Assembly (NCBI RefSeq): GCF_001898325.1
Contig: NZ_MKTR01000034.1
Span: forward strand, 294,597 to 358,596
Direction of reading: 5' to 3'
Origin: Microbacterium sp. 67-17
GTDB lineage: Bacteria; Actinomycetota; Actinomycetes; Actinomycetales; Microbacteriaceae
DNA length: 64,000 nucleotides
In this document: positions 1 through 64,000 of the stretch, one piece after another
Numbering within the stretch: the first letter of the stretch is position 1
Layout of the letters: each line of letters begins with the position of its first letter
The notes under the pieces: generated by a model
Told to the model about the DNA's origin: nothing
Database searches by the model: none
What the model saw: only the letters and a program-made list of their open reading frames with translations
Program-made: the position numbers and the translations under genes

Positions 1-402
1 ACCCGCCGACGGAACCGAGCCCGCGTCCGATGTCGCATACGAACCCCACCGCCGGTCGGCAACCCAGAGTGCCTCGACGATCACCACTCCGCACGCCTCG
101 GCTCGACGCTCGATTCCCGCGACAAGGGCGCGAGCCGGGGCATCCGTCTCGCCGTAGACGACGATCGCGCAGCCGTCGGCCTCGGGCACCCGGCACACGA
201 GCCCCATCATGGTCGCCGCGATCTCATCGGCGCGGTCGTCGTCGGGTGGGAGGTCCAGGCGCAGGGCGCCGCGGCTGCGTCCGCGCCGGAACGGCACCAG
301 AACGACGCTGCGCTGCGGAACGAACCCGAGGAGGCGAGGAACGACAGTGAGGAACTCGGCAGGAGAGGTCGCATGGATGATCGGAGTCATGGGAACGAGC
401 AT
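1..402 (-). CDS. DUF4192 family protein, N-terminal part (runs off the window)
   Basis: The reading frame is open from an ATG at 402 down to base 1 with no stop, giving the first 134 residues of a protein cut by the window edge. Residues 24-36 (LLGFVPQRSVVLV) match the opening motif of the actinobacterial DUF4192 family, and a segment on acidic DDD followed by IAATMMGLV fits the next helix of that family. The function of DUF4192 is not established. A second in-frame ATG lies at 390; neither start has a clear ribosome binding site, so the start is uncertain by four codons. It is divergent from the small membrane protein at 500. Family call good, start moderate. Confidence 0.7.
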   Translation of the reverse strand, partial: MLVPMTPIIHATSPAEFLTVVPRLLGFVPQRSVVLVPFRRGRSRGALRLDLPPDDDRADEIAATMMGLVCRVPEADGCAIVVYGETDAPARALVAGIERRAEACGVVIVEALWVADRRWGSYATSDAGSVPSAG

Positions 403-499
403 GCGATCCGAGCCGAGCCGCCCCGTAGGTTGGCGCCGCGGACGGGGATAGGTGAGGCTCGAGGTCACCTGGGGAGAGGGGGCCGCGTATCCTGGAAGC

Positions 500-688
500 G
501 TGGACAACTTCTGGGTGGCGGCGCTGTGGGCGATCCTGCCGACGATCGTTGTAAGCGCCCTGTTCTTCTGGATCCTTCGGAGCATCATCCGCGCCGACCG
601 CAACGAGCGCCGCGAGTACGCGCGCATCGAAGCCGAGGAACGCGCGGCGCGCGGGCTTCCTCCGGCGCCCGCGGCAACCGAGCAGTAA
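500..688 (+). CDS. Small single-pass membrane protein (62 aa)
   Basis: Starting at GTG 500, the protein has one hydrophobic helix (about residues 4-26) followed by a strongly charged cytoplasmic-type tail rich in Arg and Glu and ending PPAPAATEQ. The frame also opens upstream at 452, but GTG 500 is preferred because a TATCCT -10 box (488-493) begins exactly 12 bases before it, the layout of a leaderless actinobacterial gene. I do not recognise a named family; similar short membrane proteins are common in Microbacteriaceae. It precedes the cardiolipin synthase gene by 54 bases and could be transcribed with it. Confidence 0.6.
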   Translation: MDNFWVAALWAILPTIVVSALFFWILRSIIRADRNERREYARIEAEERAARGLPPAPAATEQ

Positions 689-742
689 CCCAAGTTCCCA
701 CTACGCTGGCGTGAGAAACGTCACAGCGGAGGGAGCTGACGC

Positions 743-2260
743 ATGGTGCTTGCACGGCTTGTGCCGTTGACGTCCGGCGGTGACGTCGATGTGACCGTCG
801 ACCTCCCCGACATCGCGTTCTGGTGGCTTCTCGCGCTCTTCCTGTTCGATCTCAGCATCCGTATTGCGGCGATCATCATCATCCCGCGCAACCGCCGCCC
901 CACCTCGGCGATGGCGTGGTTGCTCGCCATCTACTTCATCCCGATCGTCGGTGTACTCCTGTTCCTGCTGATCGGCAACCCGCGACTGCCGCGCAAGAAA
1001 CGCCAGCAGCAGGAGCAGATCAACACCGCACTGCGCGAGAACGGCGAGAGCATCTCTGTCGGAACGCTCCGGCCCGGCGCGCCGGCCTGGTTCACGGGGC
1101 TCGTCGATCTGAACACCAACCTGGGCGCGATGCCGCTCACCGGTGACAACCAGGCCACCCTCATCTCGGAGTATCAGGCAAGCCTGGATGCCATGGCCGA
1201 GGCCATTCGAGGCGCCCAGAGCTACGTGCACGTCGAGTTCTACATCCTGCAAACCGACGCATCGACCGACAATTTCTTCGCGGCACTCGAAGAGGTCGCG
1301 GCCCGCGGCGTCACCGTCCGGGTGCTCCTGGACCACTGGGCCAACCGCGGCAAGCCGTTCTACAAGAAGACGCTGCGCCGACTCGATCGGATGGGGGCGG
1401 CGTGGAAGCTCATGCTCCCCGTGCAGCCACTGAAGGGCAAGTGGCAGCGCCCCGACCTGCGCAACCACCGCAAGCTCCTCGTCGTCGACGGCAACGTCGC
1501 GTTCGTGGGGTCGCAGAACGTGACCGACTCGACCTACAACCTGAAGAAGAACATCAAGCGAGGCCTGCACTGGGTCGACCTCATGGCGCGCGTCGAAGGA
1601 CCGGTCGTCTCCTCGATCGACGTGGTGTTCCTCTCGGACTGGTACAGCGAGACCGGCGAAATCCTCACCGACCAGGTTGATCTGTCATCCGCCCCCGACT
1701 CGGGAGGCAATCTCGACTGCCAGATCGTTCCATCCGGTCCGGGGTTCGAGTACCAGAACAACCTCAAGCTGTTCATGGGACTCCTGTTCGCGGCGCGCGA
1801 GAAGATCATCGTCGTCAGCCCCTACTTCGTGCCCGAAGAGTCGCTGCTTCTCTCGCTCGTCACCGCCTGCCAGCGCGGCATCCACGTCGAGCTGTTTGTC
1901 TCTGAAGAGGGCGATCAGGCGATGGTCTACCACGCCCAGCGCAGCTACTACGAGGCCCTCCTTCGTGCCGGCGTCAAGATCTGGATGTACAAGAAGCCCT
2001 TCATCCTGCATTCGAAGAGCCTCACGATCGACGACGATGTTGCCGTCATCGGCTCGAGCAACATGGACATGCGTTCCTTCGGCCTCAACATGGAGATCTC
2101 GATGATGGTGCGCGGCGAGGAGTTCGTCGCCGACATGCGTCGCGTTGAGGCCGAGTACCGGTCGCTCAGCCGCGAGCTCACGCTCGAGGAGTGGATGAAG
2201 CAACCACTCAGGTCCACGGTGTTGGATAATCTCGCCCGACTCACCTCTGCGCTCCAGTAG
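743..2260 (+). CDS. cls: Cardiolipin synthase (phospholipase D superfamily)
   Basis: The 505-residue protein has two N-terminal membrane helices (about 24-47 and 56-77) and two phosphatidyltransferase HKD motifs: HRKLLVVD starting at His242 and HSKSLTID starting at His423, each followed by the usual GSxN (GSQN, GSSN). This is the bacterial cardiolipin synthase architecture, condensing phosphatidylglycerol or CDP-diacylglycerol-derived lipid at the membrane. Length is normal. ATG 743 follows a purine-rich GGAGGGAG about nine bases upstream, and a TACGCT box at 702-707 would give a short leader. Both active-site halves look intact. Confidence 0.93.
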   Translation: MVLARLVPLTSGGDVDVTVDLPDIAFWWLLALFLFDLSIRIAAIIIIPRNRRPTSAMAWLLAIYFIPIVGVLLFLLIGNPRLPRKKRQQQEQINTALRENGESISVGTLRPGAPAWFTGLVDLNTNLGAMPLTGDNQATLISEYQASLDAMAEAIRGAQSYVHVEFYILQTDASTDNFFAALEEVAARGVTVRVLLDHWANRGKPFYKKTLRRLDRMGAAWKLMLPVQPLKGKWQRPDLRNHRKLLVVDGNVAFVGSQNVTDSTYNLKKNIKRGLHWVDLMARVEGPVVSSIDVVFLSDWYSETGEILTDQVDLSSAPDSGGNLDCQIVPSGPGFEYQNNLKLFMGLLFAAREKIIVVSPYFVPEESLLLSLVTACQRGIHVELFVSEEGDQAMVYHAQRSYYEALLRAGVKIWMYKKPFILHSKSLTIDDDVAVIGSSNMDMRSFGLNMEISMMVRGEEFVADMRRVEAEYRSLSRELTLEEWMKQPLRSTVLDNLARLTSALQ

Positions 2261-2282
2261 CAGCGCCGCATCAAGGAGCCTC

Positions 2283-2978
2283 ATGAAACGCCGTGTCCTT
2301 GCATCCCTCGTCCTCGGCGCGGTAGCCGCGCTCAGCCTCACCGGCTGCCTCAGCAGTTCTGATGCACCCGCGGGCCAGGAGACCGACGTGAACGCCGCCT
2401 GGCTTGACGACGGTCGAATCATCGCGCTCGTGACCACCGGATCAAGCAGTTGCGTGCCGGTTGCCGACAGCGCCGAGATCAACCAGGACGGCGCACTCGC
2501 TGTCGAGCTCTCGTTGCCGGATGCCGACCAGCCCTGCACCGCGGACCTTGCGCCGCGCGCGACGCTCGTGCCGGTACCCGAGGGCGTCGACCCGTTTCAG
2601 GACCTCGTGATCTGGGCGACCGGCGAGGGCTACTACGGCGATGTGACGCTTCCTGGAGTCTCGGGCCTCGCCGGCCCGGGTGGATCGACCGACTACGAGC
2701 CGACCGCGGGTTGGACTCAGCAGCAGGGCCAGTTCGTCATCCTCACCTGGGGGTCGTCGAGCTGCGTGCCGGTCGTCGAGACGAGCGAGGTCACCGCGGA
2801 TGCCGAGGTGACAGTCACGTTCCAGGAGCCGCCGGCTAACCAGGCGTGCACGATGGACATGGCGCCGCGCACGAACTTCGGTTTCGCCGACGGGCTGTCG
2901 GGCGTCGCGGACGTGCAGCTCGTGCTGAGCGGCGACTCGTTCGACCAGACGATCCCGATCTACGGCACCAGCGACTGA
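2283..2978 (+). CDS. Secreted lipoprotein with an internal duplication
   Basis: A lipoprotein signal (MKRR, hydrophobic core, lipobox LTGC with Cys22) leads a 231-residue exported protein. The mature part holds two copies of one unit: GSSSCVPV around Cys57 and again around Cys161, each followed some 30 residues later by a second Cys and then LAPR or MAPR. The cysteine spacing suggests one disulfide per repeat. No enzyme motif is visible and I do not recognise a named family. AAGGAG precedes ATG 2283, only 22 bases after cls, so co-transcription with cls is likely. Confidence 0.75.
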   Translation: MKRRVLASLVLGAVAALSLTGCLSSSDAPAGQETDVNAAWLDDGRIIALVTTGSSSCVPVADSAEINQDGALAVELSLPDADQPCTADLAPRATLVPVPEGVDPFQDLVIWATGEGYYGDVTLPGVSGLAGPGGSTDYEPTAGWTQQQGQFVILTWGSSSCVPVVETSEVTADAEVTVTFQEPPANQACTMDMAPRTNFGFADGLSGVADVQLVLSGDSFDQTIPIYGTSD

Positions 2979-3001
2979 CCCATCGCGCCGCGCTCCGCGC
3001 G

Positions 3002-3065
3002 CATTCATTTGCCGCAACACGCCGCGCCCCGATCCGGTGCCGCGCAGTTTGCGGCAAACGAACCG
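3002..3065. repeat. Palindromic repeat, copy A
   Basis: The left arm (ATTCATTTGCCGCAACACGCC) is answered by an inverted right arm (TTTGCGGCAAACGAACCG) about 30 bases later. The same arms recur at 3088, 3199, 4335 and, inverted, at 5400. It directly follows the lipoprotein gene stop and could also act as its terminator. Confidence 0.75.
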
Positions 3066-3087
3066 TTGCTCGCTGGCTGAGGCATCC

Positions 3088-3147
3088 GTTCACTTGCCGC
3101 AACACGCCTTACCGAGCTGCGCATCCCGCAGGTTGGGGCAACCGAAC
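3088..3147. repeat. Palindromic repeat, copy B
   Basis: The left arm CGTTCACTTGCCGCAACACG is near-identical to copies A, C and D. The right arm is diverged (GTTGGGGCAACCGAAC), so the palindrome is imperfect. Confidence 0.7.
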
Positions 3148-3198
3148 TGATGCTGCCCGCCCCAGCATCCGGTGGACCTCGCCGCGCGTCGGTCCGTC

Positions 3199-3245
3199 TT
3201 CGCTTGCCGCAACACGCCGTGCCCCGATCCCGGACCCCGCGGTTT
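3199..3245. repeat. Palindromic repeat, copy C (degenerate)
   Basis: The left arm CGCTTGCCGCAACACGCCGT is intact and its inner bases (GCCCCGATCC) repeat copy A. The right arm is hardly recognisable. It lies upstream of the DUF559-like gene. Confidence 0.6.
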
Positions 3246-3368
3246 GAAGCATGTGAGGCCCGACGTGCCGTCGATCCGCTCCTCCCGGCAGGGCGGTTCG
3301 GCGCGAGTTGTCCCCGGATTCGCCCGTGGTGCGCCGTCCCTGGGAGTGGCGCTGGTGATGCTGAACGG

Positions 3369-4331
3369 ATGCCGCACCCCGCGCCCCTTCCCGATGGACT
3401 CGTGCCTCCGTTCTCTGTGGCGGCCGCTCGCCGTCTCGGTGTGCCGGAGGCGCGGCTGCGGCGAAAGGACCTCTCCCGCCCGTTCCATGGTGTGCGCTCG
3501 GTCGACGGCGACGCGGCGGATGACGGCGAAGCGTCGATCGTTCGCCGGGCGATTGAGTACTCGCAACGGATGCGGGAGGAGGAGTTCTTCAGTCATGTGA
3601 CTGCCGCCATCTTGTGGGGGCTGCCACTGCCGCCCCAGCGGATGCTCACGAGAAATCGTGGCGATGCGGCGATGCCGCGTCCGCTGGACGTTGGGGTCAC
3701 TCTGCCGGCGCGCGCGGGCCGCGCCCGCGGCATCCGGGGCCGGTCGGTCTCGCCGCACCTCGCGGAGGTGTGCACCCACCCCGCAACCGGCCTGCGCGTA
3801 TCGACGCCCGCAACGGTGTGGGCAGAACTCGCCGCTGAACTCGTGCTCGAGGACCTCATTGCTGTCGGCGACGCCGCAGTGCGCGAGCCGATGTGGGACA
3901 TGGATGCCGCAGCCCTGGCATCCCTCGCAGATCTCGACCGGGCTCTGCACGCCGGTCGCCGACTCGGTATCGAGCGATTGCGTGCTGCGCGTCCCCTGGT
4001 TCGGGCTCGCTCAAGGTCGCGCCCGGAGACTCATTTGCGTCTGGCCGTTCTCCACGCAGGATTGCCCGAGCCCGAATGCAACTGGCCGGTCTTGGACGGG
4101 GATCGACTGCTCGCACTTCTCGATCTCGCCTATCCCGCAAAGGGTGTGTGTTTCGAGTACGAGGGAGAGCATCACCTGCGGGATGCAGAGCAGTGGGCGC
4201 GGGACATTCGGCGCCACGAGATGCTCGTCGAACGTGGTTGGCGGATCGTGAGGGTCACGAAGGACGATCTCTATCTCCACCGCGGGGAGCTGTTCACCCG
4301 CATCCGTCTCGCTCTTGCGGCCCGGTACTGA
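3369..4331 (+). CDS. DUF559/Vsr-like PD-(D/E)XK-fold protein (AbiEi-like layout)
   Basis: From ATG 3369 the protein is 320 residues. The N-terminal two thirds resemble the proteins often annotated as AbiEi-type antitoxins in actinobacteria (RRLGVPEARLRR, then an RGRSVSPHL segment). The C-terminal part has the DUF559/Vsr endonuclease-fold signature: FEYEGEHHL around Glu263-His268, then RDIRRHEMLVERGWRIVRVT and a terminal helix. Whether it cuts DNA is unknown. The open frame extends back to 3150, but that would translate through repeat copies B and C, so ATG 3369 is chosen; the ribosome binding site is weak. The gene is flanked on both sides by palindromic repeats. Confidence 0.65.
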   Translation: MPHPAPLPDGLVPPFSVAAARRLGVPEARLRRKDLSRPFHGVRSVDGDAADDGEASIVRRAIEYSQRMREEEFFSHVTAAILWGLPLPPQRMLTRNRGDAAMPRPLDVGVTLPARAGRARGIRGRSVSPHLAEVCTHPATGLRVSTPATVWAELAAELVLEDLIAVGDAAVREPMWDMDAAALASLADLDRALHAGRRLGIERLRAARPLVRARSRSRPETHLRLAVLHAGLPEPECNWPVLDGDRLLALLDLAYPAKGVCFEYEGEHHLRDAEQWARDIRRHEMLVERGWRIVRVTKDDLYLHRGELFTRIRLALAARY

Positions 4332-4334
4332 CAC

Positions 4335-4396
4335 CGTTCACTTGCCGCAACACGCCGTGAGCGACGGTGCCCGGGCACGGCATGGGGCAAGCGAAC
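4335..4396. repeat. Palindromic repeat, copy D
   Basis: It begins four bases after the stop of the DUF559-like gene. The left arm CGTTCACTTGCCGCAACACG is identical to copy B, and the right arm (GGGGCAAGCGAACG) is inverted, with a GC-rich hairpin core (GTGCCCGGGCAC) inside. Confidence 0.75.
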
Positions 4397-4439
4397 GATT
4401 GCCGGCACAGAGTGCGGCGACGAGCGGGCGGGCGGATGC

Positions 4440-4682
4440 CTAGCGCACGTCCGCGCGGACGAGGAGGTCCCCGACCTCGCAATCCAGGGCGCGGCAGATC
4501 GCTGAGAGGGTGGAGTAACGGATGGCGCGAGCGCGATCGTTCTTGAGGATCGACAGGTTCACCACCGAAACGCCGACCAGTTCTGACAGTCTCGTCAGCG
4601 TCATCCCGCGTTCGGCGAGCAACTCATCGAGGCGACAGTGGATGCCGCTGGGGCCGTCATCCTCGACCTCGGCGGGGCTCAC
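4440..4682 (-). CDS. XRE-family helix-turn-helix regulator (YozG-like, 80 aa)
   Basis: A compact Cro/C1-type helix-turn-helix occupies most of the protein: LDELLAERGMTLTRLSELV, then VSVVNLSILKND as recognition helix, then the LSAICRALDCEVGDLL helix typical of YozG-like regulators. Such regulators are commonly coded next to DUF2975-type membrane proteins. GTG 4682 overlaps the stop of the upstream membrane gene by four bases (GTGA), so the two are translationally coupled. It probably controls its own operon through the palindrome at 5316-5350. Confidence 0.85.
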   Translation of the reverse strand: MSPAEVEDDGPSGIHCRLDELLAERGMTLTRLSELVGVSVVNLSILKNDRARAIRYSTLSAICRALDCEVGDLLVRADVR

Positions 4683-5302
4683 ACGAGCCCTTCGGTGTCG
4701 CGCTGCATGCGATCGCCGACCATGAATACTGTCGTGCCAAGTGCGCCGAGGAAGGCGATGCCGAAGAGCTGGGCGAGATTCGCCGACAAGACGACGTTGT
4801 CAAAGTCGCCCCCGGAGATTGCTGCAAACGCTCCGTTCGCGCCCATGTTGCCGAAGAAGGGTGCCAGTGCCACGCCGGCAAAGCCTGCTGTCGCAGCCGT
4901 GCCGATGAGGGTCGTATTGCGGCGGCCGAACACTCTGCCGCGCAGAATGCTCCACATCACCAGCAGGAGACTCGTCACGACCGTTGCTACAGCGGCAACC
5001 ACCACCGCCTGTTCCAGGACCAACGCCACCACGGATGCCAACGGGAGTTGATCGGCGAGAAGGTAGGCGGAATCGAGCTCGACTGTGACGGTGTCGCCAT
5101 CCGGTCCGATGGGCGCCTGAGCCGCCGTCCCGGCGAACTCCGCGAACACCCGAGTGGCCGAGTCGGTGAACAGCTCGACGATGTTCGACACTGCACTTAT
5201 CGCGCTGGTCACGACCAAGAGCGCCCCGGTGACGAAGAACACTGACATTGCGATCGTGTCCCCACGAGAGAGAACTCGGTAAGGGCTGGCTGTGGATGCC
5301 AT
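4679..5302 (-). CDS. DUF2975-like four-helix membrane protein
   Basis: The 207-residue protein has four hydrophobic segments (about residues 17-40, 85-112, 128-150 and 170-195) and an extracellular loop with polar, acidic residues after the first. This topology plus the coupled YozG-like XRE gene is the usual arrangement of DUF2975 proteins; the family call comes from architecture and context rather than a diagnostic motif. Function is unknown. ATG 5302 is preceded by GGAGG at a good distance. Its last codons overlap the XRE start by four bases. Confidence 0.65.
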   Translation of the reverse strand: MASTASPYRVLSRGDTIAMSVFFVTGALLVVTSAISAVSNIVELFTDSATRVFAEFAGTAAQAPIGPDGDTVTVELDSAYLLADQLPLASVVALVLEQAVVVAAVATVVTSLLLVMWSILRGRVFGRRNTTLIGTAATAGFAGVALAPFFGNMGANGAFAAISGGDFDNVVLSANLAQLFGIAFLGALGTTVFMVGDRMQRDTEGLV

Positions 5303-5315
5303 TCAAACCTCCGCG

Positions 5316-5350
5316 CATATCGATAAACGTTGTTATTGGAAAACGATATG
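5316..5350. promoter_or_regulatory. Candidate operator/promoter of the DUF2975-XRE pair
   Basis: The inverted repeat CATATCG (5316-5322) and CGATATG (5344-5350) brackets an AT-rich spacer just upstream of the ribosome binding site of the 5302 gene. AT-rich DNA of this kind is rare in the window. A YozG-like regulator is coded in the same operon, so autoregulation here is the natural inference. Confidence 0.5.
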
Positions 5351-5399
5351 CTGCAGACGGCGAGTTGGTCAACAGCCAGGTTGGTGCACACGTTCGGGA

Positions 5400-5461
5400 T
5401 TCGGTTGCCCCGATTCGCGCTCGGCGGGCTGGGGTCGCGGCGTGTGGCGGCAAACGAACGA
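5400..5461. repeat. Palindromic repeat, copy E (opposite orientation)
   Basis: Read on the minus strand it begins CGTTCGTTTGCCGCCACACG, matching the left arms of copies A-D, and ends GGGGCAACCGAA as in copy B. It lies between the DUF2975-like gene and clpC. Confidence 0.6.
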
Positions 5462-5604
5462 ACGGATCCCGGCGCGAGCGCGCGCCAACCCTCGTATGCC
5501 CCTGGCGAACACGGGCATAGCCTTCGCGCCCGATCGTTACTCTCGATGTACGACGCCAGCAGTGGGTCAGCATCCAGCGACTCACCGGCCGAAGGAGTAA
5601 GCGG

Positions 5605-8133
5605 ATGTTCGAGAGATTCACCGACCGTGCCCGTCGCGTGGTTGTGCTCGCCCAAGAAGAGGCGAAGATGCTCAACCACAACTACATCGGCACCGAGCAC
5701 ATCCTCCTGGGTCTGATCCACGAGGGTGAGGGCGTTGCTGCCAAGGCGCTCGAGTCGCTCGGCATTTCGCTCGATGCCGTTCGCGAGCAGGTACAAGACA
5801 TCATCGGCCAGGGCCAGCAGCAGCCGACGGGTCACATCCCGTTCACGCCCCGCGCCAAGAAGGTTCTCGAGCTGTCCCTGCGCGAGGCACTGCAGCTCGG
5901 CCACAACTACATCGGCACCGAGCACATCCTGCTCGGCCTCATCCGCGAGGGTGAGGGCGTTGCCGCTCAGGTGCTCGTCAAGCTCGGCGCCGACCTCAAC
6001 AAGGTGCGCCAGCAGGTCATCCAGCTACTCTCGGGCTACCAGGGCAAGGAGCCCGCGGGTGTTGCATCCGGTGCCGGCGAGCAGGCCCAGGGAACCACGC
6101 AGGGTGGCTCGCAGGTGCTCGACCAGTTCGGACGCAACTTGACGCAGGCCGCGCGCGATAACAAGCTCGACCCCGTCATCGGTCGCGAGAAGGAGATCGA
6201 GCGGGTCATGCAGATCCTCTCGCGTCGCTCCAAGAACAACCCCGTGCTGATCGGTGAGCCCGGCGTCGGCAAGACCGCCGTCGTCGAGGGCCTCGCGCAG
6301 GCGATCGTGAAGGGCGACGTCCCTGAGACGCTGAAGGACAAGCAGCTCTACTCGCTCGACCTCGGCTCGCTCATCGCCGGATCCCGCTACCGCGGTGACT
6401 TCGAAGAGCGCCTCAAGAAGGTCACGAAGGAGATCCGCACCCGCGGCGACATCATCGTGTTCATCGACGAGATCCACACGCTCGTCGGTGCCGGTGCTGC
6501 CGAGGGTGCGATCGACGCGGCATCCATTCTGAAGCCGCTCCTCGCCCGCGGTGAGCTGCAGACGATCGGTGCCACGACGCTGGATGAGTACCGCAAGCAC
6601 TTCGAGAAGGATGCCGCGCTCGAGCGTCGCTTCCAGCCGATCCAGGTTGCAGAGCCGTCGCTGCCCCACGCGATCAACATCCTGAAGGGGCTGCGCGACC
6701 GGTACGAGGCGCACCACAAGGTGCAGATCACGGATGGCGCGATCGTCGCCGCCGCGAACCTCGCCGACCGCTACATCAGCGACCGCTTCCTGCCTGACAA
6801 GGCCATCGACCTGATCGATGAGGCTGGCGCGCGCCTGCGCCTGAGCATCCTGTCGAGCCCGCCGGAGCTTCGCGAGTTCGACGAGAAGATCGCGAAGGTG
6901 CGGGAGCAGAAGGAAGCGGCATCCGAGGACCAGGACTTCGAGAAGGCAGCGTCCTTGCGTGACGAGGAGAAGAGCCTGCTCGCCGAGCGTCTGCGCCTCG
7001 AGAAGCAGTGGCGTTCGGGTGAGGTCTCTTCGCCCGCCGTCGTCGACGAGGGTCTGATCGCCGAGGTGCTCGCGCAGGCCACCGGCATCCCGGTCTTCAA
7101 GCTCACCGAGGAGGAGTCCAGCCGCCTCGTCTTCATGGAGAAGGCGCTGCACCAGCGCGTCATCGGTCAGGAAGAGGCGATCGCGGCTCTGTCGAAGACG
7201 ATCCGTCGTCAGCGCGCGGGGCTGAAGGACCCGAAGCGCCCCTCGGGCTCGTTCATCTTCGCCGGCCCGACCGGCGTCGGAAAGACCGAGCTTGCCAAGG
7301 CGCTCGCCGAGTTCTTGTTCGACGACGAGGGCGCGCTGATCTCGCTCGACATGAGCGAGTTCGGTGAGAAGCACACCGTCTCTCGGCTGTTCGGTGCCCC
7401 TCCTGGCTTTGTCGGCTTCGAAGAGGGCGGCCAGCTCACCGAGAAGGTGCGTCGCAAGCCGTTCTCGGTCGTGCTGTTCGACGAGATCGAGAAGGCCCAC
7501 CCCGACATCTTCAACTCGCTCCTGCAGATCCTCGAAGAGGGTCGGTTGACCGACGGTCAGGGACGCGTCGTCGACTTCAAGAACACCGTCATCATCATGA
7601 CCACGAACCTCGGTTCGCAGGCGATCGCCGGCGGCCCGGTCGGGTTCCAGGTCGAGGGTGACACCGCGACGTCGTACGAGCGGATGAAGGGCAAGGTGAA
7701 CGAGGAGCTCAAGCGCCACTTCAAGCCCGAGTTCTTGAATCGCGTTGACGACATCATCGTGTTCCCCCAGCTCGACAAGGACGAACTGCGCCAGATCGTG
7801 GACCTGTTCACGAAGCGCCTCGGCGAGCGCCTGCTGGATCGCGACATGACCATCGAGCTGTCGCTGGCCGCGAAGGACCGCCTCATCGAGGTCGGGTTCG
7901 ACCCGGCCCTCGGTGCTCGCCCGCTGCGTCGCGCGATGCAGCACGAGATCGAGGACCAGCTCTCCGAGAAGATCCTGCACGGCGAACTCAACCCCGGCGA
8001 CCACGTCAAGGTGGATGCCGAGAACGGTCAGTTCCTGTTCGAGCACGGTCCGCGCGGCGAGAAGGTGGCAGTCGGTGTGATCTCCGGTGGCGACATCTCG
8101 ATCACGCCTGACCTGGCGATCACCTCGGACTGA
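5605..8133 (+). CDS. clpC: ATP-dependent Clp protease ATPase subunit ClpC
   Basis: The 842-residue AAA+ unfoldase feeds substrates to ClpP. The double Clp-N repeat is plain: [13 protein letters not shown] occurs twice in the first 125 residues. Two P-loops follow, GEPGVGKT at Gly217 and GPTGVGKT at Gly554, with Walker B boxes VFIDEIH and [14 protein letters not shown]-type coiled middle domain lies near residues 425-460 ([20 protein letters not shown]). The ClpP-docking loop PVGF is at about Val679. Length is normal for actinobacteria. GGAG lies upstream of ATG 5605. It is a stand-alone unit ended by a strong terminator. Confidence 0.97.
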
Positions 8134-8150
8134 TCCCGCACAGTCTGAGA

Positions 8151-8188
8151 GGGGACGGATGCTTCGGCATCCGTCCCCTTCGTCGTTT
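8151..8188 (+). terminator. Rho-independent terminator of clpC
   Basis: A perfect 12-bp stem, GGGGACGGATGC / GCATCCGTCCCC, with a TTCG loop is followed by the T-rich tail TTCGTCGTTT. It sits 17 bases after the clpC stop and between convergent genes. Confidence 0.9.
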
Positions 8189-8190
8189 GC

Positions 8191-8448
8191 TCAAGCCGCC
8201 GCGGAGGGCAGGGCGAGCGCGGCTACGGCTGTGTCGAGGATGATCGACTGCCGCACCTCGACCGCGTGGTCGTAGCGGGCGCCGGCGAGGGCGACATAGA
8301 CCCCGCCGACGATGTCGATGTAGCCCACGACCCGATCAGCCCGGTGCACTTCGTACGTGGTGGGACCGATGAGGACGACCGATTCTGCCGTCGGTGCGGG
8401 GTCTCGAGGTGCGGCAGCGGGCGTGGGGGTGGATGTCGTGGGGACCAT
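8191..8448 (-). CDS. Small hypothetical protein (85 aa)
   Basis: From ATG 8448, which follows a strong GGGAGGAG, the protein has a Thr/Pro/Ala-rich N-terminus and a compact domain with alternating beta-strand patterns (VVLIGPTTYEVHRADRVVGYI, then VYVALAGARYDHAVEV). No family is recognised and no membrane segment is present. The frame opens earlier at 8526, but the ribosome binding site decides for 8448. It converges on the clpC terminator. Confidence 0.55.
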   Translation of the reverse strand: MVPTTSTPTPAAAPRDPAPTAESVVLIGPTTYEVHRADRVVGYIDIVGGVYVALAGARYDHAVEVRQSIILDTAVAALALPSAAA

Positions 8449-8630
8449 GGTGGCTCCTCCCGTAGAAGGGAACTGCTCCTGAAGGGTCCACCCGCACCGC
8501 GCAAAACGGTGGGGGCTTGACATCACCGCGCGATCGGTGGTGCTACCTCGATCATCCGCCGCGCCAGTGGATCCGGGAAGGGGGTGCGCCTGGCAGAGTC
8601 CTCGGAGAGTTCGCGCTCTAGGCTGGGAGG

Positions 8631-9137
8631 ATGACCGAATTCAGCGTCCGCCCGGCACGAACGGCGGACGTTCGCGCAATCCAGGCCCTCCTCGAACCCT
8701 GGGTGCAGCGGCGAGTGCTCCTGGGCAAGGACCTCGTGGTGCTGTTCGAGTCGGTGCAGCAGTTCACCGTTGCGGAGGATGCCGACGGTCGACTCATCGG
8801 ATGCGGCGCGCTGCACGTGATGTGGGACGACCTCGGCGAGATCCGCACTCTGATCGTTGCCGATGAGTGGCTGCATCACGGTGTCGGCCGCGCCATCGTC
8901 GATCGATTGGAAGAGAACGCTCGCGCCCTGGGGCTGCGGCGGCTGTTCTGTCTGACCTTCGAAGTCGAGTTCTTTTCGGCCCGCGGTTTCGAGGTGATCG
9001 GCGAGCAGGTCGTCGACCCGGATGTCTACTCGCAGCTCATCCGTTCCCCTGACGAGGGCGTCGCCGAGTTCCTGGACCTCGCCCATGTGAAGCCCAACAC
9101 CCTCGGCAACACCCGGATGCTGAAGACCTTCGGGTAA
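8631..9137 (+). CDS. Amino-acid N-acetyltransferase (short ArgA-like GNAT)
   Basis: The 168-residue GNAT protein has the acetyl-CoA loop GVGRAIV (after LHH) and the layout of stand-alone amino-acid N-acetyltransferases that carry out the first step of arginine synthesis: VRPARTADV at the start, LIGCGALHVMW, LGEIRTLIV, and FFSARGFEVIG near the end. The predicted reaction is glutamate plus acetyl-CoA to N-acetylglutamate. No arginine genes are nearby. A TAGGCT box begins 12 bases before ATG 8631, pointing to a leaderless transcript. Naming as ArgA is by family resemblance only. Confidence 0.8.
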   Translation: MTEFSVRPARTADVRAIQALLEPWVQRRVLLGKDLVVLFESVQQFTVAEDADGRLIGCGALHVMWDDLGEIRTLIVADEWLHHGVGRAIVDRLEENARALGLRRLFCLTFEVEFFSARGFEVIGEQVVDPDVYSQLIRSPDEGVAEFLDLAHVKPNTLGNTRMLKTFG

Positions 9138-9185
9138 GGCTCCTGGGCCCTTGCGGGCCGAGCAGGCGCGTGGGACTCTCCCGTC

Positions 9186-9986
9186 ATGGCGCATTCCTCG
9201 CAACCTCATCCAAAACACGCAACGCGCCGGGACATCCTCACGGCTTTGGTTGCGGTGATCGTCGTCTCGTTCGTCGTCGCCGCCGGAGCCGGGATCGCCG
9301 TGCTGCTGATCGGGCCTGAGGGCGATCTGATGAGCCGCGTTCTGGTGACGACGCTGATCGTCGGGGGGTTTAGCGTCGGCGCCCTATCGTGTCTGGCCCT
9401 GTGGGCTCGCCCCGCGCATTCGTTCGGCGTTGCCGGCGCTGGCGTGAACGCTGCTTCTGCCGTCGTCGCCCTGATCAGCGTGTGGGCCGAGCAGGGCTCG
9501 GATGACTTCTGGCGGATTCTCAGTCGGCTCCTCGTGAGCGGGCTGATCATCTCCGCGGCCTGGGCGCTTGCCGCACTCATGCTCCTGCTGTCGCAGCGGC
9601 ATCGTCCCATCATCCGCATCGGACTCGCGGCCACACTGGTCGCCCTGAGCGTTACGACGGCGCTCGCGGTCGCTGGGGTGTGGTGGGAGGCGATTGCGGA
9701 TGCCGAGATCTATCCGCGAGCGCTCGGGACGCTCGGCATTCTGAGTGCGCTGGGCGTCGTGGTCGTTCCCGTGCTCGCGTTGCTGCTGCGGGATAGCCCG
9801 GCCATAAGCGTGCCGCAAGACTTTCCCGCCGATATCGCGAACCACCTTCTCAAGACGGCCCGCCGCCGTGGCGTGAGCGTCGCGGAGCTGGTCGCGCCCG
9901 TGCTCGATGAGTCCATCGGCTCCTCGAATGACCACGGGCGCGCCGATCAGGGGCCGAACGGCACGACGCCTACCCTGGAGGCATGA
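9186..9986 (+). CDS. Multi-pass membrane protein of unknown function
   Basis: The 266-residue protein shows about six hydrophobic helices between residues 18 and 205, then a soluble tail. The tail contains DFPADIANHLLKTARRRG, which looks like a short helical, possibly ribbon-helix-like stretch. No family is recognised. The ATG is 48 bases after the acetyltransferase gene. Its stop overlaps the next start (ATGA at 9983-9986), so it probably forms a unit with the following exported protein. Confidence 0.6.
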   Translation: MAHSSQPHPKHATRRDILTALVAVIVVSFVVAAGAGIAVLLIGPEGDLMSRVLVTTLIVGGFSVGALSCLALWARPAHSFGVAGAGVNAASAVVALISVWAEQGSDDFWRILSRLLVSGLIISAAWALAALMLLLSQRHRPIIRIGLAATLVALSVTTALAVAGVWWEAIADAEIYPRALGTLGILSALGVVVVPVLALLLRDSPAISVPQDFPADIANHLLKTARRRGVSVAELVAPVLDESIGSSNDHGRADQGPNGTTPTLEA

Positions 9987-10666
9987 GCACCCAGCCGCCG
10001 CGCCGTCGCCCCTCGCCGGGCGTTTACCGGCGCCGCCGGCTCGTCGTGCTCCTCGCACTCATTGCGATCATCGCCGTTGTTGTGTGGCTGTTTGTCGCCC
10101 AACCGTGGTCGAGTGCCGCGCAACCGGATGCCGACCCCAAGCCGACCCGTACGTCATCCTCCAGCCCGAGCCCGAGCCCGACAACGCCCGCCCCGACTGA
10201 CTCGTCGGCACCCGACGCTGCGGCGACCGCGGACCCCGGCCCCCTGGAGACCGCGCCCCCGACGTGCACGCGCGGAGATGTGGCGGTCGAGGCCCTTACC
10301 GACCAGGACGAGTACGCATCGGGTCAGAACCCCCAGCTGTCGATCCGGCTCACGAACACATCGGATGCCTCGTGCACGATCAACGTCGGAACCACGACGC
10401 AATCGTTCGCGATCACCAGTGGTAGCGACACATGGTGGCGCTCGACCGATTGCCAGACCGAACCGAGTGACATGATCGTCACCCTCGAGGCCGGTCAGAC
10501 CGTTGAGAGCTCGACCCCGCTGACATGGGACCGCACCCGCTCATCCGTCAGTACGTGCGATTCCCAGTCGCGCCCGGCGGCAGGCGCTGGTGGTGCGTCG
10601 TACCACCTCGCTGTGGAGATCGGCGGCGTCGCCTCGGACCAGACCAAGCAGTTCTTCCTCTACTGA
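9983..10666 (+). CDS. Membrane-anchored protein with a C-terminal Ig-like domain
   Basis: A short basic N-terminus, one membrane helix (about residues 22-42), a Pro/Ser/Thr-rich linker (about 45-90) and a C-terminal beta-sandwich-like domain with paired cysteines (PTCTRGD, ASCTIN, TDCQTE, STCDSQ) are visible. The layout resembles actinobacterial DUF4232-like exported proteins. Function is unknown. The start overlaps the preceding stop, and a TACCCT box lies exactly 12 bases upstream, so it may also have its own leaderless transcript. Confidence 0.65.
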   Translation: MSTQPPRRRPSPGVYRRRRLVVLLALIAIIAVVVWLFVAQPWSSAAQPDADPKPTRTSSSSPSPSPTTPAPTDSSAPDAAATADPGPLETAPPTCTRGDVAVEALTDQDEYASGQNPQLSIRLTNTSDASCTINVGTTTQSFAITSGSDTWWRSTDCQTEPSDMIVTLEAGQTVESSTPLTWDRTRSSVSTCDSQSRPAAGAGGASYHLAVEIGGVASDQTKQFFLY

Positions 10667-10713
10667 ACCGACCCGATTCTGGGAGGCATCGGCTGCTCAT
10701 CTACCCTGGAAGG

Positions 10714-11124
10714 ATGGCTGGGAAGAAGGGCGCGAAGCCGCTGGAGTTCCGCAACACACAATTGGCTGATGCGCTCCAGACACAGGACATGGCAGCTGTC
10801 GCTTTTGCTCTGCGTCACGGCCCGACAGTAGTGCCGCTCATGAAGCCGGGCCAGCGCGACAATCCCCTCGACGTCGGCGAAGTGTGGACCTTTCGCGACA
10901 CGAACACGGGCCAGGTCGCTCTCCTTCTCTTCAGCGACGCGGCAAACAAGCCGGCGACCCTCCCGCCGGCGGTTGCGCTGATGCCGCCGGCAAGCCTCAA
11001 GACCTTTCTCCAGGCACACCTCGACGAGATCACGACAGTCTTCTTCGACCTGGCAGGACCGCATCCGTTGCAGGCGAGCCCCGGCGATCTCGTCGCGGCG
11101 CTCGAGATCACCGACGGGCCCTGA
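10714..11124 (+). CDS. SseB-like domain protein (136 aa)
   Basis: From ATG 10714 the protein resembles the SseB N-terminal family: LADALQTQDMAAVAFALRHG, then a strand carrying WTFRDTNTGQVALLLFSD (the usual value-substitution fold) and VALMPPASLKTFL. The role of this family in actinobacteria is unclear. The frame opens at 10525 but would overlap the preceding gene. ATG 10714 has GGAAGG just before it and a TACCCT box 12 bases upstream. Confidence 0.65.
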   Translation: MAGKKGAKPLEFRNTQLADALQTQDMAAVAFALRHGPTVVPLMKPGQRDNPLDVGEVWTFRDTNTGQVALLLFSDAANKPATLPPAVALMPPASLKTFLQAHLDEITTVFFDLAGPHPLQASPGDLVAALEITDGP

Positions 11125-11190
11125 TCGCTCTGCGGGCGGTGTCAAGCCGCGCGAAGTCGGTCGGCTGGCGCGGTGCGCGCCTAGCGCGCG

Positions 11191-12216
11191 CTACGCGGAA
11201 GCGCTGGGCGCGAACCTGTGCCGTAGCCGAGGAAGGATCTCCGCGCCGTACAGGCGAAGGAACGACTCTTGGTCCGCGCCCGGGTCATGGAACACCAGGT
11301 GACGAAAGCCGAGGTGCACATACTCGGCGATGCGTTCCACGTGCTCGGCGGGATCCGTGCTGACGATGAAGCGGGCCGCCGCCCGTTCGGTCGGCAGGGC
11401 GGCGGCGCGCCGCTGCATCTCGACGGGGTCGTGGATGCCCATCTTCTCTTCGGGCGAGAGGGCCAGCGGAGCCCAGAACCGGGTCTTTTCCTGAGCCTCG
11501 GCGACGGTATCGGCCAGCGACACCTTGACCTCCATGAGGGTGTCGATCGCGTCGGGAGCGCGACCGGCCTTCTCGAGGCCCTCGTGAAGTGCAGGCAGCA
11601 GGGTCTCGGTGTAGAGCTCGGGCTTCTTTCCGCTGGTCGTGATGTAGCCGTCGGCCACGCGGCCGGCCAGCCGGGTCGCGGCGGGTCCGGATGCACCGAT
11701 GTAAACGGGGACGGGCACGTCGGGGCGGTCGTACACCGTCGCGTCCTTGACGGAATAGTACGTGCCCTCGAAGGTCACGCGGTCGTCCTGCCAGAGGGCT
11801 CGCATAAGCGCGATCGACTCCTTCATGCGCTGGAAGCGCTCGGGGGCGTCGGGCCAGTCGAGGCCGAGGGTCACCTCGTTGAGTGCTTCACCCGTACCGA
11901 CGCCGAGGATGATGCGTCCGGGGTAGAGAACTCCCAGGGTGCCGAAAGCCTGCGCGATGACCCCCGGATGGTACCGGAAGGTGGGGGTCAGCACCGAGGT
12001 GCCCAGCAGCACGCGCGATGTTCGTGCGCCGACGGCGCCGAGCCACGGCAAGGCAGCGGGGGCATGTCCGCCCTCGTGCATCCACGGCTGGAAGTGGTCC
12101 GAGATGAAGACGGAGTCGAAGCCGACCTCCTCGGCGAGCACTGCGAGATCGGCGAGGTGGCCGGGGTCGAATTGCTCGGCGGATGCCTTATAGCCGATGC
12201 GCAGGGGTACAGTCAT
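11191..12216 (-). CDS. fgd: F420-dependent glucose-6-phosphate dehydrogenase
   Basis: The 341-residue luciferase-like protein matches mycobacterial Fgd along its length: LRIGYKASAEQF at the start, then SDHFQPW, EGGHAPAALPWLGAVG, LGTSVLTPTFRYHPGVIAQA, LGVGTGEALNE and THR-type FW(A)PL segments. It oxidises glucose 6-phosphate to 6-phosphogluconolactone and reduces cofactor F420, supplying F420H2 for reductases in the cytoplasm. ATG 12216 is chosen over the longer frame (12309) because AGAGGA precedes it. It is divergent from the PaaX regulator, and the LLM oxidoreductase at 16966 is a candidate F420H2 user. Confidence 0.92.
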   Translation of the reverse strand: MTVPLRIGYKASAEQFDPGHLADLAVLAEEVGFDSVFISDHFQPWMHEGGHAPAALPWLGAVGARTSRVLLGTSVLTPTFRYHPGVIAQAFGTLGVLYPGRIILGVGTGEALNEVTLGLDWPDAPERFQRMKESIALMRALWQDDRVTFEGTYYSVKDATVYDRPDVPVPVYIGASGPAATRLAGRVADGYITTSGKKPELYTETLLPALHEGLEKAGRAPDAIDTLMEVKVSLADTVAEAQEKTRFWAPLALSPEEKMGIHDPVEMQRRAAALPTERAAARFIVSTDPAEHVERIAEYVHLGFRHLVFHDPGADQESFLRLYGAEILPRLRHRFAPSASA

Positions 12217-12361
12217 GTCGAAGATCCTCTCGTCGTCAGGGCCGGTGCGAGCAAGCGCGAGGGCGTTAGCGCTCGTTGACGTCGCACCGCCCGATTCCCA
12301 CCAACCCAACGGTAACCAATCGGAAACGTAACGGTCGTCGGAATAGCGATACAGTCATCGT
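12217..12361. promoter_or_regulatory. Divergent promoter region with GWAAC half-sites
   Basis: The spacer between fgd and the PaaX gene holds GTAAC at 12312, GAAAC at 12323 and GTAAC at 12328; the first two are 11 bp apart in direct orientation. TACAGT (12350-12355) is a -10 box 12 bases before the PaaX ATG. Similar half-site pairs occur before the other units of the catabolic block. Confidence 0.45.
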
Positions 12362-13270
12362 ATGGTCGAACTGATGGGCGGGGTGAACGAGCCGGCGGAT
12401 AGCCTTGACGACATCGACTCCCGCCCCGGGAGTACGACCTCTCTGCTTCGGACCGTCGTCGGAATCTACCTGCGCGAGCTTGACGGCTGGATCTCCGTGG
12501 CCGATCTCTTGCAGTTGCTGGACGCGCTGGGTGTCCCGGGACCTCGGGCTCGTACCGCGCTGGCCCGTGTAAAGAAGAAGCGGCTGCTCGTGCCAGAGTC
12601 GCGCGGACGCACCGCGGGATACCGCCTGGCGCCCGAGGCTGTACCCATGCTCGAGCGGGGCGATCGTCGCATCTACCACCCGCGCAACATGGACGGGGCC
12701 AGCCGCTGGTGCCTTGTGTCCTTCTCGATTCCGGAAGAGAGCAGGGGCCTTCGGCACCAGCTGCGCCGTCGCCTTCAGTGGATCGGCTGCGGCACAGTGT
12801 CGCCGGCGCTGTGGATCGCCCCGGCCTATCTCCTCGACGAGGTCGAGGAGATCCTCAAGGACCTGTCGGTTCGCGATCGGGCAACAGTGTTCGTTGCCGA
12901 TCATCCCCGGGTGGCTGGCGAACTCGCTGATGCCGTTGCACAGTGGTGGGATCTATCCGAGATCCGCTCCCACCACGACGAGTTCCTGCGCGACCACGCG
13001 GCGATCGCCGCGATCGAACCCGGCTCGAGCCGTGAGGCCTTCGCGACGTACATCCGCGGCGTGGACTCGTGGCGCATCATCCCCTACGTCGACCCCGGCC
13101 TTCCGCCCGCGCTGCTGCCGCGTGACTGGCCCGGCCCGGCATCCACGGCCCTTCTGCGGCTTCTGCGGCGACGGTTCAGTGGTCCCGCGACGGACTATGT
13201 GTCCGAGGTGACCGGCCGCCGCGTCGATAACCCCAGCCGAGCGGCCTCGGTCGAGGTGATCTCGGCGTGA
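12362..13270 (+). CDS. PaaX-family transcriptional regulator
   Basis: The 302-residue protein has the PaaX N-terminal winged helix (LLRTVVGIYLRELDGWISVADLLQLL, then ARTALARVKKKRLLVPESRGRTAGYRL), the central PaaX-like domain (RWCLVSFSIPEESRGLRHQLRRRL, then LWIAP) and the C-terminal domain. Members typically repress phenylacetate or other aryl-CoA pathways and respond to the CoA thioester. With the aryl-CoA genes downstream, an anthraniloyl-CoA-type effector is a reasonable inference. ATG 12362 appears leaderless. The stop overlaps the next start by four bases. Confidence 0.88.
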   Translation: MVELMGGVNEPADSLDDIDSRPGSTTSLLRTVVGIYLRELDGWISVADLLQLLDALGVPGPRARTALARVKKKRLLVPESRGRTAGYRLAPEAVPMLERGDRRIYHPRNMDGASRWCLVSFSIPEESRGLRHQLRRRLQWIGCGTVSPALWIAPAYLLDEVEEILKDLSVRDRATVFVADHPRVAGELADAVAQWWDLSEIRSHHDEFLRDHAAIAAIEPGSSREAFATYIRGVDSWRIIPYVDPGLPPALLPRDWPGPASTALLRLLRRRFSGPATDYVSEVTGRRVDNPSRAASVEVISA

Positions 13271-14220
13271 GCGAGGTCGTGCTGCTCGACGGCTGGCAGC
13301 ACCGCCGGGCTCCGGTGCACTGGCAGGGTTGGCTCGCGGAACGGCTGACCGAGCAGGGCTGGCGGGTCGACTATCTCACGCTCCCTGACCCCGAGAGCCC
13401 GCGCTACGATGCCTGGTCGCGGGTGGTCGTGCGCGCCCTTCGCCTCGCCGAGCAGCCCATCGTCGTGGCACACGGCCTGAGTGTGCTGCTGTGGCTGCGG
13501 ATGTGCGAAGACCCCGGACTCGACATACCCCCGATCTCGCGCGTGCTGCTCGTCGCGCCGCCTGCGGCCGGGGCCCATGGCGGAGACGTGTCGGAGTACC
13601 GCCCGGGAAAGGGCACGGCCGAGGCACTGCGCCGTCGGCATCCGGTGCCGCTCCTCGTGTCTGCCGATGACGATCCGTACCTTCCGGGCGGGGCCGCGTC
13701 GCTCGTCGCGCAGACGGGAGCCGAATGGGTGCGCCTTGCCGAGGGTGCCCACCTGAACACGGCCTCCGGTTACGGTCCCTGGCCCGACGCCCTCGCATGG
13801 TGCGAGACCGGCACCTGGCCGCGCACCCCCGTCGCGACGGCGACTCCTGCCCTTTCGGCACATCCCGACAACGAGGTGATCGATATGACGTCCACGACAC
13901 TCGACCGGTGGCTCGCGCAGACCTATGCCCCCAGCGGTCACCGGCAAGGAATCCTGACGGTGCAGGCGGATGCCGCCGTCATCGAGTCGGTCGACCGCGC
14001 CGTCGCCGCGGGGGGACGGGAGCCCTCGCGCCGGCACGCCCGCCTTCATCCGCGCATCGGCGAGGACCAGGTGCGTGCCGAGGACGTCGAGGATTTCGTG
14101 CGTCGCTACGGCCACGAGTATCAGGCCGCGGTAGTCGACCCGCGACTGTTCGAGGGGTCCGAGGGCGCCACGCTGGCGCGCGTGTTCTCCGATGGAGGAG
14201 TCGCACTCTACGATCTCTGA
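13267..14220 (+). CDS. RBBP9/YdeN-like alpha/beta hydrolase fused to an unknown C-terminal domain
   Basis: Residues 1-185 follow the RBBP9/YdeN serine-hydrolase layout: LLDGWQHR, VDYLTLPDPESP, VVAHGLSVLLWL, VSADDDPY and EGAHLNTASGYG. The acid (Asp136) and base (His162) are present, but the nucleophile position of the usual AHSLG is glycine (AHGLS, Gly70), so it may be inactive. Residues about 205-317 (from TLDRWLAQTYAP) belong to no family I know. An internal ATG at 13885 with GAGGTGAT before it could make the C-terminal part separately. GTG 13267 overlaps the paaX stop. Confidence 0.65.
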   Translation: MSEVVLLDGWQHRRAPVHWQGWLAERLTEQGWRVDYLTLPDPESPRYDAWSRVVVRALRLAEQPIVVAHGLSVLLWLRMCEDPGLDIPPISRVLLVAPPAAGAHGGDVSEYRPGKGTAEALRRRHPVPLLVSADDDPYLPGGAASLVAQTGAEWVRLAEGAHLNTASGYGPWPDALAWCETGTWPRTPVATATPALSAHPDNEVIDMTSTTLDRWLAQTYAPSGHRQGILTVQADAAVIESVDRAVAAGGREPSRRHARLHPRIGEDQVRAEDVEDFVRRYGHEYQAAVVDPRLFEGSEGATLARVFSDGGVALYDL

Positions 14221-14351
14221 ATATGACGTAAACTTGACGGAAGTCACGATTACGAAACAAGGCGGTAACCGCTTGTCACGTCTCTGTGACATCCGCCCGG
14301 TAGGAAAGATGAGTGGCCGGGACCCTGGCCGCACTGCAGAGAGGACGCGAG
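14221..14351 (+). promoter_or_regulatory. Promoter region of the tryptophan/kynurenine operon
   Basis: This spacer before the 11-gene operon holds GAAAC (14254) and GTAAC (14265), 11 bp apart in the same orientation, and an inverted repeat TGTCAC-N6-GTGACA (14274-14291). TTGTCA at 14273 with TAGGAA about 18 bases on is a possible -35/-10 pair. No riboswitch or tryptophan-rich leader peptide was seen. Confidence 0.45.
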
Positions 14352-15101
14352 ATGACCACGGCTGCCGCACGGCTCGACGGACGCACTGTTCTGGTCGTCG
14401 GCGGCGCCGGGCGGCTCGGGTCAGCCATCTGCCGCGACCTACGTGCGCGGGGCGGGCGCGTCATCGTCGGCTACCGCACGTCTCGTGAGGCGGCGGACCG
14501 ACTCGCGTCCGAAATTGACGGCACCGCGGTGCGGATCGATACCGCCGACGACGCGTCGATCGAGGAAGCGTTCGCGACGATCGAGACTGCCCATGGCACG
14601 GTCGGCGTCCTCGTGGACACCGCCCACATCGCGTCCGAACCGCGCCGCGTCGCCGACCAGGGTCGGGCATTCCTCGAAGTGCACCTCGCCGCCGTGCAGG
14701 GGTACGCCGCGACCGTGCGACGCGCGCTGCCTGGGATGCAGGCCGCTGGGTGGGGTCGCATCGTCTATGTCTCGGGCGCGCTCATGTCGCGCCCCCATCC
14801 GGGCTTCGGTGCCTACGGCGCCGCCAAGTCCGCCGCGACGACACTCACCCGCTACGTCGCTCTCGAGGAGGGGCGTGCGGGCATCACGGCGAACATCGTC
14901 GCACCGGGCCGCGTGCTCGATCCGGCCGACCACCTTGATCCCGTTCAGGAGGAGCTGTCCGAGCTCCTCCTTTCGCGCACCGCGCTCGGCGCGTTCCCGA
15001 CCGCACCCGACGTCGCCGCGGTCGTGGGGATGCTCACCGTCTCTCCTCAGCTGACCGGTCAGACCGTGTGGGTCACCGGCGGCGAGCCGATCACCGCCTG
15101 A
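14352..15101 (+). CDS. Short-chain dehydrogenase/reductase
   Basis: The 249-residue SDR has the NAD(P) glycine motif GGAGRLGSAI near residue 17, a catalytic Ser in VYVSGALMS and the YGAAK active-site pair, then IVAPGRVLDPADH. It is the first gene of the 11-gene operon. Together with the flavin monooxygenase, ABM protein and flavin reductase downstream it matches the gene set of indole or indole-acetate oxidation clusters (IifB or IacE role: oxidation of a dihydroxylated indole). The substrate is inferred, not shown. ATG 14352 follows GAGAGGA; the earlier GTG at 14313 is rejected. Confidence 0.8.
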   Translation: MTTAAARLDGRTVLVVGGAGRLGSAICRDLRARGGRVIVGYRTSREAADRLASEIDGTAVRIDTADDASIEEAFATIETAHGTVGVLVDTAHIASEPRRVADQGRAFLEVHLAAVQGYAATVRRALPGMQAAGWGRIVYVSGALMSRPHPGFGAYGAAKSAATTLTRYVALEEGRAGITANIVAPGRVLDPADHLDPVQEELSELLLSRTALGAFPTAPDVAAVVGMLTVSPQLTGQTVWVTGGEPITA

Positions 15102-15117
15102 TATCGGAAGGAATCCC

Positions 15118-16362
15118 ATGACCATCATCGACGCTCCCGTCGAGACCGACCCGGTCATCGCTGGGCTGAAGACCCCCGACAGCGCAGAGGCGATCATCGC
15201 GAACATCCACGCGATCCTCCCGCTGCTGGCCGAAGAAGCCGACGAGTCCGAGCGCCTCGCCCGGCTGTCGCCGCGCGCGGCGCGCGCGTTGCGCGCGGCC
15301 GGGGCATTCCAGATGGCATTTCCGCGCAGCCGGGGCGGTGTCGAGATGTCGCTCGTCCAGCAGGTCGAGGTCACCGCGCTGGTGTCAGCGGTCGACGGCG
15401 GCATCGGCTGGAACGTCGGCGTGCTCAACGCCACGGGCTACTACGCCGGTCGCTTGAGCGACAAGGCCTACGCGGAGCTCTATCCGAGCCGCGACATGCC
15501 CACGAGCGGCGCTTTCCACCCGCGCGGCCGCGCCGACCGTGTCGAGGGCGGCTATCTCGTCAGCGGCGACTGGGGCTGGGGGAGCGGGAGTTACACGGCA
15601 GAGCACATCATCGGCGGCGCCGAGGTGTTCGCGGATGGCGAACCGGTCCTGGGTGCGGACGGCAAGCAAGTGCACCTGGGGTTCTGGCTGCCTCGTGAAG
15701 CGATCGACGTGAAGCACGACTGGCAGGTCCTGGGCGTGCGGGGCTCCGGCAGCACGTCGTACTCGATCCCGGCACCGGGCGCGTTCGTGCCCGAGCGATA
15801 CAGCTTCGACCGTGAGGCTGCGGACACCGCCGACGGGGACCCGCTGGACAAGAGCGTCGGCGTCTCCCACGTTGCATTGACGGGCGTTGCGCTGGGGGTT
15901 GCCCGCCACGCGGTCGACCTCGCTGCTGAGTACATCGGGTACCGCATGCAGAGCGCTCCGTCGAAGGTTGACGCCGCAACACGTCAGGCTCTCGGCGAAG
16001 CGATGGGTGAGGTCGACTTCGCCTATGCCGGCGTGCGCGAGGTGTGTCGGCTGACCGACCAGGTCCTCTTCGCCCCGGGGGCGAAGCTGACGGACGTGCA
16101 GCGTGCACGAATGACGGCTGCCAACGCCGTCGCAGGCGGCGCACTGCGTCGTGTCCTGAACCTCTGCACCGAACTGGCCGCAGCCAGCTACATCCTGGAC
16201 CGGAACGAGATCCAGCGCGTCGTGCGTGACGGACTGGGTGCGCTTGCCCACGCGGGCACTCGCCGCATGCACCTCGGTGCGCTGGCGACCGCGGCGATGA
16301 TGCACCCCGAGCAGGGGCGCACCGTCGCCGATGAAGCCGGCTGGGCTGCGGACGCGAAGTGA
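15118..16362 (+). CDS. Acyl-CoA-dehydrogenase-fold flavin monooxygenase (group D type)
   Basis: The 414-residue protein belongs to the HpaB/HsaA/DszC-like oxygenases of acyl-CoA dehydrogenase fold: residues 50-70 RLSPRAARALRAAGAFQMAFP, then VDGGIGWNVGV, YLVSGDWGWGSGS and a C-terminal helical bundle with the HxGT-like AHAGTRRMHLG. It would take reduced flavin from a partner, and a reductase is coded at 20443. In context it resembles IifC/IacA, which oxygenate the indole ring, but a hydroxylase for another aromatic is equally possible. SD GGAAGGA precedes ATG 15118, 16 bases after the SDR. Confidence 0.8.
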   Translation: MTIIDAPVETDPVIAGLKTPDSAEAIIANIHAILPLLAEEADESERLARLSPRAARALRAAGAFQMAFPRSRGGVEMSLVQQVEVTALVSAVDGGIGWNVGVLNATGYYAGRLSDKAYAELYPSRDMPTSGAFHPRGRADRVEGGYLVSGDWGWGSGSYTAEHIIGGAEVFADGEPVLGADGKQVHLGFWLPREAIDVKHDWQVLGVRGSGSTSYSIPAPGAFVPERYSFDREAADTADGDPLDKSVGVSHVALTGVALGVARHAVDLAAEYIGYRMQSAPSKVDAATRQALGEAMGEVDFAYAGVREVCRLTDQVLFAPGAKLTDVQRARMTAANAVAGGALRRVLNLCTELAAASYILDRNEIQRVVRDGLGALAHAGTRRMHLGALATAAMMHPEQGRTVADEAGWAADAK

Positions 16363-16691
16363 CCACCCCCATGCTCCCTGGCAGTGAACGGGTGCGAGTC
16401 GTCGTCGAGAAGATCGACGAGATGCGCGGCTCCGGCCGCGTCGGAGACAGCTTCGAGGTCAATGGCACCGCCCTGACTCTGCCCCCGGGAGGGACCTTCT
16501 GCCCCGAGGCGCTTGCGGTTGTTCTCCCTATCGTCGTGATGCGCCAGTCTCCGTTGCCGGCCGATAGCTGGCTCATCCGGAAGCCCTGGATCTGTGGCGC
16601 CGACGCACGAGAGAACCTCGTCATGCGCGTCGAGGGCCTCGATGCTGACGAGCAAGAATCCACTGAGCCGGGAACGGAGGTAACCGAGTGA
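16359..16691 (+). CDS. TIGR04076-like small protein, copy 1
   Basis: The 110-residue protein has the VRVVVEKIDEMRGSGRVGDSFEV opening and FCPEALAVVLPIVV segment of the TIGR04076 group: a short strand, a GDxFEV turn, a cysteine before a helix, then a conserved proline-rich strand. Function of the group is unknown. GTG 16359 overlaps the monooxygenase stop (GTGA). The next gene is a shorter paralogue, so the pair may form a heteromer. Confidence 0.6.
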   Translation: MTTPMLPGSERVRVVVEKIDEMRGSGRVGDSFEVNGTALTLPPGGTFCPEALAVVLPIVVMRQSPLPADSWLIRKPWICGADARENLVMRVEGLDADEQESTEPGTEVTE

Positions 16692-16969
16692 GTGCTCGCA
16701 GAATCAGATGCACCGTCACTTCGATGAACTACTCGGCCTGCGGGATGGCAGTCGGCGACTGGTTCGAGGTCGGCCCTGAAGGTTTCAGCATGCCGGACGG
16801 GCAGCACTTCTGCTACTTCGCGATTGCATCCGTCTTGCCGCTGATCAATGGGCCCCTGGGTAAGGACGACGTGGACGGGTGGTTCGATTCCAAGCCGGTC
16901 GTTCAATGCCCCGACCCGCCTGAGGCACTGCGGATGACGCTCTCCCACGCGCCAGAGGTGACCCCGTGA
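16688..16969 (+). CDS. TIGR04076-like small protein, copy 2
   Basis: The 93-residue paralogue of the preceding protein shares VGDWFEV, the FCYFAIASVLPLI cysteine-helix stretch and a closing WFDSKPVVQCPDPPEALRM strand. GTG 16688 overlaps the previous stop by four bases, as does its own stop with the next gene, so stoichiometric translation is likely. Two adjacent diverged copies inside an oxygenase operon suggest an accessory role, which is inference. Confidence 0.6.
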   Translation: MSARRIRCTVTSMNYSACGMAVGDWFEVGPEGFSMPDGQHFCYFAIASVLPLINGPLGKDDVDGWFDSKPVVQCPDPPEALRMTLSHAPEVTP

Positions 16970-17973
16970 GCCGTGATGCCACCTTTAGTGTGCGCATAGG
17001 AGCCTCCGTCGGCGTGCGGGAGATGGCCGATCGCGCCGTCTTCGCCGAAGAGCTCGGGTTTGACCAGGTGTGGACAGGCAACGACGTCTTCGGCGCACCG
17101 GGTCTCGTCCAGCTCGCCGCGATCGCGATGCGCACCAGCCGCATCAGGTTCGGCTCGGGCGTCATGGACCCTGTCACCGTGCACCCGGCCCAGATCGCGC
17201 AGTACGCCTCGGGGCTGCAGGACCTGTCTGGCGGCCGGTTCCTTCTGGGCCTGGGCGCCGGCTCCGAGGTGTTCTTCTCGTGGGCAGGCATCACGCCCGA
17301 CAAGCCCGTCATCCGTACGCGCGAGGCCGTCATCGCGATCAAAGAACTCGTGGCCGGTCGCTCGCCCGCAGGCGTGCCCGGCGCGGGTGAGGGGTGGACC
17401 CCGAACGCGCTCCTCAAAGATCCCCGGCCGACGCCGGTCTATGTCGGTGCGCTCGGTCCGAGGATGATCGAAATGACCGGCCGCTACGCCGACGGCGCGC
17501 TGCCGCTGTGCCTGCCCCCGACACACGTGTTCAACGTCATGCGCCAGCTTGAGGTCGGTGCCGCCCGCGCGGGCCGGGTGGTCGAGGACCTGGATGTCGC
17601 CGCCTGTGTCTGGGTGTCGATTGACGACGATCGGGATGCGGCCCGGCGCCTCATGGCCCACCACATCGCCGAGTACAGCGGATCGCTCTCAACCGAGGCG
17701 CTCCTGGCCAACGGCCTCGATCCCGAGGAGTTCGCGCGTACGCAGGGGCTCATGACCGAGGGCCGGGTGGAAGATGCGGTCGCGTCGGTCTCCGACGACA
17801 TGATGAGCCTTGGCATCGTCGGCGGCATCGAGGACGTCATCGATCAGTGCGGCGCCCTCATCTCTGCCGGTGCGCGGCACCTGTCCTTTGGGCCTCCGAT
17901 GGGGCCTGACGGGCCCGCTGCCATGAAGCTGCTCGGCGAACGCGTCCTGCCCGAGCTGCGCCGCATGCTCTGA
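16966..17973 (+). CDS. LLM-class flavin/F420-dependent oxidoreductase
   Basis: The 335-residue protein has the bacterial luciferase-like barrel: FAEELGFDQVWTGND, then TSRIRFGSGVMDPVTVHPAQIAQ, LLGLGAGSEV and PTPVYVGALGPRM. It is closest in character to the methylene-tetrahydromethanopterin-reductase-like branch, many of whose members use F420. With fgd 4.7 kb away, an F420H2-dependent reduction in the pathway is a testable idea, but FMN use cannot be excluded. GTG 16966 overlaps the previous stop. Confidence 0.78.
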   Translation: MSRDATFSVRIGASVGVREMADRAVFAEELGFDQVWTGNDVFGAPGLVQLAAIAMRTSRIRFGSGVMDPVTVHPAQIAQYASGLQDLSGGRFLLGLGAGSEVFFSWAGITPDKPVIRTREAVIAIKELVAGRSPAGVPGAGEGWTPNALLKDPRPTPVYVGALGPRMIEMTGRYADGALPLCLPPTHVFNVMRQLEVGAARAGRVVEDLDVAACVWVSIDDDRDAARRLMAHHIAEYSGSLSTEALLANGLDPEEFARTQGLMTEGRVEDAVASVSDDMMSLGIVGGIEDVIDQCGALISAGARHLSFGPPMGPDGPAAMKLLGERVLPELRRML

Positions 17974-18007
17974 TCCGACCCCCGCGACTCTCACGAAAGG
18001 AACACCC

Positions 18008-18304
18008 ATGCTCTACGTCTACGGCGGAATCCTCGTCGACCCGGCTCGGAAGGACGAGGTGACCGCAAAGGCCGCAGAGTTCGCGGCAGCCTGCCGCGCC
18101 GAGGACGGCTGCGTCGAGTACAACCTGTCCTGGAACGTCGAGGACGAGAGCTACTTGCGTCTGATCGAGGTCTGGGAGCCGACTGAGTCGCACCGTGCGC
18201 ACATCCAGCAGCCGCACGTCCTCGAGTGGACGGCCTTCATCCAGGGTGCCGCCGCGGCCCCGCCCGCCTTCACGAAGTACGTCGTCGACGTCGTCGAGGA
18301 CTGA
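18008..18304 (+). CDS. Antibiotic-biosynthesis-monooxygenase (ABM/YgiN) domain protein
   Basis: The 98-residue protein is a single ABM ferredoxin-like domain: [16 protein letters not shown], then [19 protein letters not shown] and [20 protein letters not shown], the usual pattern of YgiN-like quinol monooxygenases. Small ABM proteins occur in indole and indole-acetate degradation clusters. AAAGGA precedes ATG 18008. It lies between the LLM enzyme and tryptophan dioxygenase. Confidence 0.8.
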
Positions 18305-18353
18305 TCGTGCACGCTGGCGAACCTGCTGCGCACGCTACGAGAGGGGAAGCGGT

Positions 18354-19211
18354 ATGACCGTCGAGTCGAACACTCGCGAGCTCGAATCCGAGATCGTGAC
18401 CGATCTCAAGGAGAAGCTCACCTACGGGTCCTACTTGCAGCTCGATCAGGTGCTCTCTGCTCAGCAGCCGCTCAGCAGTCCCGAGCACCACGACGAGATG
18501 CTCTTCATCATCCAGCACCAGACCACCGAGCTGTGGCTGAAGCTGTTGCTCCACGAGCTGTGGGCAGGGTGTGCCGCGCTCGCCGCCGACGACCTCGGCG
18601 ACGCACTGAAGAAGATCGCGCGGATCAAGCACATCCAGCGGTCGATGATCGAGCAGTGGTCGGTGCTGGCGACGCTCACACCGACCGAGTACGCGCAGTT
18701 CCGCGGCACCCTGGCCAACTCGTCGGGCTTTCAGTCCGCGCAGTATCGCGCTGTCGAGTTCCTGTTGGGCAACAAGAACGCCAAGATGCTGCGGGTGTTC
18801 GAGGGTGAGCCCGAGAACGCTGCGATGCTGACGGATGCGCTGGAGGCGCCGAGTCTGTACGACCAGTTCCTGCGCTATCTCGCGCGCCACGGCCACGCCG
18901 TCCCGCAGCGACTGCTCGACCGGGACGTGACGGTCGCTCACATCTTCGACGACGAGCTGTGCGACGTGCTCACCGCGATCTACGAGAACGCGGAGGAGCA
19001 CTGGGAGGAGTACGAGGCCTGTGAGGAACTCGTCGACCTCGAAGACAGCTTCCAGCTGTGGCGCTTCCGGCACCTTCGGACGGTGCAGCGCACGATTGGT
19101 ATGAAACGCGGCACCGGCGGCTCGAGCGGGGTCGGTTTCTTGCAGAAGGCGCTGGAACTGACCTTCTTCCCCGAACTGTTCGAGGTGCGAACAAGGATTG
19201 GACAGCCATGA
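18354..19211 (+). CDS. kynA: Tryptophan 2,3-dioxygenase
   Basis: The 285-residue heme enzyme converts L-tryptophan to N-formylkynurenine. Family landmarks are all present: the [12 protein letters not shown] helix with active-site His55, [19 protein letters not shown], and the C-terminal WRFRHLRTV with heme-ligand His240 followed by [11 protein letters not shown]. His55 and His240 coincide with the numbering known for the Xanthomonas enzyme. GGGGAAG precedes ATG 18354; the longer frame from 18195 overlaps the ABM gene and is rejected. The stop overlaps kynureninase by four bases. Confidence 0.96.
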
Positions 19212-20446
19212 CCGTGGCCCTTCACGACGCGGCGACGCTGGATGCCGTCGACCCGCTCGCCGCATACCGTGACGCGTTCGTCGCCGCCGACGACGAGAGC
19301 ATCGTCTACCTCGACGGCAATTCGCTGGGGCGCCCGCCGCTCGCCGTCGCCGACCGGATGACCCAGTTCATCACCGAGAGCTGGGGGACGCGTCTGATCC
19401 GCGGGTGGGACGAGGGCTGGTTCGAGGCCCCGCTCGAGATCGGTGACCGTCTCGGCCACCTCGTCCTGGGCGCAGCGCCCGGGCAGACGATCGTTGCCGA
19501 CTCGACGACCGTCTCGCTGTACAAGCTCATCCGTGCGGCGCTCGCAGCCAGACCCGATCGCTCGCGCATCGTCATCGACCGGGCGAACTTCCCGACCGAT
19601 CGCTACGTCGTGCAAGGGATCGCCGCCGAGACCGGCGCCCAGGTCGATTGGATCGACACCGACCCGGCGACCGGCGTCACGGTGGCCGATGTCGCTGCCG
19701 TGCTCGGACCTGACACGGCCGTCGTCGTGCTCAGCCACATCGCCTACCGCTCGGGTTACATCGCCGACATCCCCGCGATAACCGCGGCCACGCATGCCGC
19801 AGGGGCCGTCGTCGTGTGGGATCTGTGCCACTCAGCCGGGGTGCTCCCGCTCGAGTTGGACGCTTGGGGGGTCGACTTCGCCACCGGATGCACATACAAG
19901 TACCTCAACGGTGGGCCAGGATCACCGGCGTTCCTCTACGTGCGCGCAGAGCACATCCCGACGGCTGTGCAGCCGATCCCCGGCTGGATGGGAGTCAAGG
20001 ACTCCTTCCTGATGGGGCCGGACTACCAGCCTGCTGACGGCATTCGGCGCTTCATCAGCGGGACGCCTCCGATACTCGCGATGATGCCGCTGTCGGTCTC
20101 GTTGGAGATCATCGAGCAGGTCGGTATCGACGCGATCCGCGAGAAGTCCATCGCCCTGACCGACTATGCGATCGAACTCTACGATCAGATCCTCGCCGCA
20201 CTTGGGGTCACGTTGTCCTCGCCCCGAGAAGCGGACGTGCGCGGGGGGCACATCACAGTCGATCATCCGGAGTTCCCGGTGCTTATCTCAAGTCTGTGGG
20301 AGCGCGGCGTGATTCCCGACTTTCGACCCCCCACCGGCATCCGGCTGGGGATGTCTCCGCTATCTACCTCGTTCACCGAGGTGCGACGGGCTATCGTCGC
20401 CATCGGTGAAGAACTGATCGCTCGCACCGAGAGGAGCAACCTGTGA
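19208..20446 (+). CDS. kynU: Kynureninase
   Basis: The 412-residue PLP enzyme cleaves kynurenine to anthranilate and alanine. Motifs include [11 protein letters not shown] at the N-terminus, [17 protein letters not shown], the PLP ring aspartate and following histidine in WDLCHS (Asp205, His208) and the Schiff-base lysine in [11 protein letters not shown] (Lys231). Length is normal. No kynurenine 3-monooxygenase is present nearby, so anthranilate rather than 3-hydroxyanthranilate is the expected product. ATG 19208 overlaps the kynA stop. Confidence 0.96.
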
Positions 20447-20943
20447 CGCTGAAGCGAGAGCTTCCCGACCCGCAGCTGCTGCGCCAGACGTTTGCCCTGT
20501 TCCCCTCGGGTGTGGCCTGCATCGGCGCCGTGGTGGACGGAGCAAATGAGGCGCTCGTCGCCTCGTCGTTCACCGTCGGAGTGTCGCTGGATCCACCTCT
20601 GGTCTCCTTTGCTGTTCAGAACGGATCGCAGACCTGGCCGATCGTCCGGCGCGCCGCGAGCATCGGGATCTCGGTCATGGCATCCGACCACGAGCCGTAC
20701 GCGCGCAAGATCGCGTCCAAGGACCGCGCTCATCGATTCGACGGTGTCGACACCCACGTCGCAGAGTCGGGTGCGCTATTCCTGATGGGCTCTCCGGTGT
20801 GGTTGGAGTGCTCGATCTACTCCGAGTTCCCCGCGGGTGACCACCACATGGTGCTGCTGCAGGTTGATGGCCTGGGGCTCAACCCCGAGCTGAACCCGCT
20901 CGTCTTCCACCGGTCCGGCTTCCGTTCGATGCAGGAGGATTGA
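20443..20943 (+). CDS. Flavin reductase (HpaC-like)
   Basis: The 166-residue protein is a flavin-reductase-like split-barrel: FALFPSGVACIGAVVDG, then ASSFTVGVSLDPPLVSFAV, and AGDHHMVLLQV near the end. It would reduce FMN or FAD with NAD(P)H for the two-component monooxygenase at 15118, which has no other reductase in the operon. GTG 20443 overlaps the kynU stop by four bases. Confidence 0.85.
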   Translation: MTLKRELPDPQLLRQTFALFPSGVACIGAVVDGANEALVASSFTVGVSLDPPLVSFAVQNGSQTWPIVRRAASIGISVMASDHEPYARKIASKDRAHRFDGVDTHVAESGALFLMGSPVWLECSIYSEFPAGDHHMVLLQVDGLGLNPELNPLVFHRSGFRSMQED

Positions 20944-20948
20944 CCCGA

Positions 20949-21734
20949 GTGCACGTGCTCGATCGGCCCGGCCCGGCCCCAGACCGCACGCTGCACTATG
21001 ACCCCCGGCCCGCTGCGGTCGTCGAGGTGTTCGATCCGCCGCACGCGTCCGCGGGGCTTGCGATCCTCCTTCATGGAGGTTTCTGGCGCGCCGCTTATGA
21101 CCGGACGTATCTGCGGGGGATGGCGGCAGCGTTGGCGGCGCAGAACGGCATCATGGTGGCCCTTCCGGAGTATCGCCGAGTGGGAGAACCAGGCGGCGGC
21201 ATCCCCGGGACTCTCGCCGATGTCGCCGAGATCCTTCAGCGGGTGCCGGGACTGCTCGGCGCCGCAGAGTCGGACGTCGTCGTCGCGGGACACTCGGCAG
21301 GCGGTCATCTGGCATTGGTCGTAGCCGCTGACATCCCCCGCCCACCCCGGCGCGTCGTCTCCCTCGCCGGGGTGCTGGACCTCGCAGCCGCGCACGACGC
21401 GCGCCTGTCGAACGGGGCAGTTGCGGCGCTGCTCGGTGAGAGCGAGCCATCGGAGGCACAGGTGGCCGCGATTGACCCGCTCCGACGCGCGGTACCACCG
21501 TGTGAGATCGTGCTGCTTCACGGCGATCGCGACGACGAGGTGCCGGTGGCATACTCCCGCGCCTACCGGCGCAAGGCTCCGGACGCGGAGCTGATCGTGC
21601 TGCCGGGAGCCGATCACTATGACGTTATCGATCCCCGCTCGGAGGTCTTCTCCCGTGTCGCGAGCGCGATCGCCACTTCGCCATTGAACCCTGAGGTGGG
21701 AGGATCTTTCAATGACCACGTTGGTGAACGTTGA
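20949..21734 (+). CDS. Alpha/beta hydrolase, probable kynurenine formamidase
   Basis: The 261-residue serine hydrolase has the oxyanion motif HGGFW (His42), nucleophile elbow GHSAGGHLAL (Ser116), an Asp in LLHGDRDDEVPV and His in GADHYDV. HGG(F/Y)W plus the position beside kynA and kynU fits arylformamidase, which turns N-formylkynurenine into kynurenine plus formate. A longer frame would use TTG 20940 overlapping the reductase stop, but GGAGG spacing favours GTG 20949. The formamidase role is contextual. Confidence 0.78.
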   Translation: MHVLDRPGPAPDRTLHYDPRPAAVVEVFDPPHASAGLAILLHGGFWRAAYDRTYLRGMAAALAAQNGIMVALPEYRRVGEPGGGIPGTLADVAEILQRVPGLLGAAESDVVVAGHSAGGHLALVVAADIPRPPRRVVSLAGVLDLAAAHDARLSNGAVAALLGESEPSEAQVAAIDPLRRAVPPCEIVLLHGDRDDEVPVAYSRAYRRKAPDAELIVLPGADHYDVIDPRSEVFSRVASAIATSPLNPEVGGSFNDHVGER

Positions 21735-22668
21735 CAATTTTGCTCTCGCTGAGACTCATCGGATGATGGGGGCCCTGCAGTCGGACGCGGGGGGTGTCAA
21801 CCGGTTCCTGCACAATCGGGAGCCCGCTGCGATCGACAAGCAGACCGTGATCCGGCTCAATCGGGACACGTTGTACAGCTTCGCCGTCGTCGACATCAGC
21901 GCCGGGGCCACATTAACGATCCCCGCACACGGTGACCGGTATCTGTCAGCGATGGTGGTGAACGAGAACCACTACGTCAACGCGATCTTCCACGACGCTG
22001 GCGAGTATCGCCTGACGCAGGAGCAGTTCGATACACCTCATGTCGGGATCGCGGTGCGCGTCCTCGTCGATCCGATGGACCCGCACGACGTGGCGGCCGT
22101 GGCCACCATCCAGGATGGGATCACGCTGGTAGCCGACTCGTCGAACCCGTTCGAAGCGCCCGCGTACGATACGACCAGTCTCGACGAAACGCGCGCGGCG
22201 CTGCTCTCGCTGGCGCGCAACCTGACAGGGTTTGATCGCATGTTCGGCAGTGCTGAAGAGATCGACCCTGTGCGTCACCTGATCGGCACCGCCGCGGGTT
22301 GGGGAGGGCTTCCCTCGAGCGAAGCGAGCTACATCGGCGTCGACCCGCGTCTGCCCGTCGGGCAGTACGAGTTGACCGTCGGAGACGTTCCGGTCGATGG
22401 GTTCTGGTCGATTTCCGTCTACAACGCCGACGGGTTCTTCGAACCCAACGAACGTGGCGCGTACACGATCAACAACATCACCGGTACCCGTAACGACGAC
22501 GGCACGACCACGGTCCGATTCGGTGACTACCCGGCCGATGTCCCCAACGTGATTCCGATCACCGACGGCTGGAACTACCTCGTGAGGCTGTACCGTCCGC
22601 GGCAAGAGGTCCTCGACGGGGACTGGACATTCCCCACGCTCACCACTGATACCGATCCCCTCGCCTGA
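21712..22668 (+). CDS. DUF1254/DUF1214 domain protein
   Basis: The 318-residue protein carries an N-terminal DUF1254 signature (IRLNRDTLYSFAVVDIS) and C-terminal DUF1214 (VDGFWSISVYNADGFF, then AYTINNITG). Such proteins are widespread in actinobacteria and proteobacteria; their activity is not established. No signal peptide is seen, so it is cytoplasmic here. GGGAGGA precedes ATG 21712, inside the end of the hydrolase gene (23-base overlap). Last gene of the operon. Confidence 0.8.
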   Translation: MTTLVNVDNFALAETHRMMGALQSDAGGVNRFLHNREPAAIDKQTVIRLNRDTLYSFAVVDISAGATLTIPAHGDRYLSAMVVNENHYVNAIFHDAGEYRLTQEQFDTPHVGIAVRVLVDPMDPHDVAAVATIQDGITLVADSSNPFEAPAYDTTSLDETRAALLSLARNLTGFDRMFGSAEEIDPVRHLIGTAAGWGGLPSSEASYIGVDPRLPVGQYELTVGDVPVDGFWSISVYNADGFFEPNERGAYTINNITGTRNDDGTTTVRFGDYPADVPNVIPITDGWNYLVRLYRPRQEVLDGDWTFPTLTTDTDPLA

Positions 22669-22951
22669 GTCTCGGGTCGGTGAAGGTCTTCGTCCATCCG
22701 TCGAAAGCCTCCTTGGTCGAGGTCGCCGTGGATGCTCTTTCTTCTCGGTCGGTGAGGACGTGCAGGAGCAACTCGGCGTGGCGGCGATGGTGTTCCGGGT
22801 AGCCCAGCTCATCGTGTGTCCCGTGCCAGTTCCGAACGCCCGACGTCAGCGGGACGCACACCGCACCGCACTCAAGCAGGTGGTCAGCGCGGACGCAGGT
22901 AGCGCCGACGGCACGGACCAGCACGCGCTGTTCCGGCGGATGACGCGCCAT
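22640..22951 (-). CDS. Doubtful small ORF (103 aa)
   Basis: The 400-base spacer between the DUF1254 gene and the ABC transporter contains this minus-strand frame from ATG 22951. Its composition (PPEQRVLVRAVGATCVRADH, several His and Cys) is compatible with a real protein but no family is recognised, no ribosome binding site is seen and its end overlaps the DUF1254 gene by 29 bases. It may be a remnant or not coding. Confidence 0.25.
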   Translation of the reverse strand: MARHPPEQRVLVRAVGATCVRADHLLECGAVCVPLTSGVRNWHGTHDELGYPEHHRRHAELLLHVLTDREERASTATSTKEAFDGWTKTFTDPRLRRGDRYQW

Positions 22952-22986
22952 GCGATCGAGATCCGAAACCGATTTGTATAACGCAA

Positions 22987-23046
22987 TTGTGACGGAGGGC
23001 AGCAAAATGATACATTCGCGGAAACGCGAGGAAACGCGTCGGTTAC
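22987..23046 (+). promoter_or_regulatory. Probable promoter and operator of the amino-acid ABC transporter
   Basis: TTGTGA (22987) and TACATT (23011) at about 18-bp spacing form a plausible promoter. Just downstream GAAAC occurs at 23021 and 23031, followed by inverted GTTAC at 23042. The last 18 bases match the site before the CoA ligase gene at 14 of 18 positions. Confidence 0.45.
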
Positions 23047-23127
23047 ATACGCCGCCTAGAAATGAAGTGGCGAATCACCCGATGTCGTCGCACCAACAAC
23101 GCTGCACCTCACCTGACGGGACCCCCC

Positions 23128-24096
23128 ATGGCCGGAATCCATCTTCAGAAATCGCGTCGCTCGCGGGTCGCTCTGACCTCGCTGGCGATTCTGTCCACCG
23201 CCGCTTTGCTGTCCGCTTGTAGCGGCACAACAGAACCGGTCGACACGTCAACCGCCGACACTGGAGTCGTCGACGAAGAACTCGCAGCCCTCGTCCCCGA
23301 GCAGATCGCCGAGTCAGGCGTGCTCTCGCTGGGTGGATTGTGGGAGACTCCACCGATGATCAGTGTCGACGCAGCCGACACGAATGTCGCGGTCGGTGTT
23401 GCCCCCGATCTCGCTGCGCTGGTTGCTCCGATCATCGGGCTCGAGCCAGAGTGGACCAACATGCAGTGGCCCGCGCAGCTTCCGGGTGTTCTGTCCGGCG
23501 TGGTCGACGCGCTGTGGGCGCAGGTCACCGGGACCGCAGAGCGGGAAGCCGCCGAGTACGACCAGATCCCGTTCTACAAGACTACGGATGCCATCCTCGC
23601 GCTCTCTGAGACCGTGGCGGATGTAACGGGACTCAAGGACATGTGCGGACTCACGGTCGGTACCGGAGTTGGTTCCGTCCACATCGACTTGGTCAAGTCG
23701 GTCAACGAAAGCTTCTGCGTTCCCGCGGGCGAGCCGGTCATTGAGATTGCCGAGTATCAAGGTGCAACCGCCGCCATCAGCGCGGTTCGAGCAGGGACAA
23801 TCGATGCCTGGCTGGACACGACGGCGAACCAAGTCAGCTACGCGGATGGATCAGGCGGAGAGCTCGCAGCTGTCGAGATCCCCGAAGACGAGGAAGCCCC
23901 GAGCTACATCACCATCACGGTGTCGAAGGCAAACCCCGGTCTCAGCGAAGCGCTCGCTGGCGCGCTGCGCCTCGCAATCGAAGACGGCAGCTATCAAGCG
24001 GTGCTGGACGAGTGGGGCGTGGGCCCCGCTGCCGTGACGGTCGATGAGGTCGTCATCAACCCCTACACCGGGCTGGCTCCGGGCGAGTCCGAGTGA
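23128..24096 (+). CDS. Amino-acid ABC transporter substrate-binding lipoprotein
   Basis: A lipoprotein signal (lipobox LSAC, Cys31) is followed by a periplasmic-type binding fold of the polar amino-acid family: ETPPMISVDAADTNVAVGVAPDLAALVAPIIG-like N-lobe, LKDMCGLTVGTGVGS, and LRLAIEDGSYQAVLDEWGV at the end. It would capture tryptophan, kynurenine, anthranilate or a related compound outside the membrane; the ligand is not readable from sequence. The frame also opens at ATG 23062; 23128 is chosen because it gives a normal signal peptide, although neither start has a clear ribosome binding site. Confidence 0.85.
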   Translation: MAGIHLQKSRRSRVALTSLAILSTAALLSACSGTTEPVDTSTADTGVVDEELAALVPEQIAESGVLSLGGLWETPPMISVDAADTNVAVGVAPDLAALVAPIIGLEPEWTNMQWPAQLPGVLSGVVDALWAQVTGTAEREAAEYDQIPFYKTTDAILALSETVADVTGLKDMCGLTVGTGVGSVHIDLVKSVNESFCVPAGEPVIEIAEYQGATAAISAVRAGTIDAWLDTTANQVSYADGSGGELAAVEIPEDEEAPSYITITVSKANPGLSEALAGALRLAIEDGSYQAVLDEWGVGPAAVTVDEVVINPYTGLAPGESE

Positions 24097-24100
24097 TTTC

Positions 24101-24134
24101 TGAGGGTCGGGAGCCGCGCTGCTCCCGACCCTCA
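24101..24134 (+). terminator. Intercistronic hairpin between binding protein and permease
   Basis: A perfect 14-bp stem, TGAGGGTCGGGAGC / GCTCCCGACCCTCA, with a CGCGCT loop lies five bases after the binding-protein stop. There is no T-tract, so it more likely stabilises or attenuates the transcript, giving more binding protein than permease, than ends transcription fully. Confidence 0.75.
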
Positions 24135-24157
24135 TGTCTTCCAGATATCGAGGTCTC

Positions 24158-25033
24158 ATGTCTGACAAAACCGTGACGAGCCCGCCCGAGGTCCCACCGC
24201 CGACGTCGCGTCCCGTCAAACTGAACGTCGTTCCCGTCCGTCACTATGGCCGGGGCATCGGCGCGACGATCGTCGTCCTGCTCTTACTGGGGCTCATCTA
24301 CAGCTTCGCGACGAACCCGAGTTTCAACTGGGCGGTCGTCGCCGAGTACCTGCTCAACCCCAACGTCCTGCGCGGTCTCGGCGTCACATTGGTGATGACG
24401 GTTATCGGCATGGTGCTGGCGTTGGTGTTGGCCGTCGTGATCGGTGTGATGTACATGGCAGAGAGCCGTGTCATGCGCTGGTTCGCTGCCGGATGGGTGT
24501 TCGTTTTCCGTGGCATTCCACTCATCGTCCTTCTGATCTTTCTTGGCAACCTTGGATTGTTCTTCAAGCGCATCGTCATTCCGAACCCCTTCCTTGGCGG
24601 GAACTTCGTGGATGTCGCGACCGCCGATGTCGTCAGTCCGTTCGTCGCGTCAGTTCTTGGACTGGCGCTCGCCGGCTCGGGCTACATGGCGGAGATCGTG
24701 CGCAGCGGTCTGCTGGCAGTGGGACGCGGCCAGCGTGAAGCGGCCAAGGCGCTGGGTATGCGCTCGGGGATGACGCTGCAGTTCATCGTCCTTCCGCAGG
24801 CGTTGCGGATCATTGTGCCCCCGTTGGGTAACGAGTTCATCGGCATGCTGAAGGCCTCGGCGATCGTCTCGGTGATCGCCGGAGGCGATCTGCTTACGGT
24901 CGTGCTCGGCCTGAGTGGAATCAACTTCCGCACGATAGAGATGCTTATCGTCGCGACCATCTGGTATCTGCTCGTGATCGCGGTCTTCTCGGTAGCGCAG
25001 TTCTTCCTCGAGCGAAAGGTGGCCGAGCGATGA
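24158..25033 (+). CDS. Amino-acid ABC transporter permease
   Basis: The 291-residue protein has five to six membrane helices and the HisM/GlnP-type EAA loop: [27 protein letters not shown], then [24 protein letters not shown]. It forms the membrane channel for the transporter. ATG 24158 with GAGG before it is preferred over ATG 24134, which lies inside the hairpin. The stop overlaps the ATPase start (ATGA). Confidence 0.92.
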
Positions 25034-25818
25034 CCATGACAGCATCGTCGACCGCTCCCGTGGTCCGCGTCTTCGACATGGACAAGTGGTACGGCAACAC
25101 CCAGGTGCTCTACAACATCGACCTCGAGGTCGCCGCGGGGGAGACGGTGTGCCTGATCGGGCCCTCGGGCTCAGGCAAGAGCACGCTGCTGCGGTGCATC
25201 AATCACCTCGAAGAGATCAACACGGGTTCGGTTGAAGTGCTCGGCGATCTCATGGGATACCGCCTGCAGCGAGGGCGCCTGCATGAGTTGCATGAGCGGG
25301 ATGCTGCAGAGCAGCGCACGCGCGTCGGGATGGTGTTTCAGCACTTCAACCTGTTCCCGCACATGACCGCGATCGAGAATGTGGCGCTGGGGCCGATAAA
25401 GGTGAAGAAGGAGAGTCGGACCGAAGCGCGGGAGTACGCGCGTGAGCTGCTCGGCCGCGTCGGGCTATCCGGCAAGGAAGAGCATTACCCGTCGCAGCTC
25501 TCGGGTGGACAGCAGCAGCGCGTGGCGATTGCGCGAGCAATGGCGATGCGGCCGAAAGTGATGCTGTTCGACGAACCCACGAGCGCCCTCGACCCTGAGC
25601 TGGTCGGAGAAGTGCTCGCGGTGATGAAGGACCTCGCTTTGACGGGCGGTATCACGATGGTCGTTGTCACTCACGAGATGGGTTTCGCGCGGGAAGTCGC
25701 CGACCGGATCGTCTTTATGGATGGCGGTCGCATCGTGGAGCAGGGGCCGCCGTCGCAGGTCCTCGATTCTCCAACAAGCGACCGGACCAGGGCGTTCTTG
25801 GCGGCTGTGCTGCACTGA
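25030..25818 (+). CDS. Amino-acid ABC transporter ATP-binding protein
   Basis: The 262-residue ATPase has Walker [11 protein letters not shown]-loop [10 protein letters not shown], signature LSGGQQQR, Walker [15 protein letters not shown] and the switch His in VVVTHEMGF, all typical of GlnQ-like polar amino-acid importers. It also has an insertion between Walker A and the Q-loop ([20 protein letters not shown]) seen in part of this subfamily. ATG 25030 or 25036 may be used. A strong terminator follows. Confidence 0.95.
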
Positions 25819-25839
25819 CGATCAACCCGACGGTGTCCG

Positions 25840-25887
25840 CACAGGGCCCCCGTACCGAGCCAGACGGCTCGATGCGGGGGCCCTGTG
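25840..25887 (+). terminator. Terminator of the amino-acid ABC operon
   Basis: A perfect 13-bp GC-rich stem, CACAGGGCCCCCG / CGGGGGCCCTGTG, lies 21 bases after the ATPase stop. No T-tract follows. Confidence 0.7.
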
Positions 25888-25903
25888 GCATGTCCGGGTC
25901 AGT

Positions 25904-25919
25904 GAAACGTGATCGTTAC
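25904..25919. promoter_or_regulatory. Palindromic operator candidate before the CoA ligase operon
   Basis: GAAACGTGATCGTTAC is an almost perfect palindrome of two GWAACG half-sites (GWAACG-N4-CGTTWC). It lies 80 bases before the ligase start and shares half-sites with the other promoters of the catabolic block. Confidence 0.5.
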
Positions 25920-25998
25920 ATGCCAGAAAGATGACGGGCGTCACAAGCGCGATATGCTGCGAAGGCATCATTACCCACCCCTGCCGAGTCGAGGTGAC

Positions 25999-27324
25999 AT
26001 GGACACGTTCCCGTACTGGAACCCGAAGACCGAGACGCTGTCGCGCGGGGACCTGCGTTCCCTCCAGCTGGCGAAGCTTCGCCGCGTGGCGGACTGGGCT
26101 TTCGCGCGCAGCCCCTTCTACCGCCGCACCTTCGCGGCCGCCGGCTTCTCGCCCGACCAGCTCCGCACCTGGGACGACGTTCAGCGCATCCCGTTCCTGA
26201 CCCGCGAAGAGTGGATGCAGAGCCAGGCCGATCACCCTCCCTATGGCGAGCTCCCCGTCGCCGGTGATGACGTAGCGATCCGGCTTCACACCACGAGCGG
26301 GACGAGCGGCAAGCAGCCCTTGCGCGCTCTGGACTCGCGGAAGGACTGGTCCTGGGCCGCCGAGATGTGGTGCTACGCGCTGTGGGGAGCGGGCGTGCGG
26401 TCGCATGACATCGGATATGTAGCCTTCGGCTACGGATCCTTCATCGGATTCTGGGGGCTGCACAACGGCCTCGAGAAGATCGGTGCCCTCGCGATCCCCG
26501 GCGGCGCGCAGACCACCGCGGCGCGGGTCAAGCAGATCGTCGACTTTGGCGCCACGGTGGTGGCCTCCACTCCGACGTACGCCCTGCGCATGGCCCAGGA
26601 GGCTGAGATCCTCGGACTCGATCTGCGCTCGTCGCCCGTGCGGATCGTGATCCTCTCGGGCGAGCCGACGCCGGCAGCCACCCGTGACCTCATCGAGGAG
26701 CAGTGGGGGGCGAAGGTGTTCGACACTGCCGGGATGACGGAGATCTCGACGATCTTCATGTTCGAGCCTGCGGACCAACCAGGTGGGTGCCACATCATCG
26801 AGGACCACTTCATTGAACAGGTGGTCGATCCCGACACCGGAGCAGAGATGCCCTACGGCGAAGCGGGTGAGCGCGTGACGACTTCGTTCGGACGCAGCAT
26901 GATCCCGCTCCTGCGCTACCGCACCAAAGACCTCGTCGTGAAACTGCCGCATACCGCCGCCACGAACGGGCGCACGTGGGACCTCTACGAAGGTGGCATC
27001 ATCGGCCGCGTTGACGACATGAAGCTCGTGCGCGGAACGAACGTGTACCCGCGCGCCATCGAAGGCATCGTTCGTCAGTTTCCCGAGGTCGACGAGTTCC
27101 AGGTGGAGATCACCCGCGAAGGCATCCGCGACGAGATCACGCTCCATGTGGAGACCATTGACACCTTCGGTGACGCCGGCTGGAACGACCTCGAACGCGG
27201 TCTGCGCACCGAACTGGCCGATGCTCACGAGGGACTGCGCTTCCTCATCCGCCGACGCGCCGCCGGAGAGCTCCCACGGTTCGAGCTCAAGGCGCGCCGA
27301 CTTCACGACCTGAGACCCGTCTGA
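25999..27324 (+). CDS. PaaK-like aryl-CoA ligase, probable 2-aminobenzoate-CoA ligase
   Basis: The 441-residue adenylate-forming enzyme has the PaaK layout: FARSPFYRRTFAAAG at the N-terminus, P-loop-like LHTTSGTSGKQP, FDTAGMTEIS, LLRYRTKDLV and the C-terminal GRVDDMKLVRGTNVYPRAIE with PRFELKARR. It activates an aromatic acid with ATP and CoA. The fused oxygenase downstream and the anthranilate-producing operon upstream suggest anthranilate. GAGGTGA decides for ATG 25999 over the longer frame (25909). Confidence 0.85.
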   Translation: MDTFPYWNPKTETLSRGDLRSLQLAKLRRVADWAFARSPFYRRTFAAAGFSPDQLRTWDDVQRIPFLTREEWMQSQADHPPYGELPVAGDDVAIRLHTTSGTSGKQPLRALDSRKDWSWAAEMWCYALWGAGVRSHDIGYVAFGYGSFIGFWGLHNGLEKIGALAIPGGAQTTAARVKQIVDFGATVVASTPTYALRMAQEAEILGLDLRSSPVRIVILSGEPTPAATRDLIEEQWGAKVFDTAGMTEISTIFMFEPADQPGGCHIIEDHFIEQVVDPDTGAEMPYGEAGERVTTSFGRSMIPLLRYRTKDLVVKLPHTAATNGRTWDLYEGGIIGRVDDMKLVRGTNVYPRAIEGIVRQFPEVDEFQVEITREGIRDEITLHVETIDTFGDAGWNDLERGLRTELADAHEGLRFLIRRRAAGELPRFELKARRLHDLRPV

Positions 27325-27337
27325 CCCCGGAGGAGCC

Positions 27338-27541
27338 ATGACCACCGATCTGCTGGGCGCTGAGCTCACGGATGCCGAGCGTGAGCTCGCCGACCTCTAT
27401 GCGAGTCTGTGCGCATTCGTCCGCCGCGACGACCTCGCGCCCTCGACACGGGCTGGCGCACTCGCCGCGCTCGCTCCCTTGGCCGTTGCGATGACCGACT
27501 TGGGCATCGTGTTCGAGCACCTCGTCGACGTTGGCGTCTGA
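27338..27541 (+). CDS. Small conserved-looking protein (67 aa)
   Basis: GGAGGAGCC precedes ATG 27338, 13 bases after the ligase. The protein is acidic, mostly helical (LTDAERELADLYASLCAFVRR, then ALAALAPLAVAMTDL), with no membrane segment or signal. No family is recognised. Its fixed place between ligase and cupin suggests an accessory subunit, but this is unproven. Confidence 0.6.
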   Translation: MTTDLLGAELTDAERELADLYASLCAFVRRDDLAPSTRAGALAALAPLAVAMTDLGIVFEHLVDVGV

Positions 27542-27565
27542 CGCTGTGCAAAGAAAGGAACCCGC

Positions 27566-27991
27566 ATGACCGACAAGACCGTCCCCGTCGTGACCAGGGC
27601 TGGTCACCTCTACGAGGGAACCGCCAACTCTGGCGGCGCACACCGCGCGTCGGGAGTCAGCCCGCAGCACACCCCCGCAACCCGCATCTGGTTCGGGCGA
27701 GTCAGCAATGAGCCGGGATTCCGATCGCTGCCTCACCACCACGGCGAGGCCGAGACGGGAGGCTACGTGCTGGCCGGTTCGGGGCGCATCTACTTCGGCG
27801 ACGGCTACCGCGAGTGGCTCGACATGACAGCTGGAGACTTCGTATTCGTGCCGCCGTTCATGCCGCACGTCGAGGCGAACATGAGCACCACCGAGGAGCT
27901 TGTGTGGCTCACCGCCCGGACACCGGACAACATCGTCGTCAATCTTCCGGATGTGCCTGACGACACGCTCGACGGGTTTCGGCGCGCGTGA
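27566..27991 (+). CDS. Single-domain cupin protein, candidate ring-cleavage dioxygenase
   Basis: The 141-residue protein has both cupin motifs: HHHGEAETGGYVLAGSG (His57-His59) and GDFVFVPPFMPHVEAN (His101), so a metal site is likely. It is much shorter than gentisate dioxygenases (about 350 residues, two cupins) but in the range of single-cupin dioxygenases. In context it could open the ring of a hydroxylated anthranilate; a non-catalytic or isomerase role is also possible. AAAGGAACCCGC precedes ATG 27566. Confidence 0.7.
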   Translation: MTDKTVPVVTRAGHLYEGTANSGGAHRASGVSPQHTPATRIWFGRVSNEPGFRSLPHHHGEAETGGYVLAGSGRIYFGDGYREWLDMTAGDFVFVPPFMPHVEANMSTTEELVWLTARTPDNIVVNLPDVPDDTLDGFRRA

Positions 27992-28845
27992 GTGAGGCGT
28001 CCGGGTTCCTCGCCGCCGTCGCGCTGAGCGAGGACGGTACGGGATTCACGGCGCGCACCCAACCCGTGCCCTGGCCCAAGTCATACGGTGGCGATCTGCT
28101 CGCGCAGGCCGCCGCCGCCGCGACGCGCACCGTCGCCGACGACCGTGCGCTGCATGCCATCCATTCCCTGTTCGTCGCGCCCGCGACCGTGGGAGCCGTA
28201 CTGCGCTACGACGTGGAGACGCTCCGTAACGGACGCTCGTACTCGTCCCGGCGAGTCACCGCGACCGAGGACGGCCGGGTCGTGCTCAGCGCGTTGGCAT
28301 CGTTCCATGTCGGGGAGGACTCCCCGCGCGTCGCCGCGACGCCCCAACCCGCCCCCGCCCCCACCGAGCTTGCCGACGCGCGAACCCGGGCCCAGGGAGC
28401 TCCCGCCGAGGTCGTCGACTACTGGGCGGACGGGCGCAGTTTCGAGCTGCGCCACGTCGGCCCCGACAGCTACGTGAGTGACGGGGCCGCGCCCGGGCCG
28501 GCCGAGGTGCGGCTGTGGCTGCGCGCCCTGGACGGTCTGGGGGAGGACCCGGCGCTGCACAGGCTCGCGCTCGTCTACGTCTGCGACTACGCGATGCTCG
28601 AACCCGCGCTGCGGGCTCAGGGATGGGCATGGACCGATCCTGGCCTTGCCACGGCGAGCCTTGACCACTCGCTGTGGCTGCACGAGGACGCGCGTCTGGA
28701 TGACTGGCTGCTGTGCGAGCTCCGCCTGGTCTCGCACAGCAACGGACGCGCCCTCGTGGAGGGCGAGTTCTTCACCGCGGACGGGGTTCATGTCGCCTCG
28801 GTCGCCCAACAGGGGATGATCCGGCGGCTCTCCGCCGCATCCTGA
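27988..28845 (+). CDS. TesB-type acyl-CoA thioesterase
   Basis: The 285-residue protein is a double hotdog of the thioesterase II family: LLAQAAAAATRTV, HAIHSLFVAPATVGAVLRYDVETLRNGRSY-type first domain, and LDHSLWLHEDARLDDWLLCEL in the second. It would release a free acid from an aryl- or ring-opened CoA ester, an unusual step if the pathway stayed on CoA thioesters to the end. GTG 27988 overlaps the cupin stop. Confidence 0.85.
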   Translation: MSEASGFLAAVALSEDGTGFTARTQPVPWPKSYGGDLLAQAAAAATRTVADDRALHAIHSLFVAPATVGAVLRYDVETLRNGRSYSSRRVTATEDGRVVLSALASFHVGEDSPRVAATPQPAPAPTELADARTRAQGAPAEVVDYWADGRSFELRHVGPDSYVSDGAAPGPAEVRLWLRALDGLGEDPALHRLALVYVCDYAMLEPALRAQGWAWTDPGLATASLDHSLWLHEDARLDDWLLCELRLVSHSNGRALVEGEFFTADGVHVASVAQQGMIRRLSAAS

Positions 28846-28864
28846 CGACACGAAGGAGCACGAC

Positions 28865-31243
28865 GTGCGCATCGCCGTCATTGGCGGAGGCCCGGGAGGC
28901 CTGTACTTCTCCGCCCTCATGAAGCAGCTCGACCCCGCCCACGAGATCACGGTGTGGGAACGCAACGCCGCGGACGACACGTTCGGGTTCGGCGTCGTGT
29001 TCAGCGACGAGACGATCGACGGCATCCGCGCCGCCGACCCTGACATGTTCTCGGGAATGGCCGCCGAGATGGCGCGATGGAGCGAGATCGACGTCCACGT
29101 CGGCGGCGACACGCATCGCGTCGGGGGCCAGGGCTTCTCGGCGCTCAGCCGCAAGCGACTGCTGCAGCTGTTGCAGGCGAGGTGCGCGGCGCTCGGCGTC
29201 ACGATGCACTTTGCCACGACCGCGCCCGACGTCGAGGAACTCCAGCGTGAGTACGACCTCGTGGTCGCCTCCGACGGCCTCAACTCCCGCACCCGCCAAC
29301 GCTGGCCCGAGGGCTTCGGCGCTTCACTGGATCCGCGGAAGTCGAAGTACATCTGGCTCGCACTGGACCGCCCATTCGAGGCATTCACCTTCATCGTCAG
29401 GGACACGCCGTTCGGGCGGATGCAGGTGCACGGCTACCCGTATTCGTCGACCGAGAGCACCTTCATTGTCGAGATGCATCCCGACGTGTGGGAGCGCGCC
29501 GGCTTCGCCGCCTGGGACGATCCCGCACTGCCGCCCGGCAGGAGCGACGAGCGCTCGATCGCCCGTATCGCCGAGCTGTTCGCCGACGAGCTCGACGGGT
29601 CCCGGCTGCTGGCCAACAACTCCCGTTGGCTCACGTTCACGACCGTCCGCAACGAGCGCTGGCATCGCGGCAATGTCGTCCTGGTGGGGGATGCCGCGCA
29701 CACGGCGCACTTCTCGATCGGGTCGGGGACGAAGCTCGCCCTCGAAGACGCCCTCGCCCTGGCAGCCGCCATGAGCGAGAACGACTCCGTCGACACGGCG
29801 CTGGAAGCATACGATGCGCAGCGCCGACCTGTCGTGCTGTCGCTGCAGCGCGCTGCGCAGGCGAGCCTCGAGTGGTTCGAGAATATTGGACAGTACGTCG
29901 ACCAGGATTCGCTGCAGTTCTCCTTCAACCTCATGACCCGCAGCCGGCGCATCACGCGCGACAACCTGGAGCTGCGCGACCCCGCGTTCGCGACAGCCAT
30001 GGACCGCCACTTCGCCGCCGGCGTCGACGGCGGACGCGTCGCGCCTGCCATGTTCCAGCCGATCCGCATCGGTGAGCTCGAGCTTGCCAACCGCATCGTC
30101 GTCTCGCCGATGGACATGTACAGCGCGACGGATGGCCTCGCCAACGAGTTCCATCTCGTGCATCTGGGCTCGAAGGCACTCGGAGGTGCAGGCCTGGTCA
30201 TGACCGAGATGATCGGCACATCGCCCGAGGGTCGCATCACACCGGGGTGCACGGGTCTCTACACGGATGAGCAGACCGTAGCCTGGCGGCGGGTCGTGGA
30301 CTTCGTGCACGACCAGTCGGATGCGAAGATCGGCGCGCAGCTGGGTCACTCGGGCCGCAAGGGTTCCACGCGACTGATGTGGGAGGGGATCGACGATCCT
30401 CTCGAAGACGGAGCGTGGGAGCCGATCGGGCCGTCGGCCCTACCGTACAAGGAGGGCAGCATTCTCCCGCGCCCACTCGACCGTGCCGGCATGGATGCGG
30501 TCATCGCGGAGTTCACCACCGCCGCTCAGCGGGCGGATGCCGCGGGCTTCGATCTGCTCGAGATCCACGCCGCCCACGGTTATCTTCTGTCGTCGTTCCT
30601 GTCCCCGCTGAGCAATGCGCGCACCGACGGCTACGGCGGGTCGCTCGAGAACCGTCTGCGTTTCCCGCTCGAGGTCTTTGACGCGGTGCGAGCGGTGTGG
30701 CCTGCGCGAAAGCCGCTCACCGTCCGGCTCTCGGCGGTTGATTGGGCCGAGGGCGGCAATGATGTGGATGACGCCGTGGCGATCGCGACGGCGTTCATCG
30801 ACCACGGAGCTGCGGCCATCGACGTGTCCAGCGGCCAGGTCGTGGGCCATGAAACTCCGCAGTTCGGGCGCAGCTACCAGGCGCCTTTTGCTGACGCCAT
30901 CCGCAATCGGGTCGCGGCAGCCCGCGGGGTCCCGGTCATCGCCGTCGGTGCGATCTCGTCGTACGACGATGTCAACTCCCTGCTGCTGGCAGGTCGAGCC
31001 GACCTGTGCGCACTCGGTCGCACCCACCTCTACGACCCGCAGTGGACCCTGCACGCCGCCGCCGAACAGGACTACCGCGGGGACGGCGTCGCGTGGCCAC
31101 TCCCGTTCCGCGCGGGGCGCCGCAAGCCCCCGGTGTCTCGCACCGACGCGGTCCGCCCGCGCCTCATGCTCCGCGCGGCAGCTGCCGATACCCCCATTCC
31201 CGCGCGCTGGCGCCCCGCCGCGCCCGTCGTCGTCACACTTTAG
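28865..31243 (+). CDS. Fused FAD monooxygenase/OYE-type reductase (2-aminobenzoyl-CoA monooxygenase/reductase or salicylyl-CoA 5-hydroxylase family)
   Basis: The 792-residue fusion joins an N-terminal class A flavin monooxygenase (GGGPGG at 7-12, ASDG with Asp137, GDAAH at 275-279) to a C-terminal old-yellow-enzyme barrel from about Met396 (FQPIRIGELELANRIVVSPM, QLGHSGRKGS around His495, HAAHGYLLSSFLSPLSN). This architecture is known from 2-aminobenzoyl-CoA monooxygenase/reductase of Azoarcus and bifunctional salicylyl-CoA 5-hydroxylase. It hydroxylates, and may then reduce, the aryl-CoA ring. The kyn operon favours anthraniloyl-CoA. GTG 28865 follows GAAGGAGCAC. Confidence 0.9.
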   Translation: MRIAVIGGGPGGLYFSALMKQLDPAHEITVWERNAADDTFGFGVVFSDETIDGIRAADPDMFSGMAAEMARWSEIDVHVGGDTHRVGGQGFSALSRKRLLQLLQARCAALGVTMHFATTAPDVEELQREYDLVVASDGLNSRTRQRWPEGFGASLDPRKSKYIWLALDRPFEAFTFIVRDTPFGRMQVHGYPYSSTESTFIVEMHPDVWERAGFAAWDDPALPPGRSDERSIARIAELFADELDGSRLLANNSRWLTFTTVRNERWHRGNVVLVGDAAHTAHFSIGSGTKLALEDALALAAAMSENDSVDTALEAYDAQRRPVVLSLQRAAQASLEWFENIGQYVDQDSLQFSFNLMTRSRRITRDNLELRDPAFATAMDRHFAAGVDGGRVAPAMFQPIRIGELELANRIVVSPMDMYSATDGLANEFHLVHLGSKALGGAGLVMTEMIGTSPEGRITPGCTGLYTDEQTVAWRRVVDFVHDQSDAKIGAQLGHSGRKGSTRLMWEGIDDPLEDGAWEPIGPSALPYKEGSILPRPLDRAGMDAVIAEFTTAAQRADAAGFDLLEIHAAHGYLLSSFLSPLSNARTDGYGGSLENRLRFPLEVFDAVRAVWPARKPLTVRLSAVDWAEGGNDVDDAVAIATAFIDHGAAAIDVSSGQVVGHETPQFGRSYQAPFADAIRNRVAAARGVPVIAVGAISSYDDVNSLLLAGRADLCALGRTHLYDPQWTLHAAAEQDYRGDGVAWPLPFRAGRRKPPVSRTDAVRPRLMLRAAAADTPIPARWRPAAPVVVTL

Positions 31244-31253
31244 GAGCCCCGAC

Positions 31254-31664
31254 GTGCACCAGCTCATCAACCCTCCCTCGCTCGCTCGGCCGTCGGGCTT
31301 CGCCCATGCGGTCGTCGCCGGGCCCGGGGCATCCGTTCACCTCGCGGGTCAGACGGCGATGACCGCCGACGGCGCGATCGTGTCGGGCGGCATCGTGGCG
31401 CAGTTCCGGCAGTCGTTCGGCAACCTGCTGGATGCCCTCGCAGCGGCTGGCGGACGTCCCGAGGACCTCGTGAGCGTCACGATCTACCTGACCGACATCA
31501 GCGATTACCAGGCGCACGGACGTGAGATCGGCGCGATCTGGCGCGAGCTCGCAGGTGCCCACTACCCCGCGATGGCCGGCATCGGCGTCACCGGGTTGTG
31601 GCAGCCGGAAGCCATGATCGAGATCGCCGGCGTCGCGGTGCTCGCCGGCCCGGAGGGCGTGTGA
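31254..31664 (+). CDS. RidA/YjgF-family protein lacking the deaminase arginine
   Basis: From GTG 31254 (TAGGAG upstream) the 136-residue protein has the RidA fold: HLAGQTAMTADG, QFRQSFGNLLDALAAAGG, VSVTIYLTDI and YPAMAGIGVTGLW. In enamine-deaminase members the segment reads PAR; here it is PAM (Met107), so the substrate-binding Arg is missing, as in the Rid4-7 groups. The role is therefore open: enamine handling in the anthranilate pathway is attractive, but classic imine deaminase activity is not supported. Confidence 0.82.
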   Translation: MHQLINPPSLARPSGFAHAVVAGPGASVHLAGQTAMTADGAIVSGGIVAQFRQSFGNLLDALAAAGGRPEDLVSVTIYLTDISDYQAHGREIGAIWRELAGAHYPAMAGIGVTGLWQPEAMIEIAGVAVLAGPEGV

Positions 31665-32515
31665 GGCTCGCGACGATTCGGACGGCGGGGCTCACGCGCG
31701 CCGTGCGCGTCGACCCCGGAGCCGATGCTGCCATCGAGATCGACGGAGCCGGCGATCTCGGTGAGCTCCTGAGCGACCCGGACTGGCGGGCGAGGGCGGC
31801 GGGCGCATCGGGTCGCGTTCACACGCTGTCGGCCCTTGCGTCGACGGACTATGCTCCGGTGGTCGTTCGTCCTGGCAAGATCGTGTGCGTCGGCCTGAAC
31901 TATCGCGAGCACATCCTCGAGATGGGCCGGGAGCTGCCGACGCATCCGACACTGTTCGCGAAGTACGCCGAGGCGCTCATCGGTGCGGGAGACGACATCC
32001 TCATCCCTCGAGAAGCGGCCGACACCGTGGACTGGGAGGGCGAGCTCGCCGTCGTCGTGGGGCGACCGCTGCGCCACGCCTCGACGGCGCAGGCGGCCGA
32101 GGCGATCGCTGGCTTCACCGTCATGAACGATGTGACCGTGCGGGCGTACCAGTACCGCACGACGCAGTGGCTCCAGGGGAAGACGTTCGAATCCTCGACC
32201 CCCCTCGGCCCGGTGCTCGTGACCGCCGACGAGCTCCCGGCGCGGGCCCATGTCTCGACCACGGTCGGTGAGACACGCCGCCAGCACGCATCCATCGACG
32301 ATCTCGTCTTCTCGCCGGCGGATCTTCTTTCGTACATTTCGAGGATCGTGACGCTTCGGCCGGGCGACGTCGTGGCCACGGGCACGCCCGGAGGCGTTGG
32401 GCATGCGTCAGAGCCTCCCGAGCACCTCGCCGATGGCGAACGCGTAACAGTCACCGTGGACGGCATCGGGAGTGTGTCGAACCGCCTCCGAATCCTCGAT
32501 GTCGGGGGAATCTGA
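31661..32515 (+). CDS. Fumarylacetoacetate hydrolase family protein
   Basis: From GTG 31661 (overlapping the RidA stop) the 284-residue protein has the FAH core: KIVCVGLNYREHILEMG, the metal-binding DWEGELAVVVG (Glu126, Glu128), GFTVMNDVTVRAYQ and DVVATGTPGGVG. Members hydrolyse or decarboxylate ring-cleavage products such as fumarylpyruvate, maleylpyruvate or oxohexenedioates. Last gene of the CoA operon, so it probably acts on the ring-opened product. Confidence 0.9.
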   Translation: MRLATIRTAGLTRAVRVDPGADAAIEIDGAGDLGELLSDPDWRARAAGASGRVHTLSALASTDYAPVVVRPGKIVCVGLNYREHILEMGRELPTHPTLFAKYAEALIGAGDDILIPREAADTVDWEGELAVVVGRPLRHASTAQAAEAIAGFTVMNDVTVRAYQYRTTQWLQGKTFESSTPLGPVLVTADELPARAHVSTTVGETRRQHASIDDLVFSPADLLSYISRIVTLRPGDVVATGTPGGVGHASEPPEHLADGERVTVTVDGIGSVSNRLRILDVGGI

Positions 32516-32517
32516 CA

Positions 32518-32545
32518 CGGCCGCGTGGCCCGGTTGATGCGGCCG
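32518..32545. terminator. Weak hairpin between convergent operons
   Basis: CGGCCGC / GCGGCCG with a 14-base loop lies three bases after the FAH stop, between it and the convergent radA gene. No T-tract is present. Confidence 0.3.
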
Positions 32546-32615
32546 CACGACAGACACGGCGCTCGTGCGCAGCGGTCATGATCAGGTTGGGCTCCAGGAC
32601 TGACCGAGCTGCCCG

Positions 32616-33998
32616 CTAGAAGCCCGGTCCATCGTCGAAGCGCCCGGGCTCGGGTCGCCGCCCCGGCCGCACGGTGTGCAGACTCAGGTCGCCGAGGGCG
32701 CCGCGCAGGTTCTTGGATGCCGCATCCACGACCGTGCGGTAGCCGAGACGTTCGGCCTCGGCCCGCCGCTGGCCTGCCTGCATCACGGGTCTGATCTCGC
32801 CCGCGAGGCTCAGCTCGCCGATCGCTGCGGTTCCCTTGGCGAGGGCGGTCTCACTGACGGCATTGGCAACGGCCACGGCGATCGCGAGGTCGGCGGCCGG
32901 CTCCGCGAGGCGCACCCCGCCGACGGTGGAGACGTACACGTCGTGGTCGCTGACGACGATGCCCGCTCGGCGTTCGAGCACGGCGAGCACCATGGCAACG
33001 CGGGAAGCTTCGACGCCGTTCACGATGCGTCGCGGGTTCGGGGCCGAGGTCTTGATCGTGAGCGCCTGAACCTCGACAGGGAGGGCCCGGCGCCCCTCCA
33101 TCGCGATCGTGACGCAGGTTCCCGCTACCGGGTCGCCGTGCCCGAGGAACAGCGCGCTGGGGTCGGCGACCTCCTGGATGCCGTCGCCTGTCATATCGAA
33201 GCATCCGACTTCGTCGGTCGGGCCGAATCGGTTCTTGAGGGCGCGCACGAAGCGCAGCGAACTTTGGCGGTCGCCCTCGAAATGGCAGACGACATCGACG
33301 AGGTGCTCGAGGATGCGGGGTCCCGCGATCGAACCGTCTTTGGTCACGTGCCCGACGATGATGACCGGAAGACCGCGCTCCTTGGCAACGCGGATGAGGG
33401 TCGAGGCCACCTCGCGCACCTGCGATGGATGACCGGCCGCGCCCTCATGCAGTGCCGACGAGACAGTCTGCACCGAGTCGACGATCAGCAGACTCGGCTG
33501 CACCTCGTCGACGTTGCCGAGAATCATCGCGAGGTCGGTCTCGCTCGCGAGGTACAACTCATCGTGTAGGGCACCGGTGCGAGATGCCCGCAGCCTGACC
33601 TGCGCGACCGACTCTTCGGCACTTGCATAGAGAACACGGTGACCGGATGCCGCGGAGTGCGCCGCGACATCCAACAGCAGGGTCGACTTGCCGACGCCGG
33701 GCTCGCCGGAGAGCAGGATTGCGGCACCCGGGACGAGCCCGCCGCCGAGCACGCGGTCGAATTCGCCGATGCCTGTCGTGCGGCGGGGAGCGTCCGATGC
33801 CGAGACCCGCGTGATCGGTTGCGCTGCGCGATCGGCGCTCGGCGCCGTGGGGGCGAGCGTCCGCACGATCCCGGTCTGTTCGGCTGCCTCGACGACCGTG
33901 CCCCACTGCTGGCACTCGCCGCAGCGCCCGACCCACTTGAGTGTCGTCCAGCCGCACTCGGTACACCGGTAGGGAGCGGCGGTGGGACGTTTGGCCAT
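32616..33998 (-). CDS. radA: DNA repair protein RadA
   Basis: The 460-residue RecA-like protein promotes branch migration in recombination. It has the N-terminal four-cysteine zinc motif (CTECGW and CGECQQW), Walker A GEPGVGKST, the RadA hallmark KNRFG and a C-terminal Lon-protease-like domain (EVQALTIKTSAPNPRR, GELSLAGEIRPVMQAGQR). Length is normal. TAGCCT starts exactly 12 bases before ATG 33998, suggesting a leaderless transcript. Confidence 0.97.
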   Translation of the reverse strand: MAKRPTAAPYRCTECGWTTLKWVGRCGECQQWGTVVEAAEQTGIVRTLAPTAPSADRAAQPITRVSASDAPRRTTGIGEFDRVLGGGLVPGAAILLSGEPGVGKSTLLLDVAAHSAASGHRVLYASAEESVAQVRLRASRTGALHDELYLASETDLAMILGNVDEVQPSLLIVDSVQTVSSALHEGAAGHPSQVREVASTLIRVAKERGLPVIIVGHVTKDGSIAGPRILEHLVDVVCHFEGDRQSSLRFVRALKNRFGPTDEVGCFDMTGDGIQEVADPSALFLGHGDPVAGTCVTIAMEGRRALPVEVQALTIKTSAPNPRRIVNGVEASRVAMVLAVLERRAGIVVSDHDVYVSTVGGVRLAEPAADLAIAVAVANAVSETALAKGTAAIGELSLAGEIRPVMQAGQRRAEAERLGYRTVVDAASKNLRGALGDLSLHTVRPGRRPEPGRFDDGPGF

Positions 33999-34054
33999 GC
34001 GATCAGGCTAGCCGCGGCATCCGACACCGCCGCCCGGGCACGCCTCCCTCTGTG

Positions 34055-34134
34055 GCTAACTCCTCACATCCGGCGGATGTTCGGGTCGATCGGCGGTTCG
34101 GGAGCCGCTGCGGCGGCAGCCTTGAGGAGTTAGC
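34055..34134. repeat. Inverted repeat element, 80 bp
   Basis: GCTAACTCCTCA (34055-34066) is answered exactly by TGAGGAGTTAGC (34123-34134), with a GC-rich middle that can fold further (CATCCGGCGGATG). It fills the spacer between the acyl-CoA-dehydrogenase-like gene and radA. It could terminate transcription entering from the purine operon or be a small repeat element; one copy is seen here. Confidence 0.6.
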
Positions 34135-34150
34135 GACGCCTGCGCCGGGA

Positions 34151-35269
34151 TCAGCCGTCGGCGAGGACTGCTTCGCCGACGACCTGTTGGGTCAGCGGCA
34201 CCGAGTAAGCCATGAGGGCTCCGGCCTGCGCGTCGCGGAAGATCCGCTGAATCGGCGAGCTCAGCAGGAAGCTCCCGCCGCCACCGACGCGGAGCGCCTC
34301 GGCCGCTGCCTGCTTGGCCACCTCGTTGGCGAGCATCTTCGACTCGGCGGCGGCGGGCATCGCTTCCTCGGACCGCTCGTCGGCAAGCCAGGCGACGCGC
34401 TCGGCGAACAGGCGTGCTGCCTGCAGCTGCGTCCACAGCATGCCGGTCTCCATCTGCACCCACTGGTTCTCGGCCTGGGAGGGCGCGCCGCCCTTGCTCT
34501 TGCGGGCGGCGGTGGCATAGGCATCCATCGCCGACTGGGCGATGCCGATCGAGAGCATTCCGAAGCCGACGGTGATGAGGTTGGCGTAGTCGGCAGGGGG
34601 GAAACCGCACCGGCGGGATGCCAGCAGCGGTGTGTTCTCGAACAGCACCGTGCGGCTGCGCGTGGCGCGCATCCCGACGGTCTCGTCGATGGGCGGGAAG
34701 CTGATGCTGTCGTCGACGGTCACTCCGAAGAAGGCCGGTACCCCGTCGATGCTCGTGTTGACGAGCATGTGGTCGGCGGCCTCGGAGCCCGAGACGAACA
34801 CCTTGCGACCGGTGAGTGTCCAGTTCTCGCCGGTGGGGGTCGCGTTCTGCTGGGGCGCGAGGAAGAACCTGCCCCCCGCGGGCTCGGAGAGGGCATTGAC
34901 GAATCGCTTTCCCGCGCGCAGCTCGGCGGCAAAGAACGCCGCCTCGTCGGGACTCGACATCGTCACGAGCGCGTGGGCTGCGCCGATGTGCATGAGCCAG
35001 ACGGTGGCGACGGCGGGATGGTGGGCGGCGAGGATCCGGACCGTGTGCGCCAGCGTCACATAAGACAGGCCCTGGCCGCCATGCTCCACGGGCAGGAACG
35101 CGGCATCCAGTCCCGAGGTCGACAGGGCGCGCAGGTGCTCGATCGGCAGCCGGGCGTCACGGTCGTCGTCGGCTACGGTTGCCGCGAACTCCTGAGCGAG
35201 CGTCGTGACTGTGTCGATCCAGATCTGCTCGGCAGCGGGGACGGCGAACGGGGAGCGTCGGGTCAGCAT
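34151..35269 (-). CDS. Acyl-CoA-dehydrogenase-fold flavoprotein
   Basis: The 372-residue protein has the acyl-CoA dehydrogenase fold with a GRKVFVSGSEAADHMLV middle strand and a C-terminal bundle (ESKMLANEVAKQAAAEAL, then a GGGGSFLLSSPIQRIFRDAQAG segment), which resembles the DszC/monooxygenase-like side of the superfamily; the catalytic Glu of true dehydrogenases is not obvious. It closes the nucleoside operon, 24 bases after the permease. Its presence with purine deaminases hints at oxidation of an N-substituted purine or similar compound, which is speculation. Confidence 0.75.
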   Translation of the reverse strand: MLTRRSPFAVPAAEQIWIDTVTTLAQEFAATVADDDRDARLPIEHLRALSTSGLDAAFLPVEHGGQGLSYVTLAHTVRILAAHHPAVATVWLMHIGAAHALVTMSSPDEAAFFAAELRAGKRFVNALSEPAGGRFFLAPQQNATPTGENWTLTGRKVFVSGSEAADHMLVNTSIDGVPAFFGVTVDDSISFPPIDETVGMRATRSRTVLFENTPLLASRRCGFPPADYANLITVGFGMLSIGIAQSAMDAYATAARKSKGGAPSQAENQWVQMETGMLWTQLQAARLFAERVAWLADERSEEAMPAAAESKMLANEVAKQAAAEALRVGGGGSFLLSSPIQRIFRDAQAGALMAYSVPLTQQVVGEAVLADG

Positions 35270-35293
35270 GGGTGTTCCCTTGGTCGAATGAGG

Positions 35294-36241
35294 TCAGGCG
35301 GGGGTGAGGCTCTGGGTACGGCCCGGCTTGCTGCGCACGTGCCGGCCCAGGTGACGGCGGAGCGCTGCGCGAGAGGTCAGCACGAGAACGATCAGTGTGA
35401 TGGCGTAGGGGAAGGTCTGGTACAGCTCGCTCGGAAGCTGGATCGCGGTCGACTGCGCCAGCAGCGAGAAGCTCTGCAGGAAGCCGAACAGCAGCGCCCC
35501 GATCGCGATGCCGACGGGAGTCATCCTCCCCATGATCACGATTGCCAGCACGATGTAGCCCCGGCCTGCGGTGATGTCGGGGCTGAACGCGCCGATCGAG
35601 CCGAGGGTGATGACACTGCCCGCGAGCCCCGCGAGCGCCCCGCCGATCAGCAGCGTCTGGGCTCCGATCTGCCGCGGGCGGACACCCCGAAGCGCCGCCG
35701 AGGTCGGGTCGGCGCCGACGGCGCGCACCTGCAGGCCGAAGCGCGTGAAGCGGAACACCGCCCAGGCGGCGATCGCGAGCACGAGGGCACCGTAGACGAG
35801 GGGACTCTGCCCGAACAGGGCAGGCCCGATGAGCGGGATGTCGGTGAGGATGCCGAGATCGAGCTTGGGTGCCGTCGGTACTGAGACGTTGGTCTGACCG
35901 GCGGGCACCCACAGTTGATAGAGATAGGTGGACAGCCCGAGGCCGAGCATCGTGATCGCAAGCCCCACGACGATCTCGTTGGCGCCGAGTCGGTATACGA
36001 CGAGGTTCATGAGGGCGGCCAGGACGAGGCCGGTGAGCATCGCTGCGACAAGGCCGGCGACGAGCCCCGCGAAGCTCGCGACGAATACGGCGACGAACGC
36101 GCCGAGGATCATCATCCCCTCGATGCCGAGGTTCAGCCGGCCCGCGCGCTCGACGAACCCCTCGCCGAGCCCGGCGATGACCAGCGGCGTCGCGAGCACG
36201 ATCGCGCCGGCGAGGATGGAGGCCCACAGCTCGATGCTCAT
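35294..36241 (-). CDS. Nucleoside ABC transporter permease (BmpD/YufQ type)
   Basis: The 315-residue membrane protein has eight or more helices and the RAGRLNLGIEGMMILGAF motif typical of the second permease of BmpA-dependent nucleoside importers, plus GAFSPDITAGRGYIVLAIVI near the end. It pairs with the next gene upstream, overlapping it by four bases (ATGA). Confidence 0.92.
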   Translation of the reverse strand: MSIELWASILAGAIVLATPLVIAGLGEGFVERAGRLNLGIEGMMILGAFVAVFVASFAGLVAGLVAAMLTGLVLAALMNLVVYRLGANEIVVGLAITMLGLGLSTYLYQLWVPAGQTNVSVPTAPKLDLGILTDIPLIGPALFGQSPLVYGALVLAIAAWAVFRFTRFGLQVRAVGADPTSAALRGVRPRQIGAQTLLIGGALAGLAGSVITLGSIGAFSPDITAGRGYIVLAIVIMGRMTPVGIAIGALLFGFLQSFSLLAQSTAIQLPSELYQTFPYAITLIVLVLTSRAALRRHLGRHVRSKPGRTQSLTPA

Positions 36242-37383
36242 GATCGCTCCTCCGTCCCTGCCGACACCGACGCAGCCGCCGGGGTGGGTTCACCGTCGGG
36301 AGCGACTGATGCGACATCCGTCAACGGAGGCGCCGCGGCGGGTCTGGCCGCCCCCGATCGTGCCGTAACACCGGCGACGGCGGCGACGCCCAGCAGCAGG
36401 ACGCCCTTGATGACGTCGGCGATCGAGGAGGGCACGGTGCCCGTCGCCGATTGGATGCCGAGGGCTCCCGCGGTCAGCGCGGAGAAGAAGAGTGCGGCGA
36501 GCAGGATGCCGCCGGGCAGGAGCGCCCCGAGAAGGGCGACAGCGAGGCCGGAGAACCCGACGCCTCCCGAGACCGAGTTGAAGAGGCGCTCATTCACGCC
36601 GGCAACCTGCAGCCACCCCACCACGCCAGCTCCGGCGCCGGAGACGAGCATCGTGCCGTAGAGAGTCCGCGCGCGGGTCGTTCCCAGCCGTAGGGCCAGG
36701 CGTGGACGCTCGGCGAACACGCCGATGCGGGTTGCCTGCGAGGTGCGCCGCCACCACTCGAACAGCACGGCGACCACGATGATCAGCAGCACGCCGATGT
36801 GCGCGCGCGTGCCGGGAATCAGGTCGGGCAGGGCGGATGCCTCGGGCAGCTGGGGGCTCTGCGGGGTAGCTGTGTTCTCATCACTTGCGAGCCATGTGCG
36901 AAGCGTCCAGCCGAGAAAGCCCGCAGCGATGTAGTTGAGCAGGAGGGTCGACAAGATGATGTTCACGTGCCAGCGCTCGGCGAGCCACGCCGGCAGCAGC
37001 GCGAACGCGGCACCGCCGAGGGCGCCCGAGACCATGCCGATGACCCAGTACACCGGGGCGGGAACCCCCTCGCCGAACAGGCCGGCTGTGCCGAGGGTCG
37101 CGGCGGTTGCGAAGATCGCGCCGAAGATCACCTGGCCCTCGGCTCCAACGGAGAACACGCCGGCGCGCAGCGCGGGGATGAGCGTCAGCGCGACGATCGC
37201 GATCGGCACCGCCCCGACGAGCAACTCACCGACGCGATAGGGGGAACTCGAGACCCCGGCGATCAGGCCCTGCAGGCCGGTTAGTGGGTCGGCGCCGGCG
37301 AGGAGGATGAGCACTGTCGCGACGACCAGGACGGCGACGACGACGCTTCCCGCGAGCATCCACCCGCGCACCCTGCCGCTCAT
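36238..37383 (-). CDS. Nucleoside ABC transporter permease (YufP type)
   Basis: The 381-residue protein has about ten membrane helices with the YufP landmarks LRAGVFSVGAEGQVIFGAI and LLSTLLLNYIAAGFLGW-like segments, then a Pro/Ala-rich cytoplasmic tail. It forms the channel with the YufQ-type partner. The start overlaps the upstream deaminase stop by four bases. Confidence 0.92.
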   Translation of the reverse strand: MSGRVRGWMLAGSVVVAVLVVATVLILLAGADPLTGLQGLIAGVSSSPYRVGELLVGAVPIAIVALTLIPALRAGVFSVGAEGQVIFGAIFATAATLGTAGLFGEGVPAPVYWVIGMVSGALGGAAFALLPAWLAERWHVNIILSTLLLNYIAAGFLGWTLRTWLASDENTATPQSPQLPEASALPDLIPGTRAHIGVLLIIVVAVLFEWWRRTSQATRIGVFAERPRLALRLGTTRARTLYGTMLVSGAGAGVVGWLQVAGVNERLFNSVSGGVGFSGLAVALLGALLPGGILLAALFFSALTAGALGIQSATGTVPSSIADVIKGVLLLGVAAVAGVTARSGAARPAAAPPLTDVASVAPDGEPTPAAASVSAGTEERS

Positions 37384-39200
37384 GTGTGCGCCTCATCGTG
37401 GGGGGGATGCGTGTGACCGCACGCGCCGGCGGGGCCGGGGAGAAGCACATCGACAAACGACTGCGTCGCGGCGTCGATCAGACCCCGCTCGGTCAGCCCG
37501 AGGTCGGGCACGACGTAGAGGCCGACGAACGACAGGATGATGTAGGGCGACGGGATGCGGCATCCCAGCGCCGCCGTCGCGGCGTGACCTTCCGCGAGGG
37601 CTGCGGCGGTCTGCTGCCAGGGCTCGGCGCTCATCATTCCGCCGACGGGAAGCGGAACCCGCCCGACGACCTCGCCGTCAGCGACAGTGACGAAACCGCC
37701 ACCCATTCGCCCGAGCTCTTCGACGGCCATGAGCATTGACGCATCGTCTGCGCCAACCACCGCGATATTCATGTTGGGGCAGTTCATGGTGATCGCCACA
37801 GCCCCGCGAGTCAGGCCGAAGCCGCGCACGAATCCGATGCCGGTCTCGGCAGTCCCATGGTGACGGTCGACGACGGCGATCTTCAAGACATCGGTCTCGG
37901 CGTCCGAGACCACGCGCCCGTCGACGACCTCGAGGCTCGCTTCGAACTCCCGCTTGAAGTAGCCGTTGTACATCTCCATCGCCCGCACGCTCACCCGCTG
38001 CGCGCCCTCGGGAGCAGCCAGCGCGAAGATGTCAGCCGGGAGCTCGGCCGGCAGGTGCACCGTGTCCAGGGTCCACGCCGGAATGTCGTCGGTGTTGGTG
38101 AACAGCGGGGCGCCGTCGTGCCCCTGCAGTTGACCGGCGACGATGACGTGCGAGGGGCGGACCTCGGCGAGATCCGGGATGATCTGCACGTCGGCCAGGC
38201 GCGAGGGGGCGAGGATGCCGAGCACCTGGTCGAGGCGGTAGTAATGAGCCGGCTGCGTCGTCGCCATCCGGTATGCCAGCTGCGGATCCACACCGAAGCG
38301 GATGGCCTGACGGATGTGGTGATCGATGTGACCCTCTGCCGACAGATCGAGCGCGTGCTTGTCGTCGGCGCAGAAGCACAGGCTCCGAAGTGCCGGTGCG
38401 ATGGCTTCGAGGTCGGCGAACAGCGGCAGCGTGTTGTCGGTGAGGGACGAAGCCATGATCGTGATCATCGCCCCGAGTCGCGTGCGCTCGAGCACCTCAT
38501 CAACGGTGGACGCGTTGTGGTCATCGCTGATGCCCGCGGCGAGGTATCCCCAGAGCGACTCGTGCGTTTGAGCGGCGGTGTGGCCCGTCATCCGGCGCCG
38601 CGCCGCCAGGGCTTCGCGGAACCTTCCCGTCGAGCGCTCGCTGTAGTCGAACGGGTTCGTCTCGCCGAGGGTCGCGGTCACGTCATCCCACAGGCGTGCG
38701 CGTACCGTCTCCTCGGGGATGACGGCACCGCCGAGCTCGAGGTGTGGGGCGCCCGGCGTGGTCGGTGAGACCTGTTGGAAGATGTGCAGCGGAGTGCGGG
38801 TGGACAGCATGAAATCCATCCCGTCAGCCCCCCAGACGTTTGCAGCGCCGTTGGGATCGACGAGGACTGTTGTCGTGCCGCGTGGGACGGACAGGTGCGC
38901 GAGTTCGCCGGGGGTGAGGTTCGTGTACTCGATGTGCAGGTGCGCGTCGATGAAGCCCGGAACCACGTAGCTGCCGGATGCATCGATCTCGCGGTGCGCC
39001 TCGGGCATGTGGCCCCAGGGGGTGAGCGTGGCGATGTGTCGTCCGCTGATCACGACATCCCGTTCGAGCCACTCCTCGGTGCCCGGCGACTGCACCAGGC
39101 CACCGCGGATGATGAGGTCAGGGGTGTCGTTCCCCGACGCGACGGCGCGCAGGCGCACCAGTTCCTCGGTCGTGGGGACCAGACTGCTCAGCTCGGTCAC
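37380..39200 (-). CDS. Adenine-deaminase-family amidohydrolase with changed motif
   Basis: The 606-residue protein has the adenine deaminase length and domain order: FIDAHLHIEY (His87, His89) in the N-terminal metal site, PRGTTTVLVD, LGETNPFDYS, ISDDHNAS, and the C-terminal GFGLTRGAVAITMNCPNMNIAVVG domain. The family hallmark DPHE reads DPNG (115-118), so a conserved His and Glu are replaced. Deamination of adenine to hypoxanthine is possible, but the change suggests another purine or pterin. It is inserted between transporter subunit genes, with four-base overlaps on both sides. Confidence 0.82.
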   Translation of the reverse strand: MTELSSLVPTTEELVRLRAVASGNDTPDLIIRGGLVQSPGTEEWLERDVVISGRHIATLTPWGHMPEAHREIDASGSYVVPGFIDAHLHIEYTNLTPGELAHLSVPRGTTTVLVDPNGAANVWGADGMDFMLSTRTPLHIFQQVSPTTPGAPHLELGGAVIPEETVRARLWDDVTATLGETNPFDYSERSTGRFREALAARRRMTGHTAAQTHESLWGYLAAGISDDHNASTVDEVLERTRLGAMITIMASSLTDNTLPLFADLEAIAPALRSLCFCADDKHALDLSAEGHIDHHIRQAIRFGVDPQLAYRMATTQPAHYYRLDQVLGILAPSRLADVQIIPDLAEVRPSHVIVAGQLQGHDGAPLFTNTDDIPAWTLDTVHLPAELPADIFALAAPEGAQRVSVRAMEMYNGYFKREFEASLEVVDGRVVSDAETDVLKIAVVDRHHGTAETGIGFVRGFGLTRGAVAITMNCPNMNIAVVGADDASMLMAVEELGRMGGGFVTVADGEVVGRVPLPVGGMMSAEPWQQTAAALAEGHAATAALGCRIPSPYIILSFVGLYVVPDLGLTERGLIDAATQSFVDVLLPGPAGACGHTHPPHDEAHT

Positions 39201-40762
39201 GGGAGATCCTCAGTGGTAGGAGTGGTGGTTGACGTGGCGGTCGTTGGGGACGTCGTCGACGAGGCGGTGGAATTCAGACCCGCCATCGCCGCCCCGACCT
39301 TGTCGGTGGTGACCTCAGCGATCGGCCACTCGGCGGCGATGCGTCCCGAGAACATGACGAGGATGCGGTCCGCGAGCTGCATCAGCTCCTCGAGATCGTG
39401 CGACGCGACAAGAACTGCGGCACCCGATTCGGCCGCCGCGACCAGCCGCTCACGGATCGCCTGCGCTGCGCGCAGGTCCAAGCCCTGTGTCGGACCGTAA
39501 GCGAGCACGACTCGCGGGGAGCCCGTGCCGAGCTCCCGCGAGACCAGGAGCTTCTGCTGGTTGCCGCCCGAGAGGCCGCCGGCGGCGAGAGTGGGGTTCG
39601 CGGGGCGGACGTCGAAGTCCTGGAGCGTCGATTCCGCATCGCGACGTTCCTTCGGGCGCCGGGATGCCGAGCCCACGGCATTGTCGTAGAGCGAGAGGGT
39701 GTCTCCGAGGCTGAGGCTCGGCACAAGCCCGTCGCTGCGCTCCTCGGGGATCCAGGCGACGCCGCGTTCGAGCAGGTCCACGGCCCGCGGCCGGTCGAGG
39801 TCGTCGATCCGCACGGTCCCCCCGCGGGGGACAGTCAACCCCGCGAGGACATCCATGAGCGTGTTCTGGCCGCTCCCGGCTACTCCGGCTACCCCGACGA
39901 TCTCGCCCGCGCGCACCTGCAGGCTGACGGCCTCGAGGTCGGCATCCGTGTCGGAGACCGCGGTGACGTGCCGGAGCTCAAGGACGGTGTCACCCGGGGT
40001 TCGCGGTGCTCGCTCGGCGGGAGGCGGTAGCTCGCCGACCATGAGGCGCGCGACGCGGTCTGGGCTGAGCTCGGCGGCGGGACCGTGGTGCACGAGGCGG
40101 CCGTGGGAGAGTACCGAAACGTCGTCGGCGACAGCCCCGACCTCTTCGAGGCGGTGCGTGATGAGCACGATTGCCGTGCCGCCCTCGCACAGCGCGCGGA
40201 GGTGGTCGAACAGGCCGCCGACTTCGTGGGGGCCAAGGCTTGCCGTCGGTTCGTCGAGGATCAGGGTCGTCGCGCCCTCAGCCAGGGCGACGACGATCTC
40301 GCCGAGCTGGCGGTGAGCCTGCGTGAGGCTCCGCGTGGGTACGGTCAGGTCGACGTCGACGTCTGCCCGTTCGAGGGTGTGGGAGAGAAGGGTGTGAGCT
40401 GCGCGGCGCCGTAGCAGGCGGCGGGGGCTCACGAGCAGGAAGTTCTCGAGCAGCGAGAGCTCGCCGACGAGGCTCAACTGCTGCGGCACCATGTTCACGC
40501 CGCGGGCCTTGGCTGCAGCGCGGTCGTGCGGAGCGTATGCGGCACCGCCGATGGTCATCGTGCCGGCATCCGGCGCCTGGATTCCCGCGAGGATCTTGGC
40601 GAGCGTCGACTTGCCGGCGCCGTTCTCGCCAACGAGGGCGTGAACGGTGCCGGGGCGCACCACGATATCCACGTCGTGCAGAGCACGCGTGGCGCCGAAG
40701 GTCTTCGAGACCGACCGGGCCACCAGGGCCCGGCCGGTCTCGAAGGAGGAGGTGCTGGTCAA
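39197..40762 (-). CDS. Nucleoside ABC transporter ATP-binding protein (YufO type)
   Basis: This double ATPase of 521 residues has Walker A GENGAGKST in the first half, a degenerate GVAGSGQNT in the second, and signatures LTQAHRQLGE and LSGGNQQK, the usual pattern in BmpA-type and sugar importers. TTG 40762 overlaps the binding-protein stop (TTGA), matching the four-base overlaps of the rest of the operon; the longer frame to 40939 would lie inside the binding-protein gene and is rejected. Confidence 0.9.
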   Translation of the reverse strand: MTSTSSFETGRALVARSVSKTFGATRALHDVDIVVRPGTVHALVGENGAGKSTLAKILAGIQAPDAGTMTIGGAAYAPHDRAAAKARGVNMVPQQLSLVGELSLLENFLLVSPRRLLRRRAAHTLLSHTLERADVDVDLTVPTRSLTQAHRQLGEIVVALAEGATTLILDEPTASLGPHEVGGLFDHLRALCEGGTAIVLITHRLEEVGAVADDVSVLSHGRLVHHGPAAELSPDRVARLMVGELPPPAERAPRTPGDTVLELRHVTAVSDTDADLEAVSLQVRAGEIVGVAGVAGSGQNTLMDVLAGLTVPRGGTVRIDDLDRPRAVDLLERGVAWIPEERSDGLVPSLSLGDTLSLYDNAVGSASRRPKERRDAESTLQDFDVRPANPTLAAGGLSGGNQQKLLVSRELGTGSPRVVLAYGPTQGLDLRAAQAIRERLVAAAESGAAVLVASHDLEELMQLADRILVMFSGRIAAEWPIAEVTTDKVGAAMAGLNSTASSTTSPTTATSTTTPTTEDLP

Positions 40763-41772
40763 GAGATCGTGACGCTTCCGTCGGTGAGGCCGGCGATCAG
40801 TTCTTCGACCTTCGTGGCGACATCCGCGGGGATGGTGCCGTTGACGTCGTTGATCTCCTGGTAGGTCAGGCCGCCGTTCTGGAGCGTGGAGACCACGCCC
40901 TTGCCGCCGAACTCGCCGGCAGCCACCTCTTCGACCCACGCCTTGACGATGGGGTACATGTCGAGGTCCACGGTCGAGACGTTCACCGAGAGTGCTTCTT
41001 CGCCCGCCGCCGGCGAGACGCCGACCGTGGGAACTCCGGCGTCAGCAGCTGCGGCTCCGACACCCGCGGCGATGCCATCGCCGGTCGTGTAGACCAGCTG
41101 CGCGCCCTGGCCGATGAGGCCGGTGGTGGCGGAGGCTGCGGCCTCGGCGTCGTCGAAGCTTCCGGCGTAGACGACCGGGAGCAGCTCGGCGCTCGGGTTG
41201 GCTGCTGCCACACCCTGCTGGAAGAACGCGTCAGTCGCCGTGATGAAGTCGAGCTCCAGGCTCTCGACCCGCCCGATCGGCGAGAGCTGCGTCAGCCCCG
41301 CGATGTAGCCCGACAGGTAGCCGACCTGAGAGACGTCGTAGGTCCAGGTCTCGACGTTGTCGGTGTACTTCTCCAGGATGTCGGCCCCACCCGATGCCGT
41401 AAAGGCGACGTCGGGGAAGTCCTCGGCTACCGAGAAGATGGCGTCGCCGAGCTCGATGCCGTGTCCGATGATGAGGTCTACGCCCTGGCTGGCGAAGTCG
41501 GCGATCACGGGCTCGCTCTCGGCCGGGTCGGCCATCTGCTCGCGCAGCTCGTACGTGATCAGACCCTCCTCCTCGAGCTGTGCGAGGGCGTCGGCGAGCG
41601 CCTGGTTGAACGCGCCGTCGTTCGCATTGCCGGGGGTGAGGGCACCGACGGTGATGACCCCGGAGGCGGGCTCGCCGGATGCTGCCGGCTCGGTGGAGGC
41701 CGAGCATCCGGCGAGAACGACCGCGGCTGTCGCGGCGGTTGCGAGGAACGCGAGGGAGCGGGAGATACGCAT
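40759..41772 (-). CDS. BmpA-family nucleoside-binding lipoprotein
   Basis: A lipoprotein signal (lipobox VLAGC, Cys23) leads a 337-residue binding protein of the Bmp/PnrA family: TPGNANDGAFNQALADAL, GVDLIIGHGIELGDAI, QVGYLSGYIAGL and GAQLVYTTGDG. It captures purine nucleosides or related compounds outside the cell. AAAGGA precedes ATG 41772. Confidence 0.93.
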   Translation of the reverse strand: MRISRSLAFLATAATAAVVLAGCSASTEPAASGEPASGVITVGALTPGNANDGAFNQALADALAQLEEEGLITYELREQMADPAESEPVIADFASQGVDLIIGHGIELGDAIFSVAEDFPDVAFTASGGADILEKYTDNVETWTYDVSQVGYLSGYIAGLTQLSPIGRVESLELDFITATDAFFQQGVAAANPSAELLPVVYAGSFDDAEAAASATTGLIGQGAQLVYTTGDGIAAGVGAAAADAGVPTVGVSPAAGEEALSVNVSTVDLDMYPIVKAWVEEVAAGEFGGKGVVSTLQNGGLTYQEINDVNGTIPADVATKVEELIAGLTDGSVTIS

Positions 41773-41792
41773 GCTGTGTCCTTTCGGGAGGG

Positions 41793-42425
41793 TCAGGGAA
41801 GTGGTGGTGCAGGGGTGGTGATGTGGAATCCGTCGGCGAGGGTGGCGCCGACGAACGCGTGTGAATCGGGGGACCATTGCCCGAGGACAGCCCCGGAAGC
41901 GATGTCGAAGCAGGGGTGCAGGGAGACCGTGGACGGCGCGGAGTACAGGTCCGCGTCGTCGATGCAGACGACATCCGTGCCGTGCAGATCGCGCACGACG
42001 CCGGATGCCGGGAGTGTGCCCGCTCGCTGCGCAGCGACGACGAGAGCTGTCGTCAGAAAGCCGCGTAGACCGGTGTCGTTCTCACACTGGGCGTCGGTCT
42101 TCGTGCACCCTTCGACCCAGCGAACAGTGCCGTCATCCACCGACACGGTGCTGGTCTGGGTCCCGAGCGCAACGTCGCCTTGGGAGAGAACCTCGATCTC
42201 GAGCGTGAAATCGTCACCGGACCGCCCGAACGAAATGCGCTCGGTGTACAGCGGTTCCGCCTTCGTGCCGACGACGCTGAACCGGTCGGGCCAGTCGGCA
42301 ACGATCGGCGCCAGCGCCACGCTTTCGTCGGCAGCATGCGCGCTTGCCGCCCACGCCAGAGCGAGCGCTGTCGACGCGACAAGGGCCGCGGCAGCGATCG
42401 TCACCGGGGGGCGAAGGGGGCTCAT
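41793..42425 (-). CDS. Exported protein of unknown function
   Basis: A signal peptide (about residues 1-31, cleavage after AHA) leads a 210-residue secreted protein with two pairs of cysteines (EGCTKTDAQC, VVCIDD and HPCFD). No family is recognised. ATG 42425 overlaps the adenosine deaminase stop (ATGA), and the gene ends 20 bases before the BmpA gene, so it is an integral part of the nucleoside operon and may act in capture or processing outside the cell. Confidence 0.65.
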   Translation of the reverse strand: MSPLRPPVTIAAAALVASTALALAWAASAHAADESVALAPIVADWPDRFSVVGTKAEPLYTERISFGRSGDDFTLEIEVLSQGDVALGTQTSTVSVDDGTVRWVEGCTKTDAQCENDTGLRGFLTTALVVAAQRAGTLPASGVVRDLHGTDVVCIDDADLYSAPSTVSLHPCFDIASGAVLGQWSPDSHAFVGATLADGFHITTPAPPLP

Positions 42426-43525
42426 GATGTCGGCGCCGCCACGTGCGCGTCGAGTTCGGTGAGGAGGTCGCGCTTGAGGTCGTCGGATGCGAAAGATGCC
42501 TCGATCGAGCGGCGGGCGAAGCCCGCAAGGTCGGCTTCGGTGAAACCGAACTGCGCGGCAGCCACGGCCCAGTCGGCCTCGAGGGTCGTGCCGAGCGGCA
42601 CCGGGTCGTCGGTGTTCAGCGTGACACGGACACCGGCATCCAGGAGCCGCGGCAGTGGATGCGAGACCCAATCGGGATAGATGCCCAGCGACACGTTCGA
42701 GCGCGGGCACACGCCCAGGCTGATCTCGTCGCGCACCAGTCGCTCGATGAGGGCGGGGTCTTCGATCGAGCGAACCCCGTGGTCGATGCGTTCTGCCTGC
42801 AGCAGATCGATCGCATCCCAGACCCCCGCCGGGCCGCTCGACTCTCCGGCATGGACGGTGCGGCGAAGGCCCGCAACGGCGGCGCGGGAGAATGCCGCCT
42901 GAAACTTCTCGCCGGTGCGACCCGTGACCTTTTCGTCGCCGTCCACGGAGAGTGCCACCACGCGCTCGGGTCGGCGGTAGGTGAGCGCGGCCACGATGTC
43001 CTCGGCTTCACGGGCTGTTTGGCTGCGCAGCAGGGAGTACGCGATGCCGGTTTCGCAGAGGCCGTCCTGGGCTGCCTCGTCGAATCCTTCCGACAGGGCG
43101 GCGAGCAGATCGAGCTCGCGCCCGCGCCAGGCGTTCCAGTGAGTCGGATTGACGATGACATCCGAGTAGCGGATTCCCGACGCAGTCTGCCGGGCAGCGA
43201 ACGCGTACGCCACGCGCGCAGCCTGTTCCGGCGTGCGGACGAGGCCGCACTGCCAGTCGAGGAAGCGCAGGAAGCCGGTCAGACCCGCAGACCCGGCGCC
43301 TGTGCCGCCGCCCGTGGTCACGCTCGGCGCGGAGAAGTCGTCGTGGGTGGAGATGTCGAAGATCGTCCGGGCCGGCCCGGGGAGCGTGACGCCGCTCTCT
43401 TTCGCCAACACGAGCATGTCGTGCAGCGAGAACGTCCCCTCGAGGTGGATGTGCACCTCAGCTTTCGGGAGCGCGCGAATGGCCTGCTCGTCAATACGGG
43501 GGGCGGCAGGAACGGGGGTCGGCAT
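42422..43525 (-). CDS. add: Adenosine deaminase family protein
   Basis: The 367-residue amidohydrolase has the ADA metal and catalytic motifs: HIHLEGTF, the HAGE box, IDHGVR and LNTDDP. It deaminates adenosine to inosine, or adenine to hypoxanthine if it belongs to the bacterial adenine-deaminase branch; sequence alone does not separate these here. First gene of the eight-gene operon, transcribed from the spacer that holds two operators. Confidence 0.88.
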   Translation of the reverse strand: MPTPVPAAPRIDEQAIRALPKAEVHIHLEGTFSLHDMLVLAKESGVTLPGPARTIFDISTHDDFSAPSVTTGGGTGAGSAGLTGFLRFLDWQCGLVRTPEQAARVAYAFAARQTASGIRYSDVIVNPTHWNAWRGRELDLLAALSEGFDEAAQDGLCETGIAYSLLRSQTAREAEDIVAALTYRRPERVVALSVDGDEKVTGRTGEKFQAAFSRAAVAGLRRTVHAGESSGPAGVWDAIDLLQAERIDHGVRSIEDPALIERLVRDEISLGVCPRSNVSLGIYPDWVSHPLPRLLDAGVRVTLNTDDPVPLGTTLEADWAVAAAQFGFTEADLAGFARRSIEASFASDDLKRDLLTELDAHVAAPTS

Positions 43526-43577
43526 GAGGGTGCGGTGCCTTTCGGGTCGGCTGTCAGAACGCTATCCGCTGGGTGGT

Positions 43578-43591
43578 ACTTGTTGACAAGT
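43578..43591. promoter_or_regulatory. GntR-type operator 1
   Basis: ACTTGTTGACAAGT is a perfect palindrome (arms ACTTGT/ACAAGT) 53 bases upstream of the adenosine deaminase start. A second copy lies 105 bp away; the GntR gene at 44205 is the likely binder. Confidence 0.65.
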
Positions 43592-43621
43592 TGACCCGTA
43601 ACCTTTCGACACCTGTAACAG

Positions 43622-43659
43622 CGTCGTAATCGACGCGCTAAATTACGGCTTGTTACGAC
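43622..43659. promoter_or_regulatory. Inverted repeat between the two operators
   Basis: CGTCGTAA (43622-43629) and TTACGACG (43652-43659) flank AT-richer DNA midway in the divergent spacer. It may hold the promoters or a second regulator site. Confidence 0.35.
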
Positions 43660-43682
43660 GTAGACTCGGGCCGACCTCATCG

Positions 43683-43695
43683 ACTTGTTCACAAG
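43683..43695. promoter_or_regulatory. GntR-type operator 2
   Basis: ACTTGTTCACAAG repeats operator 1 (arms CTTGT/ACAAG). It abuts the ribosome binding site of the deaminase gene starting at 43707, so binding here would block its transcription start. Confidence 0.65.
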
Positions 43696-43706
43696 GGAGC
43701 TTCTCC

Positions 43707-44192
43707 GTGTCTGATCTGACCGACCTCGACCTCGCGCATCTTCGGGCATCCATCGATATCGCCGCCCAGACGCGTGAGGCCGGCGCCCACCCCTTCGGAG
43801 CACTCGTGGTCGATGCGTCCGGTGCGGTCGTTGCCACGGCGGGAAACAACTCCCTGCCACCGGCCGGTGACCCGACCCAACACGCTGAGCTGCGGGCCGT
43901 CGCCGCGGCTGCCCGGGCGCTCGGCATCGAGGGCATGAAGGGATCGACTCTCTACACCAGTGCGGAACCCTGCGTCATGTGCTCGGGGGCCGCCTATTGG
44001 GCAGGGATCGACCGGGTCGTCTATGCACTCTCGGAGTATCGACTTCTCGGTCTCACCGGTGACCACCCCGAGAACCCGACGTTCTCGCTGCCGTGCCGTG
44101 AGGTGTTCGCCCGAGGACAGCGCGCGATTGAGGTCTCAGGGCCGCACATCGAAGATGAGGCCTCCGTCGTGCACGAGGGCTTCTGGCTCTAG
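43707..44192 (+). CDS. Nucleoside/nucleobase deaminase (cytidine-deaminase fold, guanine-deaminase-like)
   Basis: From GTG 43707 (GGGAG upstream) the 161-residue protein has the zinc motifs HAELRAV and PCVMCSGA of the tRNA-adenosine/guanine deaminase family, plus the C-terminal SLPCREVFARGQR segment. It probably deaminates guanine or another free base; a tRNA wobble deaminase is less likely given its purine-catabolism setting and operator. It is divergent from the adenosine deaminase operon. Confidence 0.85.
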   Translation: MSDLTDLDLAHLRASIDIAAQTREAGAHPFGALVVDASGAVVATAGNNSLPPAGDPTQHAELRAVAAAARALGIEGMKGSTLYTSAEPCVMCSGAAYWAGIDRVVYALSEYRLLGLTGDHPENPTFSLPCREVFARGQRAIEVSGPHIEDEASVVHEGFWL

Positions 44193-44204
44193 CGGGCGAC
44201 GAGC

Positions 44205-44963
44205 TTACAGCGCGCTCCACGGCGGGCGGACGGTGCGCACGAGCGAGTAGGACACGATCCCGGGGTCGTGGTACTCGACGCTATGCAGGATGCGGCGCGC
44301 GCTCGCGCCGATGCCGATGACCTCCAGCGTCATGACCGGGGTGCCCTCGGGCTTCTCGAACAGCTCGGCGAGTTCGCCCGACAGCGTCGCCACCCCGGGC
44401 GTCGTGACTTCCCACACGACAGGCTCTCCCCATACCCGCGCCGCGAAGGTGAACACCGACTCGCCCGGGTCGAACTCCGGGGGTAGCTCACCCGGAATCG
44501 GCACCGTGTCGTCGGCGATCATCGCGACGGCGCCATCCGCGCGCCACCGCTTGCGAACGGCGAGTCGAGTCGTGTCTGCGGGCCGCTCCATCACGGCACC
44601 GATCTCAGCGCCGAGCGACAGCGTGCGGGACTCGAGGACCTCCACCTCGGCGTGATAGCCCAGGCGGTCGAGAAGCTCGGTGTGCTCGAACTGCTCCTCG
44701 AGACGGACGCTCAGTCGCAGCGCGATGGGATCGACCGTGGTCACGGTCCCCTGTCGCCGCCGCACGATTCCCTGCGCCTCGAGCTGCGCCATGGCGTTGC
44801 GCAGTTGCTGGCGGCTGCACTCCAGCCGCGCCGTCAGTTCCAGCTCACCGGGCAGGGGTGCCCCGAGCGCGGCAGCTTCGCGCACATAGCGCAGCAGCCC
44901 GTGCTGGACACGCATGGTGTCCGCGTCACCAGCCGGGCGCGGTAGCGGGAGGTAGGTGGTCAC
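44205..44963 (-). CDS. GntR-family regulator with UTRA domain
   Basis: The 252-residue protein has an N-terminal GntR winged helix (LPGELELTARLECSRQQLRNAMAQL, then GIVRRRQGTVTTV) and a C-terminal UTRA ligand domain (RLAVRKRWRADGAVAMIADDTV, ILHSVEYHDPGIVSYSLVR). It likely controls the divergent deaminase and nucleoside operons through the ACTTGT palindromes. GTG 44963 follows GAGGAG. It converges with the 43707 gene, 12 bases apart. Confidence 0.85.
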   Translation of the reverse strand: MTTYLPLPRPAGDADTMRVQHGLLRYVREAAALGAPLPGELELTARLECSRQQLRNAMAQLEAQGIVRRRQGTVTTVDPIALRLSVRLEEQFEHTELLDRLGYHAEVEVLESRTLSLGAEIGAVMERPADTTRLAVRKRWRADGAVAMIADDTVPIPGELPPEFDPGESVFTFAARVWGEPVVWEVTTPGVATLSGELAELFEKPEGTPVMTLEVIGIGASARRILHSVEYHDPGIVSYSLVRTVRPPWSAL

Positions 44964-45035
44964 GGGGTCTCCTCACGCAGGCGCGGTGGCAGTGGGGCTG
45001 AGCCACACGCTAGCGGTCGGCCATGTCATGGGTGC

Positions 45036-45779
45036 TCACCGAAGCCCAAGACTTCGCAGAGTGCGCTCGATCGCGGCCAGCGACTGTGTGACGACATGCG
45101 CGATGATCTGTTCGCCCTTCGCGGCGGTCGCCGCGCGAGGGTCGCCGAACACTCCTGTCTCCCCGAGCGGCGCCAACGCCTGGGGTCGCTGTCCGAAGTC
45201 GGGCGGCAGTTCTGGATATTCAGCGGCGAACCGCTCGGGGTGCACGGTGTCGGGAAAGATGGCGAGCATCATCGACGTCTCGAGCTCGTCGGCGTGGCAC
45301 AGGCCCGGGGCTGCCCAGGGGCTCTCTTTGACCTGATCGCCGATGTCGACAAGCCCGGGATAGTCGAGCACCAGGACCGGCATCCGTTCGCCTGCCGCCG
45401 CCCGCTTCTCGGCGGCGAGCTGGAGGGGCAGCCGGTTGCCGTAGTCCCCGTTCACCACGACCAAGAGGGCAAAGCCCGCCGCATCCAGCGACGCCGCAAT
45501 ATCGCCGCAGATCGCCGCCACAGTGTCGACCGAGAGTGACACGGTGCCGGGGAAGGCGGCGTTTCCCCACGTGTTTCCGTACTCGATGCTCGGGAGGAGC
45601 ACGGCATCCAGGCCCGAGGCGATTCCGCGGGCGATCGCCTCTGCTTGGCGGGTATCGGTATCCAGAGGCAGATGCGGGCCGTGCTGCTCTAGAGCTCCGA
45701 ACGGCAAGACGGCGAGGGGAGGACCCGAAGCCAAGACATCGCGCATGTCGGTCCATGTCGACGAGCTGAGTTCGATCAC
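45036..45779 (-). CDS. Creatininase-family protein with altered metal site
   Basis: The 247-residue protein follows creatinine amidohydrolase: VLPFGALEQHGPHLPLDTDT, GNTWGNAAFPGT and CHADELETSMML. The family NGH(G/Y) box that carries a metal-binding His reads NGDYGN, with Asp112 instead. So the bimetal site is changed or the activity differs. No creatinase or sarcosine oxidase is nearby. GTG 45779 is preferred because GGAGA precedes it. Confidence 0.75.
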   Translation of the reverse strand: MIELSSSTWTDMRDVLASGPPLAVLPFGALEQHGPHLPLDTDTRQAEAIARGIASGLDAVLLPSIEYGNTWGNAAFPGTVSLSVDTVAAICGDIAASLDAAGFALLVVVNGDYGNRLPLQLAAEKRAAAGERMPVLVLDYPGLVDIGDQVKESPWAAPGLCHADELETSMMLAIFPDTVHPERFAAEYPELPPDFGQRPQALAPLGETGVFGDPRAATAAKGEQIIAHVVTQSLAAIERTLRSLGLR

Positions 45780-45863
45780 AGAGTCTCCGCGGGGTCGGGG
45801 CGAGCGTGTCGCCGCTGAGTCGGATGCGCGTTCCTGGCCCAACGGTAGCGGGCTGCGTGGCCG

Positions 45864-47240
45864 TCAGTCATCGAACAGTCCCGGCGGCCTCTCGATCGAA
45901 TCGAGGTATGCGGTGCGTCGCGCGAAGAGGCCCGGGATGCGGTCGCGCGCATCGTCGATGATGCGAGACAGGTCACCCGAACGCAGGTCACCGTCCTCGA
46001 CGAGTACGTGACCTGCCACCATCGTCAGCGAGACATCCGACCCGCGCACCGCGTGAACGAGGTTGTGGTGGATGTTGGCGTAGGCGCCGGCAGGAAGCAG
46101 GGGCGTCATCCGCGGAGTGTGCGAACGCACGGCGATGAGGTCTGCCTGTTTGCCCGGCTCGAGGGAACCGAGCCGATCCGCCTGCCCGATCGCGCGGGCG
46201 CCCTCGATCGTGGCCATCCGCAGCACCTGCCAGGAATCCATGGCCGCGGCATCCATCTTTCGTAGCTTGCCCAGCAGGGACGCGACCTTCATCTCCTCGA
46301 ACATGTCGAGGTTGTTGTTCTCTTTCTCACCATCGGTGCCGAGGGCAACCGCGACGCCGGCCTCGATGAGCTCAGCGATAGGGGCCATGCCGCTGGCAAG
46401 CTTCATATTGCTCACGGGGTTGTGCGAGATGCTCACGCCACGATCTGCCATCAGGGTGATCTCGTCGGCATCCAGCCATACCGCGTGGGCGATCATGGTC
46501 CGCGGCGTATCGAAGAATCCCAGCTTCTCCAGTGCGTGCATCGGCCGCATGCCCATGCGCTCTTGGAAGATCTGGACGTCCCATTCGGACTCGCTGCAGT
46601 GGGTGTAGATCCCGGTGTCGAAGTCCTTTGCCATCGCGATCGCGCGCTGCTGGCCCGCCTCGTCGGCGTAGAACGGATGCTCTAGTCCGACCCACGGCAT
46701 GATGCGCCCGCCTGCCGCGCCGGTCCACTCCCGGAGGACCCGTTCGTTGTCGTCGAGCGTGTCGAAGTAGTCGTAGTCGGGGTGCTCGCCCACGTAGTTG
46801 ACGGTGACGAGCCGGTTGCCGAGTTCGGTGGCAACTGCCGCGGCGCGATCCATGTACCGCCACATGTCGACGACAGTCGTCGTGCCCGACAGCAACCCTT
46901 CTGCGTAGCAGAGTCGGGCTGCGGCCTCGGCGTCGTCTGGCTCGAGCACGCGGTGCATCGGGTCGATGTGCAGGCGCAGCCACTCCCAGACAGGAAGGTG
47001 TTCGGCGGTGCCGCGCAGGAGGCCCGAGTGGTGGTGACCGTTGATGAGCCCCGGGAGCAGGACGTGGTCGGCCAGGTGCCGCTCGGATGCGCCGGGGAAT
47101 CGCCCGCGCAGGGCCGTGATGTCATCGATCGCGACGATCGTGTCGCCGTCGATCGCGACTCCGGCATCCACGAGGACCTCGGTCTCGCGCGTCATCGGCA
47201 CGACGATGTCGGCCGTGATCAGCTGGATGCCCGCGCTCAT
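45864..47240 (-). CDS. Amidohydrolase of the MTA/SAH deaminase-like (TrzA/AtzA) family
   Basis: The 458-residue protein has LINGHHHSGLLRG, THCSESEWDV, MIAHAVWLD, SHNPVSNMKLASGMAPI and LGTDGEKENNNLDMF, the pattern of methylthioadenosine/S-adenosylhomocysteine deaminases and related 8-oxoguanine or triazine hydrolases. It probably removes an amino group from a purine derivative. ATG 47240 overlaps the upstream amidohydrolase stop (ATGA). Confidence 0.88.
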   Translation of the reverse strand: MSAGIQLITADIVVPMTRETEVLVDAGVAIDGDTIVAIDDITALRGRFPGASERHLADHVLLPGLINGHHHSGLLRGTAEHLPVWEWLRLHIDPMHRVLEPDDAEAAARLCYAEGLLSGTTTVVDMWRYMDRAAAVATELGNRLVTVNYVGEHPDYDYFDTLDDNERVLREWTGAAGGRIMPWVGLEHPFYADEAGQQRAIAMAKDFDTGIYTHCSESEWDVQIFQERMGMRPMHALEKLGFFDTPRTMIAHAVWLDADEITLMADRGVSISHNPVSNMKLASGMAPIAELIEAGVAVALGTDGEKENNNLDMFEEMKVASLLGKLRKMDAAAMDSWQVLRMATIEGARAIGQADRLGSLEPGKQADLIAVRSHTPRMTPLLPAGAYANIHHNLVHAVRGSDVSLTMVAGHVLVEDGDLRSGDLSRIIDDARDRIPGLFARRTAYLDSIERPPGLFDD

Positions 47241-48445
47241 GCCACGACCACCGGCAGCGCGCCAGCCTGGACGCGCCCGCGTGCGACTACCGCGCGAATC
47301 CGCGCCGTGTCGAGCGCGGCGATGTCCTCCCAGGGGCGCCCCTCGACAACGATGAAATCGGCCGCCATGCCGGCTCGGATCGTGCCGACGAGCCCCCCCA
47401 GGTTGATCGAGTCTGCAGCATCGCTCGTTGCTGCCCGCAGTGCGCGCTCGGCATCCCAGCCGAAAAGCTCCGCCATGAGACGAACTTCCTCCATCTGGTC
47501 GCCGAAGAGGGTGAACACGCCGTTGGCATCGGTCCCGAGCACGAACCGCACCCCCGCACGACCAGCATCGCGCAGACGGGTGCCGCGGACCCGGGCCATC
47601 TCGGCCGATTTCTCCCGTGCATCGTCGGCGATCCCCTCGGCGCCCGCTTCGAGGCGTTCGTGGATCAGGAGCGTCGGGCCGACCGGAATGTTTCGCTCTG
47701 CCAGTACGCGCATCTGCTCCGGCGTCATCCCGGTGCCGTGCTCGATCGAATCGGCCCCGGCAGCCAGGGCCCGGTCGATGCCTTCCGCGGTGTGGCTGTG
47801 CGCGGCCACGAGCATGCCGAGGGCATGCGCTTCATCCACGGTGGCGGCAAGTTCTGCGTCAGTGTGGTTGCGCCACGTGACTTTGTCACCCATCGAGAGG
47901 ATGCCGCCCGACGTGTAGATCTTGATCGACTCCGCCCCTGCTCGGGCCCAGGTACGCACGAGCTTGCGGCACTCATCGGGACTGTCGGCAGTCGCGGGCC
48001 GGTGCGGGTAGTGCGGCGGGGTGAACAGGTCGCCGTGGCCGGCGGTCATTCCCACGGGTCCCGCGCCATACAGACGTGGACCGTCCACGATGCCCGCATC
48101 GAGGGCTCGCGAGACGGCGAAGTGACACGTGTCGGAGGCAAGGTCGCGGAGGGTCGTGACGCCGCCTCTCACGGCCCGCTGGGCGTGCGCGAGGATGTGC
48201 AGCGACCGCTCCTCGGGGGGCGTGATGAGTGCCCACGAGCGGTCGGCCTTGCCCGAGATCGCGTTGGTATCCAGGTGGACGTGGGTGTCGACCAGGCCCG
48301 GGATCACGCTGAGACCGGAGGCGGGTGCCTCCCGATCCGACGGCGTGACCGAAGTGATCATCCCCGCCTCCCAGGTGAGGTCGACGAGGCCCAGTGACTG
48401 GTGGCCGTCCCACACATCGATGCCGGAGATCGTGGTGCCTGTCAT
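47237..48445 (-). CDS. Metal-dependent amidohydrolase (imidazolonepropionase-like, COG1228 type)
   Basis: The 402-residue enzyme has VIPGLVDTHVHLDTN, GGVTTLRDLASD, a lysine in ESIKIYTSGG (candidate bridging residue), LVAAHSHTAEGIDRA, DSIEHGTGM and FVLGTDANG. This is the imidazolonepropionase/prolidase-like branch, which hydrolyses cyclic amides or dipeptides. Substrate unknown; in context a ring amide from purine breakdown is possible. AGAGGA decides for ATG 48445. Confidence 0.8.
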   Translation of the reverse strand: MTGTTISGIDVWDGHQSLGLVDLTWEAGMITSVTPSDREAPASGLSVIPGLVDTHVHLDTNAISGKADRSWALITPPEERSLHILAHAQRAVRGGVTTLRDLASDTCHFAVSRALDAGIVDGPRLYGAGPVGMTAGHGDLFTPPHYPHRPATADSPDECRKLVRTWARAGAESIKIYTSGGILSMGDKVTWRNHTDAELAATVDEAHALGMLVAAHSHTAEGIDRALAAGADSIEHGTGMTPEQMRVLAERNIPVGPTLLIHERLEAGAEGIADDAREKSAEMARVRGTRLRDAGRAGVRFVLGTDANGVFTLFGDQMEEVRLMAELFGWDAERALRAATSDAADSINLGGLVGTIRAGMAADFIVVEGRPWEDIAALDTARIRAVVARGRVQAGALPVVVA

Positions 48446-48512
48446 GGTGTCTTCCTCTGCCTCAGAGTCGGGTGTTCGAGCACGATCGGCGCGCATCCCT
48501 TCGTAGAGTCGG

Positions 48513-49010
48513 TCATTCCTCGCCGTTCGTGAAGTGGAGACAGGTCAGACCGAAGGCGGCGCTGTCGGGGCGCAGAGCGAATGTCGGTGAGACCACCTCG
48601 GTCACCGTCACCTCGACGGTGTAGTGCACCTCGCCCCGCAGCAGATGCCCGGCATACGCGGTTGACCCCTGTGACTTCACGCCCGCGGCGACGTGGATGT
48701 GGGGCCTGGGCGTTCCTCCGACACTTGTGATTGTGCCCGACCCCACGCCCTCGAGGTAGGCGATGTCGACGGCGTCGGCGAGTGGAGGCTCCTCGTCGGC
48801 GAGCGGTGCATTGGTGCCGATGAGACGCACCGAGCGGAACGCGCCGAACAGGGTTACTGTCGCCTGCGCGACTCCCGCGCCGACACACCAAGCGGTGATC
48901 GTCTCGAGGAGTTCTTCGCCGGGATCGAGCACGAGCATCCACTGACGACCCGTCGTGATCTGTGCACTTCTCACCGCACACCTGCACGCGGGTCCGAATG
49001 GCTCGCCCAT
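48513..49010 (-). CDS. PPC (DUF296) domain protein
   Basis: The 165-residue protein has the PPC/DUF296 fold: WMLVLDPGEELLETI, VTLFGAFRSVRL, then PHIHVAAG and AYAGHLLRGEVHYTVEV. The conserved histidines of the PHIH motif may bind metal. Plant members bind DNA; the bacterial role is unknown. It is the probable first gene of the run 48513-45864. GGAGGAG precedes ATG 49010. Confidence 0.8.
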   Translation of the reverse strand: MGEPFGPACRCAVRSAQITTGRQWMLVLDPGEELLETITAWCVGAGVAQATVTLFGAFRSVRLIGTNAPLADEEPPLADAVDIAYLEGVGSGTITSVGGTPRPHIHVAAGVKSQGSTAYAGHLLRGEVHYTVEVTVTEVVSPTFALRPDSAAFGLTCLHFTNGEE

Positions 49011-49126
49011 CCAGTGATCTCCTCCGCGGAGGTTGGGGTCGGTGCGGGCGATGTGCGCGAGAAGTGGGGGCGTCGCCGTGCTGTCGGGTGCATGGCTCCA
49101 CCGTAGGGTGTCGCGCGGTGACCGGA

Positions 49127-50077
49127 TCAGCGCAGTGACACCGCCACCTCGCGCAAGGCGTCGGCCGAGCGGCGCAGCAGTGCGAGCTCGTTCGGTGAGA
49201 ACGGCGTCTGACGGATCGGGAACGCACCGCGAGAGTTGACGATCGAGGGCACAGACAGCGCGACGCCGTTGATGCCGTGGAAATCGCGCAGGACGGTGCT
49301 GACGGGGAGCACGGCGTTCTCGTCGCGGAGGATCGCCTCGATGATGCGGGCCGACGAGAGTCCGATCGCGTAGTTGGTTGCGCCCTTGCCCTGGATGACT
49401 TTGTAGGCGGAGTCGCGCACGTCCACCGTGATGCCATCCAGCTCATCGACCGTCATCCGGGGGTGGCCCTCCGATTCCCACTCCAGGAGGGGGACCGTGC
49501 CGATGCTTGCGTGGGACCACAGAGCGAACTCCGTGTCGCCGTGTTCACCGATGATGTAGGCGTGCACGCTCGAGGTGGCGACCCCGGCTCGCTGGGCGAG
49601 TTTCCACCGCAGGCGTGAGGTGTCGAGGACGGTCCCTGACGCGAAGAGTCGCTCCGGGGGAAGGCCGGTCTCCTCCTGCGCGAGAACGGTGAGCACATCG
49701 CACGGGTTCGTGACGATCACGTAGACGGCGTCGGGGGCGACTTCTAGCAGCTGGGGGAGCATCTTTCGCAGGATGCCCGCGTTCACACCTGCCAGCTCGA
49801 TGCGGCTCTGTCCGGGGTTCTGCTTGGCGCCTGCGGTGATCACGACGACGTGGGAGCCTTCAGCAACGGAGATGTCGCTGCCACCGCTGATGTCACTCGA
49901 TCCGGTGAAGAGGGTGCCGTGGGCGAGATCGAGAATCTCGGCATCCACCTTGGCGGTATTGATGTCGTAGAGGGCGACGTGGCGGGCCGAGCCGCGGATG
50001 AGTGCGGCATAGGCAACGCTGGAGCCGACGCTGCCGGCGCCGACGACGGTGACTTTCGAGTTCTCGATCACACTCAT
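49127..50077 (-). CDS. ldh: L-lactate dehydrogenase
   Basis: The 316-residue NAD enzyme interconverts pyruvate and L-lactate. It has the nucleotide-binding VVGAGSVGSSVA, the substrate-loop region AGAKQNPGQSRIEL, the VTNPCDVLT strand, GTVLDTSRLR and the catalytic histidine in IGEHGDTEF. Length and motifs are normal. It is a single gene between the PPC gene and the exporter. Confidence 0.95.
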   Translation of the reverse strand: MSVIENSKVTVVGAGSVGSSVAYAALIRGSARHVALYDINTAKVDAEILDLAHGTLFTGSSDISGGSDISVAEGSHVVVITAGAKQNPGQSRIELAGVNAGILRKMLPQLLEVAPDAVYVIVTNPCDVLTVLAQEETGLPPERLFASGTVLDTSRLRWKLAQRAGVATSSVHAYIIGEHGDTEFALWSHASIGTVPLLEWESEGHPRMTVDELDGITVDVRDSAYKVIQGKGATNYAIGLSSARIIEAILRDENAVLPVSTVLRDFHGINGVALSVPSIVNSRGAFPIRQTPFSPNELALLRRSADALREVAVSLR

Positions 50078-50101
50078 GGGGGACAGTCTGGCAGGTCGAC
50101 G

Positions 50102-51499
50102 TTACGCCCCGGTAGCGGGTGCCGGGTCCGCCTCGACTGCGGCGACGGTGGGGTTCCGGATGCCGAGGAACGACACGATCCCGCCCGCCACCATGAGTCC
50201 GGCTGTGACGATCGCGGCGCGGTGGAAGCCGTCCAGGTCGAGGCTCCCTGCGACGATCGTCGCGAGAGTGGCAATGATGAGCAGCCCGGCGATCCTCGCG
50301 ACCGCATTGTTCACCGCCGAGGCGATCCCCGAGCGAGCGGGATCGACGGCACCCAGGATCGCGGCGGTGAGCGGTGAGACCGTGATCGCAAGCCCGAGGC
50401 CGAACAGGATGAGCCCCGGCAGCAGCTGGAGCCAGTAGTTTACGGGGTCTGTGACCGCCAGAAGCAGCAGCGATCCGCCGGCCATCACGAGAGGCCCGAC
50501 GGTCATGAAGACCCGGGGTCCGAAGCGGTCGGACAGGGATCCCATCGACGCACTCAGCAGCACCATCATCACGGTGGTCGGCAGGCTCGCGAGTCCCGCC
50601 AGGGTCGCCGAGAACCCGGCCTCTTGCTGCAGGTAGACCGTGACCACGAAGCCGTTGAGCGAGAGCGCTGCGTACACGAACAGAGTCGCGATGTTCCCGG
50701 TCCAGAAGTTGCGGATGCGGAACAGGTCAAGCGGTAACATCGGCGTCGTCGCCGACCGCTGACGCCATAGGAAGAGCGCGAACAGCAGGATGCCGGCCGC
50801 GAACGTCCCCCAGATCACCGGCGATCCCCATCCGAGGTTCGGCTGTTCGATCAGCGCGAAGACCGCCCCGCCGAGTCCGAACGTGCACAGGGCAGCGCCG
50901 ATCCAGTCGATGCGCGCGTCGGGGCGACGCTCGTCGCGCTCCCCGAGCCGGTGCAGCAGCCACAGTGTGATGCCGATGGGCACGATGTTGATGACGAATG
51001 CGAACCGCCACGACAGGTAGTCGACGAAAACCCCACCGATGAGGGGGCCGACGATCATCGCGCCGGTGGTCATGGCGGTCCAGATCCCGATGGCACGTCC
51101 CCGCATCGCGCCGTCGAAGCGTGAAGTGATCAGCGCCAGAGAGCTGGGCACCAGGAACGCGCCGGCCGCGCCCTGCACCGCGCGGGCGACGATCAGGATG
51201 ACGGGGTCCGGTGCGATCGCGATCACGACGGATGCCGCGGCGAACCCGTAGAGGCCGATCCGCAGCACGAGCAGTCGGCCGAAGGCATCCGAGATCGAGC
51301 CGGCGAGCAGGATGAGCGATCCGAGAGTGATGAGATAGGCATCCACGACCCACTGCTGCGTCGTGAGGCCACCGCCGAGTTCGGCTTCGATCGCGGGGAG
51401 GGCGACGTTGATGAGCGTTCCGTCGAGGAACGCGACGAACGACGCCAGGATCGCGATCGTGAGGATGAGCCGCTGGGGCCGACTCATGCGAGATGCCAC
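50102..51499 (-). CDS. MFS drug exporter, DHA2/EmrB-QacA type (14 helices)
   Basis: The 465-residue protein has fourteen predicted membrane helices, the DHA2 motif FLDGTLINVALPAIE in helix 1, motif A-like GSISDAFGRLLVL and antiporter motif C in WTAMTTGAMIVGPLIGGVF. It probably exports hydrophobic compounds by proton antiport. GTG 51499 or ATG 51487 could start it; neither is decisive. Confidence 0.9.
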   Translation of the reverse strand: MASRMSRPQRLILTIAILASFVAFLDGTLINVALPAIEAELGGGLTTQQWVVDAYLITLGSLILLAGSISDAFGRLLVLRIGLYGFAAASVVIAIAPDPVILIVARAVQGAAGAFLVPSSLALITSRFDGAMRGRAIGIWTAMTTGAMIVGPLIGGVFVDYLSWRFAFVINIVPIGITLWLLHRLGERDERRPDARIDWIGAALCTFGLGGAVFALIEQPNLGWGSPVIWGTFAAGILLFALFLWRQRSATTPMLPLDLFRIRNFWTGNIATLFVYAALSLNGFVVTVYLQQEAGFSATLAGLASLPTTVMMVLLSASMGSLSDRFGPRVFMTVGPLVMAGGSLLLLAVTDPVNYWLQLLPGLILFGLGLAITVSPLTAAILGAVDPARSGIASAVNNAVARIAGLLIIATLATIVAGSLDLDGFHRAAIVTAGLMVAGGIVSFLGIRNPTVAAVEADPAPATGA

Positions 51500-51542
51500 A
51501 CCGCCACGCTACGCGCCCCGCGCGACAGTGGGGTCGCTCAGA

Positions 51543-52067
51543 TCAGAGGGCTCCGCCGGCAGCGGGTGGTGCGTCGGCCTCGGCCGAGTCTCCATTGGGC
51601 ATGTCGCGGGCGACGAAGTTCTCGATGTCGAAGAGGTTTGTGGTGCGTTCGGCGATGGTCAGCAGAGTCGTCATTGACGCGACCTCCTCAACCTGCTCCT
51701 TCAGGAACCACAGCATCGCCTGCTCGCCCAGGCCATCGCTCTCTGCGCGGGCCGCAGCGAACAATGCCTCGATCTGGGAGGACACCCGCTTCTCCTGCTC
51801 GAGGGCGAGACGGATCGGCTCGGCGTGATCGGCGAAGTCGGTGCGCACAGCCGGAACGCCGGGGACTGATACGCCCATGTCACGGTCAAGGCGGTACTGG
51901 ATGAGCATCATCGCGTGGTTGCGCTCTTCGACCGACTGGCGGTAGAAGTGGCGCGCGAGCTGTGGCAGGTCGTGGTCGTCGTACCAAACCGCGATGGCGA
52001 TGTACTGCTGGCTGGCCGCGAACTCGTGGCCGATCTGCTCAGAGAGCAGTTGGTCGAACGTGGTCAT
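51543..52067 (-). CDS. Ferritin (FtnA/BfrB-like)
   Basis: From ATG 52067 (GGAG upstream) the 174-residue four-helix protein has the ferroxidase residues of bacterial ferritins: EFAASQQYIAIAVWYDDHDL, the VEERNHAMMLI helix with ExxH, and LKEQVEEVASM. It oxidises and stores iron. An apparent extension to 52307 would run through the tRNA gene and is rejected. Confidence 0.92.
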   Translation of the reverse strand: MTTFDQLLSEQIGHEFAASQQYIAIAVWYDDHDLPQLARHFYRQSVEERNHAMMLIQYRLDRDMGVSVPGVPAVRTDFADHAEPIRLALEQEKRVSSQIEALFAAARAESDGLGEQAMLWFLKEQVEEVASMTTLLTIAERTTNLFDIENFVARDMPNGDSAEADAPPAAGGAL

Positions 52068-52215
52068 GACACTCCGATCGGGTCGCGAAACTCTCCATCC
52101 CATCCTGGCAGACGGTGGTGTGACGAAGACAGTGGTGAGGGCGTGCTGCTGATCACGGCGAAGCGACCCGGTGCAGGATTTCGACGCCGGTGTGGCGTGT
52201 CGTAAGCTGGACGAC

Positions 52216-52306
52216 GGTGACGTGTCCGAGCGGCCGAAGGTGCAACTCTCGAAAAGTTGTGTAGGGTAACCCCCTACCGTGGGTTCAAATCCCACCGTCA
52301 CCGCCA
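52216..52306 (+). tRNA. tRNA-Ser (anticodon CGA)
   Basis: Acceptor stem GGTGACG pairs with CGTCACC, discriminator G, encoded CCA. The anticodon stem CAACT/AGTTG carries loop CTCGAAA, giving anticodon CGA (codon UCG). The long variable arm (GTAGGGTAACCCCCTAC) is the serine hallmark, and GGTTCAAAT is the T loop. 91 bases with CCA. Confidence 0.97.
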
Positions 52307-52685
52307 TTTTTCTCCCAGATCAGCGCCTCTTTTCGGGGCGCTGATCTGCGTGTGGGTAAAGATTCGGGTAAACGCGTCCAGGCCCGGAAATAGCCTTTGA
52401 CCTGGGCTTTTCTGATCTGGACCGCTAAGCGTGTTCCGTGGGTAAAAGGATCCCACCGTAGGTTGGCGGGATCCACTGGGCGTTGGCGAGACTGGTGACA
52501 TGCCGCGTGGTGGAGGGATTTCGGCAGGGTGGCCGACGCATCGGACCTTGTTGAGTCATCGTGCGATGGTCCGTGCGACAACGACAAGGTCGCTGCTCAT
52601 AGAAGGACGCAACGCAGGAGTGCCGCCGCGGCGTCGACCAAGCCCCACCGTCAGGAAGGCGCGGAGTAGTCCGAGGGATGTCCTG
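52307..52685. other. Gene-free spacer with att-like short repeats after tRNA-Ser
   Basis: No convincing gene lies in these 379 bases. They hold a hairpin AGATCAGCGCC/GGCGCTGATCT (52317-52347, the likely tRNA terminator), three copies of GGGTAAA (52354, 52366, 52440), a repeat of the tRNA 3' sequence ATCCCACCGT (52450-52459) and another CCCACCGTCA (52644-52653). GGATCCC/GGGATCC (52448-52474) is an inverted repeat. These suit a tyrosine-integrase attachment region; no integrase is in the window. Confidence 0.45.
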
Positions 52686-53303
52686 TCATATCTGGGTGAG
52701 GAGGTCCTTCATCCTGACGATCTCAGCGGTCTGCGCATCCAGGATCGTTTGGGCGAGCGAACGAACCGCTGGGTTGGTCCCTTGGTCGAGTTCGGTTTGC
52801 GCCATCGCGATCGCGCCCTCGTGGTGCACGATCATTTGCTCCAGGAACAACCGCGCCGCGTCGGCGCCGTGGGCGCCTTCTAGGGCCGCCATGTCGTCAT
52901 CCGACATCATCCCGTCGCCGTGCCCCATCCCGCTCATGTCGTTGCTGGTGCCCATTCCCCAACTGGTCAGCCAGGACCGCATGAGCTCGATCTCGGGGCC
53001 TTGGGCATCCTTGATCTGCTGCGCCAGATCCCGCGTCTGCTCGTCGATGCCGTCCTTGCCGAGGACCATATCGCTCATGTCGATCGCCTGCTCGTGGTGG
53101 GGGATCATCATCATCACGAACATCGAGTCCGACGCGTTGATCTCGCCCTCCGCGAGGGCAGACGGAGCCGCGGACGACATCATCCCGCCCTGGCCCATCC
53201 CCGGTGCCGAGGCGCCACCGAGATACGCGCATCCTGCCAGCGAAACCGCCATCGCGACCGGCGCGACCGTCAACGCCATCAACCGATACTTCTTCACACT
53301 CAC
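52686..53303 (-). CDS. DUF305 lipoprotein (metal-resistance associated)
   Basis: From GTG 53303 (GGAGAAG upstream) a lipoprotein signal (lipobox LAGC, Cys25) leads a 205-residue exported protein with the two DUF305 histidine motifs, MIPHHEQAIDMSDMVL and MIVHHEGAIAMAQTEL, and Met/Gly-rich stretches that could bind copper. DUF305 proteins cluster with copper resistance genes. It follows the DUF6153-like gene behind a CsoR-type operator. Confidence 0.9.
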   Translation of the reverse strand: MSVKKYRLMALTVAPVAMAVSLAGCAYLGGASAPGMGQGGMMSSAAPSALAEGEINASDSMFVMMMIPHHEQAIDMSDMVLGKDGIDEQTRDLAQQIKDAQGPEIELMRSWLTSWGMGTSNDMSGMGHGDGMMSDDDMAALEGAHGADAARLFLEQMIVHHEGAIAMAQTELDQGTNPAVRSLAQTILDAQTAEIVRMKDLLTQI

Positions 53304-53384
53304 TTGTTCTTCTCCATCGATTAGTGAACTGCGCCCGCGTGCGGGCATGGCTCGACCCTGACCGCGGGAGCCGGGAAGGCCGAT

Positions 53385-53816
53385 TCATGTTCGACTTATC
53401 GAAAGATCCAGCAATGACGGCGGGCGAGTCATCGCCGAAGTCGGCACCGCGACCAGGCGCGCCAGCACGGTCCGCGCGCTCCTTCGCCTGCGGATCACCC
53501 CCGGTCCGGAGCGTGCAGCCCACAGCGCCGCCGCCAGCAGGCCGATCACGCACACCACGCTCAGCGCGTCGTGCATCCCTCCGGAGGTGCAGCTTTCGCA
53601 GGCGGACTCGGAGAGGGCACCGGCGTTCGGCGAGGACCCGTGGCCGTGCTCGGCCTCGATACTCGACACGCCCCCACTCGGCGCCTCGGAGTGCCCAGTC
53701 ATGAGTGTGTGCATTGATAGCAGACCCACCATCACGAGGGCCGCAAGCAGTACCGACAGCATCCACCGCCACGGCATCCGCGGATGCAGACGGGTTCGCG
53801 TTGCGTTGAGGGTCAT
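53385..53816 (-). CDS. DUF6153-like membrane protein
   Basis: From ATG 53816 (AAGGA upstream) the 143-residue protein has one helix ending in GLLSMHTLMTGH, a His/Gly-rich loop with paired cysteines (CESCTSGGMH), a second helix (VVCVIGLLAAALWAA) and a basic tail. This matches the DUF6153-type proteins seen with copper genes in actinobacteria; recognition is by layout. Longer frame starts (to 53993) lie across the operator and are rejected. Confidence 0.6.
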   Translation of the reverse strand: MTLNATRTRLHPRMPWRWMLSVLLAALVMVGLLSMHTLMTGHSEAPSGGVSSIEAEHGHGSSPNAGALSESACESCTSGGMHDALSVVCVIGLLAAALWAARSGPGVIRRRRSARTVLARLVAVPTSAMTRPPSLLDLSISRT

Positions 53817-53836
53817 GGGCATTCCTTGGCGGAAGT

Positions 53837-53853
53837 ATACCCCGGAGGGGTAT
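53837..53853. promoter_or_regulatory. CsoR-type copper operator
   Basis: ATACCCCGGAGGGGTAT, a perfect palindrome with a 3-base centre, matches the G-tract palindromes bound by CsoR copper sensors. It lies 21 bases before the DUF6153-like start, in the promoter. No CsoR gene is in the window. Confidence 0.75.
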
Positions 53854-53967
53854 TTGCCCCCACCCCGTCTCACCCCGTGCCACTTATCGATCGAGTCGGA
53901 TCCGAGGACGTGCGTGTCGTGCTTGACTACCAGGACACGTCCCGCGGGCATACGCAACGTTCGATCG

Positions 53968-55212
53968 TCACAGCCCTGGCGTGTCACCGACATTCTGCGC
54001 GGCGTGAAGCTCTCGTGCGCCGCGTGTGGTTTGTGCCGCGATGGCGGCGGCGGCTCCGATGGCGGTGAGGGCGACGGCTGCGGCGGTGAGGCTTACAACT
54101 CCTAACCATCCGGCGAGGGGGTAGGTGATCAGGAAGCATGCGTGTGAGAGGGCGAACTGTGCCGTGTAGACGAGGTTGCGGTTGCTCGGGGTGGATGCCT
54201 CGGCGAGGAGGATCGCGGAGGGGGTGGTGACCAGCGCGGTTCCCGCTCCCAGGGCCGCCCAGGTTCCCAGGGTCATCCACCACCCCGCGACGAGGCCCGT
54301 TCCCCACGCGGTGACCACGGATGCTGTGATCAGCCCGGTCACGATGACTGCGGTCCCCGCAATCATCGTGCGGATGGCGCCGTGTCGGCGGACGAGGCGT
54401 GGGATCATCAGAGCGACGAACAGTGACCCGATGCCGTAGGAGCCGAGCGTGAGGGCGAGAGCGGAGTCGTCCAGCGCGAGGACAGCTTTGACATAGACGA
54501 CGGAGTTGACGAGCACGATTGCGGTACCGGCGGCGACCACGATGTTCGCGAGCGCGAGGAACCGGAGCGCCGGTGTGCGGGCGAACACCCGCAACCCTTC
54601 GGCAAGTCGTTGCCAGAACGTCGATGAGGCAGCGTCGGCGTCCTGACGTGGGAGGCGTGTCACGAGGACGAGTGCCGCGGATACGGCGAACCCCACAGCA
54701 GTGCCGGCAAAGAGGCTGTTGTAGGGGGTGACGGCCAGGAGCGCGGCTGCGATGGTCGGGCTCAGGAGCGCCTCAAGGTCGTATGCCAGACGAGACAGCG
54801 CCAGCGCACGCGTGTAGTCATGGGTGTCGGGGAGGACGCTCGGGATGAGCGACTGGAAGGCGGGGGTAAACGTGGCCGACGCGGACTGCAGGATGAACAC
54901 GAGCACATAGATCTGCCAGATCTCGCTGACGAACGGGAGGGTGATCGCAATCGCCAGGCGGATCAGATCAGCGCCGACGAGCACCATCTTCTTGGGTAGT
55001 CGGTCAACGAGGGCCGCCATGATGGGGGAGACACCGACGTAGGCGACCATCTTGATCGTCAGCGCAGTGCCGAGGACCGACCCGGCCACTCCTCCTGCGA
55101 GGTCGAACGCCAACAAACCGAGGGCGACGGTGAGCAGACCCGTCCCCACCAGGGCCACCACCTGTGCGGAGAAAAGCGACCGGTAGGTGGGGTCTCGAAG
55201 AACGTGGATCAC
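53968..55212 (-). CDS. MFS transporter coupled to ArsR regulator
   Basis: The 414-residue protein has about eleven to twelve membrane helices with an MFS motif A-like loop (LVDRLPKKMVLVGADLIRL) and no long soluble domain. It overlaps the ArsR stop by four bases (GTGA), so a metal or metalloid exporter under ArsR control is likely; the substrate is not readable. The minus-strand gene ends before the CsoR-type operator. Confidence 0.85.
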   Translation of the reverse strand: MIHVLRDPTYRSLFSAQVVALVGTGLLTVALGLLAFDLAGGVAGSVLGTALTIKMVAYVGVSPIMAALVDRLPKKMVLVGADLIRLAIAITLPFVSEIWQIYVLVFILQSASATFTPAFQSLIPSVLPDTHDYTRALALSRLAYDLEALLSPTIAAALLAVTPYNSLFAGTAVGFAVSAALVLVTRLPRQDADAASSTFWQRLAEGLRVFARTPALRFLALANIVVAAGTAIVLVNSVVYVKAVLALDDSALALTLGSYGIGSLFVALMIPRLVRRHGAIRTMIAGTAVIVTGLITASVVTAWGTGLVAGWWMTLGTWAALGAGTALVTTPSAILLAEASTPSNRNLVYTAQFALSHACFLITYPLAGWLGVVSLTAAAVALTAIGAAAAIAAQTTRGARELHAAQNVGDTPGL

Positions 55213-55553
55213 GCGTGGTGGCGGGGAGTATCGCTGACCGCGTGCTCGGCCTGCTTGATCGCTTCGATCACCAGGCGGTGTGCGTGCTCATCCGCGAGTC
55301 GATAGAACATGCGGTTGCCGTCCTTGCGCACGAGCACGATCTTGGTCCACCGCAGCTTCGCCAGGTGCTGCGACACTGCCGCCGGGCTGCGTCCCACGAA
55401 CTCCGCGATCTCGTTCACGGGCAGCTCGCCAGCGTGCAGGGCGAGCACGATTCTGATGCGGGTTGCGTCGGCGAGGAGCCCGAAGATCTCGGCCGCGATC
55501 TCGACGAACTCGCCTTCGAGCTGCGAGCCATTAAAGTTAGTATCTGCATGCAT
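55209..55553 (-). CDS. ArsR/SmtB-family metal-sensing repressor
   Basis: The 114-residue winged-helix protein has IFGLLADATRIRIVLALHAGELPVNEIA and the recognition helix SPAAVSQHLAKLRW. No CxC metal site is present; instead a C-terminal DEHAHRLVIEAIKQAEHAV segment resembles the alpha-5 site of SmtB/NmtR proteins. So zinc, nickel or cobalt is likelier than arsenic. TATTAT starts exactly 12 bases before ATG 55553, pointing to a leaderless transcript. Confidence 0.9.
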   Translation of the reverse strand: MHADTNFNGSQLEGEFVEIAAEIFGLLADATRIRIVLALHAGELPVNEIAEFVGRSPAAVSQHLAKLRWTKIVLVRKDGNRMFYRLADEHAHRLVIEAIKQAEHAVSDTPRHHA

Positions 55554-55562
55554 ACGCAAATA
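55541..55562. promoter_or_regulatory. ArsR operator over the start of the arsR-MFS operon
   Basis: TATCTGC-N8-GCAAATA is a near-perfect palindrome covering the ArsR start codon and reaching the -10 box, so a bound repressor would block transcription initiation. Confidence 0.65.
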
Positions 55563-55669
55563 ATAGGTTACTCGCGAGCATGCGCGGGAGCCGGCCCGAT
55601 GGCTGCGCGAAGCTTCGGTAGGTATGCAAGCCGCAGCGTCCAAGCGCCGACATGGTGCACGTCGTCAAG

Positions 55670-55714
55670 AACCCCTGCGATCCCCTGGAAACAAGGGGAT
55701 CGCAGGGGTTCTTT
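55670..55714. terminator. Strong bidirectional-type terminator
   Basis: A perfect 19-bp stem (AGAACCCCTGCGATCCCCT and its complement) with a 7-base loop is followed by TTCTTTC on the plus strand. It lies downstream of the minus-strand FAD monooxygenase gene (118 bases after its stop) and upstream of arsR, insulating the two. Confidence 0.85.
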
Positions 55715-55831
55715 CACGTTCGGCGAGGAGCTCCCGACTACAGTCCGACTACCTCGCATCCTGGACGATTATGGATCGCTTCGGAAACCGGGTTACGCAG
55801 CGATCAGGTCACTCCGTAGCAGCTGATGTGC

Positions 55832-57415
55832 TCACCGAACTGTTCCTGAGGGTTCGGCAGACGCGGCGATGACATAGGCGTCGACGTCGCTCGGGTGCTC
55901 GGCGTCGGCGATCGCGGCGATGTACCCATCGGGGCGCACCAGGATCGCGCCGCCGCGCTCGTCCAGACCGTAGCGCGCGGCGACTCGCCCGTCGGGATCG
56001 GCGACGGCGCCCGCATCTGCCGTCGGGGCGACCCGGATCGTCTGCGCTCCGGCCGGCGCGGCAAAGGCGGGGAAGGTTCCGGCCTCGTCGGCGACCAGCA
56101 CGAGGGCGTAACCCGATCCGCTGGGATCACGGTGGGCCAGGGCCGGCCACAGTCCGACCTCGGCGACAGCGCGAACGGGGTCGCCCGCCCGGACGGGCCC
56201 CCGGTGACCTGACTCGGCCAGGGGTGCGTACCGGTAGTCAACGGTCATCTGCTCGATCTCGTTCGCCATCGCGTGGCGCGCGAGTGGCATCCTCAACGCC
56301 GCCTTCATCAGCAGGTTGCGCGCTTCGCGGGCGAACGGCGAGGCAAGGGTGCCCGCGTGCGTCAACTCGGTCGTGAACGTGATGACATCGGCGGCGACGG
56401 GGTGGCGTTCGGCGTGGTAGCTGTCGAGCAGTTCCTCGCTCGCTTCGCCGCGCACGGCGGCGGCGAGTTTCCAGGTGAGGTTGAAGGCATCCTGGATGCC
56501 GGTGTTCATACCGAGCCCGCCCGCCGGGGAGTGGACATGGGCGGCGTCGCCCGCGAGGAAAGCGCGCCGCGTCCGGTATCGAGGCACCTGCGCGTGATGG
56601 ATCTCGAAGATCGTGAGCCACCGCGAGGATTCGATCCTGACGTCCATCTTGCGCTCGTCAACCGACTCCTGGAGCCACTCGAGCGTGGGCTCACGGGTCT
56701 CGGGAGTGTCGGCGGGGATCTGGCAGATCACGCGCACGCGCTTGCCCGCCATCGGGAACAGCATCCCCACGGCATCGCCGGGAGAGAAGAAGATGTGGAA
56801 CGACTGCTTCTCGTGCGCGAAGTCGGCATCGACGTCGCCCATGAGGAATCGCTCGCCCTTGAAGACGCCCTCAAGCTTCAGACCCAGGCTGTGCCGTACC
56901 GCTCCCTTCGCGCCGTCGGCGCCGACGAGCCACGCCGCGTGGGCGACCTCGGAGGTGCCGTCGGGGTGGGTCAGGTTCGCACGCACCCCGCTCGTGTCCT
57001 GCTCGAGGCCGGTGTAAGTCACGCCCCGCTCGATCTCGACGCCGAGCGACGAAAGACGCTCGCGCAGGATGCGTTCGGTGTCAGTCTGCGGGATGGTGAT
57101 TGAGTACGGGAACGGGCTGTCGATCGTGTCGAAGCCGACGCGTCCGAGGATCGAGCCGTTCGCGTGCATCTGCGCACCGGTCGTCCTCACACCTGTGGCT
57201 TCGATGTCGGCGAGAACACCGAGCTGGTCGAGCAGTTCGAGGGATCGAGCGTGCAGCACGACCGCCCGCGACTCGTCGGTGGGATCAGGCATCTTGTCGA
57301 TGATCCGCACCGCCACACCTCGCCGTGCGAGGTCGACCGCCGCGACCAGTCCGACCGGCCCTGCGCCCACGACGAGGACGCCGGTGTGCGGAGGTGTGGA
57401 TACTTCGTTGACCAT
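55832..57415 (-). CDS. FAD-dependent aromatic hydroxylase (PheA/TetX-like)
   Basis: From ATG 57415 (AGGAGAG upstream) the 527-residue protein has VVGAGPVGLVAA, an ADGAKGAVR-type DG motif and FLAGDAAHVHSPAGGLGMNTGIQ, followed by a C-terminal thioredoxin-like domain, the layout of phenol hydroxylase and antibiotic-modifying monooxygenases. Substrate unknown. It is 65 bases after the glycine-rich surface protein gene, so may share its transcript. Confidence 0.88.
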   Translation of the reverse strand: MVNEVSTPPHTGVLVVGAGPVGLVAAVDLARRGVAVRIIDKMPDPTDESRAVVLHARSLELLDQLGVLADIEATGVRTTGAQMHANGSILGRVGFDTIDSPFPYSITIPQTDTERILRERLSSLGVEIERGVTYTGLEQDTSGVRANLTHPDGTSEVAHAAWLVGADGAKGAVRHSLGLKLEGVFKGERFLMGDVDADFAHEKQSFHIFFSPGDAVGMLFPMAGKRVRVICQIPADTPETREPTLEWLQESVDERKMDVRIESSRWLTIFEIHHAQVPRYRTRRAFLAGDAAHVHSPAGGLGMNTGIQDAFNLTWKLAAAVRGEASEELLDSYHAERHPVAADVITFTTELTHAGTLASPFAREARNLLMKAALRMPLARHAMANEIEQMTVDYRYAPLAESGHRGPVRAGDPVRAVAEVGLWPALAHRDPSGSGYALVLVADEAGTFPAFAAPAGAQTIRVAPTADAGAVADPDGRVAARYGLDERGGAILVRPDGYIAAIADAEHPSDVDAYVIAASAEPSGTVR

Positions 57416-57479
57416 CGTGCTCTCCTGTTTCGAGTGTGCGGATCGTGTTGCGGTTAGGCGTGGGGCATCCGGCAGCGAA

Positions 57480-59975
57480 CTAGTCATGCGCCGGACCCTC
57501 GACCCGAACCCGTGCACGGCGAACGGCGGACCAGCCGAGCGACGCGGCACCCAGCGTGAGGACGACCGCGGCTAGCCACAGCGTCGCGACGGGCGCCTCT
57601 CCGCCGGTGGCTGCCAGCGAGGTTGTGGGCGGGGAGGTGTCTGCTCCTCGCACCTGGATCGTGACCTCGGCGGACGAGGGCAGGTGCTCCGCGCTGCCGA
57701 GGTACTCCAGGCGGAGCCTGTGGATGCCCGGCCGGAGGTTCTCGACGGCGAGCGTTGCCGTTCCCTCCTGCACGTCGGCCCGCACAAGTTCCGTGTCGCC
57801 CTCGAGCACGCGCATCGTTCCCAGGGGCACGGCGGCCGCGCTGATCTGGGTCGCCGCCGCCGCGACATCCGCGTGGATGACGACACCCGAGTCGCCGACC
57901 AATCGTGCATCGCGGACGGCCACGACCGTGGCCGCGCGTTCGTCCGGCGCGCTGGGCGGTTCATACGCTGCCGTTCCGGTGACGGACGGGTCGGTCGTCA
58001 GCGTCGCCGTGAAGGTCCGCGATGCCGGGTTCAACTCATCCAGCTCCACCGTCCACGACGAGCAGTCCGCCGCGGGGAGAATCCGGTCGACACTGTCGCT
58101 GCTGGTCAGTGCCACGTCGCAGCCGAAGGACTGACCCGTCGGCACTCCGTAGACATCCAGGGCTGCGACATCGACGAGCGGAGCCCAGGCGTCGGTGGCG
58201 TCGACGGTCACGTCCAACGACGCGGGGGCGGCAGCCGGGACATCCGTGTAGACCTGCAGACCGACGAGCTGGAAGCGGTACCCGTCATCACCGGCGGCCT
58301 CCGGCCCGAGCTCTGTGACGAAGACCCTCACGTAGCGACCGGTCGCCGGCGTGTCGAAGACATACGTTCGCGCGCCATGGTCGCCGCTCTGGTTCGTGTA
58401 CGTCTCTACTGTCGTCCAGCTTGCCCCGTCATCGGAGACGTCGATGCGGAACGCCTGGGGGTACCCCGCGCCATCGACGTTCGCCGGGTCTGTCGCCGTC
58501 GTGGAACGGGGGACGAGGATCACGCCGCCCACGCTCTGTTCGCCGCCGAGGTCGACCGACACCCAGGCCTCGGCGTCCTGCGTCGGTGAAGCCGGGTCGG
58601 TCGTGAATCCGTAGTGGCCGACCTCGCTCTGCGTGTTCCCCTGGGTGAGGTACTGCGCGGACCATCCGTTCGCCTCGAACGAGCTGCTCGCGGTCACGGT
58701 CTTGCCGAGCGCGAGATCGTTCGCGCTGACGCTGATGGTGATTGTGGCGGTGGCCGTCGCATACGCCGGGTCGCCCGAATAGGAGGCCTGGATCGTGTGC
58801 GTGCCGAGACCGGTCACGGGGACGGATATCTGTGCCAGCATGGCGAGCCCATCGCTCACCGTCGCCGAGCCGAGCGGGATGGGGGACGAGGCGTTCGTGA
58901 CATCGCTGAAGTCGACGGTGCCCGTCGCGTCATCCGGAAGGGATGCTGCGACCCAGCCGATCGACCCGCCCTCGAGGATCGAAGCGCTCTCCACGGCGAC
59001 ATTCATCGTCGGGGCGGGCTTGTAGGTGACGACCAGCTCGACCCATCCGTTCGGCGGGTAGTCCCATCCGTTGGTCGAGAAGTCGACGCCGGTCGGTGCG
59101 ATCGAGGCGCCCGTGACGAGTGAGTCGACCATGGACGAGCCTGCGCCGCCTCCTCCGCCGGCCGAGACGCCCTGAGCGCCGCCCCCGCCGGCACCGCCCT
59201 TCACGCCGCCGCCGCCTCCTCCGCCGCTCCCGCCGAGGTCGGTGCCTCCGTGGCCCGACTCGCCCTCACTCGTGGCCGCGCCCGCGGCGGCACCGCCGCT
59301 GCCTCCGAGAGGTCCGACCGTGCCGTGGTGCCCGTCCTCGCCTGTCCAGCGGCCCTCATACCCTGCGTTGCCGCCCAGCCCGAAGTGGTCGGGGTCGCTG
59401 CTGGATCCACCCGCGCCGCCCCCGCCGCCCGCGAGGGCGATCGTCGTGGTCACGCCACCCCGGACGAGCTGTATCGTCGTCGCGCCGCCACCTGCACCAC
59501 TCGTGCGCTCCTCGAGGCTGTCCCAGGCGCCGTTGCCGCCGCTCGCTCCGAGACCGCCCCAGCCGCCGAGGGGCGGGTGCGGGTTGCTTGCGTCGTCCCA
59601 GCCGCTCGCGGGCTCGCCTGCGGCGCCCACCGAGATCAGCAGCTCGTCGCCGGGCTCGAGTGCGAGGGTGCCGGTGACGAGCGCTCCCCACGAGCCGCCC
59701 GAGATCGTGTAGCCGCCGCTCGGCCCACCGCCGCCGCCCGCGGCCTGGAACTGCAGCGATTGCATGTTCGGCAGCACCGTGAAGGTCTGGACCGTCTCGC
59801 CATCGACCTGAAAGACCATCGAATCTCCGGCGGCCGCCGAAGTGGGGCTCGAGACGACCGCCGTAACGGCGCCGACCAGCCCAACGGTCAGCGCGGCCGC
59901 GACGGCGCGCACCTTCGACGCGGGACCCGAAGCCCGCCGGTGGGGCGGTTCCCCCATGTTCCGATGAATGCCCAT
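57480..59975 (-). CDS. Glycine-rich multi-domain surface protein with LAATG sorting signal
   Basis: From ATG 59975 (GGAGGAG upstream; the frame to 60152 is rejected) the 831-residue protein has a signal peptide, a glycine-rich region (about 75-285, with GGSGGGGGGGVKGGAGGGG), an Ig-like domain (about 340-425), an F5/8-type-C discoidin-like domain (about 430-595), two more beta-rich domains and a C-terminal LAATG (787-791) followed by a membrane helix and RRARVR. LAxTG is the class E sortase motif, so it is probably wall-anchored and binds a carbohydrate. No sortase is in the window. Confidence 0.85.
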   Translation of the reverse strand: MGIHRNMGEPPHRRASGPASKVRAVAAALTVGLVGAVTAVVSSPTSAAAGDSMVFQVDGETVQTFTVLPNMQSLQFQAAGGGGGPSGGYTISGGSWGALVTGTLALEPGDELLISVGAAGEPASGWDDASNPHPPLGGWGGLGASGGNGAWDSLEERTSGAGGGATTIQLVRGGVTTTIALAGGGGGAGGSSSDPDHFGLGGNAGYEGRWTGEDGHHGTVGPLGGSGGAAAGAATSEGESGHGGTDLGGSGGGGGGGVKGGAGGGGAQGVSAGGGGGAGSSMVDSLVTGASIAPTGVDFSTNGWDYPPNGWVELVVTYKPAPTMNVAVESASILEGGSIGWVAASLPDDATGTVDFSDVTNASSPIPLGSATVSDGLAMLAQISVPVTGLGTHTIQASYSGDPAYATATATITISVSANDLALGKTVTASSSFEANGWSAQYLTQGNTQSEVGHYGFTTDPASPTQDAEAWVSVDLGGEQSVGGVILVPRSTTATDPANVDGAGYPQAFRIDVSDDGASWTTVETYTNQSGDHGARTYVFDTPATGRYVRVFVTELGPEAAGDDGYRFQLVGLQVYTDVPAAAPASLDVTVDATDAWAPLVDVAALDVYGVPTGQSFGCDVALTSSDSVDRILPAADCSSWTVELDELNPASRTFTATLTTDPSVTGTAAYEPPSAPDERAATVVAVRDARLVGDSGVVIHADVAAAATQISAAAVPLGTMRVLEGDTELVRADVQEGTATLAVENLRPGIHRLRLEYLGSAEHLPSSAEVTIQVRGADTSPPTTSLAATGGEAPVATLWLAAVVLTLGAASLGWSAVRRARVRVEGPAHD

Positions 59976-60036
59976 GGCTGCTCTCCTCCAAGAGTTCGAA
60001 CGTGTGTCGTTGCTTGAGGACACTGCCCGGGGTCGA

Positions 60037-60055
60037 TCCAATCCGACTCCAATCC
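60037..60055 (-). promoter_or_regulatory. SARP-type direct repeat 1
   Basis: On the minus strand GGATTGGA occurs twice with an 11-bp period (plus strand TCCAATCC at 60037 and 60048). It lies 62-80 bases before the surface-protein start, at promoter distance. Confidence 0.6.
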
Positions 60056-60095
60056 CGGATGCCGGCGGCTCGAGGTCGCTCCCGCCGGAACCCAC

Positions 60096-60134
60096 GATGA
60101 AGGCCGGGCAGCTCATCGCTGCCCGGCCTTCATC
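60096..60134 (-). terminator. Terminator of the FAD oxidase gene
   Basis: A perfect 17-bp stem (GATGAAGGCCGGGCAGC and complement) with a TCATC loop lies 21 bases after the stop of the 60156 gene. No T-tract follows in either direction. Confidence 0.7.
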
Positions 60135-60155
60135 GCCGTTCGGGGAGACCACTGT

Positions 60156-61502
60156 CTAGGGGAGGAGGAGCCCACCGGGGTCGTGCGCGCGGCGGATGTC
60201 GTCGAGACGGCGTCTCTGGTCGTCATTCCATGACGCGTCGAAGGCGCCGGGGGTGTTGGCGCGACCTACGAAGTTCACGAGCGTGGTGGGCAGGTGCGCC
60301 CCGGCGGTTGCGTCGAGGACGGATCCGACTGCTGACAGGCGAACGTCGTCAGCAAGAGACGGAACGGGCGCCGCATACACGTTGAGCAGATGCTGGGTGC
60401 CCCGGCCGCCGACGGCATCGGGTTCGGCCCCCGCGGACAGGGTCGCGCCTCCGAGAGTGCGGATCTCGACTGCGGACAGGGGCGTGTCGACATCCAGTCC
60501 GCCGGCGGTCAGAATCGCTGCGAGCGTCGCGTCGTCCACCGTGGCCAAGGACGCCGTACCACTGGTGACGGGCATGGGTGCGGTTGGGTCGCTGTGGATC
60601 GAACCCACCGTCGCGTAGGGCATGGTGCCCACCGTGTCGACCACCGGCGTTGCCGCGGCACGGAGCGGCGCGAGCTGCGCCTGGGCCGCGTCCGCCGAGT
60701 CCAGGCTCGCAAAGCGCACGTGGGCGACGTGCTTTCCGCTCAGCGCTGGAGGCAGTGCGGAAGAGTCGGGAAGCCGAAGCAGCGCGATTGAAGTCGTGGT
60801 CGAGTTCGGCAGACCGTCGGCCCAACCGAGGTAGACCGCCATCACGTCAGCTGCCGCATCCGCGCTGAAATACAACCCGCCCCCGACGAGCTCACTGACG
60901 GGCAGGAGTTCGACGGTGACAGAGGTCACCACTCCGAGTCCGACCTTGCCGCCGCGCAGGGCCCAGAACAGGTCAGGGTGAGCGTCGCGGGAAACGGTGG
61001 TCGGACCATCGGCGGGGGTCACGACCTCGAACGATCGCACGTGATCAGAACTGAATCCGAAAGATCGGGCGAGTGGACCGATCCCCCCGCCGAGGAGATA
61101 GCCCGTGACCCCCACTCCTGGCGCCGATCCGCAAGGAGCGGCGAGCCCGTGGGCCGCGGCGGCCGCCACGACAGTCGTCCAGCTGCACCCCGCGCCGATC
61201 CGTGCGGTGCGTTCGGCGACATCCACCTCGACCGTGTCGAGTGCGTGCATCGAGATCGCGGTGCCACCGTGGAGAGGACGCAAGCGTCCGTGACCGCTCC
61301 CGAGCACCGCGAAAGGCGTGCCCTGGTCGGCCGCTACCCGCACAGCGGATGCGACATCAGCCGGCGTCTGCGCATGCACGACGACCGCCGGTGCGACATC
61401 GACGGCGAGGTCAAAGCCGGCCACCGCATCCTGGTAGCCATCGTCGCCCGGTGCCAGCACGACGGAGATTCCTGCACGCCGAAACGCGTCGATCACGTTC
61501 AT
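60156..61502 (-). CDS. FAD-linked oxidase, berberine-bridge-enzyme type
   Basis: The 448-residue protein has the PCMH FAD-binding domain (VVVHAQTPADVASAVR, VLGSGHGRL with a candidate flavin-linked His) and GVGVTGYLLGGGIG, then the BBE C-terminal NFVGRAN region and DPGGLLLP end. The Cys of bicovalent BBE members (CPxVG) is replaced (SAPGVG), so FAD is probably linked once or not covalently. Substrate unknown: members oxidise sugars, alcohols or alkaloids. Confidence 0.88.
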   Translation of the reverse strand: MNVIDAFRRAGISVVLAPGDDGYQDAVAGFDLAVDVAPAVVVHAQTPADVASAVRVAADQGTPFAVLGSGHGRLRPLHGGTAISMHALDTVEVDVAERTARIGAGCSWTTVVAAAAAHGLAAPCGSAPGVGVTGYLLGGGIGPLARSFGFSSDHVRSFEVVTPADGPTTVSRDAHPDLFWALRGGKVGLGVVTSVTVELLPVSELVGGGLYFSADAAADVMAVYLGWADGLPNSTTTSIALLRLPDSSALPPALSGKHVAHVRFASLDSADAAQAQLAPLRAAATPVVDTVGTMPYATVGSIHSDPTAPMPVTSGTASLATVDDATLAAILTAGGLDVDTPLSAVEIRTLGGATLSAGAEPDAVGGRGTQHLLNVYAAPVPSLADDVRLSAVGSVLDATAGAHLPTTLVNFVGRANTPGAFDASWNDDQRRRLDDIRRAHDPGGLLLP

Positions 61503-61569
61503 GTTCCTATCCTTTGTCTTGTGCGCTCTGTGAGAGCGGGGGCTTCACCGATAGCGTCGTGCGTGCCGG

Positions 61570-61585
61570 TCCAAACTCACTCCAA
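61570..61585. promoter_or_regulatory. SARP-type direct repeat 2
   Basis: TCCAA occurs at 61570 and 61581, again with an 11-bp period (TTGGA on the minus strand). It lies in the divergent spacer between the FAD oxidase and the alpha/beta hydrolase. Confidence 0.55.
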
Positions 61586-61626
61586 CGCGATCCGATACGC
61601 GCAGGGCCGAGCGAGGAAGGATCCGG

Positions 61627-62445
61627 GTGCCGTCGCTAGCCACAGCCGCCGGAGTCGTGGAGTATCGCGAGAGCGGGAGCGGAACGCCTCTGCTGGTCTT
61701 GCACGGCACACCCGGGGGATCCGACCAGGGAGTCGCCGCAGCGGCGGTGCTCGGGGTCAGCGCCCGCGTGATCGCGCCGTCGCGGCCGGGGTACCTCGGC
61801 ACCCCGTTGTCGACGGGCCGCACGCCGACGCAGCAGGCAGCGGCGATGGTCGCGCTTCTTGATGCCCTCGCGGTCGACAGCGCCTTCGTGCTCGGCGTAT
61901 CGGGAGGCGGGATGGCGGCGGCCGCCCTCGCGGCGCAGCATCCGACCCGCGTACGGGGACTCGTGCTCTGGTCGGCGGTCACCGCGCCCATGCGTATCCC
62001 GGTGTGGCCGCTTCTGCACGGCCCGCTCACGTGGCGCGCCACGAGCGATGCGTTGTTGAGGCGGTTGCGTCGCTCGCCGAGGCTGCTCATAGGCCGGGCG
62101 TCGGCGGATGAGCACGTGGCGAACGCGGCGCTCGAGATCGCACAGACGGTGTTCCCGATCGAGGGTCGCCGCGACGGACTTGCCAATGACGCCGATCAAG
62201 CCAGACAGTTCGATAGCGGCGTCCTCACCGACGTCGCCGTGCCCGCGCTCGTCGTTCACGGCACCCGGGATCGGAACGTGCCGTATCGGCAGGCCACCCA
62301 CGCGGTGAGGTCGATGCCTCACGCCCGGCTCGTCACGGTACCCGGAGCCTCCCACTGGACCACCCCGGCAGATCGCACGGCGCAGGCGGCGCTGCGCGCC
62401 TTTCTGGCGGGCCTCGAGGGAGCATCCGTGGACGCTGCCCGCTGA
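61627..62445 (+). CDS. Alpha/beta hydrolase
   Basis: The 272-residue protein has the fold landmarks HGTPGG (oxyanion), GVSGGGMAAA (nucleophile Ser), HGTRDRNVP (Asp) and GASHWT (His), with a helical cap between. Such proteins hydrolyse small esters, epoxides or C-C bonds; the substrate is not identifiable. GAGGAAGGA precedes GTG 61627. It is divergent from the FAD oxidase. Confidence 0.85.
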   Translation: MPSLATAAGVVEYRESGSGTPLLVLHGTPGGSDQGVAAAAVLGVSARVIAPSRPGYLGTPLSTGRTPTQQAAAMVALLDALAVDSAFVLGVSGGGMAAAALAAQHPTRVRGLVLWSAVTAPMRIPVWPLLHGPLTWRATSDALLRRLRRSPRLLIGRASADEHVANAALEIAQTVFPIEGRRDGLANDADQARQFDSGVLTDVAVPALVVHGTRDRNVPYRQATHAVRSMPHARLVTVPGASHWTTPADRTAQAALRAFLAGLEGASVDAAR

Positions 62446-62458
62446 TCTGCCGGGCCCC

Positions 62459-62476
62459 TTGGAGCAGCCTTGGAGC
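62459..62476 (+). promoter_or_regulatory. SARP-type direct repeat 3
   Basis: TTGGAGC occurs at 62459 and 62470, an exact 7-base repeat with an 11-bp period, about 42-60 bases before the leader ORF. Confidence 0.65.
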
Positions 62477-62517
62477 GCCGCCGCCGATCGTGGAGGCATC
62501 GATCCAAGGAGGAAGCC

Positions 62518-62559
62518 ATGATCCCTGACCCGAGCCGGTTCCGGAGGCGGGCCTCATGA
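62518..62559 (+). CDS. 13-codon leader ORF coupled to the DUF1269 gene
   Basis: AAGGAGGAAGCC, the strongest ribosome binding site in this region, precedes ATG 62518. The frame encodes 13 residues (MIPDPSRFRRRAS) and stops with ATGA overlap on the next start at 62556. It may couple translation to the following gene; a run of three Arg codons could sense supply. Confidence 0.45.
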   Translation: MIPDPSRFRRRAS

Positions 62560-63056
62560 GCGCGCTCGCCGTGTGGACCTTCGCTGACACGGGCGGGGCA
62601 CGGTGGCTCGAGCGACTCCTCGCGGAGGGGATCGCCGGCGATGTGGCGGTCACCGACGGCGCCGTGGTCACCTGGGCCTCCGGGCGCGCATCGGCGCAGG
62701 TGCGGGAGCTGCAGGGCGTCGCACGGATGGCAAACCTTGGCTCGTCCTTCTGGGGCATGCTGTTCGGGATTGTCGTATCCGGCCCGGAACTGGCGGCCAT
62801 GGGCGGTTCGGAGCGCGCATTGGACGGGGCGCTGGGGGGTGTCGGCGTGGATCAGGCCACGCTCGTGACGCTCCGCCGCCGGCTCCAGGCCGGCGGGTCA
62901 GCGCTCGCCGTGATCTGTGACGCGGCGGTCGCGTCCGGCATCGATACGATGCGCGCGAATGCTGATCGCGCGGTCACGCCGGACCGCTGCGAGACCACGA
63001 CGAGAGCATTGAGCGTGGACCACGAGAACGCGTTGCGTCGAGTGTTCGCATCCTGA
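62556..63056 (+). CDS. DUF1269-type protein
   Basis: The 166-residue protein has the DUF1269 pattern: MANLGSSFWGMLFGIVV, GALGGVGVDQATL and LQAGGSALAVICD. Members are small proteins with a glycine-rich hydrophobic stretch and unknown function, often stress-related. ATG 62556 overlaps the 13-codon leader ORF and follows GGAGGCGGG. It lies directly before the SARP gene. Confidence 0.8.
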   Translation: MSALAVWTFADTGGARWLERLLAEGIAGDVAVTDGAVVTWASGRASAQVRELQGVARMANLGSSFWGMLFGIVVSGPELAAMGGSERALDGALGGVGVDQATLVTLRRRLQAGGSALAVICDAAVASGIDTMRANADRAVTPDRCETTTRALSVDHENALRRVFAS

Positions 63057-63093
63057 GCCGCAGGGCAACGCCTCGCTGTGCTCTACTGGTGCC

Positions 63094-63999
63094 ATGCGCG
63101 TGCGCGACCTCGGACTGCTCAGTGTCGAGGTGGACGGCGTGGACCAGCCGCTGCGGGGTCGGCGGCCGCAGATCATCCTCGCGCGCCTGATGGTCAGTGT
63201 GAATCAGCGGGCGACGGCCGCCGAGATCATCGAGGCCGTCTGGGGCGACGACCTCACCGATCACACGTCCACCCTCGAGTCTCATATCTGGCGGCTTCGC
63301 CAGACTCTCGAGCCGCATCGACCGGCCCGCCAGCCAGCGCAGGTGTTGATCACGGATGTCGAGGGCTACCGCCTCCTCGCGAGGGTCGACGACGTCGACT
63401 CGCTCAGGTTCGAGCGTGACGCAGGAGAAATCCGCGAGCTCGTGGCATCCGCGCCACCGGACCGCATCCTTGCCCACTGCGACGACGCGCTCGCACTCTG
63501 GCGAGGCCGCCCCTTCGAGCCTGCCTCCGACGAGCTGTGGGCAAGCGCCGCGGTGGCCCGTCTCCAAGAGATGAACACGGAGATCGCGGCGACCCGTATC
63601 GACGCGCTGCTCGATCTGGATCAGAATCAGCAAGCTCTCGCCGATCTCGAGCGACTGATCGACCGCGCGCCGCTTCACGAACGGTTCTGGGCGCAAAGGA
63701 TGCTGGCTCTTCACCGCGCGGGACGCACCGATCAGGCTCTGGAGGCTTACCAAAGAATCCGGAGGCTGCTCGACGATGAGCTCGCGCTCGCGCCGGGAAC
63801 GGAACTGGAGCGGCTGCACCGCCGCATCCTCGACCAGGATCCGGACCTTGCCGAGCGTCGTCGGCCCGACGAGGCGGTCAGCGCCCTAGCTGTAGCGACC
63901 CGTGAGGTTGTGAAGGCGGCAGGTGGGGGTGTGGCCTCCGAGGGCGGTGTGGGGTCGTCGGTGATTGTATTCCTCGAGCCAGTCGGCGTAGGTGGCTGA
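63094..63999 (+). CDS. SARP-type (AfsR/BTAD) regulator, 3' end replaced by an insertion sequence
   Basis: Residues 1-95 form an OmpR-like winged helix (LGLLSVEVDGVDQPLRGRR, then EIIEAVWGDDLTDHTSTLE, HIWRLRQTLEPH), and about 105-262 a bacterial transcriptional activation domain (LAHCDDALALWRGRPFEP, RTDQALEAYQRIRRLLDDEL). From about 63886 the frame continues only through antisense IS481-type transposase sequence to a stop at 63997. Both SARP domains are complete, so it may still work; if it was a long AfsR-type protein with an ATPase, it is truncated. Confidence 0.8.
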   Translation: MRVRDLGLLSVEVDGVDQPLRGRRPQIILARLMVSVNQRATAAEIIEAVWGDDLTDHTSTLESHIWRLRQTLEPHRPARQPAQVLITDVEGYRLLARVDDVDSLRFERDAGEIRELVASAPPDRILAHCDDALALWRGRPFEPASDELWASAAVARLQEMNTEIAATRIDALLDLDQNQQALADLERLIDRAPLHERFWAQRMLALHRAGRTDQALEAYQRIRRLLDDELALAPGTELERLHRRILDQDPDLAERRRPDEAVSALAVATREVVKAAGGGVASEGGVGSSVIVFLEPVGVGG

Positions 64000-64000
64000 T
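63886..64000 (-). mobile_element. IS481-family transposase C-terminus (runs off the window)
   Basis: Read on the minus strand the last 38 codons give YADWLEEYNHRRPHTALGG, then TPTCRLHNLTGRYS and a TAG stop at 63886-63888: the end of the IS481/rve integrase domain. The element boundary is probably just left of the stop, inside the SARP gene. The rest lies beyond the window. Confidence 0.85.

Follow-up and report, generated by a model that had tools for sequence, protein, structure and literature searches.

Which reactions open and degrade the ring of anthranilate when the genes around an anthraniloyl-CoA-type monooxygenase include none for beta-oxidation? A block in Microbacterium sp. 67-17 raises this question. 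It was analysed in a window of 64,000 nucleotides (the whole stretch of DNA examined), where it spans positions 14313 to 32515, starting slightly upstream of the position 14352 given in the preliminary description. All the named genes that this description had listed are present on the + strand: kynA, kynU, a hydrolase, a PaaK-type ligase, a fused aryl-CoA monooxygenase/OYE (hereafter ACMR, for 2-aminobenzoyl-CoA monooxygenase/reductase-type fusion), a cupin, TesB, a RidA-like protein and FAH. Its statement that the block has no beta-oxidation genes was borne out as well: none of the ECH, acyl-CoA dehydrogenase and 3-hydroxyacyl-CoA dehydrogenase proteins from beta-type clusters, used as queries, matched anything in the 64 kb at E ≤ 1e-5. 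The features are the following.

12362–13270, +, PaaX-type regulator, upstream of the block (TIGR02277, 133.4 bits, below the 264.6 cutoff)
14313–15101, +, SDR oxidoreductase of the upper block (Pfam/NCBIfam)
15118–16362, +, HsaA-type flavin monooxygenase, acyl-CoA-dehydrogenase fold (NF045629, 111.4 bits, below the cutoff of 450)
16359–16691, +, TIGR04076-like small protein (26.6 bits, cutoff 33)
16966–17973, +, luciferase-like oxidoreductase (PF00296, 1.1e-56)
18195–19211, +, tryptophan 2,3-dioxygenase, kynA (TIGR03036, 383.3 bits, slightly below the 390.7 cutoff)
19058–20446, +, kynureninase, kynU (TIGR01814, 269.7, cutoff 246.4)
20443–20943, +, flavin reductase (PF01613, 6.3e-28)
20940–21734, +, alpha/beta hydrolase, possible N-formylkynurenine formamidase by position (PF20434 and others)
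21712–22668, +, DUF1254/DUF1214 protein
23062–25818, +, polar amino-acid-type ABC importer (binding protein, permease, ATPase)
25909–27324, +, aryl-CoA ligase of PaaK type, standing where an anthranilate-CoA ligase is usual
27566–27991, +, small cupin, metal set H57, H59, E63, H101 (PF07883, 5.1e-11), proposed ring-opening enzyme
27988–28845, +, TesB-type acyl-CoA thioesterase (TIGR00189, 172.5 bits, below the 292.9 cutoff)
28865–31243, +, ACMR (NF006101/PRK08255, 1157.5 bits, cutoff 1078)
31254–31664, +, RidA-like protein with Met107 in place of the canonical Arg, proposed deaminase of an enamine-CoA
31598–32515, +, FAH-family hydrolase (PF01557, 2.2e-65), proposed to cleave an acylpyruvate

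KynA, the hydrolase and KynU would convert tryptophan into anthranilate. The kynA coordinates are those of the open reading frame, the family match beginning at residue 70. The gene previously called formamidase-like does encode a hydrolase (20940–21734), and its position is the sole ground for the narrower name, which no curated model gives. The ‘indole-type’ degradation also announced for this region remains a suggestion, prompted by the HsaA-type monooxygenase, whose solved relatives include the 3-HSA hydroxylase (5.9e-27) and XiaF (2.6e-17). Relatives of the DUF1254/DUF1214 protein are absent from the 85 loci compared, and PaaX homologues adjoin the module in 70 of the 73 loci with full flanks. 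Weak SDR matches at 14.4–15.1 kb in the search with beta-type queries correspond to the SDR of the block itself, and a distant acyl-CoA dehydrogenase is encoded outside the block, on the − strand (34151–35269).

Herbiconiux and a plasmid of Rhodococcus also carry most of the block, and the core gene set was found again in dozens of loci across many actinobacterial genera, a recurrence that places it beyond chance. We give about an even chance to the view that the block is a tryptophan/anthranilate catabolic operon in which the lower half of the 2-aminobenzoyl-CoA pathway takes an alternative form.

The PaaK-type ligase, likewise present in loci L032, L097 and L124, is proposed to produce 2-aminobenzoyl-CoA from anthranilate, the substrate that we infer for it. 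The ACMR is full length and combines an N-terminal FAD monooxygenase (PF01494) with a C-terminal OYE domain (PF00724), the NF006101 match spanning residues 1–766. The earlier proposal that anthranilate is activated with CoA and its ring hydroxylated on the thioester is supported. The OYE catalytic residues H568, H571 and Y573 are kept in all 56 aligned ACMRs; with this His/His/Tyr set intact, the product of the enzyme should therefore be a dearomatised enamine. The chemistry of ACMR has reportedly been published for Azoarcus.

We sorted 117 ACMR loci according to the presence nearby of cupin/TesB/FAH, ECH, ACAD and RidA. At least two of the cupin, TesB and FAH genes, without ECH/ACAD, are present in 84 loci, whereas 21 harbour ECH and ACAD without cupin, TesB or FAH; the remaining 12 have one gene or neither set, and no locus (0/117) mixes the two. 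This comparison supports the existence of two apparently interchangeable lower modules behind one head. Both types occur in one genome (G488), at separate loci. Four loci (L067, L109, L140 and L153) combine ACMR and RidA without either module, and three (L144, L145 and L148) have neither module nor RidA near ACMR. Within the order, 21 of 297 genomes encode full-length ACMR; the RidA-like protein (E ≤ 1e-20) is present in the identical 21, and the cupin in 18 of these plus one further genome. Two of the three ACMR genomes without cupin carry SDR/ECH/ACAD clusters; in the third, which is on short contigs, RidA lies beside an SDR.

RidA is encoded in 83 of the 84 cupin/TesB/FAH loci and in 19 of the 21 ECH + ACAD loci and, being common to both module types, belongs to the shared head. 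It departs from archetypal RidA, defined by a conserved active-site Arg: this residue is present in four of the five PDB relatives displayed and missing in all 109 RidA-like proteins of the clusters, which have Met (103), Leu (5) or Ser (1). Since it is a free carboxylate that the canonical Arg binds, a RidA without this residue is in keeping with a thioester as substrate. As part of the head, RidA probably uses the cyclic enamine-CoA that ACMR would make in both cases, and not a ring-opened amino-dienoate. The beta-type clusters carry the same type of RidA, and the route described for them dearomatises ahead of ring opening.

Both sequence and structure-model matches assign the cupin fold with a 3-His/1-Glu metal set to the small protein at 27566–27991; its four ligands are invariant in alignments of 81 and 51 rows, and its predicted model is middling (pLDDT 75.4, pTM 0.70). 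Oxalate decarboxylases are its nearest solved matches (E of 1.7e-6 and 8.9e-6 by sequence and of 7e-5 by fold), quercetinase being a weaker match (3.9e-4), and such fold matches do not settle the chemistry; Dke1 and acireductone dioxygenase are absent among the chains listed, which excludes neither. The cupin is missing near 3 of the 73 loci with full flanks and FAH near 5; the Leucobacter cupin is just 44–47% identical and not adjacent. The cupin and TesB genes overlap by 4 bases, and the double-hotdog domains of TesB (PF13622 and PF20789) score above cutoff. For FAH, the best PDB chain is 6j57 (3.1e-73), and the start of its alignment, near 31661, is probably the true start of the protein. 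Its residues E147, E149 and D178, which we take to be metal ligands, are conserved in 100% of 74 rows, and H105/E108, presumably the His-Glu pair of the lid, in 99%.

We propose the following route. ACMR would hydroxylate 2-aminobenzoyl-CoA at C5 and its OYE half would reduce the ring, giving 2-amino-5-oxocyclohex-1-ene-carboxyl-CoA, which the RidA-like protein would hydrolyse at the enamine, releasing ammonium and leaving 2,5-dioxocyclohexane-carboxyl-CoA (its acid being C7H8O4). With O2, the metal cupin would then cleave the C1–C2 bond of this cyclic beta-oxo thioester to form 2,4-dioxopimeloyl-CoA; TesB would release 2,4-dioxopimelate (succinylpyruvate), and FAH, acting as an acylpyruvase, would split it into succinate and pyruvate. 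The atoms of this route balance, and the lack of an isomerase in the block, unlike in gentisate clusters, fits it, because a saturated acylpyruvate needs none. The order of TesB and cupin is not fixed, because free 2,5-dioxocyclohexanecarboxylate is prone to decarboxylation. C7H8O4-CoA could also arise without RidA. While the head of the route has published support from Arthrobacter Rue61a, we infer the reactions of RidA, cupin, TesB and FAH as well as their order.

Our tentative proposal, which has somewhat less than an even chance of being right, is that a small single-domain cupin oxygenolytically opens a non-aromatic cyclic beta-oxoacyl-CoA to an acylpyruvoyl-CoA after the action of ACMR and of a carboxylate-blind RidA-type enamine hydrolase, with TesB and FAH leading to succinate and pyruvate, so that three small genes would replace the beta-oxidation half in many Actinomycetota. 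The comparison offers a conserved trio for the gap in the pathway and places RidA at the step common to both modules, and tests of single enzymes follow from it; the proposed cleavage, if true, would be a new mode of opening an aromatic-derived ring.

The preliminary description had arranged the same genes differently, with hydroxylation of the CoA ester, release of a hydroxyanthranilate, here taken as 5-hydroxyanthranilate (or gentisate), by TesB, opening of the aromatic ring by the cupin, deamination of an amino-dienoate by RidA and cleavage of an acylpyruvate by FAH. The gene families permit this order, and CoA-and-gentisate clusters do exist in the same taxonomic order. According to excerpts of a study of Arthrobacter sp. 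Rue61a (PMC3534580), ACMR gives 5-hydroxyanthraniloyl-CoA at limiting NADH, and this strain forms a C7H7NO3-CoA and converts 5-hydroxyanthranilate cometabolically; a passage from anthranilate through 5-hydroxyanthranilate to gentisate is proposed for Nocardia opaca in an excerpt of PMC4539516. However, the first of these excerpted sources also reports that Rue61a failed to grow on either 5-hydroxyanthranilate or gentisate, though uptake could explain this (PMC3534580). The invariant OYE site (56/56) and the sharing of RidA with beta-type clusters leave this order less well supported, and the scheme and its gentisate variant suffer further from the Microbacterium sp. 67-17 genome, in which neither gentisate 1,2-dioxygenase (0 matches to TIGR02272, E ≤ 0.001) nor 3-hydroxyanthranilate 3,4-dioxygenase was found, from the missing isomerase and from the different look of the same-order gentisate clusters. 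We consider the whole scheme unlikely.

Ring opening could instead be hydrolytic: after ACMR and RidA, FAH or another hydrolase would produce 4-oxopimelate without O2, TesB would remove CoA, and the cupin would be a decarboxylase, a tautomerase or an accessory protein. The kinship of the cupin with oxalate decarboxylases agrees with this, as does the ability of some FAH-family members to cleave beta-dicarbonyls, but FAH enzymes prefer diketo acids, and a cupin kept in 70 of 73 loci with four invariant ligands suits a core catalytic step; we regard this reading, too, as improbable. Finally, the ligase and the fusion might act on a different acid, for instance salicylate or an indolic acid that the upper block supplies, kynA and kynU being mere neighbours. 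The NCBIfam name of the fusion is indeed salicylyl-CoA 5-hydroxylase/oxidoreductase, another type of ligase stands where the anthranilate ligase usually does, and the closest relative, locus L032, lacks kynA/kynU in the flanks of its core. Yet the fusion is 67% identical to that of plasmid pAL1 from Rue61a, two gentisate clusters use an OYE-less relative, a step of RidA type presupposes a substrate that carries an amino group, and kynA/kynU belong to one gene run with the ligase and the fusion here and are close to the module in L030 and L051. Another acid as substrate is thus quite improbable, and the automatic name may mislead for these fusions.

A close parallel to our proposed route is the 2-aminobenzoyl-CoA pathway of Azoarcus evansii, which shares the ACMR fusion but has a beta-oxidation-type lower half. 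Ten proteobacterial plasmid stretches (L112–L116, L137–L139, L142 and L143) show a similar layout: all ten encode SDR, enoyl-CoA hydratase and acyl-CoA dehydrogenase where the block has cupin, TesB and FAH, nine have a RidA-like gene (the tenth, L116, ends early), most an AMP-binding ligase, and often a 3-hydroxyacyl-CoA dehydrogenase too. The regulator is of MarR type in beta-oxidation-type clusters and of PaaX type in the block.

Plasmid pAL1 of Arthrobacter sp. Rue61a encodes RidA, FAH, cupin, TesB, ACMR and PaaX homologues, as does the block, but with a ligase of another family and an upper route from quinaldine instead of tryptophan. In the excerpted account of this strain (PMC3534580), growth on anthranilate follows a CoA-thioester route, with anthranilate-CoA ligase activity and CoA-ester masses; anthranilate-grown cells contain anthraniloyl-CoA together with the CoA esters of acids of composition C7H7NO3 and C7H8O4, and the excerpts follow the route as far as the cyclohexene/cyclohexanedione-CoA stage. 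No link from these esters to the pAL1 module can be drawn, because, in the same excerpts, a mutant without pAL1 still grows on anthranilate, anthraniloyl-CoA is not seen in cells grown on oxoquinaldine, and 5-hydroxyanthranilate is cometabolised (PMC3534580).

The CoA-and-gentisate clusters L126 and L127 share with the block CoA activation, a relative of the monooxygenase domain and an FAH-family hydrolase, as well as, in L126, PaaX-like regulators; their monooxygenase lacks the OYE domain of the fusion, they encode gentisate 1,2-dioxygenase and maleylpyruvate isomerase, and RidA, TesB and small cupin found no match in their stretches. We take them to resemble the sdg salicylate route. The preliminary description knew of no account of this exact gene set; we likewise found no description of a cupin/TesB/RidA/FAH lower route, although the core itself recurs widely. 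Acetylacetone dioxygenase Dke1, acireductone dioxygenase and quercetinase, cupin metal enzymes that split C–C bonds of dicarbonyl-type substrates, offer analogies for the cupin of the block, from which they are set apart by its metal set of 3 His and 1 Glu. The cupin/TesB/FAH replacement is a variant of a known pathway.

The block lies on contig C34 of a 3.14 Mb genome, in a window of 67% G+C, and carries the genes listed in the preliminary description, whose presence was confirmed by ORF calls and family scans of the window, all on the + strand:

14313-22668, + strand, upper part: SDR, HsaA-type monooxygenase, TIGR04076-like protein, luciferase-like oxidoreductase, kynA, kynU, flavin reductase, alpha/beta hydrolase, DUF1254/DUF1214 protein (21712-22668)
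ending at 32515, + strand, lower part: ABC importer, PaaK-type ligase (25909-27324), cupin, TesB, ACMR fusion of an N-terminal monooxygenase and a C-terminal OYE domain (28865-31243), RidA-like protein, FAH hydrolase

A 4-base overlap joins the cupin gene to TesB; the ORFs of RidA and FAH also overlap. The genome holds a single full copy of ACMR, and the protein is absent from all 12 genomes of the same genus in our sample of the order, so that the block is sporadic here. The block was rightly described as devoid of beta-oxidation genes: queries from beta-type clusters, which encode enoyl-CoA hydratase (ECH) and acyl-CoA dehydrogenase (ACAD), gave no match at E<=1e-5, and genes of this type hidden elsewhere in the window were rejected on the same grounds across the 64 kb. 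An overlooked second anthranilate ligase was also rejected, the best match in the genome to the ligase of pAL1, the Arthrobacter sp. Rue61a plasmid with a related anthranilate-CoA cluster, being 35% identical. The DUF1254/DUF1214 protein within the operon has no relative among the first 85 loci compared. On the - strand adjoining the block (34151-39200), genes for an acyl-CoA dehydrogenase, a BPD_transp_2 permease and an adenine deaminase probably form a separate set, perhaps purine-related.

Comparison of ACMR homologues on 80 genome contigs and 5 plasmids (full flanks in 73 of the 85) revealed a conserved lower module, in a sample that favours the cupin type because the contig loci are the best 80 of 258 confirmed matches to the ACMR of the window. 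All 73 full-flank loci have RidA; TesB is found in 71 of them, the cupin and a PaaX-like regulator in 70 each, and FAH and the pAL1-type ligase, the usual anthranilate-CoA ligase, in 68 each. The cupin adjoins TesB in 64 of the 70 loci holding both, FAH adjoins the cupin in 61 of 68, and a single order, RidA(-) FAH cupin TesB ligase ACMR, occurs in 54 of the 73; the corresponding Fisher values overstate the independence of these loci, since neighbouring genera are related. The gene order of the window, together with the PaaK-type ligase, was found again in Microbacterium album (L032) and M. excoecariae (L097), and this ligase also in L124, from a genome of the same order. In these three loci, as in the window, one ligase subfamily appears to have been exchanged for another, the PaaK type standing where the usual anthranilate-CoA ligase would be expected. 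Herbiconiux (L051) and a Rhodococcus plasmid (L030) carry most of the upper block too; there, as in the window, kynA and kynU are accompanied by the HsaA-type monooxygenase, flavin reductase, LLM oxidoreductase, SDR and TIGR04076 protein.

Two different lower modules are found behind the same ACMR and RidA head. In annotated proteobacterial plasmid stretches, ACMR occurs with an SDR, ECH and ACAD in 10 of 11, and RidA is present in 10 of 11, the exceptions being Roseivivax L140 (no ECH) and the cut stretch L116 (no RidA). G004 and G023, two genomes from the same order as the window, encode ACMR, RidA, the pAL1-type ligase, PaaX, ECH and ACAD, and no cupin. Sixteen class-level stretches comprise 7 with ECH and ACAD (RidA in 7/7), 3 of the cupin type and 6 with neither pair. 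We then counted both modules in 117 ACMR loci, presence being called by tblastn above 100 bits (150 for ACAD, 70 for RidA) with proteins of the window, pAL1 or beta-type clusters as queries; loci below 11 kb, those with ACMR below 600 bits and the window itself lie outside this set. At least two cupin-module genes (cupin, TesB, FAH) without ECH or ACAD were found in 84 loci (RidA in 83), and ECH plus ACAD without any cupin-module gene in 21 (RidA in 19); the remainder have one beta gene only (3), one cupin-module gene (2) or neither (7), and none is mixed. Some of these genomes may share a species, so that a few rows are possibly counted twice, and the beta-type loci were partly selected from plasmid hits and cupin-negative genomes; as the sample also favours the cupin type, 84 versus 21 is no frequency and only the absence of mixing counts. 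Both types are present at separate loci in one genome, G488 (L154 and L155), a natural pair for comparison.

In the order profile (297 genomes), full-length ACMR and the RidA-like protein share one set of 21 genomes, and 18 members of that set plus one further genome encode the cupin; TesB (266 genomes) and FAH (179) are so widespread that they are uninformative as markers. At class level (246 genomes), ACMR is present in 37 and the cupin (E<=1e-20) in 15, of which 7 match at 64% identity at least, all with ACMR; the other 8 match at 38-46%, and ACMR accompanies 2 of these. In this sample, then, ACMR mostly occurs without the cupin. In a 56-row ACMR tree (L118 left out for its length, midpoint root for drawing), 13 plasmid beta-type rows, 12 proteobacterial and one Gemmatimonadota, make up one side. 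In the Actinomycetota part, three rows of beta type branch off below the majority of the cupin type, but the long-branched, cupin-type L124 falls outside these three.

RidA occurs in both kinds of cluster and would therefore be expected to act at a step they share. Enamines are the substrate class of Rid proteins, and the active-site Arg of RidA holds a free carboxylate; loss of this Arg, missing from 109 of 109 cluster RidAs and present in 4 of the 5 PDB relatives displayed, therefore agrees with a substrate bound as a thioester. By the chemistry cited in PMC3534580, ACMR yields 2-amino-5-oxocyclohex-1-ene-carboxyl-CoA, which is a cyclic enamine. The comparison of cluster kinds argues that RidA would convert it into 2,5-dioxocyclohexane-carboxyl-CoA (acid C7H8O4). 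According to the same paper, Rue61a cells on anthranilate contain C7H8O4-CoA and C7H7NO3-CoA, the former tentatively named cyclohexanedione-carboxyl-CoA by the authors (PMC3534580). Family membership and chemistry suggest that the cupin would split C1-C2 of this beta-oxo thioester oxygenolytically, giving 2,4-dioxopimeloyl-CoA, from which TesB would produce an acylpyruvate. Acylpyruvates are the substrate class of FAH hydrolases, and FAH may split this one into succinate and pyruvate. The computed atom balance of the proposed route closes; the route would have no need of a cis-trans isomerase, and no such gene was seen in the block.

The lower pathway is thus unusual, as first described, but the order of steps and the intermediates proposed for it, in which TesB frees a hydroxyanthranilate or gentisate-like acid, the cupin opens its ring, the RidA-like protein handles an amino-dienoate and FAH cleaves it, are probably wrong. 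All three catalytic residues of the OYE half are kept in 56 of 56 aligned rows, and searches of the genome for gentisate 1,2-dioxygenase and 3-hydroxyanthranilate 3,4-dioxygenase found neither family. Rue61a converts 5-hydroxyanthranilate cometabolically; neither this compound nor gentisate or salicylate supports its growth, which uptake could explain (PMC3534580). The OYE, dioxygenase and growth data, together with the different make-up of gentisate clusters in the same order, make this route less likely.

The cupin itself has no specific relative by sequence or in fold comparisons with solved structures. Dke1 is not among the matches listed for it, which excludes nothing, and a profile comparison with two gentisate dioxygenases (2% probability) was uninformative. 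Cupin paralogues, 55-58% identical, occur with FAH homologues in L122 (13107-13544; G285) and L123 (14330-14788; G114), adjoining acyl-CoA carboxylase, acyl-CoA dehydrogenase and MaoC genes and no fused ACMR, with two stand-alone OYE proteins also near in L123; the cupin/FAH pair perhaps acts in another ring or beta-oxo pathway. Proteobacterial ACMR clusters contain or adjoin cupin genes in L114 (12538-12990) and L140 (12915-13367), and neither matched the window's cupin in a tblastn scan. Relatives of the Ruegeria cupin, scoring up to 148 bits, occur at 4 of 73 actinobacterial loci.

The route through RidA, cupin, TesB and FAH would be a widespread actinomycetotal version of a known pathway, open to direct testing; we found no description of its cupin/TesB/FAH part in the openly readable literature, and subscription papers or supplements may discuss it. 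Clusters combining CoA ligation with gentisate are found in the same order. A stretch of G114 (L127) encodes a gentisate dioxygenase (TIGR02272, 2.2e-82, below cutoff), an isomerase, ligases and FAH, and a monooxygenase-only match (residues 2-412) from the genome search falls within it. L127 and the cluster of G183 (L126) share a DHB-adenylate-synthase-like ligase, an acetate-CoA-ligase-like protein and a mycothiol maleylpyruvate isomerase. Unlike the block of the window, the CoA-and-gentisate cluster of G183 combines an OYE-less monooxygenase, a relative of ACMR, with these ligases, a gentisate dioxygenase (TIGR02272, 7.7e-81, also below cutoff), the mycothiol-type isomerase and FAH.
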